This document shows, one piece after another, positions 1 to 36,399 of a stretch of 36,399 nt of DNA. The notes below the pieces were generated by a model, which made no database searches, was not told the origin of the DNA, and was given only the letters and a program-made list of their open reading frames with translations. How positions within the stretch are numbered: the stretch's first letter is position 1; every line of letters starts with the position of its first letter. Made by a program: the position numbers and the translations under genes. Source of the DNA: a virus; IMG/VR virus record IMGVR_UViG_3300026321_000009, positions 1-36,399 of that record; one strand, written 5' to 3'.

Positions 1-7
1 ATAACGA

Positions 8-61
8 TTTTCCACACACTAAATGATACTTTTCCACAGGTAATCGTGAAATTGTGGAAAA
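8..61. promoter_or_regulatory. Cluster of three DnaA-box-like 9-mers
   Basis: The 9-mer TTTTCCACA occurs perfectly at 8-16 and 30-38 on the + strand and at 53-61 on the - strand (TGTGGAAAA). Centres are 22 and 23 bp apart, about two helical turns. TTTTCCACA is the DnaA-box sequence used by cyanobacteria. By base count about 0.3 copies are expected in the whole window on both strands, so three in 54 bp is not chance. It could be a phage replication origin element, a site that captures host DnaA, or an operator for another factor. The cluster may extend upstream of the window. Confidence 0.6.
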
Positions 62-115
62 CTTTTAAATGGTTAATTAAATATAGGTAAGTGTTATATA
101 TGTTTGATAAATGTC
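61..115. other. AT-rich stretch beside DnaA-like boxes
   Basis: This segment is almost all A and T, with TTAATTAAATATA at its core, and directly abuts the third DnaA-like box. An easily melted segment next to DnaA boxes is the usual layout of a bacterial unwinding element. Here that role is only an inference from position and composition. Confidence 0.35.
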
Positions 116-149
116 TCCACTAATTGAAGTCTTAGCACGTTAATTACCG

Positions 150-192
150 ATCTGTCAAGTGTTAACAATATTACGACACATTCTTGACAGAT
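150..192. repeat. 10-bp perfect inverted repeat overlapping the -35 box
   Basis: The arms ATCTGTCAAG (150-159) and CTTGACAGAT (183-192) are perfect inverted copies separated by 23 nt. The right arm contains the -35 hexamer TTGACA (184-189) of the promoter for the gene at 248. A short direct repeat, GTTAACAA, also occurs at 161-168 and 225-232. The geometry suits an operator for a dimeric regulator, but no regulator is identified. Confidence 0.5.
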
Positions 193-212
193 TATCACAA
201 TTCGACTATAAT
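184..212 (+). promoter_or_regulatory. Consensus sigma70-type promoter
   Basis: TTGACA (184-189) and TATAAT (207-212) are both perfect consensus hexamers, with the optimal 17-bp spacer. Transcription should start near 219, leaving a leader of about 28 nt before the ATG at 248. T4-like cyanophages use host-like sigma70 promoters for early genes, so the small genes that follow are probably read early. Confidence 0.85.
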
Positions 213-247
213 AACACTGTCAGGGTTAACAACCAACTCTCTCAATC

Positions 248-433
248 ATGCAATACAAAGTTTACAACAACTCAGAGGTAATTCAAGGCACTTTCGATAC
301 ACTCGAAGCACTAGGATTGTACATGGACGATGTTAGAAACCGTAGAGGGGAATATAGACACAATTCCCCAGTACATTCCACCCTTGATTATATCAAATCG
401 ATTGGATGGTACTGGGAGGTTGTTGATACTTAA
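248..433 (+). CDS. Small hypothetical protein, 61 aa
   Basis: I do not recognise this protein. It is hydrophilic and slightly acidic, with many Tyr residues (starts MQYKVYNNSEV) and a Trp pair near the C terminus (GWYWEVV). There is no signal peptide, membrane segment or metal-binding pattern. The ATG lies about 28 nt after the predicted start of the consensus promoter at 184-212. The leader (CTCTCTCAATC before ATG) has no Shine-Dalgarno sequence, so initiation may be leader-dependent or weak. Its small size and strong early-type promoter fit the small host-takeover proteins typical of T4-like phages, but that is inference. A second consensus promoter follows it. Confidence 0.75.
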   Translation: MQYKVYNNSEVIQGTFDTLEALGLYMDDVRNRRGEYRHNSPVHSTLDYIKSIGWYWEVVDT

Positions 434-456
434 GAAAAAACAGTTGTTTACATCTA

Positions 457-485
457 TTGACAGCAATCCCACAGTATGTTATACT
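457..485 (+). promoter_or_regulatory. Second consensus sigma70-type promoter
   Basis: TTGACA (457-462) and TATACT (480-485) are separated by 17 bp. Transcription should start near 492. Just downstream AGGA (502-505) precedes an ATG at 513 that is followed after two codons by TAA, so no real gene starts there. The promoter probably serves the small genes from 733 on, or a short untranslated RNA. Confidence 0.8.
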
Positions 486-587
486 TAAGACATACACATT
501 CAGGACTAAGTGATGACTAACTAAATTATGTGATCTCTGAAACAATCATGAAAGCACCTCCAAAAGACAGTGCTGGCCTTGGATGTC

Positions 588-601
588 GCCCCTTCGGGGG
601 C
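588..601 (+). terminator. GC hairpin with UUCG tetraloop (possible weak terminator)
   Basis: GCCCC-TTCG-GGGGC forms a 5-bp all-GC stem closed by the very stable C(UUCG)G tetraloop. It is followed by CTTATATATAAAAAA, which is not a clean U-tract. It may be a partial terminator about 100 nt after the predicted transcription start, or a stabilising structure in the leader of the gene at 733. Confidence 0.4.
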
Positions 602-732
602 CTTATATATAAAAAAGCAAACTACCCTAACCTACAAAGGTACCCGAAAGAGGTCTATATACTCACATGGGTATCTTTTTCAATGGAATTCAATTTTTTT
701 TTCCCAGTAAAAATTCCCCCCAGAGAATGACT

Positions 733-942
733 ATGCAATTCAGACAAGATTCACAGGATGACCGAGTATGGGCACTCGAAGTAATGCTCAGGCACGAAGG
801 GTTTCTGGATCCAAGAATTTACGAATGTGCTCAGATGTTAGCACAAAACTCAAAGTGTGATGATGCTGAGTTAGTAGTCACTGAATGGGAGAGATGGAAG
901 AAGACACATAAGGCAGAGAAAACCCAAGTAAACAGATTATAA
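733..942 (+). CDS. Small hypothetical protein, 69 aa
   Basis: Not recognised. The frame is open from 667, but upstream codons read through the T-run as Phe-rich low complexity. ATGs at 727 and 733 are the sensible starts. AGAG (722-725) is only 1 nt from 727 but 7 nt from 733, so 733 is preferred (MQFRQDSQDD). The protein is charged and helical, with a core WALEVMLRHEGFLDPRIYE and a C-terminal WERWKKTHKAEK. There is no membrane segment. It lies 18 nt before the next small gene, and both probably depend on the promoter at 457-485. Function unknown. Confidence 0.65.
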   Translation: MQFRQDSQDDRVWALEVMLRHEGFLDPRIYECAQMLAQNSKCDDAELVVTEWERWKKTHKAEKTQVNRL

Positions 943-959
943 TAATGGGGTAACCTGAT

Positions 960-1130
960 ATGTCCAAGAGATTCACAATCACTATCAATGAGGATGAGTA
1001 TGGAGAGATCTATCTCTCATTAACTGATGAGATCTGTGATGATCTTGGATGGAGGGTAGGTGATACTCTCGAATATGACTTAGACGATATCGGAGAGTCA
1101 TTTACACTTAAGAAAGTCGTTGAAGAATGA
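960..1130 (+). CDS. Small AbrB/MazE-like protein, 56 aa
   Basis: The reading frame starts MSKRFTITINEDEYGEI and ends SFTLKKVVEE. GGGG (947-950) sits 9 nt before the ATG. The middle, LTDEICDDLGWRVGDTLEY, followed by an acidic turn and a short strand, matches the pattern of swapped-hairpin AbrB/MazE domains (polar-E-[IV]-xx-x-LGW-x-x-GD-x-[LI]-x-[YWF]). Such domains bind DNA as dimers or act as antitoxins, although this version is very acidic for DNA binding. No toxin partner is visible. Its stop overlaps an ATG of the next frame (ATGA at 1127). The fold is inferred by eye. Confidence 0.65.
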   Translation: MSKRFTITINEDEYGEIYLSLTDEICDDLGWRVGDTLEYDLDDIGESFTLKKVVEE

Positions 1131-1168
1131 CTTGGTTTTTAATCCCTTGGAATGAAGAGGTAGGTACT

Positions 1169-1510
1169 ATGGAAGAAACAGAGATGTCTGACCCGCGAAA
1201 CCACGTTTCAACCGCGTTGACAGCTTCAGAGATACATCTGGACATCGAAAAAGAAATACGACGGCAACTCGAAGATGATCCTAGATTTAAGGATAACGAG
1301 ATTGCACATGAAGTCGTCAACAATTGTCTTAAGGCAATAGGGTCTAGAATAGGCGATATAGAGAAGTATGTCGAAGCATTACCGACGACATTCACAAACC
1401 TTATACTCTACCGCCCCCACAATGAAGAGAAGTATTTGAATTACAAGGAAAACCTCGATTTGATCTATGAAAGGTTAAATAGTATTGAGCAATCTAACAA
1501 GAAGGACTAA
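1169..1510 (+). CDS. Hypothetical acidic helical protein, 113 aa
   Basis: Not recognised. The frame is open from an ATG at 1127 that overlaps the upstream stop (ATGA). The ATG at 1169 has the better ribosome site (GAAGAGG, about 8 nt upstream) and drops an atypical hydrophobic leader (MTWFLIPWNEE), so I choose 1169. The 127-aa form from 1127 remains possible. The protein is mostly predicted helix: EIHLDIEKEIRRQLEDD, then EIAHEVVNNCLKAIGSRIGDIEKYVE, and a C-terminal helix DLIYERLNSIEQSNKKD. Its stop overlaps the start of the 927-aa structural gene (TAATG), so it is translationally coupled to the structural operon. It may be a small assembly or scaffold factor, but that is a guess. Confidence 0.7.
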   Translation: MEETEMSDPRNHVSTALTASEIHLDIEKEIRRQLEDDPRFKDNEIAHEVVNNCLKAIGSRIGDIEKYVEALPTTFTNLILYRPHNEEKYLNYKENLDLIYERLNSIEQSNKKD

Positions 1511-4293
1511 TGGGCACATACGGTGGATGTCACAGTGATTCAACGAATGATCTATGTGACAATGCTTCTACATCAACGATAGGATCTGGACTGCATTGTG
1601 ATGCCTATGCCCCGCCGACCACAGGTTGGCCTAGTGGTATGTCAGGTACAGGTAAGAGAGTAGAAATGATATTAACGAGTTACCCTAATGTAACTCAAAT
1701 TAATGCTAACCTTAATATAAGTAATTTCCAACGTAATAGGGTCATGTATGACTCTACAATCACTGAGGCACCACAAACAGGTGGACAAAGTGGCACAGGG
1801 TCAAGTTTCTGTGGTAGAGTCGTTAGAGAGGGACCATCTTGTAATCCTCCTATTAATATAATCTATGATTATAGACCGTCTGCTGTTTCATTTGAACAGA
1901 TGGATAGTGATACATGGTTTTGTTATTTGTTTGATATGGGGAGCGAAGGTGGTACTATAGGTGCACCTTGTTTTTATATTGAAGAAGGTGTTGCTGCTAC
2001 GTCTGGTGCAACTAATGGTGATCCAGATGAAACTGAGACCACTTCTAATTGTCACCCTTGTACAGCTTTCACTGCTACACCGAAAGAAGCAAGTTGTTCA
2101 TATACTAACCCAATGGGAGATGAAACTGGTGATCCAGATTGTCCATACCCTACTGTGTTTGGTATAGGCACTCTTTCTAATAAGATTGTATTTGAATATG
2201 ATGCGTTTTCCACAGTTTTACCTAATGGAGTGTTAGACGTTAATTTTGTATATGCACCCGATAGTATTGACGTTGACGTATGGAATGAAACTGAATATGC
2301 AGGTTCAGCAGTTATCACTTCACAGAATACTTGGGTGTCGGGAGACGAGGATGATGGTCAGTATGGAGATGAAGGGCAGATAGTTATATTTGAAGGAGCA
2401 GCACTTGAGAGTGGCATTAAGCAAGGTCTCAGAGTCAAATGTAGGATCGCACCTGTTTATAATTACGACACTTCTGCATTCACAGGTACCAGATGGACGT
2501 TTATGGAGTTGATGGCACCTGGACAGAATTATGCAGTCAACGATACCTATACATTAAACTATACATGGACACACCATGATCTTACTACATCAGTTATTAC
2601 TATAGTATTAAAGGTCACTACTGTTGGTCCTATAGAAGGTACAGGTAGCAATCCTGGCTTTGATGCACTCCGAGAAGGCGATACTCTTAACGGACACGTC
2701 ATAACTAAGACTTTTCACACCGAATTCGACCATTTTAAGAAACATTTGGTCTATTTGGACGGAAATGGGAGCGATTTTACCTATAATACGCAATATACGT
2801 CCTCTAGATCGCATGTTGTCACTGTTTTAGCAGGAAAAGGCGTAAAAACGCACTCATGTTTGATGGGACAGTATGAATTTTACGATAAAAGCATACAATA
2901 CACCACTTCAAGCATAGATGGAGGGTCTCCAGACGTATATAACACATTATTAGAGCCTAAAGCGGAAGGAATCATCACAAATGGCACTATTACAGGGTTT
3001 AATGTATATGATGGTGGATCTGGGTGGTTAACACTAGGTAAACCTCCAGAGCTCGTATGTACTACTCCTAGATCGACTACTGGTAAAGAAGCAGAGTTAG
3101 AAGGCACCTTCACAGATGGTGCACTTAAGGAAATATTGATCACTACACCCGGTAGTGGGTATACTTCTACCCCTACAGTAACAGTTTCAGGTAATGCGAC
3201 TGCTGTAGCTGAGGTAGCAGGAGATGATAATCAGGTTAATCGTATTCGTATCACTAATCATGGTAGTGGATATAGTGCAGATCCTACTGTAACCATTACT
3301 GGAGGCGGTGGAACTGGTGCAGAAGCATCGGGATATTGGGGTAATGGTGTATTAACTACTATTACTATCAAGAATCCTGGGTCTGGATACTCTTCTGCTG
3401 ATAAACCAAGGGCATATGTTAGCAATATCTTCCGTGAGGACACTGTTAAGTGTTGTCCAGGCATGTCTACAGACGATGCAGGTGTTGATACCTTCTATGA
3501 TCAGTTACGATCAAGTGGCACTTTCCCTGAAATGATGCAAGCATTAGACCGTCCAGAGGATAAAGCAGTGGATGAGCTGCGACTTGCGTCGTATGAAGAG
3601 AAAGAAACTACGGCTATACAACCAAATCAAGAGGTTATAATGGATCCTACGGCACAGGACATCTATACTTTACCTCAAAGACGCTATTCTAAGGACAAAG
3701 TTGACAAATTGAGGGAAGTTTACCTTCAATACGGTAATAAAACGCAAGATGTAAAGGACATGACGACGAAAACCTCGGATGTTACGGATGAGTATAAGAA
3801 AGAAATGGCAAACTACCGTAAGAAAACAGCAGAAGCGGAGCAAACTAGAGAAGAATCACTCACAACGCAGTGTGATAACCTTTCACAAGAGAGTGTACCT
3901 GAATATGTCAACTATCCTAGCGTATTAGTGGAGACAGTACAACGTAGATTCGCAGATTTACCTCATGCGTCAACACTGACTAAATATAATATGCGACAAT
4001 ATCGGGCATCAACTACCGATCAGATGGATTTAAACGTGACTATAGGATGTAAAGTGGTAGAAAGTGGGTGTGGACACGTAACTTGTCCTGCTCCATCTAC
4101 TACTGCTGGTGGTTCTACTAATAATGGTAACGGATCTACTACAAATACATCATACACTATGTCTGGTTTACTCGGTCCTGGTGCTGATGATTGGACAGCA
4201 AGTGGAAAAATGCGAATCAAAAACAATCTTACCGCTGCATCTAAGGTCATGGGTAAGTGTGTTGATGCATACGGCAATCCATTTGACATTTAA
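1510..4293 (+). CDS. Cys-rich virion structural protein with GxGY repeats, 927 aa
   Basis: This is probably a baseplate or tail structural protein. Residues 1-480 are Thr/Ser/Gly-rich beta-type sequence. Residues about 497-640 carry GxGY repeats (GSGYTSTP, GSGYSADP, GSGYSSAD alternating with TITGGGGTGA), the module that recurs in the giant protein and the last gene. Residues about 722-805 are charged and look coiled-coil (DEYKKEMANYRKKTAEAEQT). The C-terminal part is Ser/Thr/Asn-rich. I count 21 cysteines, including NCHPC, KCC and GCGHVTC clusters, unusual for a phage tail protein. The start is fixed by the TAATG overlap with the upstream gene and AAGGA just before it. It lies directly before the PAAR gene, so the two may be partners at the central spike. 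It is not assignable to a named T4 protein by eye. Confidence 0.8.
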   Translation: MGTYGGCHSDSTNDLCDNASTSTIGSGLHCDAYAPPTTGWPSGMSGTGKRVEMILTSYPNVTQINANLNISNFQRNRVMYDSTITEAPQTGGQSGTGSSFCGRVVREGPSCNPPINIIYDYRPSAVSFEQMDSDTWFCYLFDMGSEGGTIGAPCFYIEEGVAATSGATNGDPDETETTSNCHPCTAFTATPKEASCSYTNPMGDETGDPDCPYPTVFGIGTLSNKIVFEYDAFSTVLPNGVLDVNFVYAPDSIDVDVWNETEYAGSAVITSQNTWVSGDEDDGQYGDEGQIVIFEGAALESGIKQGLRVKCRIAPVYNYDTSAFTGTRWTFMELMAPGQNYAVNDTYTLNYTWTHHDLTTSVITIVLKVTTVGPIEGTGSNPGFDALREGDTLNGHVITKTFHTEFDHFKKHLVYLDGNGSDFTYNTQYTSSRSHVVTVLAGKGVKTHSCLMGQYEFYDKSIQYTTSSIDGGSPDVYNTLLEPKAEGIITNGTITGFNVYDGGSGWLTLGKPPELVCTTPRSTTGKEAELEGTFTDGALKEILITTPGSGYTSTPTVTVSGNATAVAEVAGDDNQVNRIRITNHGSGYSADPTVTITGGGGTGAEASGYWGNGVLTTITIKNPGSGYSSADKPRAYVSNIFREDTVKCCPGMSTDDAGVDTFYDQLRSSGTFPEMMQALDRPEDKAVDELRLASYEEKETTAIQPNQEVIMDPTAQDIYTLPQRRYSKDKVDKLREVYLQYGNKTQDVKDMTTKTSDVTDEYKKEMANYRKKTAEAEQTREESLTTQCDNLSQESVPEYVNYPSVLVETVQRRFADLPHASTLTKYNMRQYRASTTDQMDLNVTIGCKVVESGCGHVTCPAPSTTAGGSTNNGNGSTTNTSYTMSGLLGPGADDWTASGKMRIKNNLTAASKVMGKCVDAYGNPFDI

Positions 4294-4308
4294 CACAGAA
4301 GGAGTATA

Positions 4309-4818
4309 ATGGGAGCAAAGAAAGCAGCATACTTTAAAGGTAAATGCTCTGGAGAAGGTAAAGCTAACCCAGGGCATAAGTACGACGTAAAAAAATGTTA
4401 TACGCCGTGCTCTGGCTCTACGCCACAATCTTTAAGCACAGCACAAGGATCGGTCAAATGGAACCCTCAGGCTCAAAGACCGAAATTTAAGAAATCACCC
4501 ACTGTCTATATTAACAACATTTGTCCTATTATAGACGAGGATGTATTAACTAACCACAAGGGGCAAACAACTAACTTATTAGTATTTTGTTGCTGTAAGA
4601 ATCCCCCACCACCAAAACCGTGCGCTCCAAAGTTTAACACTGCTATGGACAAGCGTGACGGTGGAAAACACAAGAGAGTTGCCAAAGCTACAACATCATC
4701 CGTGTATATCATGGGGAAATTAGCATGTAGGTTTGAAGATCCTCTAAATGGAGGTATCAGTGGTGAATGCTTTGCAACTATTGCGGGCTCTTCTAAAAAT
4801 GTATTCGTTGGAGATTAA
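4309..4818 (+). CDS. PAAR-like spike-tip protein, 169 aa
   Basis: This protein probably caps the membrane-piercing central spike of the baseplate. PAAR proteins form a small metal-bound cone made of repeated turns of the type S-x-x-V-[YF]-[IV]-x-G. Here the turns are SPTVYINNICPIIDED (63-78), SSVYIMGKLACRFEDP (130-145) and SSKNVFVGD at the extreme C terminus (161-169). Ten cysteines (13, 30, 34, 72, 94-96, 105, 140, 154) and scattered histidines could ligate Fe or Zn, as His/Cys do in known PAAR tips. The segment CCCKNPPPPKPC (94-105) is a striking Pro-Cys linker between halves. The ribosome site AAGGAG sits about 5 nt before the ATG. It follows the Cys-rich 927-aa gene by 15 nt. The family assignment is by motif pattern, and the protein is longer than a minimal PAAR domain. 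Confidence 0.7.
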   Translation: MGAKKAAYFKGKCSGEGKANPGHKYDVKKCYTPCSGSTPQSLSTAQGSVKWNPQAQRPKFKKSPTVYINNICPIIDEDVLTNHKGQTTNLLVFCCCKNPPPPKPCAPKFNTAMDKRDGGKHKRVAKATTSSVYIMGKLACRFEDPLNGGISGECFATIAGSSKNVFVGD

Positions 4819-4820
4819 TT

Positions 4821-4964
4821 ATGGCTAAGGCAGTTGCCTGGAATTCAAATGATGGTTATGTTGAGTCAAAACCAAAGAAAACACGACAAGGGAGAGGTAA
4901 GCACACCAAATATGTGGCATCTTCCCGCAACAAGGCTCCAAAGCGTTATAGAGGTCAGGGCTAA
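4821..4964 (+). CDS. Small basic protein, 47 aa
   Basis: The frame reads MAKAVAWNSNDGYVE and ends KAPKRYRGQG. It is strongly basic (Lys/Arg-rich from residue 17) with no hydrophobic core, so it is probably disordered unless bound to nucleic acid or a larger partner. I believe similar small basic proteins are common in T4-like cyanophages, but I can give no function. T4 itself has small reading frames (uvsY.-2, uvsY.-1) shortly upstream of gene 25; a relation is untested. It starts 2 nt after the PAAR stop, and its own stop overlaps the ho1 start (TAATG at 4962-4966), so ho1 translation is probably coupled to it. Confidence 0.7.
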   Translation: MAKAVAWNSNDGYVESKPKKTRQGRGKHTKYVASSRNKAPKRYRGQG

Positions 4965-5635
4965 TGGGATTAGCACTGGATTTGAAAGAAGGTACTAAAG
5001 TATCACACTCAGCAGCAGAAAACACTAAGTTTGTTGCTGGGTTCCTCAAAGGCGTATTAGATAAGGAAAAGTATCGTCAATTACTGACGAATTTCTATTA
5101 TGTCTATCAAACGATGGAGAATCAGATCAGAGAGTCGAGAGACCCTTTGGTTAAGAAGATATGCTATCCTGAGTTAGAGCGTGTTAACGGTCTTGAGAGA
5201 GACCTTAGATACTACTATGGTCCTGTATGGAGAGACATGCAGATACCAACAGAGGCATGTAACACATATTGCTACAGAATTAACGAAATTGCGAATGATA
5301 ATCCATATTTACTCATAGCACACCATTATACGAGATATATCGGTGATTTATCTGGTGGACAGATTTTAAGGGGAATTGCTGAAAAGGCATTAGACAATCC
5401 TAAAGGTGAAGGTCTTCATTTTTATGATTTCCCAGACATCCCTGATGCTAAGGCATTTAAGACAAAGTATAGAGAAACCTTAGATAGTTTCCCTTTAGAC
5501 GAGTCAGAGATCAATGCATTGATCGTAGAAGCGAATTATGCTTTTAGGTTAAATATGTACATCTTTGATGAAATCGAAGGCTCCGCTGCTAAAGGATTTT
5601 TCAAAGTGTTACTTGGTCTTATTACAGGAAAATAG
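4964..5635 (+). CDS. ho1: Haem oxygenase (biliverdin-forming), 223 aa
   Basis: It opens haem to biliverdin IXalpha, CO and iron, using electrons from ferredoxin; in cyanobacteria this is the first step to phycobilins and the phytochrome chromophore. The proximal haem ligand is His15 in GTKVSHSAAENTKFV. The distal-helix signature HHYTRYIGDLSGGQ has the flexible GDLSGG at 127-132. Length and start match soluble cyanobacterial HO1, and there is no C-terminal membrane anchor. It is an auxiliary metabolic gene taken from a cyanobacterial host and known in some marine cyanophages. Oddly, it sits inside the baseplate operon, coupled by TAATG to a small upstream gene and abutting a membrane-protein gene, with no bilin reductase (pebS, pcyA) in the window. 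No separate promoter is visible, so its timing should follow the structural genes. Confidence 0.96.
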   Translation: MGLALDLKEGTKVSHSAAENTKFVAGFLKGVLDKEKYRQLLTNFYYVYQTMENQIRESRDPLVKKICYPELERVNGLERDLRYYYGPVWRDMQIPTEACNTYCYRINEIANDNPYLLIAHHYTRYIGDLSGGQILRGIAEKALDNPKGEGLHFYDFPDIPDAKAFKTKYRETLDSFPLDESEINALIVEANYAFRLNMYIFDEIEGSAAKGFFKVLLGLITGK

Positions 5636-5836
5636 ATGATTAACTTATTAGCTGCAGCTTCATTAGATCTTAATGAAGCTTGGAATATGTCTTGGGGAGA
5701 AGGCATTCAATTTATTATCGTTCTTGCATTCGTATATTGGTTAAAAGTGCAGATCGATACTAGAGCTGGACTTGGCAAGAAGAAAGAGAAGCAACTTAAA
5801 CGCATTATAGTAGAAGCTATCAAGGAAGCTGGCTAA
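5636..5836 (+). CDS. Small single-helix membrane protein, 66 aa
   Basis: It has a short N-terminal hydrophobic start (MINLLAAASL), one clear membrane segment at about 24-40 (IQFIIVLAFVYWLKVQI), and a basic amphipathic tail (GKKKEKQLKRIIVEAIKEAG). By the positive-inside rule the tail should be cytoplasmic. The ATG follows the ho1 stop with no gap (TAG-ATG), implying coupled translation. A holin-like or lysis-accessory role is possible from size and topology, but I recognise no holin family. A membrane-associated baseplate or host-envelope factor is equally possible. Confidence 0.75.
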   Translation: MINLLAAASLDLNEAWNMSWGEGIQFIIVLAFVYWLKVQIDTRAGLGKKKEKQLKRIIVEAIKEAG

Positions 5837-5839
5837 ATA
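5833..5839 (+). promoter_or_regulatory. CTAAATA late-promoter-like motif
   Basis: CTAAATA has been described as the late-promoter motif of T4-like cyanophages, analogous to T4 TATAAATA. This copy overlaps the end of the membrane-protein gene and lies 21 nt before the ATG at 5861, so it could drive the gp25-gp6 unit. Other copies at 3980-3986, 6265-6271 and 8370-8376 lie inside genes. The total is near chance for this base composition, so only position supports this one. Confidence 0.4.
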
Positions 5840-5860
5840 GTCAGGACATTTCTATGCGTC

Positions 5861-6004
5861 ATGGAAGAGAAGACCTATAAAGGTAATGCTAATCGTCCAG
5901 TTGATATGGGCGAGAAGTTTAAGAATGAAGGATGGGAGTACTGTAAGTACCTCATCACTGATCCTCGTAGCGATGCATATTTGAAACGAGAATCGAAGAA
6001 ATAA
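5861..6004 (+). CDS. Small hypothetical protein, 47 aa
   Basis: The frame reads MEEKTYKGNANRPVDMGEKF, contains a compact aromatic core (EGWEYCKYLI) and ends basic (LKRESKK). I do not recognise it. It begins 24 nt after the membrane-protein gene, and its stop overlaps the gp25 start (TAATG at 6002-6006), so it is probably translated with gp25. An ATG at 5854 in another frame gives only eight codons. A small baseplate-assembly helper is conceivable from position only. Confidence 0.65.
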   Translation: MEEKTYKGNANRPVDMGEKFKNEGWEYCKYLITDPRSDAYLKRESKK

Positions 6005-6420
6005 TGGCACTCAAACCGATTACTGGTAAGGATTTTAAGAAATCACGGAGTTTTAAAGACATCCCCGTTGGTTTTACTAAGAACCCTTTTACGAAAGATA
6101 TAACCACGGTATCGAATGATCAAGCTATAAAACAGTCAGTAAAAAATATCATATTGACCACTCCCGGCGAAAAACCATTTTTGCCCAATTTTGGATGTAG
6201 AGTTTCAAAGTTACTCTTTGAACCACTAGATCCCTTTCTAATTGATGCAATTCAGAGTGAGATACTAAATACATTACAGAACCACGAGTCTAGGATTGCC
6301 GTCCGCAAACTGGTGTGTACTCCTGATTATGATGATAACGCAATATCTGTCGAGTTGACATATCAAATCGTCGGATTGCCTATAGTTGAGAATATCACTT
6401 TCGTCTTACAGAGACCGTAA
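6004..6420 (+). CDS. 25: Baseplate wedge protein gp25
   Basis: It is a conserved wedge component that binds the gp6 ring and is needed for sheath assembly; homologues are TssE of type VI secretion and gpW/gp25 proteins. The family signature is clear at 51-74: TTPGEKPFLPNFGCRVSK followed by LLFEP, with the conserved Glu56-Pro58...Arg66 set (the EPR core). The length of 138 aa compares with about 132 in T4. Start and stop are set by TAATG overlaps on both sides (6004 and 6420), locking it translationally between the 47-aa gene and gp6, the expected partner. Confidence 0.95.
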   Translation: MALKPITGKDFKKSRSFKDIPVGFTKNPFTKDITTVSNDQAIKQSVKNIILTTPGEKPFLPNFGCRVSKLLFEPLDPFLIDAIQSEILNTLQNHESRIAVRKLVCTPDYDDNAISVELTYQIVGLPIVENITFVLQRP

Positions 6421-8474
6421 TGCAGCCGAATAATTTAACAGCATTAGATTTTACAGATATTAAGTCTTCTATCAAGTCTTATCTGAGAACTCGTGGTGAA
6501 TTTTCCGATTTTGACTTTGAAGGGTCGGGTTTATCGTATCTAATTGATACACTTGCTTATAATACCTATTATACAGCATTCATGGCAAATATGTCAATGA
6601 ATGAGGCATTTATAGCGTCTTCGACTGTAAGAGACAATATTGTTAATATTGCAAAACTATTAAACTATACCCCCAGATCTATTGTTGCAGCAAGTGCTTA
6701 TTTGCATTTGGATGTACAGACTACACAAACTGCTGGAGCATGGCCTGCTTCGGTCACCTTATCTAAAGGTGCAACTGCAACTGGTGGTAATTACACTTGG
6801 AATCGTTTAGATACATTTACAGCAGAGGTAGATCAGACAACAGGAATCGCATCACTTAAGTGCGTAAAAATGCAAGAGGGTAGTATTATCAACTTTGCAT
6901 ACACTGTTAACACCTTTGCAGCCCAGAATTATGTGGTACCAACTGCTGATGCAGATATTGCTACCCTAAAAGTTAGTGTGAGAGCAAACGAAAGTAGCAC
7001 TAGCTCAGACGTTTATAATAAAGTAGATAATATTACTAATGTAAAGGCAACAGACAGGATTTACTTCCTATCTGAAACCGAGGATATGAGATATGAGTTA
7101 ACCTTTGGTGATGACATAATTGGAAGGAAGTTAACTGATGGTGAGGTTATTGACCTTGAATACCTTGTTACTGCTGGTGCAGAAGCAAATGACATATCAT
7201 CCTTTGCATTCATTGGTAGAATTACTGATAGTAATGGACAAGTTTACGCTGCATCTGATGTAGATGTAACTGTTGCTGAGATCGCCTTTGGTGGGTCTGT
7301 AGAGGAGTCTGTTGAATCTATTAAATACAATGCTCCTAGATACTACTCTGCTCAATACCGTGCCGTTACAGCGCAAGATTATGAAGTCATTATGTCTAAA
7401 ATTTACGACAACGTTGAAAGTGTTGTCGCTTATGGCGGAGATGAATTATACCCACCTGTATATGGAAAGGTATACGTTGCCATAAAAACTAAAACAGGAT
7501 CAAAATTAAATGATGCTACGAAGATTTCATTAGCTAAGCAATTAAGAGCTTATGCAATGGCATCTATTGAACCTGTTGTAACAGACGCTGAGAGCATTTA
7601 CGTCTATCCTAAAGTCTTTATTACTTACGACCCTGCTTGCTCTGCAAGAAGTGTCTCTGCTATTGAAACAAATGTGCAAACTGCTATCAATGAGTGGGCA
7701 GTTTCGTCGAAAGTTAACAACTTCAATAGTTCATTCAGTCTTGCTAAGTTCCAGAAGGCAATAACACTTGCAGATAAGTGTGTTTCCGACGTTACTACGC
7801 AGATTTCACTCTTAAAATATATTACACCTAAAGCAACAGAAACAAACACCTATTGTATAACAACTGGTGCTGCTATCTACGATAGTGCTCCTGGCAAGAC
7901 AGTTAACGATGGTTGTGTTAAAGAGCCTGTTATTGTTTCTGGTAGATTCAGACTTAATGATCGTCCTACTGTAGATCAATACTTTGAGGATGATGGATTT
8001 GGAAATTTAAGGACATTTTACAATAGTGGTAACAGAAAAGTAATTACTAACTCTGCTGCTGGTACTGTAAACTATACAACTGGTGAGGTATGCTTCGGCC
8101 CTGCTAACATTATTGGTGCTTCAGGCACTAATCTAGATGTATTAGCTGGAACAGCAGTTGACAGCGATGCAGACGGCATTTACGAGGGAGGCACAGTAGA
8201 TACATCTGCTACTGCTATGGCAGCATTAGGAGATCTTTCAATACCTGTGCAGATCATTCCTGCTAACGCTTCTTCCATACCTACACCAAGTCCTGATACT
8301 ATTATCGGTATTGTTTCACCAACTATTGACATTGGTGCGATTGGTACAACTCCACCTACCAGTATACCACTAAATAGTCTTACGCCAACTATTTTTGAAG
8401 CGAGTGCACCTATTACACTCAACCCTATTACCATTACCAATACTGGCAGCACAACAACGACATCTTGTTTCTAA
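6420..8474 (+). CDS. 6: Baseplate wedge protein gp6
   Basis: It forms the inner ring that joins baseplate wedges around the hub; it is related to gpJ of P2-like phages (Baseplate_J family). The length of 684 aa compares with about 660 in T4. The N terminus has the typical helical start (residues about 8-90, including GEFSDFDFEGSGLSYLIDT and DNIVNIAKLLNYTPRS). A beta-rich middle (about 160-330) carries TDRIYFLSETEDMRYELTFG and DDIIGRKLTDGEVIDLEYL. Next comes the Baseplate_J-like segment with PRYYSAQYRAVTAQDYEVI and LYPPVYGKVYVAIKT (about 300-370). The C-terminal 70 residues are Thr/Pro/Ser-rich and probably flexible. It overlaps gp25 by 1 nt and ends 6 nt before the giant gene. Confidence 0.93.
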   Translation: MQPNNLTALDFTDIKSSIKSYLRTRGEFSDFDFEGSGLSYLIDTLAYNTYYTAFMANMSMNEAFIASSTVRDNIVNIAKLLNYTPRSIVAASAYLHLDVQTTQTAGAWPASVTLSKGATATGGNYTWNRLDTFTAEVDQTTGIASLKCVKMQEGSIINFAYTVNTFAAQNYVVPTADADIATLKVSVRANESSTSSDVYNKVDNITNVKATDRIYFLSETEDMRYELTFGDDIIGRKLTDGEVIDLEYLVTAGAEANDISSFAFIGRITDSNGQVYAASDVDVTVAEIAFGGSVEESVESIKYNAPRYYSAQYRAVTAQDYEVIMSKIYDNVESVVAYGGDELYPPVYGKVYVAIKTKTGSKLNDATKISLAKQLRAYAMASIEPVVTDAESIYVYPKVFITYDPACSARSVSAIETNVQTAINEWAVSSKVNNFNSSFSLAKFQKAITLADKCVSDVTTQISLLKYITPKATETNTYCITTGAAIYDSAPGKTVNDGCVKEPVIVSGRFRLNDRPTVDQYFEDDGFGNLRTFYNSGNRKVITNSAAGTVNYTTGEVCFGPANIIGASGTNLDVLAGTAVDSDADGIYEGGTVDTSATAMAALGDLSIPVQIIPANASSIPTPSPDTIIGIVSPTIDIGAIGTTPPTSIPLNSLTPTIFEASAPITLNPITITNTGSTTTTSCF

Positions 8475-8480
8475 GGCATA

Positions 8481-11400
8481 ATGACAACAAGCAGTAAGGT
8501 ATCGCAAGCGATAGCAAAGCAAACCCCTGAGTTCATATCGGACGGATATCCGTTGTTCGATAAGTTTTTAGAGTATTACTATAAATCTCAAGAGAAGACG
8601 GGTTTCGGACAAAATATAGTTAATAATTTCTTACAATATCTTGATATTGACAAGCTAGACGTAGGAATACTAGGTGGTGCAACGAAAGTTGTTGAAGGAT
8701 GTGATACAGACGATACTACAATAGTTGTTGAGAACGTAGACCAATTTTTAACAGAAAACGGATCTTTATTGATCGATGATGAGGTAATATTTTACGAGAA
8801 AGCAGTCACCTCTCCAAGTATTGCTTTTAGTCCAGGTATTTCATATGAGCAAGTAAAACTTAAGTGGATTACTCTTGCTAACCTAGTTGCACAGTTTGAT
8901 GGCAACGCAAAATCATTCCCATTAACCTCTCAGGACGCTCCTGTTGCTCCTCCTTCAGCACAACACCTGATTGTATCGGTGTATAATGAAGTGCAGGTAC
9001 CAGGGGTCGATTTTACTATCGATGGCACTAATATTGTATTCTCAGTTGCACCAAGGACTAGACTCCCTTCTGATGATACAACAGAAACTTCGATTATCTA
9101 TCAGAATGGTTTTATAGAAAATCCTATAGTAGCATTAGATAACATCTCAGGATCATTTGGAGATAGTAAGAAAACTTTCTTAGTTACTAATTCTAGTGTT
9201 GGATATTCACCAATTGTAGACGAATATATTTACGCAATTTATGATAATAAGGTTTTAATACCAAGGACTGATTTTACCTTCGATGGAACGTATATTACTT
9301 TAGGTTTTACACCTCTTGCTGGTAGAAGGTTAGATCTCTTCTCAATTGAGGCACCTATACCTTCATTTGGTAGTGGTGCTATTGGATTCTCTCGTGTTGA
9401 TGCAGATGGGCAATTAGACTCAGTTATTGCCAATGCTACAGGTAAAAACTACAAATTTGAGTATCCACCTAAGATTACAGTCAAATCTACACAAGGTGGT
9501 AGAGATGCATCTGTAAAACCATTAATCAATGGTATTCAGTCAACTACTCTATTGACAGGTGGTGCTGGATACAGTACAACTAACCCACCAACGGTTACAA
9601 TAGTTCCTCCAACAAAAACTGGAGCAATTGTCCCAACAGTTAAGGCAACTGTTACTAATGGTGCTGTTAGTGCAATAACAATTGAATCTTCTGGTAGTGG
9701 ATATACATTCACTCCAAGATTAACATTTACTCAACCCGGTGGAGCAATATTGGGTGCACCTACTATCGCAAGTGGTAGTTTTGCCTCTGCACCTGCTATT
9801 ACCAATGGTGGACAGGGATATACCACAGCTCCAGCGATATATGTTGATGAGCCAACAGGATTAAACGGTATTAAGGGATCATTCCAAACTGTACTAACAG
9901 ATGGTGTTATTACTAGCATCACTGTCCTAAACGCTGGTCAAGGATATGAAACTACACCAAGGATAGCAGTTGTTGATCCTGTTGGTGCACAAGTATTAGA
10001 AACTAAGGTTGATGGTGATGGAAGAATCACTGATATCGAAATGCTTAGTGGTGGCAGTGGATATGAGGATATTCCATCTGTTTACATTGTTGATGAGAGA
10101 ACCAGTAGTCCTGGATCAGGTGCAACTGCTGTAGCATCTATCTTTAACGGATCTATTACTGATATTAACATCACAGCATTTGGTACTGGTTACAGTGCTG
10201 CTAATCCTCCAACAATTTTCATTCAACCACCTCCACATGCTACTGCATCTGTAGATATTGGATTAGGTGAAGTAACTGGTTTCCAGGTTATTAATAAAGG
10301 AGCAGGTTACGAGAAGTGTCGTTTTACTGGCTGTGCTAGAGCTGCTAGTGGTATTAAAGAGTACACAGAAGAAGGTAATGCAGTATTCTCTGGTGACACT
10401 GTTGCTGCCGCACATCTGGCGGCTGCTGAAGTTAAGTGTTTAGATGCTCTATTTGTTAAGAGATTACTTGATAAGTATACAGAGCAGTATTTACCTGACG
10501 TACCTCAACTAGATTACGAAAGTATTGACGTAAGAAGTGCTATTAAGCACATTAAGACATTCTATTCGACAAAAGGCACTGAATTCAGTGTTGCATATCT
10601 CTTTAAACTACTTTATGGTGAGAATGTAAGTGTTTCTTATCCAAAAGACCAAATTACGAAGCCATCTGCTGCTACTTGGTCTATTAATACAATTCTGCGT
10701 GCTACGCTTGTTTCAGGTAAGCCAGCAGACATTCAGGATGCTCTAATTCAGCAGGTTGCTGATATTGCAGACCCCAACATCAAAGCAGCAAGTGCTTTGG
10801 TTGAAAACTTTATTTCGATTAAGACTTCTACTACAGACATCTATGAATTAGTCTTATCAGAAGAAACTATTCAAGGCACATTTATTGTACCTTACAAAAC
10901 AAAACTCGCTGAGCCTCTTACTGCTACCAGTGATATCATAACAGTTGACTCTACTATTGGTTGGCCGGAAAGAAACGGTGAAATAGTCATTGGTGACAAA
11001 GAGACGGTTAGATACAAAGAGAAATCATTAAACCAGTTTATTGAGTGTACTAGAGACGAAACAGATGCTCAGATATGGGATTCTGCTACAGAAGTTAAAT
11101 CTAACTTTGTAGTTTACCTTAATAAGGGTACTCTTCAGGAAGTTACTATGAATGTAGTTGGTATCGTTGATGCTAACCAAACTACATTAACTGATACAGG
11201 ATCTTACTACTTACCAGGAGACAAATTAACTGTTTCTAAGTTGGGTGGCACATCAATCACTCCTCAACTTACAACTTGGTTATATAACGTTAAAAAATTA
11301 ATTGAAGTAACAACTATCACGTTTGGTGGTGTTAATGACCAATCTGCTACTGTTACTTGCTCTAATACTCATGGTCTCTTGGTTGGAGATCAGGTTACAG

Positions 11401-14400
11401 TCTATGGTGCAAACCCAATCCTATATAACGGCACATTCCTAGTCACATCAAGGGATTCTGCAACTGTATTCCAATATCAACTACCTCAACCTGCCACTGT
11501 TATACCACAGGGTAACATTTTAATATCTGTTGACCTTAATAAAGGTAAGTCAACCAATAGTGCAATTACAACTGCTATTGGACCTTATACTACTAACGTC
11601 CAGAATACATTCTTTAATACTAGCTACGTTTATGTTGCATCTACTGGTATTCCAAACTATGACATAGGTCCATTCCCTGGATCTGCTCTACTTCCTGGCA
11701 ACCAGCGTAAATTAAACAGATTTGGATTAGCTCCAACTACTATTTCGACTAAGACTTCCATTGTACCAGGTCCAATCGGGACATGGGTTAATGGTGTATC
11801 TATTTGGTCTTACAAGTCGAAATCAACTAAGACTTTCGGTGCTGTAACCTCAGTTGATATCAGTAATGCTGGTATTGAATATGATGCTGCATCACCACCT
11901 GCTATGACTATCAGTGGTGGCGGTGGATCTGGAGCAACTGCTACTGTTACTGTCGATGGTGGAATTTCTGCTATTGAAGTGACTGCTGGTGGATCTGGAT
12001 ATACATCTTCTCCACTTGTTTCTATTGTTGGTGGAGGTGGTACTGGTGCTGCTGCAACTGCTATTATTACTAAAGGTGTTGTTTCTAGAGTCCTAATCAA
12101 TCAGAGTGGCACAGGATATACATCTCAACCTGAAATCACCATTGTTGGTGGTGCAGGAACTGGTGCTACTGCTACTGCATCTGTCAGAGGTCCAATTAAG
12201 ACTGTTAACATCACTGCTGGTGGTGCGTCTTATACTTCTAAACCTACTGTAAAACTATCTTCTGGATCTGGTGCTGTTGCACAGGCTATTGTTAATAACG
12301 GAAGAATTATATCTATTGCTATCATTTCTGCTGGATCTGGATATACTACTGCTCCAACAGTAAGTGTGCAAGGTGAAGGATTTGGTGCTGTTGCAAAAGC
12401 AACAATTGACGTTGATGGTGAGAATGCTGGTAAAGTTACTGGTATTACTATCACTAACAAAGGTATTGGATATATCCAAGGTACAACGATAATTAACCTG
12501 ACATCCATTGGTTCTAGTGCTACATTCGCAGCAAACGTATTTGAGTGGACTTACAACTTACAAGAAACATCAACCTTTGATACTGCTAAGGGTGCTGTAT
12601 TTGAAGGATTTAACGTCCAGTATGGTGGTGAATATGCCCACCTCTCCAACCCACAAAAATTAAGATATATTTTAGGTGATAACTTATATGAGTCAACTTC
12701 TGGCACAATTCTTGAGCAAGAGACTCAGTTAGCACACTCACCTATTATTGGTTGGGCATTTGATGGCAACCCAATCTATGGTCCTTATGGTTACTCAGAC
12801 CCAACTAATCAGTCATCTCAAATTGCAAGATTAAACACATCATACAGTTTAAAGACAAATATAGTCTTTGATGCTGTTTCAAACCCATATCCTGTAAGAA
12901 CCGATGGTCCTTTATTAACAGAAGAGTCTGCTGGTAAGTTTATTGAAGATTATGAATATGTATTTGGTAGTGGTGATTTAGACCAGTACAACGGACGTTT
13001 CTGTAAGACTCCTGAATTCTCTGCTGGTAGATATTGCTATTTCGTTACTATTGATGCTGCTGAAGCAGGTAATCCAAAATTCCCATACATTATGGGACCA
13101 AGTTACAACTCTGTAGTTGATACATGGAACCTAGTAGATGATGCTGTCCAACAGAATATTCCTACTGGTGTTGTCCGTTATAGAGACCCTTATGAGAATG
13201 TAGATATCGACGTTGAGAGGACTCCAAATGCCTCTACAAATGCTCTGACTATGGAGAATGGAGATATACTCCTATTCGACGCAGAAGACGAAAATAGAGA
13301 TGGTATTATCACTCAAGATGAGATTGATGATCCAGAACAAATGTATGAGGAAGCACCTCTACAACTCTTTGATTATTTCCCTAAAGTTAAGTTTGACTCT
13401 AAAGTTGACATTGAAGTTGATACGATTACTAAGTTTGAGGATGCATCTGTAACTGGATTTACTATTGAAAACTCAGGTAAATCTTATCAGGTAGATGACC
13501 GTTTAATCTTTGATAATACTGATACTGATGGTTCAGGTGTTTCTGCTCGTATTTCAAGAATTAAGGGTGAGACAGTTGAAGCATACACATACGAAACTCT
13601 TGATGGAATCAATTATGGTATTTTAACCTCAACTGATCCACACAACCTTATTACTGGAGATACAGTCTTTGTTGAGTATGCTCCTACAATGGATAATACA
13701 AACAAGACGTTTATTGTCCGTCAATATAAAGGTATAGAAGAAGTTACTGTAAATACCGTCGGAAGTGGATATAACACAGACATTCCTCCTACTGTTACTA
13801 TTGATAGTGATAGCGGCACTGGTGGATCTATAGATGCAGTTGTTTCGACTGTTGGATCTATTGAGTCCTTTAAAATTAATAATTCAGGATCTGGATACAC
13901 TGAGAATCCTCGTGTTATCCTTTCACATCCACAGATTTATAAGAAGTGTGATTACTATGCTTCATTGATCAGTAATAACGGTTTTGTTAAGATTAGTGAT
14001 GTTGCTGTTAATCTGAAGAAAGAAGTATTCATTTGTGGTCACACTAAGGATGCAAGTGGAAATGTTGTTGCTCTTATAGCAAAACTATCTGCTACTGGTG
14101 TTAAAGAGTGGGAGAAGACATTAGAATCCACTGCACCTGCTGCTAATCCTACACACTGCGAATTTAATAAGATAATCGTTGATGGTAATGACATTTGGGT
14201 TTCTGGAATCAGCAAACCAAATATCCCAGTATTAACTGCATATAACCCTGATATTATCCTTTGTAAGTACATCCAAGCAGACAATGGTCTAAGTGCTGGA
14301 TTAGCTCTTCAAAGGGCATATGCTGGTATCTCAGGTTCTACTAGGGCAGACAATGTAACTTGCTTAGCTAAGTTGTCTAGCACTCCTGATAGATTCATAT

Positions 14401-17400
14401 TTGGTGGATATACAAATACTAACTCTGCTAATCCTTTCGATGCATTCCTAGCTGTTGTTGATACTGCTGGATCATTCATTGTTAAGAGGAAGTTAGCAAC
14501 TACATCTGGAAATGAGAAGATTACCGATATTAAGATTGGTACTGATGGTGCAGTCTACTTCACTATGGAGACTTCAACTTCATCATCTTCAAATGATATT
14601 AATGTATCCTTTGGTAAGGCAACTGTTGGTACTAACGCAATTACAGTTGACTGGATTAAAGAAATAAGCAATACTCTATATTCTTTCCAAGATTCTAGTT
14701 TATGCTTCGACGAATTTAACGAATTCTATGTTACTGCTACATGTAGACTTAAGTCTGATGATGTAACTAAGGATAGTTTCTGGGTTGGTAAGTTTAGGAA
14801 TGATGGAGCAGTCGTTTGGAATAAGAGATATGTTGCTCCTGCAAGAGATATTCAGGTAGTTGGTAAGACTACGATTGATATATTTGGTGAATTGAATGTT
14901 GCCTATAGTCATACCTATACTCAAGGTGATGGTAAGAAGATTGTTTCTTCTGCTAAGATCAAGTATGACGGCACAATGCTTAAGCATACTAGCAATGAGC
15001 TTAGGATTGCTACTAATACTACTAATACTACAGAAGGTTTCACAGTACATGCTCTTGATACCGATGAGTCTGGTGATCTCCACCTATTCGGTCAAACACA
15101 GCATAATAGAAACGAATTTACCTTCGACTTTGCTGCAAACGAGCAAACAGATATAACAGGTCATTATACACTTACATCTACAAGTACTAATAACTCCATA
15201 ACATACGCCGATAATATGGCGAAGATTTATGGATACAATCCTGCTGGATCCAACTCATCATGGGTTAGTTCACATCTGTCTATCACTAACCTCCAGCTAG
15301 GCACAAAATTAGCTGATGATTGGACTTTGGAATTCTTCATCTATAAGAATTCTTCTGAATCACAAACTTTATCACAGGGTGTCCAAACTCTATGTGGTAT
15401 AGGTGGTGCTCAAGATACAACTGGTGGACTATGGTTAGGTTATGATACATCTAGTGGTAAGTTGCAGTTAGTTGTTACTAACAACTCTACCGCACTAACT
15501 TCAGGTACTCCTACTGAGTCTTCTCAGACAACAATGTATGCTAATAATACTTGGCAGACAGTTGGATTGAGCAAGAGTGGTGATGTATTTAAAGTCTATA
15601 TTAATGGTACTCAGGTCATTACTGGTACATTAGCAAATACTGCACTTGGTAATAAGACACTCTACTTTGGTAACCAGATTGGTTTCGGTAGTGGTGCAAC
15701 AGATTTCTCTGCTGGCAAGCAAGGTCAATTCTATATTGACAACATTAGACTTAGGAATAGAGCTTTAGTTCCTACAGTCCCTTCAGATATTACAACACTT
15801 CCACCAGTAGCAACATTCGGTCTAACATTTGACTGGGTAGATGATGCATGGTTTGTTGGACAACTTCAAAAATATGACTATATTGACTTTAATGCTATTG
15901 GTATTAAGGTTGATAGAAATTCAGATGCTGCAAGATTGGGCACTCTGACTACGTTTGTAAATACTCAACTTTCCGTCACAAGGACTGCTATAACTCCTGT
16001 TGTTGGATCTACGTTGACTATTGGTAACGTTGGTCTTTCATTGGGTGCTGCTGGATTCCAGTCACTAGACTTTGACGATGCTAACATAACATATACTGAA
16101 GCAACTGAGACTGCGACTTATGCTAATGATATATGGTCATCTAGGACAGGCACAGTACCTTCTCCTGGTTCTACAAAAGTTTCAGCAACTGCTGTAGTTA
16201 AAGATCGTTACTTCTTTAAGGTAACAGATACATCGAAGATTGATAATATTCAAGAATTAACTATCAACCAGTCATTCAACTTTACTGTTGGTGCTAAGTT
16301 GATGCTTAAGGATGGTAGTACTTTCGTTAACAGCGGTTATATTACCAGTGTAGATAACGATAATAATAAGGTATATGTTGCTGTAAACAACAATACTTGG
16401 ACTAACGATACTGCTACAGGTCAACTTTCTACAGAAAGATTTGATGAGCAGGACACTTTAGGAATTCGTGGTCCTATACCAAATGATCTTAATGAGATTA
16501 ATGGATATCTATTTGCAGAGGTGCTCAATACAACCCCTGGTACATTTAATATTGACTTAGATAAGTGGAGTGTAGCTGGCACTTATAATGCTAGTGGTGG
16601 TCAAGACCTTGATAGTTTTGCTAAGTTTAAACCTTGGGTTGCTACTGACTATACTGTAAGAATTGATGAGGTTGCATCTGGATCACCTTATATTGTTGGA
16701 TCTGTTGTAGAAGTTGCTGCAAGTGCAGTTTCATTCAATGCTGCATATAGCACTATACAGATTACAGGTTTAACTGCTGTATTAAAGATAACTCTTACTG
16801 CTAATCTAACTAAGATCCTTCAAGTTTCTTCAGTTTCTAATAGTGATCAGGTTTATGTAATTACATCTGGACATCATTATCTTGAAGTTGATGAAATGGT
16901 TTATGTTGATGGTAACCCATCACAGACATACAACTCTCTAGTTTATGATGAGTATGACGGTGCATTTGCTGTAAGTGCTGTAATCAGTGTTAAAGAATTT
17001 ACTTATAAGTTACCACAAGCAGCGGTAACTGACCCTGCTACAACACCTGGTAATGTTAGCATCTATGTGAAGTCCCCTACTCTCAAGATGTTCTATGGAC
17101 ACCAATATCTCTTTGACCTCAGCCATTCATCTTTGGTTGGTGGCAACTTATCCTTTGCTAAAGATAGTCTCTATAAGCTCGAATATTCCTTTAATAGCAT
17201 TGAAAGAATTGGAACACCTGGAGTAACTGGTCAAGGCGTACCTACTCCTTCTGTTAAGTTAAAGATTGACGAGAATGTTGTTACTAATATTTCATACTAC
17301 TTTGACCCATCTAGGACTGGTAGTACATCTCCTGTCATCGAAGGAAGTTATCTCGATGTAGTAGATTCCCCTTATAAGGGCACATTTGAAATCACATCTA

Positions 17401-20400
17401 CTTCTGGTGCTACGATTACTAGAGGTGATGATGTTATGCGCTTCAAACTCTTAAATGAGCCAGAAGGTGCTGCTGAAATATCTCCTGCTAGTTACTCAAC
17501 AAGCTCTAAGAAAGCAGTTGGTTCTATTAATGCACTTCGTATTGTTAATTCAGGTGGTTTCTATACTAGATTACCTATTGTTTCTAACATTGAATCAACA
17601 AGAAAGATTGAAAGAGTTGACATTAAGACTCCAGGTACTGAGTATGCTGTTGGTGTCTACAATGGTGTCCCTATTGCTGGTGATGGAGAAGGTGGTTTAA
17701 TTTCAATTACAGTTACAGATGGTAGTGACGATGAAGGTGTAACAATACCAGGTCAAATCAGTGCTGTTGCTGTTACTTCCCCAGGTAAGAATTATACGAC
17801 TGCATCTATTGATATTGACTCAATTCCTGGTATTCTTGGTAGTGGACTGAATGGATCTGGAGCAGAATTAGTTGTTGTCATTCCTTCCTCTGGTAGTGGT
17901 GCATCCATCTTTACTAAGGGCACAAGCGTTGGTAAGATTAAGAAACTTAAGAATAATAACTTTGGTTATGATTATCCTCATGACTATACTTTACGTCCTG
18001 AGATTACATTCCCACTTAACTGTCAATTAACTAGCACATCTATACTTGCTAGTATCACTGTTACTGACCCAGGATCTGGATATTCACAAGCACCTGCTGT
18101 TGTAATTACAGGTGGTGGTGGATCTGGAGCACAGGCAGAAGCAACTATTAAGAATGGTAGATTAGATAATATTATCGTTAAGGATCCAGGTGCTGGATAT
18201 TCTTCCACACCAACTATAGAACTTAAGTCATCCTTTAACTATGTTGTTAACCTTGACTTAGGATTACTACAGTTTGCTTTCCCACATGGTATTGCAAACG
18301 GATCAGAAGTAACACTGAATGTAGTTGATACTGGCGATGGTGCTGAGTATCCTCTTGCTGCTGGTGCTACTGGTAGATTGAATTCCTCAACTACTTACTT
18401 TGCCATTGCTGGTACTGCAAACTCCTTGGAGACAGACCAGTTGAAACTGGCAATTACAGCTGCTAACGCTTCTCTAGGAGATGCATTAAGCTTCGTTAAC
18501 GCAGGTACTGGAAGACAACAGGTACTTACTTCATCCTTTGGTGGTGGTGCAACAGCAAACGTTGCTACATCAGTCTTTGATGAAGGTGAATTAGTATATC
18601 AAGGTGATACATTTGCTTCTGCAACTGCTACTGGATATGTTTCTGAAAACAATGGTTGGCAGATTGGACCTAGAATCCTTAAGATTGTTGACTACACTGG
18701 TGATTTCATTGAAGGACAAAAGATAACTGGTGTTATCTCCAAGTCTTCTGGTGTTATCTCTGACCTTAACATTGCTAAGGGTGTCCTAGAAATTGGATCT
18801 ATCACTCAAACTACAGGTCAATTCGTTGATGACGTTGGTAAGCCTTCTGAGATCATTCAAAAGATCCAAGACTCTTACTATTATCAAGACTTCTCATATG
18901 CAGTTAACTCTGCTACTTCCATCTCAGAATGGAAAGATATCTTAATTAGAAATGTCCACCCTGCATCATTTAAGGTGTTTGGTGAATTAAATCTGCAAGA
19001 ATATGGCACAATCCCTAACAAAACGACTGCTTTTGAATTAACTAAGTCAGTTGAATTAGCACAGAGTGCAATTGTACCAAATATTCAAAACTTTGCTCTA
19101 GTTGAGCCTATCTATCAAGAATTTAACAACACTGAGGTATTATTCAGACAGAAGAGACTAACGTCTTCTGAGAATATCTTGACATCTGTTGTACAGAGAA
19201 TTGATAATATTGATCATCTATTTGATGGTGAAAGGACTGCATTCCCACTAACAGTTTCTGGTAGTAACGTTGTTGCAAACGCTAACCAGTTAATGATTGT
19301 ATTGAATGGTATTGCACAGCAACCTAACGTATCCTTTAGTGTCCAGAGTGACAACATCGTATTCGTTGAGCCACCTTCACCTCCTGCTAGTGTTAAGTAT
19401 GCTTCTGTAACTATTACACAGATTGCAACTAAGAAATTCGTCTTTAGTAATCAGAGTGGTATCTATCCAACCGCAGGAATGTATGTAACTGGATCTGCTT
19501 CCAGTGCTAAGTTTAGAGTAACAACTGTTGTTGGTAATGACATCTATGGTTATATCACTGAAGGCACCTTTATTATCGGTGAATTATGTAACGTTAGTGC
19601 TACTGGATTCTCAGCAAACCTAAGCAGTCAAACAGACGTTGTAAACAACGGTCTATTCATGTTTGGTGAGGTTGTTACCAACTTTGAAGGTAACACTGCT
19701 AAGATTGAGGAAATCAACCTAGCAAAAGGTCAAGAAACTCCTCTAGCAAAATTACGTTATACAATTGGTCAAGCAACTACTTCATTTGAAGTAGTACCTA
19801 CAGCAGGAGCTGCTGCACCTGTTGCTGCTGGAACATTCGTTGCTACTAAGAATTATCAGTTTGGATCTGAAATCTTCCTAGTTAACAGTATTACTGATGG
19901 AGCAGAGTCTACAACTCTTGGAGTTACAAGAGCACAACTTGGTACTGCTGCTGATGCACAGTTAGAGAATACTCCATTATACGGCACAGACATTACAATT
20001 ACTAATGCTTTGATCTTGAGTAAGACAACTGGTACTTACCAGTCCACTCCAGGTCTATTTGATATTCAGTTGAATGATATTATCATCGCTGCTAAGTCTG
20101 GTGTTGTTGCTACAGTTGCATCTACAAGTCCTTATCAAGACCCTGTAACTAACGAATTTATTAGTCAGGTCAATATATCTGAAGGATCTTCCTTCTTTGG
20201 TCTACTATTCAACAGAATTACGTCTCAGACTTATCCTAACGTTGTTTTGGATAACATTGCTGAGTCACAAGTAAGTATTGTCGATTTCACTGATAATGTA
20301 ACTGCATTCGACTCTAAATTCCCTGCTAACGAGTTAATTAACAACTACGTTATTAAGACAGAGAATATTAGTGGTACATTCCAAGAGAATGAGTTTATCA

Positions 20401-23400
20401 GAAACTTTAAGATCGACTATGGTAATAATAGCGGCACCTTCTTAGAAGGTGAAGAAGGTTATATCAGAAAACTCACCTTTACAGATAAGCAAGGTGCTGG
20501 ATTCTTTAACCAAGGTAATGTAATTAGGTCTAAGAATTCTAAGGCAGAAGTTATTGGTTACAACCAAGCAAGATCTACTGTCTACCTAGGTAAGATGGCA
20601 AGAGCACTTCCTAGTGGTGCTGACTACTTTACATTCAACTTTAATGGTACTGCACAGATTGATACTGCACAATATAAGTTTGGTGCATCATCACTCTCAC
20701 TACCTTTAGCAACAGACTTCATTGATTGCCCATCTTCTACTGAAATCGCTCTAGGATCTAGCAACTTTACCCTTGAATTATGGGTACGTGCTTCTGCTGG
20801 TTCATTAAGTGGCACTGTTGAGTTAATTGACACAAGAGCATCTAGTGCTAATGAAGTTGCTGGTAGACTTTACCTGAATGCAGGTAAACCAAGATGGAAT
20901 GTTAATAACAGTGATTTAATAACTACAACTACTACTCTAGTTGCTGATACTTGGACACATATTGCCATTGTCAGGACAGGAACTGCTGGTGTTATGTGGA
21001 TCAATGGTGTTTCTGCTGGCACAGGCACAGATAGCACAACTTATGTTGCTAAACCACTTCACATCGGTGCAAGTTATGCTGGTACTGGTGGTATTATAGG
21101 TCATCTTGATGAAATTAGATGGTCTAATAGTGCAAGATATTCAGCAACCTTCGCTGCACCAACTGGAATATTCCAAGGAGACGCTAATACAAAACTACTA
21201 CTTCATTGTGATGGTGCTGACACAGCAACTTATGTTGAGGACTGGTCTGGTACTGGAACTTGGATAGATGGAGATGACTTCAATAATGACGCTATTATTG
21301 CTACTAAGAGGAAGTCAACTGGCAATCTTTCCACACATAGTCTGAATACACAAAGATATCTCGATGCTGCTGATCTCATCTTTAAGAACAAGGACTTACT
21401 TGCTAAGGAAGTTGTATGGCGTTTAGAGCATCAATCACCATATGCACCATTCAGTGTCCTTACTGGATCTGTTAACTGCTCAGATGATGTTAATGACATC
21501 CTCGATGCTTTGATTAGTGACATGAGGAATGGTAGTAACAGTTATCTCTATGATGCTGCTGCCCTTTATGTTGACAGGACTGTAACTCCTATTACTGTTA
21601 ATCATATTGAAACTGAAATTGAAGAGACAATCTGGACACATGAAGAGTTGTCCAAGTTGGCACAACAAGTAATTACTAACCAGAGAATACAAATACTCGG
21701 AGATCATGGATTGACTCAGGTAACTGATTCTTCTATCACTGACTCCACAAACGCCTCACCTTCAACTATCACACCTACAGCAGCAGTTTATGACGCTGTA
21801 ACTGGTGAGATGACATTAACCAAGTCTTCACATGGTTTAACTACTAACATTGCTATAACAGCAACTGGAGCGACTTATGATGCTAACACTGGTATCATGG
21901 TTGTTACTAGCAACAGTCACGGTCTGAATCCTGGCGATAAAGTTAAGTTAGAAGACAATTCAATCACATTTAGTTGTGATATGGATGGTAACAGAAGCGA
22001 CCACTCTTATCCTAGAGCAGATGACCCTGCAAGTGGTAAGTGGTTAGAAGTTGGTGAAGTACAAACAAATACTTTTGAAATATTCGTTGATAAAGCACCG
22101 TTGGTAGGATACAAGCCAACTGCCTCAACATATGATGCAGCGACTGGTTTAATGGCACTAACAATTGGTGACCATAACTTCTCTGCTGGACAGACTATTA
22201 AGTTGGCAAACAATTCGCTCAACTTTACTTGTGCGATGGACGATAACAACTCTATCAAGTCCTACCCAAGATCAACTGACAATGTATATGATGAAGCGAT
22301 TCCTATCAAGCATGAAGGTACACCATATACTCCAACTGGAGCAACATATACACCTGTAACTGGTGAGATGGTTGTTACCATCATTGGTCATACCATTGCC
22401 GTTAACGATCAAGTTAAACTTGAAGAAGGTGCTGTAAGTTTCAGTTGTGCCAAGGATAATCACGCTAGTGATCATTCATATCCTTTAGCATCTAGCACAG
22501 TTGCTAATACTTGGTTAACTGTTTCTGCTGTTACTGCTAACACCCTTACAATTAACGTTGGTAAGTCTCCTGACACTTCAACTCATACTTACTTGAGATG
22601 GAATGCAAACAGTCTTGTTAAGAAAGATACTACAATTGTCCTTGATGTAGGTAAAGCACCTCTCATCACTCACGATGTTTCTACTGCTGCTTATACACCT
22701 GCTACAGGTGTTATGGATATCACTCTTGGTACCCACAACTTCTTAGTTGGTGATAGTATTAAGTTAGCTGATGGATCATTAACATTCTCTTGTAACCCTG
22801 GATCTGGCGTTGCAAACGGATCTTATCCAAGAACAGATATTATAACTCATACTCCAACTACTGCTGCTTATGTCCCTGCAACAGGTGTAATTACAATTAC
22901 TGTTGCTAACCACGGTATGCTAGATGGTGAGTGGGTTAAACTAGCAGATGGTGCTTTGACATTCAAGTGTGATGCTGATAGTCAACTTACTAACCATGCT
23001 TATCCAAGAGCTACTGACCCAATTAGCGGTAGATGGATACAGGTTTCTGGTGTAACCACAAACACATTTGATATACAAGTATTAGACTCTGCTCCATCAT
23101 CCAATACATCTACTCACGTATTTGTATCTGCTACATCAGGTGGAGTTTCACAGAAGAAAGACAGATCTTACGATTCACCGATTGCAATCACAGGTGTTGG
23201 TACTGCAAACCTAACTGCTGCTTCTGGCACAACATACAACCCATCAACAGGTGTCCTTTCAATTACTTCTGCAAGTCATGGATTGACTGGTGCTACATCA
23301 CATACTCCAACTCTTGCTTCATATGCACCTGCTACTGGACTGTTAACGATTACTCTTGCAAGTCATGGATTTGCTAACGGTGACAGGATCCAAATTCAAG

Positions 23401-26400
23401 CAAATGCATTAACTATGACATGTGCTAAGGATAGTGACGGATCATTCCACACATATCCTCGCTCATCTGATCCTGTATCTGAGAAGTGGTTACCAATTAC
23501 TTTGGTTGATGCTAATTCATTCACAGTTGACGTTAATAAGTCTCCTGATCTTTCTGCTCATACCTTTATCTCTTGGGCATCTAATGGAATCAAGAGAGCT
23601 AGAGATATGGTCAAGTTTGATGCTGACTCATTAACCTTTAGTTGTGCTCTTGCTGGTGGCAACCATACATATCCTCGTTTAACTGATCCTATTGCTTCAC
23701 AGTGGGTACCTGTTACTAACGTAGCAACAAACACATTTGAAGTTAACACAGGACCATCTACTTACACTGGTACTCATACATGGGTATCTGCAACTTCTAA
23801 CGGAATCAAGAAGCAGACAGGTGTAATTACAGTTAATGTTGGTATATCCTCTAACACTGCTGCTCATACATTCGTATCTTCTACTGCTGGTGCAGTTAGG
23901 GCAGGTGGAGTTTATGCTCACACATTTAAGAATGCTAATAATACATACACACCATCTACAGCGGCATACGTCCCTGCAACTGGTGTTTTAACACTAACCA
24001 TTGCTGGTCATGGATTTGCTAATGGTGAGTGGATTAAGATTGCTGACAGTGGACTAACATTCACTTGTGCTCAGGATAGCAACGCAACTAACCATACATA
24101 TCCTCGTGCTGCTGGTGCAACATTCACAGCAACAACTGGTACTGCATACAACCCATCGACAGGTATATTAAGCATTACCACAACTGCTGCTCATAACCTA
24201 GCAAATGGTGATGAGATTAAAATTGCTGACAACTCATTGACATTCACATGTGCAATGGACGGCAATACAGTTAATAAGACTTATCCAAGACCATCTGATC
24301 CTATCAGTGCTAAGTGGATTAAGGTAGAAAACGTAGCTTCAACAACGTTTGATGTCCAGATATTAGACATTACTCCTTCTTCTAACACTTCTACCCATGT
24401 ATGGGTATCTGCTACAGCAGGTGGCATACAAACTAGAGACCCTGCTTCTGGTAAGTGGTTGAAGATCTCTAACGTTGCTACAAATACATTTGATGTTAAT
24501 GTAAGCGTATCTTCTAATACTTCCACTCACGCATTTGTAAGTGCTATCTCTGGTTGTGTAAGTAGAGCAGTCATCATGGCTGGTGGAGCACATTCACATA
24601 CTTGGAAGTCTGCTAAGACTAATGGTATTCACAAACAAGGATCATTCGTATCTATTGATAAGGATGCACTGAAATTCAAGTGTGCTTTAGACGAATATCT
24701 AACAGATCATACCTATCCTGCATTAACCTCTACTGTATACAATAAAGTATTACCAGTTGAGAAGTATACTACTAATACATTCACAGTTAATGTTGGTATT
24801 TCGACTCAAGACGATAATTATATTCCTTATACTCCAACTGCTGCTACCTATACAGCATCAACAGGTGCTTTGGTACTAGACATTGGTACTCATAGTCTTT
24901 CTACAAGTGATTTTGTAGAGATAGACGATAATTCATTGACATTTACATGTGCAATGGATAGCAACCAGTCTCAGAAGACATACCCTCGCACATTCCATGA
25001 CACTAAGTCCTCTGGTAAGAAGCTTGCGGTTACTGCTATTGGTTCAACATCACACACTCCAAGTTTTGCAGCATACCTTCCTACAACTGGTGTCTTAACA
25101 ATCACTTTAGATTCTCATGGATTTACTGCTGGTGAGAAGGTCAAGTTTGACGACAGTGCATTAACTTTCAGTTGTGCTAAGGATAGTAATGCTACTAACC
25201 ATGCATATCCAAGAGCAACAGACCCTGCAAGTGGTAAGTGGTTGACAATCAGTAATGTAACTGTAACCACATTTGATGTCCAAATTGGTGTAACTACTGA
25301 GTTATCTGCACACAACTTCCAATCCGCTGTTACTGGTGGAATGAAGAAGCAGAATGGTCAGATTACAGTTAACGTTGGTGCTGCTGGTACAAACGCACAA
25401 TTTACTCCATCTGCTGCTACTTACAATGCAGTAACAGGTGATATGACACTGACTATTGGTCAGCATGGCATACAGGTTGGATCAAACATTGTAATTGCTA
25501 ATGATTCATTGACATTCAGTTGCACAATGGGATCTGGCAATAAGACTTATCCTCGCTCCACAGACCCATTTGGCGGTAGTAAGTCTATTCGTGTAGACGA
25601 AGTTGGTTATACTTCTAAGACTGCTACTGGAGCAGCATATACACCTGGTACAGGTGCTATGACAATCACATCTGCCTCTCATGGATTCTCCAATAACGAT
25701 TATATTCAGATCGTTGAAGGATCTCTAACAATGAGATGTGCTCGTGATGGTAATACAACAGATCATTCATATCCTAGAAAGACCGATCCTTACTATGGTA
25801 AGTGGTTAAAGGTTTCTAACGTAGCAACAAACACATTTGATGTTAACGTTGGAATCTCTCCAGACGCTACAACTCACACATTCGTTTCTGCTGCCACTGA
25901 TGGTATTAGAAAGCAGAATGGTGTAATCACAGTTAACGTTGGTAAATCCCCTGCTATTGGATTTGACGTTTCTGCTGCTACTTACGATCCTGCTACAGGA
26001 CTTCTAGTTGCAACAATCGGTGAGCATAGTTTCACTACTACTCAGAAGGTTAGACTTGCAAACAACTCTTTCGTATTCAAGTGTGCTCAAAACTCTTCTA
26101 CTACTCACACATATCCACGTGCAAACGGTCAAGGTGGTGCATCTGCTGACGATCCAGCATACGATGATGCAGTAACGATCACTGCTGTAACGTCATCAAC
26201 AATTACTTTAAACGTTGGTACTTCTTCCAACACAACTGCTCACACATTCCAGAACGCTAATAACACATATACTGCTACTGGAGCAACCTATACACCATCA
26301 ACAGGTGTAATGACTATTACATCTAATGGTCATGGATTCCTTAACGGTGAGCGCATTAAGATTGCAGATAATTCATTAACATTCACTTGTGCTAAGGATG

Positions 26401-29400
26401 GTAACGCTACTAACCACACATACCCAAGATCAAGTGATCCTATCAGTGGTAAGTGGTTAACAATCTCCAATAAGACAACTAACACATTCGATGTTAACGT
26501 TGGTGATTCTACAAACTATTCTACTCACGCATTTGTCTCTGCTGTAGCAGGTGGCATTAAGAGAGCAGTCATCCACGCTGGTGGTGAGTATGCTCATACA
26601 TTCGTAAGTGCTTCTTCTAACGCTGTTTCTTACACTCCAGACTCTACACATACATTCGTAAGTGCTAAGGGTGGTGCTGTTAAGCAATGGTTAGGCACTC
26701 ATTCATTCGTCTCTGCTATAGCCGACTGCATTAAGATCATCGGATATAACAACAGTGATTGCATAGACGTACAATCTAGTCTTGATAACTTACTTTCAAT
26801 TCTTATTGATACTCTGGATGAAGCAAATCAAGCAGTTGCTGTAGACCATCTAGCAACAATTACAAAACTAACTCCTGCACATGAATATGTTGGTGCAACC
26901 GCTGACGCATATCTACAAATACCATTTACTATTGACGATGTTAATACAGGTAACAAACTTGCTTATACAAGAAGAGTTGACGAAACAACTAGAGATAGAT
27001 TCAGAGATGCTGCTAACCTAATTCGCCTCAACCGTGGTCCTATCGTTGATAAGGCTTCTGCTGACATGCTTACTCGTTATCCAGAGTTGGTACTAGGAAT
27101 GCCTAGAAACGCTGATGCTAGTGGTGCTGGTACCTTACGTTGTAAGACTGACCTTGGAATCATCCTAGACGGTGTAGCAAATGACATCGAAGTTGGTGGT
27201 AACTACAATACACTAATTGCAGTTAAGAATTACCTTGGTAACAATGACGAAATTCAGCATGTTAGATTGCAGTTACTTCAATCTCTATATGCTCATAACA
27301 GACTTGGACTTTATGCCAAGCAAGCAGTCTCAGGTGACCTAGACGATACCAATACTGATTCAGTTATTATTGGTGACTGGGGTATTACTAACGATACTGC
27401 TAACGTCCAATTCACTCCATCTGCTGGTACATACGATCCAGCAACAGGTGAGATGACACTGACTATCGGTAGTCATACACTTGATCTTGGAAGAAAGGTT
27501 ACAATAGCAGATAACTCCTTATCATGGAGTTGCACATATGGATCTGCTACTCACACATTCGTTGGCACAGCAACTAATGCTCTTACCTTCGGATCTACTC
27601 AGAAGACTGTAACTGCTGCAACTTATAATCATGCAACAGGTATTATAGAATTAACAATCGGATCTCACTCATACACAACCAGTGATACATTCACGATTGC
27701 TACTAATTCACTAACATTCACTTGTGACGCTGACAGTCACGCAACACAGCATACCTATCCTAGAGCAGGAGATCCTGCTTATGGAGCAACTATGACGATC
27801 ACTGCTGTAAGTGGAACAACCGTTTCAGCTAACGTTGGTGCTGTTTCTGGTGGTCAGACTAAGACCTATCCTCGTGCAACTGACTACGCAGGATCAGGCA
27901 AGAGACTTACAATCACTGCTAAGACTTCTACAACTATTACATTTAATATGTTGTCAGCAAATGGTGGTGTAGCATCTACTAACTTATCTCCACACACATT
28001 CGTTTCTGCGACTGCTAACGCTGTAGTTGCTCCTGGCGATTGTGTTAACGTTAAGGACGCAATTGATTCTCTAACAGAATTAGCGAATGAGACACTTGCT
28101 CCTAATGGAGACAGATATAGAGATGCAGGTGATCTTCTACACTTTAACAAAGATTACATCGCTGAAGAAGCAGTTGGTATATTAGACGCTGACTTCTCAT
28201 ACACTCTAAACAACATTCTTTATCAATCCTTCCAGTACCCATCAGGTGCTACTGGTAGAGATACATGTAAGAAAGATATTGGATTGTTACTTGATAGTGT
28301 TATCAGTGACTTACAGACTGGTGGTAACAGCAATACAATTGCTGCAACTGAAAATTATATCGCAGTCTCTGGTGGTATCAAGCAAGTTGAAGATCAACTA
28401 CTTTCAACCATCCACGCATTCAAGCAAGTTAAGAAACTTGGTAAACTTGCAATAATCAACAACCTTTATAACCAAGGCATAGCAAACCTAACTGGTGACC
28501 AGTATCCTGCTATGTGGACAACTAAGACCGCATATAGAGATACTACAATCACTGACTCTCAGGGTGATACTGCTTATCTCAGCGATGATTGCACAAATGC
28601 AGTCTACGCATTTGAGAATCTGTTGGACATTATTATTGATACTTTGACTCCATCAGGTGATGCTGGTAGATCTTCTGCTAGAATGATCCTTAACAATAAG
28701 AATTACTATGACCAAGAATTAGAGAACCTAGTTAACAGTCAGTGGGGATCAGGTGCATGGTCAACAGATATCAATACATTCCTAGAGACAACAGTTAATG
28801 ACGTAATACATGACCTTGCGATTACAGATACAGAGAAATATGACACTGCTAGAAACATCATTCTTACTAACGTAATCGGTGAATTTGTAGTTGGTGAAAC
28901 TGTAACTTCATCTGGTGGTGGATATGCGACTGTCAAGGAATACATCCTCGATAGCAACACACTCGTCATTGGATCTACAACAGGACAAGTTTGGGCAGCA
29001 GTAGATGATATAACTGGTGCTCTTGGTACAACTGCTACAGTTGTTACTGTTGGACCTATCTACGATTACTACACAACTGTATCTAACGTCCAATCCCTTG
29101 CTACCACTAGGATCATAACAACAGGTATTGCTGATCAGGTCGCAGGTATTAACCTCTTCACTAACCCTGAAGACTACACTGCTAACTGGACTGCAAATGC
29201 TTGCACCATTAGTGGTAACGTAACTACTGACCCAGATGATCAAATACTTGCTGAGAAGCTTGTAGTTGATAGCAGCACGGGTGAGCATACAATAACAAGA
29301 AATTATAGTCTTACTGCATACGACACATTTGATGATTCTTCTATCAAGTGGGATGACGGTAATAACAAGTTTGATGAAGGTGCTACAACATCAGATCAGA

Positions 29401-32039
29401 CATTCACATTCTCTGCATTCATTAAGAAGGCAGAATACGATAAGATCAGATTCGCAATGATTCTGGATGATGGTACATCAGCAGAGCAAAATGCATTCTT
29501 CGATCTTGACTTAACTAACGCTTCATTTGGTAGCGTATTCACTCCACAACAAGGTATCACTGCTAACGCATACGGATCAGTACCTGTTGGTGGTGGATGG
29601 ATTAGAGCATACATTCAGATAACACTCTCTTATGGTTTCTCTACTCTAACCAATCAAATCATTATTAGAAACACTGCTGGATCAACTAATTACACTGGAG
29701 ATTCTACAAGTGGCATATACGTCTGGGGTGCAAAACTAACTAAGTCTGCACTTGACCCATACGTCTCTGCATACGGCACAACATTCTATGCTGACAATGA
29801 CTTCAACATCAAGAACTACATTCTTGATACAGTAGAAACACAGATGCAGGGTGCACTAGAGCAAAATCTAGCATCACCTTCTCCTGGTGCAACATTCACA
29901 GCATACACAAATAGCACTCTCGCTAAGGATTACGATCCTCTCGCTATACAGAGAGTGGTAAGATATCTCATTAACATGGTTAGGCAGCAGCTTAAGAACA
30001 ACGCTCACTACACCGATGTTACTAACTACAGTGCAATTGCCACACCTGCTAAGACATACGGCACGAGAAATATTCCAATTCCTCTCGGTGGTGGTATTAA
30101 TAACGCTGATAACTTCTTTGGTGCTACTTCAGGTGCATACGCAGAAGTTGAAAACATCACTGCTAACGAAGCAGAGTTAGTCCAGATATACACAAGATTT
30201 AGAATCGACGGCACTATCACAGATGGTCCATTCACAATGAATGAGGCAATCCAGAAGCAAGGTAACTCTGCTATCACAGGTATTGTTTACGGATCATTCG
30301 AGGATGCAAACTTCAAGTATCTTGACGTTAAGATTACTGCTGGTACATTCGCAGTCCTAGACACTATCGTGGGTGCTACAAACTCAACCACATGTCAAAT
30401 CAATGCTCTTGAAACTAGAATGCACTTCATCGATAAGAAGGGTGCCTTCGATGTTTCAATCGGATTTGAGGGATATAAGTCAGGTGCAACTGCTGATGTT
30501 AACGCAAACGTCACTGCTGAAGCTGCTGTCCTTACAAACACTGGTGGTAAGTTGGTTGTTGACACTGAGACACTAATAGGCACATTCGAGAAGACTGCTG
30601 TTGTTTACGCAGAAAACTCCAGACAATTCCTAGAAGTTTCTAAGTTTGGTGGTTTAGATGTTGCTATCGGTAACAGAATTGTATCAAACGGATACACAAG
30701 AATCGGTATTAGCGTCCTAACAGGTCTTAACAACTTCACCGTCGGTAACAGACTTTACAAGGTTGTATCGGGTGTCCAAGATACATCAAATTATGCGATC
30801 ATCACATCTGTTGATCTAGGCAACAACTTCCTCTATATTGCCCCTGTATTAGGCACGATGACCAATGGTGACATCGTAGGTGATTACGGCGCAGGTGAGT
30901 CCTTCCCAGTGGGTTACGCAAGCATCACAACTAAGGTTGTTACTGCTGGAGCCGGTGCTGCTCTTGTCCAAGACATTGAGACAGTTGGTGTTAACAAGCG
31001 AATCTACATGAGTGATATCGTAGGTACCTTCGATACTAAGGACGCAATCAAGTCACTTAACGCATATGAGGCAGTTGTAGTTAGCAAGCAAGATATTAAG
31101 GCTCGCGTGAAGAGATCCTTCAGAGGATTCGATGGTGTCCAGACACAATTTAAACTCACGCAGAATAATGGTACAGCATACTTACCTGATCCTGAAGGTC
31201 ATATGCTCATATTTGTTAATGGTATTCTACAACCTCCAGGCGCATCTAACGCATACACAGCATTCTCAGACACAATACAATTCACAGAGGCACCTACGCT
31301 AGGGTCTGCATTTACAGGATTCTATGTTGGTAAGTTGAGGCAGTTGGATGATATCTCATTCGACTTCGACTCCTTGAGACAATCATTCAACCTTAAGCGT
31401 AACGGAGTATTCTACTCCTTGACACTGACAGAAGGTGTCCAGTCTACGGTTATACGTCCAGAAAACAACATCATATGCTCACTCAACGGTGTCATACAGG
31501 AACCTGGAATCGGATTTGAGATTGTTGGTTCACGAATAATCTTCTCTGAAATACCTCGTGTTGGATCTACATTCGTTGCATTCTCCTACGTGGGTAGTGA
31601 AGCAGACGTTGACGCTGCTGAAGTTGTCCCACCAATCGAGCCAGGCGACTTTATTGACATCCAAGGTGAGACTTCAGACAGAGAGGTCGCTGTTATTGAA
31701 TCTTCTAACTCCTTAATCACCTTTGACTATCTCGGATCAGTCTTTGGTAAGGACGCAGTTGGCGCAGCAACAGTCACAAGCGGCACCATTGATACAGTCC
31801 AAGTCACTGCTGTTGGATCTGGTTACACAACTAGACCGACTGTAAGGGTTGACTCGATCTCTGGATTTGACGCACAAATCAAGGCATTAATTGGTGTTGG
31901 TGAATGTGTAATTTCCGCACAAGGATCAGGATATAGTAACCCTGGCATATCAGTTGATACTTCCGTACCTGACGACTGGACTGCACCAGATCTAAGTCAA
32001 TATGGTGAAGAAGTAATTGACCCTGAGATACTTCCATAA
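8481..32039 (+). CDS. Giant mosaic tail/baseplate protein, 7852 aa
   Basis: One unbroken frame of 23.6 kb, roughly 0.8 MDa, rich in Thr, Ser, Gly, Ala and Val. AAGG (8473-8476) precedes the ATG. Modules by residue: baseplate-type head (1-315); GxGY repeats (about 297-610, 1119-1347, 3020-3250); cyanophage core IKHIKTFYSTKGTEF (about 650-725); YHYH domain (1375-1546); EF-hand-like loop (1603-1614); probable beta-propeller (1818-2212); LamG folds (2224-2430, 4048-4237); about 18 Cys-bearing repeats (4432-6085, 6307-6517) with alpha-helical modules between; jelly-roll-like domain (about 6890-7105); C-terminal NG repeats and two GSGY units (7540-7852). It follows gp6 by 6 nt, where other cyanophages also keep a large structural gene and T4 has gene 7. 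It is probably an outer wedge or adhesion fibre that contacts host surface glycans. Function is inferred; the reading frame is direct. Confidence 0.9.
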   Translation: MTTSSKVSQAIAKQTPEFISDGYPLFDKFLEYYYKSQEKTGFGQNIVNNFLQYLDIDKLDVGILGGATKVVEGCDTDDTTIVVENVDQFLTENGSLLIDDEVIFYEKAVTSPSIAFSPGISYEQVKLKWITLANLVAQFDGNAKSFPLTSQDAPVAPPSAQHLIVSVYNEVQVPGVDFTIDGTNIVFSVAPRTRLPSDDTTETSIIYQNGFIENPIVALDNISGSFGDSKKTFLVTNSSVGYSPIVDEYIYAIYDNKVLIPRTDFTFDGTYITLGFTPLAGRRLDLFSIEAPIPSFGSGAIGFSRVDADGQLDSVIANATGKNYKFEYPPKITVKSTQGGRDASVKPLINGIQSTTLLTGGAGYSTTNPPTVTIVPPTKTGAIVPTVKATVTNGAVSAITIESSGSGYTFTPRLTFTQPGGAILGAPTIASGSFASAPAITNGGQGYTTAPAIYVDEPTGLNGIKGSFQTVLTDGVITSITVLNAGQGYETTPRIAVVDPVGAQVLETKVDGDGRITDIEMLSGGSGYEDIPSVYIVDERTSSPGSGATAVASIFNGSITDINITAFGTGYSAANPPTIFIQPPPHATASVDIGLGEVTGFQVINKGAGYEKCRFTGCARAASGIKEYTEEGNAVFSGDTVAAAHLAAAEVKCLDALFVKRLLDKYTEQYLPDVPQLDYESIDVRSAIKHIKTFYSTKGTEFSVAYLFKLLYGENVSVSYPKDQITKPSAATWSINTILRATLVSGKPADIQDALIQQVADIADPNIKAASALVENFISIKTSTTDIYELVLSEETIQGTFIVPYKTKLAEPLTATSDIITVDSTIGWPERNGEIVIGDKETVRYKEKSLNQFIECTRDETDAQIWDSATEVKSNFVVYLNKGTLQEVTMNVVGIVDANQTTLTDTGSYYLPGDKLTVSKLGGTSITPQLTTWLYNVKKLIEVTTITFGGVNDQSATVTCSNTHGLLVGDQVTVYGANPILYNGTFLVTSRDSATVFQYQLPQPATVIPQGNILISVDLNKGKSTNSAITTAIGPYTTNVQNTFFNTSYVYVASTGIPNYDIGPFPGSALLPGNQRKLNRFGLAPTTISTKTSIVPGPIGTWVNGVSIWSYKSKSTKTFGAVTSVDISNAGIEYDAASPPAMTISGGGGSGATATVTVDGGISAIEVTAGGSGYTSSPLVSIVGGGGTGAAATAIITKGVVSRVLINQSGTGYTSQPEITIVGGAGTGATATASVRGPIKTVNITAGGASYTSKPTVKLSSGSGAVAQAIVNNGRIISIAIISAGSGYTTAPTVSVQGEGFGAVAKATIDVDGENAGKVTGITITNKGIGYIQGTTIINLTSIGSSATFAANVFEWTYNLQETSTFDTAKGAVFEGFNVQYGGEYAHLSNPQKLRYILGDNLYESTSGTILEQETQLAHSPIIGWAFDGNPIYGPYGYSDPTNQSSQIARLNTSYSLKTNIVFDAVSNPYPVRTDGPLLTEESAGKFIEDYEYVFGSGDLDQYNGRFCKTPEFSAGRYCYFVTIDAAEAGNPKFPYIMGPSYNSVVDTWNLVDDAVQQNIPTGVVRYRDPYENVDIDVERTPNASTNALTMENGDILLFDAEDENRDGIITQDEIDDPEQMYEEAPLQLFDYFPKVKFDSKVDIEVDTITKFEDASVTGFTIENSGKSYQVDDRLIFDNTDTDGSGVSARISRIKGETVEAYTYETLDGINYGILTSTDPHNLITGDTVFVEYAPTMDNTNKTFIVRQYKGIEEVTVNTVGSGYNTDIPPTVTIDSDSGTGGSIDAVVSTVGSIESFKINNSGSGYTENPRVILSHPQIYKKCDYYASLISNNGFVKISDVAVNLKKEVFICGHTKDASGNVVALIAKLSATGVKEWEKTLESTAPAANPTHCEFNKIIVDGNDIWVSGISKPNIPVLTAYNPDIILCKYIQADNGLSAGLALQRAYAGISGSTRADNVTCLAKLSSTPDRFIFGGYTNTNSANPFDAFLAVVDTAGSFIVKRKLATTSGNEKITDIKIGTDGAVYFTMETSTSSSSNDINVSFGKATVGTNAITVDWIKEISNTLYSFQDSSLCFDEFNEFYVTATCRLKSDDVTKDSFWVGKFRNDGAVVWNKRYVAPARDIQVVGKTTIDIFGELNVAYSHTYTQGDGKKIVSSAKIKYDGTMLKHTSNELRIATNTTNTTEGFTVHALDTDESGDLHLFGQTQHNRNEFTFDFAANEQTDITGHYTLTSTSTNNSITYADNMAKIYGYNPAGSNSSWVSSHLSITNLQLGTKLADDWTLEFFIYKNSSESQTLSQGVQTLCGIGGAQDTTGGLWLGYDTSSGKLQLVVTNNSTALTSGTPTESSQTTMYANNTWQTVGLSKSGDVFKVYINGTQVITGTLANTALGNKTLYFGNQIGFGSGATDFSAGKQGQFYIDNIRLRNRALVPTVPSDITTLPPVATFGLTFDWVDDAWFVGQLQKYDYIDFNAIGIKVDRNSDAARLGTLTTFVNTQLSVTRTAITPVVGSTLTIGNVGLSLGAAGFQSLDFDDANITYTEATETATYANDIWSSRTGTVPSPGSTKVSATAVVKDRYFFKVTDTSKIDNIQELTINQSFNFTVGAKLMLKDGSTFVNSGYITSVDNDNNKVYVAVNNNTWTNDTATGQLSTERFDEQDTLGIRGPIPNDLNEINGYLFAEVLNTTPGTFNIDLDKWSVAGTYNASGGQDLDSFAKFKPWVATDYTVRIDEVASGSPYIVGSVVEVAASAVSFNAAYSTIQITGLTAVLKITLTANLTKILQVSSVSNSDQVYVITSGHHYLEVDEMVYVDGNPSQTYNSLVYDEYDGAFAVSAVISVKEFTYKLPQAAVTDPATTPGNVSIYVKSPTLKMFYGHQYLFDLSHSSLVGGNLSFAKDSLYKLEYSFNSIERIGTPGVTGQGVPTPSVKLKIDENVVTNISYYFDPSRTGSTSPVIEGSYLDVVDSPYKGTFEITSTSGATITRGDDVMRFKLLNEPEGAAEISPASYSTSSKKAVGSINALRIVNSGGFYTRLPIVSNIESTRKIERVDIKTPGTEYAVGVYNGVPIAGDGEGGLISITVTDGSDDEGVTIPGQISAVAVTSPGKNYTTASIDIDSIPGILGSGLNGSGAELVVVIPSSGSGASIFTKGTSVGKIKKLKNNNFGYDYPHDYTLRPEITFPLNCQLTSTSILASITVTDPGSGYSQAPAVVITGGGGSGAQAEATIKNGRLDNIIVKDPGAGYSSTPTIELKSSFNYVVNLDLGLLQFAFPHGIANGSEVTLNVVDTGDGAEYPLAAGATGRLNSSTTYFAIAGTANSLETDQLKLAITAANASLGDALSFVNAGTGRQQVLTSSFGGGATANVATSVFDEGELVYQGDTFASATATGYVSENNGWQIGPRILKIVDYTGDFIEGQKITGVISKSSGVISDLNIAKGVLEIGSITQTTGQFVDDVGKPSEIIQKIQDSYYYQDFSYAVNSATSISEWKDILIRNVHPASFKVFGELNLQEYGTIPNKTTAFELTKSVELAQSAIVPNIQNFALVEPIYQEFNNTEVLFRQKRLTSSENILTSVVQRIDNIDHLFDGERTAFPLTVSGSNVVANANQLMIVLNGIAQQPNVSFSVQSDNIVFVEPPSPPASVKYASVTITQIATKKFVFSNQSGIYPTAGMYVTGSASSAKFRVTTVVGNDIYGYITEGTFIIGELCNVSATGFSANLSSQTDVVNNGLFMFGEVVTNFEGNTAKIEEINLAKGQETPLAKLRYTIGQATTSFEVVPTAGAAAPVAAGTFVATKNYQFGSEIFLVNSITDGAESTTLGVTRAQLGTAADAQLENTPLYGTDITITNALILSKTTGTYQSTPGLFDIQLNDIIIAAKSGVVATVASTSPYQDPVTNEFISQVNISEGSSFFGLLFNRITSQTYPNVVLDNIAESQVSIVDFTDNVTAFDSKFPANELINNYVIKTENISGTFQENEFIRNFKIDYGNNSGTFLEGEEGYIRKLTFTDKQGAGFFNQGNVIRSKNSKAEVIGYNQARSTVYLGKMARALPSGADYFTFNFNGTAQIDTAQYKFGASSLSLPLATDFIDCPSSTEIALGSSNFTLELWVRASAGSLSGTVELIDTRASSANEVAGRLYLNAGKPRWNVNNSDLITTTTTLVADTWTHIAIVRTGTAGVMWINGVSAGTGTDSTTYVAKPLHIGASYAGTGGIIGHLDEIRWSNSARYSATFAAPTGIFQGDANTKLLLHCDGADTATYVEDWSGTGTWIDGDDFNNDAIIATKRKSTGNLSTHSLNTQRYLDAADLIFKNKDLLAKEVVWRLEHQSPYAPFSVLTGSVNCSDDVNDILDALISDMRNGSNSYLYDAAALYVDRTVTPITVNHIETEIEETIWTHEELSKLAQQVITNQRIQILGDHGLTQVTDSSITDSTNASPSTITPTAAVYDAVTGEMTLTKSSHGLTTNIAITATGATYDANTGIMVVTSNSHGLNPGDKVKLEDNSITFSCDMDGNRSDHSYPRADDPASGKWLEVGEVQTNTFEIFVDKAPLVGYKPTASTYDAATGLMALTIGDHNFSAGQTIKLANNSLNFTCAMDDNNSIKSYPRSTDNVYDEAIPIKHEGTPYTPTGATYTPVTGEMVVTIIGHTIAVNDQVKLEEGAVSFSCAKDNHASDHSYPLASSTVANTWLTVSAVTANTLTINVGKSPDTSTHTYLRWNANSLVKKDTTIVLDVGKAPLITHDVSTAAYTPATGVMDITLGTHNFLVGDSIKLADGSLTFSCNPGSGVANGSYPRTDIITHTPTTAAYVPATGVITITVANHGMLDGEWVKLADGALTFKCDADSQLTNHAYPRATDPISGRWIQVSGVTTNTFDIQVLDSAPSSNTSTHVFVSATSGGVSQKKDRSYDSPIAITGVGTANLTAASGTTYNPSTGVLSITSASHGLTGATSHTPTLASYAPATGLLTITLASHGFANGDRIQIQANALTMTCAKDSDGSFHTYPRSSDPVSEKWLPITLVDANSFTVDVNKSPDLSAHTFISWASNGIKRARDMVKFDADSLTFSCALAGGNHTYPRLTDPIASQWVPVTNVATNTFEVNTGPSTYTGTHTWVSATSNGIKKQTGVITVNVGISSNTAAHTFVSSTAGAVRAGGVYAHTFKNANNTYTPSTAAYVPATGVLTLTIAGHGFANGEWIKIADSGLTFTCAQDSNATNHTYPRAAGATFTATTGTAYNPSTGILSITTTAAHNLANGDEIKIADNSLTFTCAMDGNTVNKTYPRPSDPISAKWIKVENVASTTFDVQILDITPSSNTSTHVWVSATAGGIQTRDPASGKWLKISNVATNTFDVNVSVSSNTSTHAFVSAISGCVSRAVIMAGGAHSHTWKSAKTNGIHKQGSFVSIDKDALKFKCALDEYLTDHTYPALTSTVYNKVLPVEKYTTNTFTVNVGISTQDDNYIPYTPTAATYTASTGALVLDIGTHSLSTSDFVEIDDNSLTFTCAMDSNQSQKTYPRTFHDTKSSGKKLAVTAIGSTSHTPSFAAYLPTTGVLTITLDSHGFTAGEKVKFDDSALTFSCAKDSNATNHAYPRATDPASGKWLTISNVTVTTFDVQIGVTTELSAHNFQSAVTGGMKKQNGQITVNVGAAGTNAQFTPSAATYNAVTGDMTLTIGQHGIQVGSNIVIANDSLTFSCTMGSGNKTYPRSTDPFGGSKSIRVDEVGYTSKTATGAAYTPGTGAMTITSASHGFSNNDYIQIVEGSLTMRCARDGNTTDHSYPRKTDPYYGKWLKVSNVATNTFDVNVGISPDATTHTFVSAATDGIRKQNGVITVNVGKSPAIGFDVSAATYDPATGLLVATIGEHSFTTTQKVRLANNSFVFKCAQNSSTTHTYPRANGQGGASADDPAYDDAVTITAVTSSTITLNVGTSSNTTAHTFQNANNTYTATGATYTPSTGVMTITSNGHGFLNGERIKIADNSLTFTCAKDGNATNHTYPRSSDPISGKWLTISNKTTNTFDVNVGDSTNYSTHAFVSAVAGGIKRAVIHAGGEYAHTFVSASSNAVSYTPDSTHTFVSAKGGAVKQWLGTHSFVSAIADCIKIIGYNNSDCIDVQSSLDNLLSILIDTLDEANQAVAVDHLATITKLTPAHEYVGATADAYLQIPFTIDDVNTGNKLAYTRRVDETTRDRFRDAANLIRLNRGPIVDKASADMLTRYPELVLGMPRNADASGAGTLRCKTDLGIILDGVANDIEVGGNYNTLIAVKNYLGNNDEIQHVRLQLLQSLYAHNRLGLYAKQAVSGDLDDTNTDSVIIGDWGITNDTANVQFTPSAGTYDPATGEMTLTIGSHTLDLGRKVTIADNSLSWSCTYGSATHTFVGTATNALTFGSTQKTVTAATYNHATGIIELTIGSHSYTTSDTFTIATNSLTFTCDADSHATQHTYPRAGDPAYGATMTITAVSGTTVSANVGAVSGGQTKTYPRATDYAGSGKRLTITAKTSTTITFNMLSANGGVASTNLSPHTFVSATANAVVAPGDCVNVKDAIDSLTELANETLAPNGDRYRDAGDLLHFNKDYIAEEAVGILDADFSYTLNNILYQSFQYPSGATGRDTCKKDIGLLLDSVISDLQTGGNSNTIAATENYIAVSGGIKQVEDQLLSTIHAFKQVKKLGKLAIINNLYNQGIANLTGDQYPAMWTTKTAYRDTTITDSQGDTAYLSDDCTNAVYAFENLLDIIIDTLTPSGDAGRSSARMILNNKNYYDQELENLVNSQWGSGAWSTDINTFLETTVNDVIHDLAITDTEKYDTARNIILTNVIGEFVVGETVTSSGGGYATVKEYILDSNTLVIGSTTGQVWAAVDDITGALGTTATVVTVGPIYDYYTTVSNVQSLATTRIITTGIADQVAGINLFTNPEDYTANWTANACTISGNVTTDPDDQILAEKLVVDSSTGEHTITRNYSLTAYDTFDDSSIKWDDGNNKFDEGATTSDQTFTFSAFIKKAEYDKIRFAMILDDGTSAEQNAFFDLDLTNASFGSVFTPQQGITANAYGSVPVGGGWIRAYIQITLSYGFSTLTNQIIIRNTAGSTNYTGDSTSGIYVWGAKLTKSALDPYVSAYGTTFYADNDFNIKNYILDTVETQMQGALEQNLASPSPGATFTAYTNSTLAKDYDPLAIQRVVRYLINMVRQQLKNNAHYTDVTNYSAIATPAKTYGTRNIPIPLGGGINNADNFFGATSGAYAEVENITANEAELVQIYTRFRIDGTITDGPFTMNEAIQKQGNSAITGIVYGSFEDANFKYLDVKITAGTFAVLDTIVGATNSTTCQINALETRMHFIDKKGAFDVSIGFEGYKSGATADVNANVTAEAAVLTNTGGKLVVDTETLIGTFEKTAVVYAENSRQFLEVSKFGGLDVAIGNRIVSNGYTRIGISVLTGLNNFTVGNRLYKVVSGVQDTSNYAIITSVDLGNNFLYIAPVLGTMTNGDIVGDYGAGESFPVGYASITTKVVTAGAGAALVQDIETVGVNKRIYMSDIVGTFDTKDAIKSLNAYEAVVVSKQDIKARVKRSFRGFDGVQTQFKLTQNNGTAYLPDPEGHMLIFVNGILQPPGASNAYTAFSDTIQFTEAPTLGSAFTGFYVGKLRQLDDISFDFDSLRQSFNLKRNGVFYSLTLTEGVQSTVIRPENNIICSLNGVIQEPGIGFEIVGSRIIFSEIPRVGSTFVAFSYVGSEADVDAAEVVPPIEPGDFIDIQGETSDREVAVIESSNSLITFDYLGSVFGKDAVGAATVTSGTIDTVQVTAVGSGYTTRPTVRVDSISGFDAQIKALIGVGECVISAQGSGYSNPGISVDTSVPDDWTAPDLSQYGEEVIDPEILP
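8887..9357 (+). repeat. Two N-terminal 'F-NG-P' beta modules of the giant protein
   Basis: Two tandem units of about 75 aa have the form F-x-L-T...LIVxVxNxVxxPxxDFxxDGTxIxFxxxP: QFDGNAKSFPLTSQ with VPGVDFTIDGTNIVFS, then SFGDSKKTFLVTNSS with IPRTDFTFDGTYITLG. The same module recurs at 19200-19425 and twice at 31111-31590, so both ends and the middle share one building block. Confidence 0.65.
9370..10309 (+). repeat. GxGY beta-repeat block 1
   Basis: About eight units of GxGY-[TS]-xx-P-x-[VI]-x-[VI]..., including GAGYSTTNPP, GSGYTFTP, GQGYTTAP, GQGYETTP, GSGYEDIP and GTGYSAANPP. The alternating Gly-rich turns and short strands suggest a long beta-solenoid or stalk. Confidence 0.7.
10420..10650 (+). 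other. Conserved cyanophage tail-protein core (IKHIKTFYSTKGTE)
   Basis: This is a helical segment: KCLDALFVKRLLDKYTEQYL, then an acidic turn, then IKHIKTFYSTKGTEFSVAYL and FKLLYGENV. The pattern [ST]-I-[KR]-x-I-[KR]-x-F-Y-x-x-K-G-T-E is one I associate with large structural proteins encoded after gp6 in T4-like cyanophages. It probably anchors the giant protein to the baseplate. Confidence 0.5.
11836..12520 (+). repeat. GxGY beta-repeat block 2
   Basis: This is the most regular GxGY block: GSGYTSSP, GTGYTSQP, GASYTSKP, GSGYTTAP and GIGYIQG, each separated by a [SG]GGGGTGATA-type strand. Units are about 30-35 aa. DNA identity between units is visibly high, so the block is a plausible recombination target. 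Confidence 0.75.
12603..13119 (+). other. YHYH domain within the giant protein
   Basis: Diagnostic segments are IGWAFDGNPIYGPYGYSDP and, further on, GRFCKTPEFSAGRYCYFVTI leading to PYIMGPSYNSV. This is the YHYH domain of unknown function, frequent in marine bacteria and cyanophages. The canonical first His is replaced here (SPIIGWAFDG). A close paralogue with a large insertion lies in the last gene. Confidence 0.75.
13287..13322 (+). other. EF-hand-like calcium-binding loop (residues 1603-1614)
   Basis: DENRDGIITQDE fits the 12-residue EF-hand/dockerin loop exactly: Asp1, Asn3, Asp5, Gly6, Ile8 and Glu12. It sits in an acidic linker rich in Asp and Glu just after the YHYH domain. Ca2+ binding in seawater is plausible but unproven. 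Confidence 0.55.
13933..15115 (+). other. Probable beta-propeller domain (SBBP/Kelch-like)
   Basis: Residues about 1818-2212 repeat a blade-like pattern of the type DVAVNLKKEVFICGHT...ALIAKLSATGVKEWEKT: a 'datVyvtG' strand, then 'lakl...G...W.k'. Further blades include FIFGGYTNTNS, DIKIGTDGAVYFTME, FWVGKFRNDGAVVWNKRY and LDTDESGDLHLFGQT. About six blades can be counted by eye. Propellers of this type usually bind proteins or glycans. Confidence 0.55.
15150..15770 (+). other. LamG/concanavalin-like lectin domain 1
   Basis: Residues about 2224-2430 contain LADDWTLEFFIYKNSS, LWLGYDTSSGKLQLVV, NNTWQTVGLSKSGDVFKVYI and GQFYIDNIRLRNRAL. This is the strand order of a LamG/ConA-like jelly roll (W-T-x-E-F/W...W-x-x-V...V-Y-x-N-G...x-I-D-x-[IV]-R). 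It is a candidate host-glycan binder. Confidence 0.75.
17540..18230 (+). repeat. GxGY beta-repeat block 3
   Basis: Degenerate units (GGFYTRLP, GTEYAVG, GKNYTTAS) are followed by two regular ones (GSGYSQAP, GAGYSSTP) flanking VVITGGGGSGAQAEATI. It is the same module as blocks 1 and 2 and as the repeats in the genes at 1510 and 33292. Confidence 0.65.
19200..19425 (+). repeat. Internal 'F-NG-P' beta module of the giant protein
   Basis: HLFDGERTAFPLTVSG, LMIVLNGIAQQPNVSFSV and DNIVFVEPPSPP form the same unit as the pairs at both ends of the protein. Confidence 0.6.
20622..21190 (+). other. LamG/concanavalin-like lectin domain 2
   Basis: Residues about 4048-4237 run FGASSLSLPLATDFIDCPSS, NFTLELWVRASAGS, TWTHIAIVRTGTAGVMWING and GHLDEIRWSNSARYSATF. 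This is a textbook LamG-type pattern and clearer than domain 1. Confidence 0.85.
21353..21705 (+). repeat. Alpha-helical module 1
   Basis: RYLDAADLIFKNKDLLAKEV, then NCSDDVNDILDALISDMRNG and a long C-terminal helix. It is the first copy of a helical unit of about 110 aa that returns at 26752-27352, 28024-28470 and, shortened, 28576-28875. It contrasts with the all-beta surroundings. Confidence 0.6.
21775..26735 (+). repeat. Array of about 16 Cys-bearing repeats of about 100 aa
   Basis: Residues 4432-6085. A full unit has three blocks. A: Y-x-P-[AS]-T-G-V-[ML]-T-I-T...HGF-x-N-G-[DE]. B: I-K-I-A-D-N-S-L-T-F-[TS]-C-A-x-D-x-N...[HK]-x-Y-P-R-x-x-D-P. C: GKWL-x-I-S-N-V-x-T-N-T-F-D-V-N-V-G...HTFVSA-x-x-GGI. 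Sixteen B blocks can be counted, each with one Cys after LTF (for example Cys4499 and Cys5970). Units 7 and 10 lack A, and several others show partial blocks. This looks like an extended fibre grown by unequal recombination. The repeat fold is not one I can name. Confidence 0.85.
26752..27352 (+). repeat. Alpha-helical module 2
   Basis: DCIDVQSSLDNLLSILIDTL leads into RDAANLIRLNRGPIVDKASA and TDLGIILDGVANDIEVGGN. It breaks the Cys-repeat array and is homologous to modules 1, 3 and 4. Confidence 0.65.
27400..28023 (+). repeat. Second, shorter Cys-repeat block
   Basis: One fused unit (NSLSWSCTYGSATHTFVGT) lacks the YPR and GKWL parts. It is followed by one normal unit (NSLTFTCDADSHATQHTYPR) and a trailing B-C fragment (TKTYPRATDYAGSGKRLT). 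The family is the same as at 21775-26735. Confidence 0.75.
28024..28470 (+). repeat. Alpha-helical module 3
   Basis: GDCVNVKDAIDSLTELANET, RYRDAGDLLHFNKDYIAEEA and KKDIGLLLDSVISDLQTGGN give the clearest full-length copy of the helical module. Confidence 0.65.
28576..28875 (+). repeat. Alpha-helical module 4 (shortened)
   Basis: DDCTNAVYAFENLLDIIIDT and GRSSARMILNNKNYYDQELE match the front of modules 2 and 3. The back half (DINTFLETTVNDVIHDLAIT) is shorter and more diverged. Confidence 0.55.
29149..29810 (+). other. Jelly-roll/CBM-like domain of the giant protein
   Basis: INLFTNPEDYTANWTANACT, TFTFSAFIKKAEYDKIRF, GGGWIRAYIQITLSYGF and SGIYVWGAKLTKSALDPYV follow the pattern 'NLL.....W......G..YTFSawvK...W.Ri......iyiwGaQle.g'. 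This carbohydrate-binding-like jelly roll is common in phage tail fibres. Confidence 0.7.
31111..31590 (+). repeat. Two C-terminal 'F-NG-P' beta modules
   Basis: GFDGVQTQFKLTQNNG with MLIFVNGILQPPG and TIQFTEAPTLGS, then DFDSLRQSFNLKRNG with ICSLNGVIQEPGIGFEIVG and IIFSEIPRVGS. They repeat the unit seen twice at the N terminus. Confidence 0.7.
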
Positions 32040-32042
32040 ATA
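32035..32042 (+). promoter_or_regulatory. CATAAATA, possible T4-type late promoter
   Basis: CATAAATA overlaps the giant gene's stop and lies 20 nt before the next ATG (32062). It differs from T4 late TATAAATA at one base. AAGG (32055-32058) then serves as ribosome site for the 408-aa gene. Confidence 0.4.
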
Positions 32043-32061
32043 ACTAAAAATTGTAAGGTAA

Positions 32062-33288
32062 ATGGCTAAACAAACGCTAGGTCTAGGATCTGCCGCTAAC
32101 GATAATACGGGTGATACCCTTCGAGTCGGTGGTGATAAGATTAACGACAATTTTAACGAAATCTATACAGGTATTGGTAACGGCACTACACTATCAGTGA
32201 GTGTTACCAATGCTGCTGTAGGACAGGTATTGCGATATAATGGATCAACCTTCTTACCTTCTGACTACACTAACCTCACTGCTGGTTTGGATGTTAACGG
32301 CAATAGTATTGTTTCTGCAAGTAATGGAAACATTAACATTGCTCCAAATGGCACAGGTAACTTAACTTTAGGTGTTGGTGGTGTAACAAATACATTTACT
32401 GGTGCAGACGGAGTAATTGATTTACCGACGAAAGTAAAATATAAGAATGAGTATGCTAACTTAGGTGCTGCACCTGCTGCTGCAACTTACACTGGATACT
32501 TCTTTACAGTTGATGGTGACGATAATCCATATGTAAATATTAATATCACTGCTGGTGGAGTTGGTGATACTAGAGCAAAGTTGTTGACACAGTATTCAGG
32601 TGTTAATGATCTAGTTGACGTTGATACTACAACTGCTGCTCCTACAAATAATCAAGTCCTTAAGTGGAGTACTAGTGGAAGTAAATGGGCACCTGCTGAT
32701 GATGATTCAGGTATTTCCTCACTTAACCTCTGGGCATCAGTGGCTGGTGATACAGGATCAACTACTGCTAATACTCAGTCTGATACGTTAACGATTGCTG
32801 GTGGCACAAACATCACAACTGCTGTTGTTGGTGATACCGTAACGGTCAACTTCTCTGGAACTTTAACCACAACGTTTGCTGCTCTGACAGACACTGATGT
32901 TTCTGGTTTAACACAGGGTGACTCACTATTCTATAACGGCACTAAATGGGTACCAACTCGTAGTCCAATTACATGGTGGGAATTGAATGCTGATGGTGCA
33001 GACCATTACACATTTGCTGGACCTGGATTCACAGGGAATGTAAATGATCCAACATTATACGTGCAAAGGGGACAGACTTATGCTTTCGATAACTCAGTAC
33101 AGGGTGCAGGACATCCTTTCAGAATTCAAAGCACACAAGGTTTGGCTGGCACTCCATATACTACTGGACAAAGTGGTAGTGGTATTACAACCCTTTACTG
33201 GACTGTCCCAATGGATGCTCCAACAACTCTATATTACCAATGCACACTACATGCATTGATGAACGGCTCAATCAACGTAGTAACTTAA
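32062..33288 (+). CDS. Tail fibre-like protein with C-terminal cupredoxin-like domain, 408 aa
   Basis: The N terminus LGLGSAANDNTGDTLRVGGD followed by KINDNFNEIY is a fibre-start signature I associate with cyanophage tail proteins. Residues 45-300 are Thr/Gly/Asn-rich beta-repeat stalk, with TIAGGTNITTAVVGDTVTVN and QGDSLFYNGTKWVPTR. Residues about 305-408 resemble a cupredoxin: DPTLYVQRGQTYAFDN, then HPFRI, and YYQCTLHALMNGSINV at the end. His351, Cys394, His397 and Met400 are spaced like the His-Cys-His-Met ligands of type-1 copper sites, though the Cys-x2-His-x2-Met loop is shorter than in plastocyanin. It lies 22 nt after the giant gene. A distal fibre or accessory adhesin is most likely; copper binding is inferred. 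Confidence 0.85.
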   Translation: MAKQTLGLGSAANDNTGDTLRVGGDKINDNFNEIYTGIGNGTTLSVSVTNAAVGQVLRYNGSTFLPSDYTNLTAGLDVNGNSIVSASNGNINIAPNGTGNLTLGVGGVTNTFTGADGVIDLPTKVKYKNEYANLGAAPAAATYTGYFFTVDGDDNPYVNINITAGGVGDTRAKLLTQYSGVNDLVDVDTTTAAPTNNQVLKWSTSGSKWAPADDDSGISSLNLWASVAGDTGSTTANTQSDTLTIAGGTNITTAVVGDTVTVNFSGTLTTTFAALTDTDVSGLTQGDSLFYNGTKWVPTRSPITWWELNADGADHYTFAGPGFTGNVNDPTLYVQRGQTYAFDNSVQGAGHPFRIQSTQGLAGTPYTTGQSGSGITTLYWTVPMDAPTTLYYQCTLHALMNGSINVVT

Positions 33289-33291
33289 TAA

Positions 33292-36200
33292 ATGGCGAGG
33301 ACTATACCGGGTTCTGGTGCTTCCATCAAACCAATCTTTAATGAAGTATTTGGTGTAAGGGCAGTCGAAGTTTTGGAAGGAGGTAAGGAGTATACTTCTG
33401 CTGATCCACCAAGACTTACTATTACTGGCTGTGGCACTCCAACCGAAGAATCATTACTCTATCCTATCATCGACGACGAATCGGGTAGGATTGTTCATGT
33501 ACGGGTTTTAGCTTCTGGTAGAGGGTATGATCCATTAAGACTTAATATTTTACCATTATCCGATACTCCTAATGTCATTTCATCATTTGACATTAAGAGA
33601 ATTTGGCAAAAGAATCCTAATAGCACAACAGAAGGTACATTCTCAGGATCAACAGATAGACTAACAATTGTTTCTGACAATCATCCAAAACCTGCTGACG
33701 TAGCTGGAGAAAGAGCACCAGGTGGTGGACCTCTAGTTGATAGGAATTTTAATCAAGCATTTGTATACCGAGGCGGTAAAGACGTACCTGCTGAGGAACC
33801 AAGACCAGACCAGAAGAATAAGGTATTAGGTCTTATGGCAAATGGAGTACAACTCCATACCCCTGAATGGGGAGTAGGTCATGCTGATGTCCCTGTAGGA
33901 TTCAGTCTTGACACAGTAAAATCTAGTTTCATTAAAACTAATGATATCTATGATGGTGTAGTTGATAGTAATGTATATCAATATCAGTCTAGTAAACTAA
34001 TTAATCATCTAGCACTGAGAAATGGACCATTAGAAAATGGTTTCCAGAGAGTATTCACTTGGAATATTAAAGTAGAATTTGATAATATAATGATTCCTGT
34101 AGGTAGTGTCAATGAGACATTAGGTGCAGTTGAAGTTGGTAGGACAGTTGAGCAGGTTGGTGGTAATGCAATAGGTACAGTTGCAAAGGTTGTCAGAAAT
34201 GGAGCTGGGATAGTCCAGAGGATCTATATCAGACAGGTAACTGGTACATTTGCTAACAATGATGCTTTATTAGGTGCTAACGGTTTCCAAATGGTCATTA
34301 ACAATGACCCTACTACACTACCTAACGGTATTTTCTATATCAATTTTGGCCCAGATGCTGCTGAATTTGGACCATTCGATGTAAACGGATGGTATTTTGC
34401 TCCAGAGGATATTAAAGTCCAAGCAAATTATTTGATTATTTGGAATCAGTCTGATGCAAGTAACGGTATTACTGCTACTCATACTAATGGACATCCAATG
34501 CAATTCAGTACCACACAAGATGGTCTACTGAATGGTGGTGCATTATACACAAATACAAGTGGTTCTAGTAATGGTTGGGCAACTGACTATGAAAATGAGT
34601 TTGCTCCACTCTTCTTAATGAATAGTGATGAGACAAATCGCATCTATTATTATTGTAAATATCACCGACACATGTCTGGACATGTCGCTGATGAAGGTTA
34701 TATAACATTTGATAGTACTCCAGACACTACTGCAAGATTAAACGACTATTATATTACTGATTTCACAGCAGGATCACCACCTGATTATTCAAGACATGCT
34801 AATGGACACTCTAAGATCTTGGGTATGTCATTTGATGGTTATCCGATCTATGGTCCTTATGGATATAAGGCTGATGGCACAGTTGCTAGAGAGGTATCAG
34901 GGTATCGATTAAAGACAGGTGTTGAGATCGATGGTACTAGACCTGCTGTTGTTACAGCATCCACAGTAACACAAACTATTACCGTAGTTAGTGGTAAATT
35001 CTATGTCGGTGGTAGTGAAGTAGAATTCATTAACCTCTTTAGAGGTAAGACATATGTTTTCAATCAGGATCATTCTACTAATGATAGTAACTTCCTGTTG
35101 TTAAGCACACAAGAAAATGGTTGGCAAGCATCTGGTACACCTAATGGTGATGTATCAATCCTACATCAAGATGGTGTTGTATATAAGTTAGAAGGTGTTG
35201 TTAAGACATACACAGAATATATTTCAGGATTTAATGCTGCAACCTCCAGAACTTTAACGTTTACTCCCAGAACAGACGCACCTAGACTACTCTATACATT
35301 CTCATATTCAACATCTGATATGGGATTCAGATTAGTCCAAGATGGTTATGTAATGGGTGACCTAACTCAAGACTATATCTGGGATGCAGCAGTTTCTAAT
35401 TCAACTCTTGACAAGTTTAATGGTAAGTTTGGTGTAACTCCTGAGTATCCAAATGGCACATATGCATACTTTATGGCAGAGGATGGTTCAGGCAACCCTG
35501 TTTATCCTTATGTCATTGGTCCTCAGTACAGAGGAGTACCTACGTTTGAAGGTGATACTTTAGGAACTGTTCCTACTGAATTCCCTGGTGGTGCAGAAGG
35601 TGAAGTTGTATTAGGAGAAGGTGCTGATGCTGGTAAGGTTTCATACATCAAGATGGATAAATTTGGTGATGGTTACTTTGGTACAGCAGAAGCGAAGATT
35701 TTAGGTGGTGGAGGTACTGGTGCTACTGCAACTCCTACCGTCCAGACTGTTACAGGTCTTGCACTACTGAATCCAGGTAGAAGTTTTGCTACTCCTCCTA
35801 CTCTAATTGTTGAAGGTGGTGGTGGACAAAACGCTAAAGGTGCTGCAAAGATTGATATTACAGGTAGAGTTACAGGTGTTTCTGTTGTAAATGCTGGTGA
35901 ATTCTATCAAGAAGCTCCATACATTTTAATTACTGGTGGTGGCGGTATCGGTGCTAGAGCAGAAGCAACCATTAGTCAAGGATCTATTACTGGAATTAAT
36001 GTTATTGAAGAGGGTAGAGGTTATACATCTGCTCCTAACATTATCTTTACTAAGTTAGTCAACCTTAAGAGAAAGACGGCTGCTAGACAGTCACTTAACT
36101 CTACAGCATTCTATCTGACTGGACTACTTAAGTCACTTACTACAAGCGATACATCGATATATGTTGATGATACAAGTGCATATCCAGGTTCAGGTAAGTT

Positions 36201-36399
36201 AATAATTAACAATGAGACAGTTTCATACTCTTCCAAATCAAGAGAGAAGTTTAGTAATGTAACAAGAGGTCTCAATTTCAACTATGATCAACGTGTTATT
36301 CTTGATTCTGGACAGAATGCCCAAGACGGCACATCCAATTATAAGTTTAACGTTGGTGACCGAGTAATTAGAAGGGTTGAAAATGCTGCTAACAAGATA
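33292..36399 (+). CDS. Large tail protein with cupredoxin-like and YHYH domains (3' end beyond window)
   Basis: Open for all 1036 codons to the window edge. The ATG lies 3 nt after the previous stop, starting MARTIPGSGASIKPIFNEVF. Residues 20-90 are GxGY-like. A cupredoxin-like domain spans about 350-470, with candidate ligands His401 (in GHPMQF), Cys455, His458 and Met461 (YYYCKYHRHMSGH). A YHYH domain follows (ILGMSFDGYPIYGPYGY, about 507-523). It is split by a second, ligand-less cupredoxin-like insert (about 557-685) before GKFGVTPEYPNGTYAYFM and YPYVIGPQY. Next come GxGY repeats (about 790-920) and TSIYVDDTSAYPGSGKLIIN, matching a module of the giant protein. It is a paralogue of parts of the giant gene, probably another baseplate or fibre protein. 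Confidence 0.88.
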   Translation, partial: MARTIPGSGASIKPIFNEVFGVRAVEVLEGGKEYTSADPPRLTITGCGTPTEESLLYPIIDDESGRIVHVRVLASGRGYDPLRLNILPLSDTPNVISSFDIKRIWQKNPNSTTEGTFSGSTDRLTIVSDNHPKPADVAGERAPGGGPLVDRNFNQAFVYRGGKDVPAEEPRPDQKNKVLGLMANGVQLHTPEWGVGHADVPVGFSLDTVKSSFIKTNDIYDGVVDSNVYQYQSSKLINHLALRNGPLENGFQRVFTWNIKVEFDNIMIPVGSVNETLGAVEVGRTVEQVGGNAIGTVAKVVRNGAGIVQRIYIRQVTGTFANNDALLGANGFQMVINNDPTTLPNGIFYINFGPDAAEFGPFDVNGWYFAPEDIKVQANYLIIWNQSDASNGITATHTNGHPMQFSTTQDGLLNGGALYTNTSGSSNGWATDYENEFAPLFLMNSDETNRIYYYCKYHRHMSGHVADEGYITFDSTPDTTARLNDYYITDFTAGSPPDYSRHANGHSKILGMSFDGYPIYGPYGYKADGTVAREVSGYRLKTGVEIDGTRPAVVTASTVTQTITVVSGKFYVGGSEVEFINLFRGKTYVFNQDHSTNDSNFLLLSTQENGWQASGTPNGDVSILHQDGVVYKLEGVVKTYTEYISGFNAATSRTLTFTPRTDAPRLLYTFSYSTSDMGFRLVQDGYVMGDLTQDYIWDAAVSNSTLDKFNGKFGVTPEYPNGTYAYFMAEDGSGNPVYPYVIGPQYRGVPTFEGDTLGTVPTEFPGGAEGEVVLGEGADAGKVSYIKMDKFGDGYFGTAEAKILGGGGTGATATPTVQTVTGLALLNPGRSFATPPTLIVEGGGGQNAKGAAKIDITGRVTGVSVVNAGEFYQEAPYILITGGGGIGARAEATISQGSITGINVIEEGRGYTSAPNIIFTKLVNLKRKTAARQSLNSTAFYLTGLLKSLTTSDTSIYVDDTSAYPGSGKLIINNETVSYSSKSREKFSNVTRGLNFNYDQRVILDSGQNAQDGTSNYKFNVGDRVIRRVENAANKI

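Follow-up and report, generated by a model that had tools for sequence, protein, structure and literature searches.

The 36,399-base stretch analysed here as a whole (the window), a linear IMG/VR virus record, carries a giant gene of 7852 codons. Judged by its profile matches, the product is a further member of a known family, that of T4-like cyanophage baseplate proteins with 6,000-8,500 residues. Most of its great size is due to repeats of about 92 residues arrayed in tandem in the central part. Length differences among homologues come from the middle of the protein, and its two ends (~4,080 and ~750 residues) scarcely vary. This constant-variable-constant anatomy, and the reason that it gives for the length variation, are described here for the first time. 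We consider it probable that the product is a gp7-type wedge protein bearing a giant, modular extracellular arm and encoded by a marine T4-like cyanophage (Kyanoviridae). The genes of the locus and the parts of the giant protein are as follows.

6004-6420, + strand: gp25 (baseplate wedge); phrog_261, 2.3e-64; PF04965, 6.5e-16.
6420-8474, + strand: gp6 (baseplate wedge); phrog_219, 1.7e-221; PF21379.
8481-32039, + strand: giant virion structural gene at the gp7 position, 7852 aa, 835 kDa; uninterrupted frame, with matches to phrog_701 (6136 positions) and phrog_18802 following in order along the product.
8481-20714, + strand: N-terminal constant part, aa 1-4078, with a length of 4064-4264 aa across 20 homologues; mean identity of 52-82% in 200-aa bins to aa 4000.
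8481-8660, + strand: helical segment at the N-terminus, aa 1-60; alignable at identities as low as 23%; modelled as helices, at low confidence.
9498-10310, + strand: beta-rich GSGYxxxP repeats, aa 340-610; model pLDDT about 90.
10398-10880, + strand: gp7-like wedge block, aa 640-800, with core motif FYSTKGTEFSVAYLFKLLYG from aa 694; PF23786 (baseplate wedge) above cut-off.
12477-13058, + strand: YHYH domain, aa 1333-1526; PF14240, E 4.9e-31.
20745-21137, + strand: LamG (concanavalin A-like) lectin-type domain, aa 4089-4219, just ahead of the array; PF13385, E 7.5e-16.
21345-21680, + strand: helical module 1, aa 4289-4400, directly ahead of the array; self-match to aa 6542-6693.
21771-26543, + strand: repeat array A, aa 4431-6021, with the ~92-aa unit in 20 full or partial copies; unit HMM; phrog_1276 and phrog_5342.
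26841-27341, + strand: helical module 2, aa 6121-6287, between the array blocks; self-match to aa 6500-6662.
27414-28010, + strand: repeat array B, aa 6312-6510, 3 further copies; unit HMM.
28068-28559, + strand: helical module 3, aa 6530-6693; self-match.
28035-32036, + strand: C-terminal constant part, aa 6519-7852; identity across genera as high as 83%; last 753 aa nearly invariant in length.
32062-33288, + strand: gp9-like wedge/tail-fibre connector; phrog_677, 2.9e-194; PF07880.
33292-36399, + strand: phrog_708 baseplate wedge subunit, running off the record end; E 0.

The gene order in the window was gp25-gp6-giant gene-gp9-phrog_708, and the order gp25-gp6-giant gene, with gp9 next, was also found in P-SSM4, P-SSM3, Syn19, S-SM1, syn9, S-RIM4, S-MS29 and ACG-2014a. 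The tie to the wedge drawn in the initial annotation was supported: gp25 and gp6 lie upstream and gp9 downstream, and the protein shows distant homology to gp7 (see below). PHROG 701 ('virion structural protein') aligned with aa 4-4000 of the giant protein at profile positions 3-3991 and with its last 999 aa at positions 5137-6135; phrog_18802 also matched in order along it. It had been supposed that cyanophage post-gp6 proteins seldom exceed a few thousand residues. This is wrong for the clade, with homologues of 6026-7351 aa in isolates and intact IMG/VR frames reaching 8458 aa. Among isolates, we found 7351 aa in P-TIM40 (taken from annotated coordinates), 7312 aa in P-SSM4 ('gp7', PSSM4_080) and P-SSM3, 6483 aa in Syn19 (Syn19_088), 6180 aa in S-SM1 (SSM1_102), 6114 aa in S-MS29, 6076 aa in syn9, 6064 aa in ACG-2014a and 6026 aa in S-RIM4. 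Intact homologous frames on IMG/VR contigs encoded 7860, 7894, 7974, 8114 and 8458 aa. At a greater distance, gp7-position genes were shorter, encoding roughly 3500-4200 aa in S-RSM4, S-H9-1, S-CAM9, S-B05, S-SCSM1 and ACG-2014f, 3048 aa in S-PM2 and about 1940 aa in MA01. Comparing post-gp6 ORFs across genomes thus put the 7852 aa of the window on the long side, yet not the longest, and the idea that such a length is unusual among cyanophages was not supported. In the literature searched, we found no paper giving these protein lengths or the repeat array, nor any structural work on the giant gene.

Other genes of the window showed features of their own. A haem oxygenase gene, ho1 (4964-5635, + strand; PF01126, E 1.8e-68), is an auxiliary metabolic gene lying within the baseplate gene run; a gene for a PAAR-motif protein (4309-4818) precedes it and gp25 follows. 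YHYH domains (PF14240) occurred in the giant protein as well as in the neighbouring phrog_708 wedge protein, both encoded on the + strand; adjacent baseplate genes here have modules in common. Likewise, residues about 480-640 of a 927-aa phrog_719 wedge protein (1510-4293, + strand) matched the same PHROGs as the giant protein, indicating that the two share repeat modules.

We then measured the parts of the protein by aligning 20 homologues globally. Up to window aa 4078 they spanned 4064-4264 aa (SD 67), and from window aa 7100 to the C-terminus 750-779 aa (SD 6). The middle part spanned 1169-3618 aa and correlated with total length at r = 0.997. Within the N-terminal part, the aa 1-60 segment was common to every cyanophage gp7-position protein examined and was found in 457 phage records, all cyanophage or marine. 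The GSGYxxxP repeats constitute an insertion relative to the shorter cyanophage homologues, which align to phrog_701 from position about 614 onward.

In the middle part, related helical modules precede, separate and follow two array blocks. A 92-position unit model detected 23 copies, counting full and partial ones, in the window, in line with the many repeats announced by the initial annotation, 15 in P-SSM4 and none in S-MS29 or S-RIM4. The 8458-aa homologue, the longest frame seen, had 31 full or partial copies. Protein length correlated with repeat copy number (r = 0.94), and regressing length on residues in copies gave a slope of 1.08 and an intercept of 6217 aa, which amounts to repeats added to a scaffold of some 6.2 thousand residues. 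Window copies were mostly 30-60% identical to one another, and a relative with 82% identity had 22 copies. Because the copies have diverged while both arrays are nearly equal, the array is old, with no rapid flux at this distance. Two consecutive units gave an all-beta predicted structure (mean pLDDT 86), for which neither sequence nor fold searches of the PDB returned a significant solved-structure match; a weak resemblance to phage endosialidase (E about 0.03) was set aside. Among predicted viral structures, the named strong matches to the unit were nearly all from cyanophages, and from tail or baseplate proteins where a role was given, many others being unnamed. No relative of the unit was detected in bacterial or archaeal species genomes at the sensitivity used.

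In isolates, the giant gene is annotated as gp7 or baseplate wedge initiator. Since this name could rest on position alone, we tested gp7 identity by sequence. Profiles built on aa 1-693 and on aa 1-180 yielded no significant similarity to gp7, and a fold search with the aa 1-693 model (mean pLDDT 65) returned nothing significant from the PDB. A profile of aa 640-999 together with distant cyanophage homologues was successful: against all PDB sequences, only two T4-like gp7 proteins were returned at E up to 1 (1.5e-6 and 5.4e-6). These tests were sequential and the winning profile was chosen after the first ones had failed, but the E-values are far below what such a choice could yield. With hhalign, the same profile scored 93% against T4 gp7, over T4 residues 679-813, and 97% against the gp7 family profile (E 3.1e-10, or 1.8e-10 when the window protein was left out of the query), as compared with 0.2% for gp10, used as a negative control. 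T4 gp7 and the cyanophage proteins also match PHROGs 2885, 26741 and 17744 in common. The shared block starts shortly before the gp7 helical domain ends and extends into domain V. Pfam's models of gp7, PF21427, PF21428 and PF21456 (helical domain, domain V and domain VI), match T4 gp7 but miss the window protein. Because of this, and because the extreme N-terminus lacks significant gp7 similarity, the homology must be seen as local and distant. By profile comparison, residues about 690-800 are thus a distant homologue of gp7 and not a standard gp7, a link that had not been found before.

This homology bears on a different view of the gene, that of a giant tail fibre or adhesin at the gp7 locus, which would have its N-terminus on the baseplate and be purely receptor-binding, without being a wedge component. 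As a matter of annotation, syn9 gp101 is called 'putative fiber', some annotated tail-fibre proteins contain the repeat unit too, and a LamG domain is present, all of which would suit a fibre. Against it stand the gp7 homology of aa 690-800 and the separate connector gene, gp9, that comes next; in addition, the C-terminal 753 aa, the expected fibre tip, are among the most conserved parts of the protein and not the most variable. Pfam tail-fibre domains of the T4 gp34/gp37 or YadA type were absent from the giant protein at E 0.01, and PHROG fibre families matched it only through the shared repeat modules. We therefore judge a pure fibre to be quite improbable, and favour the gp7-type wedge protein with an arm.

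Homologues are known to be part of the particle. In S-SM1, T4-GC969, which is gene SSM1_102, was detected in virions by mass spectrometry (PMC3037559), and ORF122, at the gp7 position of S-CREM2, was represented by 91 unique peptides (PMC10665884). The main text of a paper on S-TIM4 host adaptation does not name the homologous ORF. Both homologue data sets are peptide-level only and silent on chain integrity, which leaves room for a primary product cleaved into several smaller virion proteins, with no 0.8-MDa chain in the particle. We regard this as very unlikely, as Pfam scans of the giant protein revealed no protease domain and its conservation shows no abrupt change that would point to an obvious processing site.

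Taking the gp7-type protein with an arm as our working model, its N-terminal part would comprise a wedge core binding gp6 and the rest of the wedge, as homology and synteny suggest. The remaining several thousand residues, with beta-rich modules, LamG, the ~92-residue array and the conserved C-terminal part, would form an arm projecting from the baseplate. Array length would set protein length, and probably arm reach. The constancy of both ends would reflect fixed contacts in the virion, with the C-terminal end serving as another such contact or else as a conserved tip. The arm would most likely contact a host-surface glycan, or bridge baseplate and fibres before tail contraction. In the phage of the window, virion presence, six copies, arm shape and glycan binding are presumed: one copy per wedge, a large share of virion mass and a long adhesion arm are suggested by analogy with T4 gp7, together with the lectin-like and repeat modules, and putative receptor binding by the LamG domain and the variable middle. 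If the T4 copy number were conserved, simple arithmetic on that assumption would give about 5 MDa for the six copies.

The integrity of the gene itself was well supported. As proposed in the initial annotation, a single intact 7852-codon phage structural gene was confirmed at 8481-32039 (+ strand), after gp6, with an ATG start preceded by TCTAAGGCATAATG, which includes a short purine-rich AAGG, and the predicted 835 kDa agrees with the mass near 0.8 MDa given there. The remaining two forward frames contained 391 and 1007 stops, the random probability of 7852 open codons at the base composition of the window was ~10^-229, and GC by codon position (0.47/0.46/0.26) showed a coding-gene pattern. 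Two contigs from a different sample carried a collinear unbroken frame of 7858 aa, 82% identical end to end; as their proteins are identical to each other, they represent a single independent observation. All indels between the window and these contigs were whole codons, and pairwise dN/dS was 0.215 overall (0.08-0.37 in 500-codon blocks). The giant gene is under purifying selection, and the idea that selection keeps the frame intact held. Tandem Repeats Finder detected no DNA-level tandem repeats in the gene, and DNA repeats within it reached at most about 80% identity, the longest exact one being 25 nt. With internal repeats this diverged, collapse or fusion by the assembler, and repeat-driven misassembly in general, seem unlikely. 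A tRNA-Ile (tat) called by ARAGORN inside the frame (16550-16645, + strand) was rejected as spurious, there being no tRNA at the matching place in the relatives scanned and no Rfam match. A metagenomic assembly chimera or frame artefact, conceivable for a 36.4-kb IMG/VR fragment that is not an isolate, has next to no chance of being the explanation, given the unbroken collinear frame at 82% identity in a second sample, the dN/dS of 0.22, exact repeats no longer than 25 nt and isolate genomes with a 7312-aa homologue.

In a cyanophage genome of 175 kb, the gene would make up about 13%; it is present in hundreds of sequenced cyanophages. A speculative reading, which we hold to be unlikely as matters stand, is that repeat number (0-31) provides a tunable reach: six gp7-type proteins per baseplate, of up to 0.9 MDa, would have a candidate host-adapted arm length. 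On the same doubtful footing, the arm might suit the particular thickness or glycan layer that different picocyanobacteria have, with the ends fixed and only the middle evolving. The anatomy makes two questions testable in cultured phages (P-SSM4, S-SM1 and syn9): whether a gp7-type core carries a 0.6-0.9 MDa arm, and whether repeat number tracks the host.

One of the nearest known systems is T4 gp7 (1032 aa; PDB 5hx2 and 5iv5), a 119-kDa monomer present in six copies per tail and contacting gp6, gp8, gp9 and gp10 (PMC3004832). Its gene lies directly after gp6, as in the window, and its residues 679-813 are, by our alignments, homologous to window aa about 650-800. In contrast, gp7 domains V and VI and the helical domain were not recognisable in the window protein by Pfam, no counterpart of the N-terminal 640 aa of T4 gp7 was found in it, and the window protein has about 7000 residues more. 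The MA01 protein shares with it the position after gp6, the N-terminal segment and the gp7-like motif, but is four times shorter; S-CREM2 ORF122 (about 1940 aa), likened to the window protein by gene position after gp6 only, is also four times shorter. The PHROG 701/18802 proteins of P-SSM4, Syn19 and S-SM1 have the same locus and the same constant N- and C-terminal parts, at about 55-70% identity. P-SSM4 gp7 has the repeat unit in common with the window protein, in 15 copies versus 23 full or partial ones, and is 540 aa shorter, whereas other relatives, up to 8458 aa, exceed the window protein.

Follow-up and report, generated by a model that had tools for sequence, protein, structure and literature searches.

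The giant open reading frame and its repeat unit

The window analyzed, a metagenomic fragment of 36,399 nt (IMGVR_UViG_3300026321_000009), contains an open reading frame of 7,852 aa (Table 1) that comes from a marine cyanomyovirus, a virus of marine cyanobacteria. Matches to phrog_701 and phrog_18802 (E = 0) cover aa 1-2173 of the giant protein, the 2258 residues that follow and the last 1338, and by sequence the protein belongs to PHROG 701/18802/5342, the giant cyanophage virion structural and tail fiber proteins, whose descriptions give no function or architecture and do not include the nested order reported below. The gene order gp25-gp6-giant-gp9-like corresponds to the T4 synteny gp25-gp6-gp7-(gp8)-gp9; gp25, gp6 and the gp9/10 N-domain of the window were identified by Pfam match, and in relatives gp8 lies further downstream. 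The homolog in P-SSM4 is annotated as gp7. On the other hand, T4 gp7 is only about 1,030 aa long and lacks the nested block. PF23786 (Baseplate_wedge) matches the giant protein with E 3.8e-6 and 27.0 bits, exactly at the cut-off of 27 and over 47 positions only. The giant protein of S-P4 is annotated as T4-GC969, a protein that mass spectrometry detected in virions of S-SM1 (PMC3037559). With its location taken from these homologs, the giant protein is likely to be a virion component. A tRNA-Ile called by ARAGORN at 16550-16645 sits within the giant ORF and was rejected as a false positive.

A repeat unit of ~100 aa occurs 16 times in aa 4431-6085 and twice more in aa 6312-6516. Openings of the form Y-x-P-x-T-G, Cys strands (17 of the form [LIV]x[FMW]xC and one FVFKC), YPR-type motifs and HTFVSA-type motifs each number 18 in the ORF, in agreement with the original prediction of about 18 copies. 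The span proposed for them, 21775-28023, does carry the repeat, except that aa 6086-6311 look alpha-helical and lie outside it. Pfam searches with the repeat region and with unit 16 gave no significant match, FCCH (a domain of ubiquitin E1) included, and a PDB sequence search with the repeat gave none either. The proposal of an undescribed phage repeat is supported as regards a structural repeat with no described function; adhesion would be a putative role. The unit family is present in 324 public cyanophage records, and one scan of bacterial genomes with peptide patterns only found no relatives of the unit.

Nested order of the units

A jumping-profile Viterbi parse, which assumes no nesting, divides aa 4431-6085 into 30 pieces with complementary breakpoints. 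Under a nested grammar, with the whole block parsed at once on a profile of greater depth, all 30 pieces formed one perfectly balanced bracket string of 16 units, six levels deep. Eight units are contiguous; in each of the other eight, complete inserted units separate the sequence into two or three parts, and the interrupted unit restarts downstream at its break position. After rejoining, 16/16 units are full length, and the invariant residues C41 (Cys) and H87 (His) are present in every one. Breaks fall at four sites: a follows HGL (profile ~25), b follows YPRA (~55), c is at the turn of the hairpin TISNV/TFDVNV (~69) and d follows VGKSP (~81). Because the site-d closers (HTFVSA) are alike, 5 of the 13 closures are assigned by order only. 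Bracket balance is held across 1,655 residues in the window, and up to ~2,240 in relatives. The original prediction of three-block units in an extended fiber, taken as a tandem array, is not supported by this parse, in which the block order is nested and branching and half of the units are interrupted; a linear tandem model accounts for only 7 contiguous pieces and about half of the profile score.

Table 1. Features of the giant ORF and parse of its repeat units (profile and aa positions in the first column).
Feature	Position (nt)	Strand	Remarks
Giant ORF, 7,852 aa	8481-32039	+	Putative gp7-position baseplate/virion structural protein
Upstream flank, conserved, alpha-helical-looking, aa 4244-4430	21210-21770	+	39-81% identity in relatives; directly adjoins root unit
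Nested block, one tree of 16 units (predicted FCCH-like), aa 4431-6085	21771-26735	+	
Unit 1 (root) part 1, profile 1-27, broken at site a	21771-21848	+	
Unit 1 (root) part 2, profile 27-82, broken at site d	24639-24806	+	
Unit 1 (root) part 3, profile 84-98, closes whole tree	26691-26735	+	
Unit 2 part 1, inside unit 1 site a, broken at site d	21858-22100	+	
Unit 2 part 2, HTWKSA closer	24591-24638	+	
Unit 3 part 1, broken at site c	22116-22319	+	
Unit 3 part 2, broken at site d	22626-22661	+	
Unit 3 part 3, short HTFKNA closer	23910-23936	+	
Unit 4, contiguous, in unit 3 site c	22326-22625	+	
Unit 5 part 1, in unit 3 site d, broken at site b	22671-22838	+	
Unit 5 part 2, broken at site c	23163-23210	+	Parse; long strand 174-184 in model
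Unit 5 part 3	23817-23900	+	Parse; long strand 382-392 in model
Unit 6, contiguous, in unit 5 site b	22848-23156	+	
Unit 7 part 1, in unit 5 site c, broken at site a, aa 4912-4937	23214-23291	+	Parse, model
Unit 7 part 2, aa 5041-5112	23601-23816	+	Parse, model
Unit 8, contiguous, in unit 7 site a, deepest (level 6)	23301-23600	+	Parse, model
Unit 9 part 1, in unit 2 site d, broken at site b	23946-24116	+	
Unit 9 part 2	24435-24569	+	
Unit 10, contiguous, in unit 9 site b	24129-24434	+	Empty site in L073, L065, L037, L036
Unit 11 part 1, in unit 1 site d, broken at site c	24828-25046	+	
Unit 11 part 2, broken at site d	25356-25385	+	
Unit 11 part 3	26640-26684	+	
Unit 12, contiguous, in unit 11 site c	25053-25352	+	
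Unit 13 part 1, in unit 11 site d, broken at site c	25401-25604	+	
Unit 13 part 2, broken at site d	25920-25952	+	
Unit 13 part 3	26586-26630	+	
Unit 14, contiguous, in unit 13 site c	25617-25916	+	
Unit 15, contiguous, ~10-aa loop insert, in unit 13 site d	25965-26261	+	
Unit 16, contiguous, in unit 13 site d	26268-26567	+	
Downstream flank, conserved, alpha-helical-looking, aa 6086-6311	26736-27413	+	47-89% identity in relatives
Second small pair, units 17 (shortened) and 18 (duplicated YPR-hairpin), aa 6312-6516	27414-28028	+	

The partial units could be debris of a tandem array that was shuffled and truncated by unequal recombination, in which case their order would be structurally meaningless. 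Repeats in general recombine readily, and the units are paralogous, with a mean identity of 43% in the window. However, debris would not be expected to show complementary breakpoints in last-in-first-out order in 30/30 pieces, which none of 10,000 shuffles equaled. When the resumptions were reversed the nested-grammar score fell from 3248 to 2615; with a break/resume limit of 8 positions it was 3108, the default tolerance being loose. If an ancestor unit had recombined in register with one of its descendants, unclosed halves would also be expected, and H87 is invariant even in closers distant from their C41. Together with the fixed sites, the single root and the cultured phages described in the next section, these observations make the debris explanation highly improbable.

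Relatives with different numbers of units at the same locus

Of 45 non-redundant relatives, most score higher under the nested grammar than shuffles do and break and resume at the same four places; a few short relatives do not surpass shuffles. Imperfect parses were obtained for some relatives, among them L023 (0.83), L007 (0.81) and L069, which has two roots. Balanced order extends to the cultured phages P-SSM4 (11 units, 21/23 pieces in the nested parse, depth 5) and S-P4 (16/17 pieces). The nesting trees vary between phages, and a single root unit spans the block in nearly all relatives examined, whether it holds 1, 4, 8 or 14-21 units.

The conserved flanks enclose 0, 1, 4, 8, 14-17 or 20-21 units, cultured phages included: none in ACG-2014d, one in S-RIM2, Syn33, S-RIM8, ACG-2014a/b and others, 4 in P-RSM1, 8 in S-P4, 16 in the window and 20-21 in L016 and L086. 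The number of nesting levels ranges from 0 to about 8. Individual sites occur in both states, as verified by alignment: site b of unit 9 is filled in the window and in L011 and empty in four relatives (Table 1), and site a of unit 7 is filled in the window and empty in L031 and L078. An automated search for closely similar units with differing insertion state returned parse artefacts. Since one locus holds such a series of unit numbers, comparison of the sequences suggests that a single domain has probably grown by repeated insertion into itself, and the direction would be insertion rather than loss. Parent units are 43% identical to their own inserted child and 43% identical to other units, so that simple local duplication into the parent is unsupported.

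Predicted fold and the invariant cysteine

AlphaFold2 models of the nested unit 7/8 pair (pLDDT 92.4, pTM 0.84) show the same nine strands in the outer unit as in the inner unit. In the unit 5 subtree (85.9 and 0.71), the two halves of the site-c hairpin are predicted as long strands ~200 residues apart. The pieces, although nested in sequence, might instead complete barrels of neighboring units or of other chains, by strand or domain swapping between wedge copies, and so build a cross-linked fiber or ring. Homologous domains that adjoin each other swap readily (review, PMC6863430). Baseplate proteins are, moreover, multimers in general. Nevertheless, single chains are predicted with high confidence to close, and an independent viral model from BFVD aligns over the whole nested pair with a TM of 0.92. 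Swapping is thus considered improbable.

The unit had been described as having no recognizable fold. The predicted unit resembles FCCH or the phage endosialidase small barrel, with a moderate match (VIA Z 7.0-8.4, rmsd 2.1-2.9, 74-83 residues; against FCCH alone, Z 7.0-8.4, rmsd 2.5-2.9, 74-80 residues). A Z of ~8 is not decisive and may reflect merely a common barrel arrangement. Among the BFVD matches are proteins of phages whose annotation names an FCCH or endosialidase-barrel domain. Unlike those barrels, the cyanophage family combines four-loop self-insertion with a C41/H22/H87/D57 signature.

A single Cys in a constant position of each unit, as originally noted, holds for the rejoined units of the window and for 488/488 scored non-redundant units of relatives. 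Such invariance would fit an extended linear adhesion fiber held by inter-unit or inter-subunit disulfides. However, the units are nested and branched rather than linear, and T4-like tails assemble in the reducing cytoplasm. Furthermore, C41 is co-conserved with H87 (291/291), H22 (461/470) and D57 (474/480), which argues for an intra-unit role and suits an intra-unit site at least equally well. A disulfide-linked fiber is accordingly a very unlikely arrangement, and a putative intra-unit C/H/H/D cluster, structural or metal-binding, would be more likely than a disulfide.

Nested domains in a cellular enzyme and a phage protein

Domains nested in their own copies are already known from Si3 of the cyanobacterial RNA polymerase beta'2 subunit, whose crystal structure shows 8 SBHMs, 4 of them discontinuous (PMC10802570); in Prochlorococcus, Si3 of rpoC2 was described as a six-level recursive insertion (PMC13114784). 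In Si3 and in the cyanophage protein alike, a small beta domain is repeatedly inserted into its own copies and the hosts are discontinuous, in the cyanophage protein by sequence and models. Si3, on the other hand, is built of SBHMs in the trigger loop of RpoC2, a cellular enzyme, and has up to 8 copies, whereas the cyanophage family sits in a virion protein and reaches 16 copies here and 20-21 in relatives. The number of levels also varies at one locus in cyanophages, where fixed loops with filled and empty alleles are visible. Foldseek lists Si3 (8emb_F) at a probability of 0.06 and a TM of 0.11, a match too weak to separate the folds. A search of open-licence papers found no description of domain nesting in baseplate or tail proteins of phages, and the phage case is apparently undescribed in the literature found.

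The nested order, the four sites, the filled and empty alleles, the single-root series of unit numbers and the spread of the nesting, with different trees, over many phages were observed directly, and nested stretches were modeled with confidence. The region is very probably one tree of 16 ~100-residue beta-barrel copies in a giant gp7-position baseplate protein, grown by insertion of whole copies into loops. Each new copy would enter complete into one of four surface loops of a copy already present, with entry and exit adjoining each other, so that the host barrel could still close from its separated parts and the polypeptide would fold as a branched, bracket-like assembly. Its branches may project as a dendritic appendage at the baseplate periphery, multiplying host-contact surfaces; a branched baseplate appendage touching the host would be the result. 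A stronger reading, in which a self-nesting module is actively growing in marine cyanomyoviruses and yields branched 'dendrimer' virion proteins whose phage-specific branching tunes host contact, is conceivable and, for the present, rather doubtful. On that reading, unit copies may be inserted by a dedicated or biased process, because recombination of the ordinary, in-register kind would upset the balance of the brackets.

These results indicate that one protein domain can be elaborated by self-insertion of copies while bracket balance is kept, and that linear domain annotation misreads nested proteins. Intermediate unit numbers (0, 1, 4, 8, 14-21) survive in related, partly cultured phages, which makes multidomain growth by recursive insertion directly testable with respect to insertion order, preferred loops and the folding of distant halves. 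If the branched fold is true, phages of Synechococcus and Prochlorococcus possess an unusual virion architecture.

Order of the units in the giant ORF

Motif counts in the giant ORF (18 openings, 17-18 LTF[ST]C strands, 18 YPR and 18 HTFVSA) bear out the original prediction of about 18 copies of a Cys-bearing repeat. The repeat is a unit of about 100 residues, which can take whole inserted units at four loops: a (after HGL), b (after YPRA), c (the hairpin turn) and d (after VGKSP). A first profile of 101 positions was built from seven uninterrupted units and applied in a Viterbi parse with equal cost for jumps between any profile positions, so that nesting was not assumed. Split units break at few positions, whole units intervene, and the resumption falls at the stop point of the last open unit. 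A pushdown parse of aa 4431-6085, with a deeper profile from 78 non-redundant units, used 30 of 30 pieces and gave 16 units to a depth of six, as 1(a:2(d:3(c:4, d:5(b:6, c:7(a:8))), 9(b:10)), d:11(c:12, d:13(c:14, d:15, 16))). Eight units (4, 6, 8, 10, 12, 14, 15, 16) are contiguous and eight (1, 2, 3, 5, 7, 9, 11, 13) are split; the script's total of nine split units includes unit 15, on account of its 10-residue loop insert. The three parts of root unit 1 together span 1,655 residues, and all 16 rejoined units are full or near-full length, with Cys at profile position 41 and His at 87. The parse scored 3248, against 2615 with the resuming pieces in reverse order, and shuffling these pieces reached the observed score in 0 of 10,000 trials.

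Break/resume positions in 45 non-redundant relatives, both cultured phages and IMG/VR contigs, fall into four clusters, ~25/27, ~55/57, ~69/73 and ~81/85. The cultured phages P-SSM4 (21/23 pieces), S-P4 (16/17) and P-RSM1 (7/8) reach depths of 5, 5 and 4, and because they share the pattern, an assembly artefact of the window is ruled out. Depths of 7-8, with most pieces placed, are found in metagenomic relatives (18/19 in locus L019, 26/28 in L021); for L055, L105 and L101, noisier parses gave depths of 9-10. Cultured P-RSM6 has a 25.7 kb gene (ORF of ~8,570 codons), with several separate nested blocks; at least 16 units were parsed in it.

A second, smaller unit pair (aa 6312-6516) follows. 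Unit 17 is without the YPR/GKW middle, its LSWSC strand leading directly into HTFVG, and unit 18 has its YPR...TITFN hairpin duplicated; at this place in locus L011, one unit is interrupted at site d by a complete unit. Related alpha-helical-looking, Cys-bearing domains alternate with the barrel units; the first and third are 29% identical, and no Pfam match was found for the three.

Features of the window
Feature	Position	Strand	Remark
Heme oxygenase gene	4964-5635		among baseplate genes; PF01126, E 1.8e-68; cyanophage auxiliary metabolic gene
gp25 gene	6004-6417		upstream of giant ORF; Pfam
gp6 gene	6420-8471		upstream of giant ORF; Pfam
Giant ORF	8481-32039	+	7,852 codons; contains the repeat (21775-28023)
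YHYH domains	8481-14999, 33292-36399		giant and next large ORF
GSGYTSxPxVxIxGGGGTGA repeats	8481-14999, 33292-36399		many, in both ORFs
LamG/concanavalin-like lectin domains	15000-21773		two, in giant ORF; PF13385
tRNA-Ile(tat), ARAGORN	16550-16645		96 bases, within giant ORF; probably a false positive
Alpha-helical-looking domains	21210-21770, 26736-27413, 28032-28760		
Units 17-18	27414-28028		
gp9-like gene	32062-33285		downstream of giant ORF

Predicted fold and unit number

AlphaFold2, given 23 natural pairs that share this architecture, modelled the unit 7/8 pair with pLDDT 92.4 and pTM 0.84, the split outer unit 7 having the same nine strands as inner unit 8; another predicted viral protein aligns over the entire pair with TM 0.92. 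In the model of the units 5-8 subtree (418 residues; sites a, b and c; pLDDT 85.9, pTM 0.71), made from only eight sequences, the halves of the unit 5 hairpin, ~200 residues apart, are predicted strands (174-184 and 382-392). For contiguous units, structural matches at Z 7-8.4 were to the FCCH barrel of ubiquitin E1, the phage endosialidase barrel and phage tail protein barrels. These matches moderately support a known small-barrel fold; Pfam sequence profiles found no fold family membership.

Filled and empty sites are seen at corresponding places. In unit 9 of the window and L011, unit 10 sits between YPRA and DPASGKW; L073, L065, L037 and L036 have an uninterrupted unit there, aligning with the joined flanks at 48-63% identity. 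Site a of unit 7 is filled by unit 8 in the window and L073, and the unit is plain in L031 and L078. Between the flanks (aa 4244-4430 and 6086-6311), ACG-2014d has no unit; S-RIM2, Syn33, S-RIM8, ACG-2014a, ACG-2014b, S-CAM22 and a few more have one, P-RSM1 and metaG-MbCM1 have four, S-P4 has eight and L021 has 14. Many relatives have 15-17, the window and L011-L015 have 16, and L016-L018, L061 and L086 reach 20-21. In nearly all, the units form one tree with one root. We infer from this series that the block probably grew from within a single ancestral unit, by gain of units rather than loss.

Nested insertion itself is already known: the Si3 insertion of Prochlorococcus RNA polymerase is a survey's showcase of six-level nested structures (PMC13114784), and four of the eight motifs in the Si3 crystal structure are discontinuous (PMC10802570). 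Compared with Si3, the phage block has more copies, varies in depth among relatives at one locus and shows visible intermediates. The phage instance appears undescribed, no prior description having been found in the open-licence literature.

Conserved residues and the baseplate

Conservation, scored over 489 non-redundant units from relatives, extends the earlier observation of one Cys per unit. C41 is present in 488/488 scored units, P53 and H87 (291/291) are invariant and H22 (461/470), Y52 (484/487), R54 (480/488) and D57 (474/480) nearly so, although these figures lean high because the collecting profile itself bears the residues. The near-absolute presence of H22, C41, R54, D57 and H87 across such diverged units would be unusual in a purely structural repeat, and could mark a metal or some other active cluster. 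The pattern suggests a putative buried or metal-binding cluster inside each unit; the disulfides originally proposed for this Cys are possible, but nothing was found in their support.

The nearest DNA relatives of the window are marine cyanomyoviruses throughout. The giant ORF matches PHROG families 701 and 18802 (giant proteins), and its P-SSM4 homologue is annotated as gp7, baseplate wedge initiator; gene position and this annotation point to a baseplate component. The S-P4 giant protein is annotated under class T4-GC969, found in S-SM1 virions (PMC3037559). Since inserts exit via different barrel loops and several host units bear two inserts, the nested block should be branched. The LamG-type and YHYH domains in this chain fit a surface-exposed, possibly host-contacting appendage, and the chances that the giant protein is adhesive seem about even.
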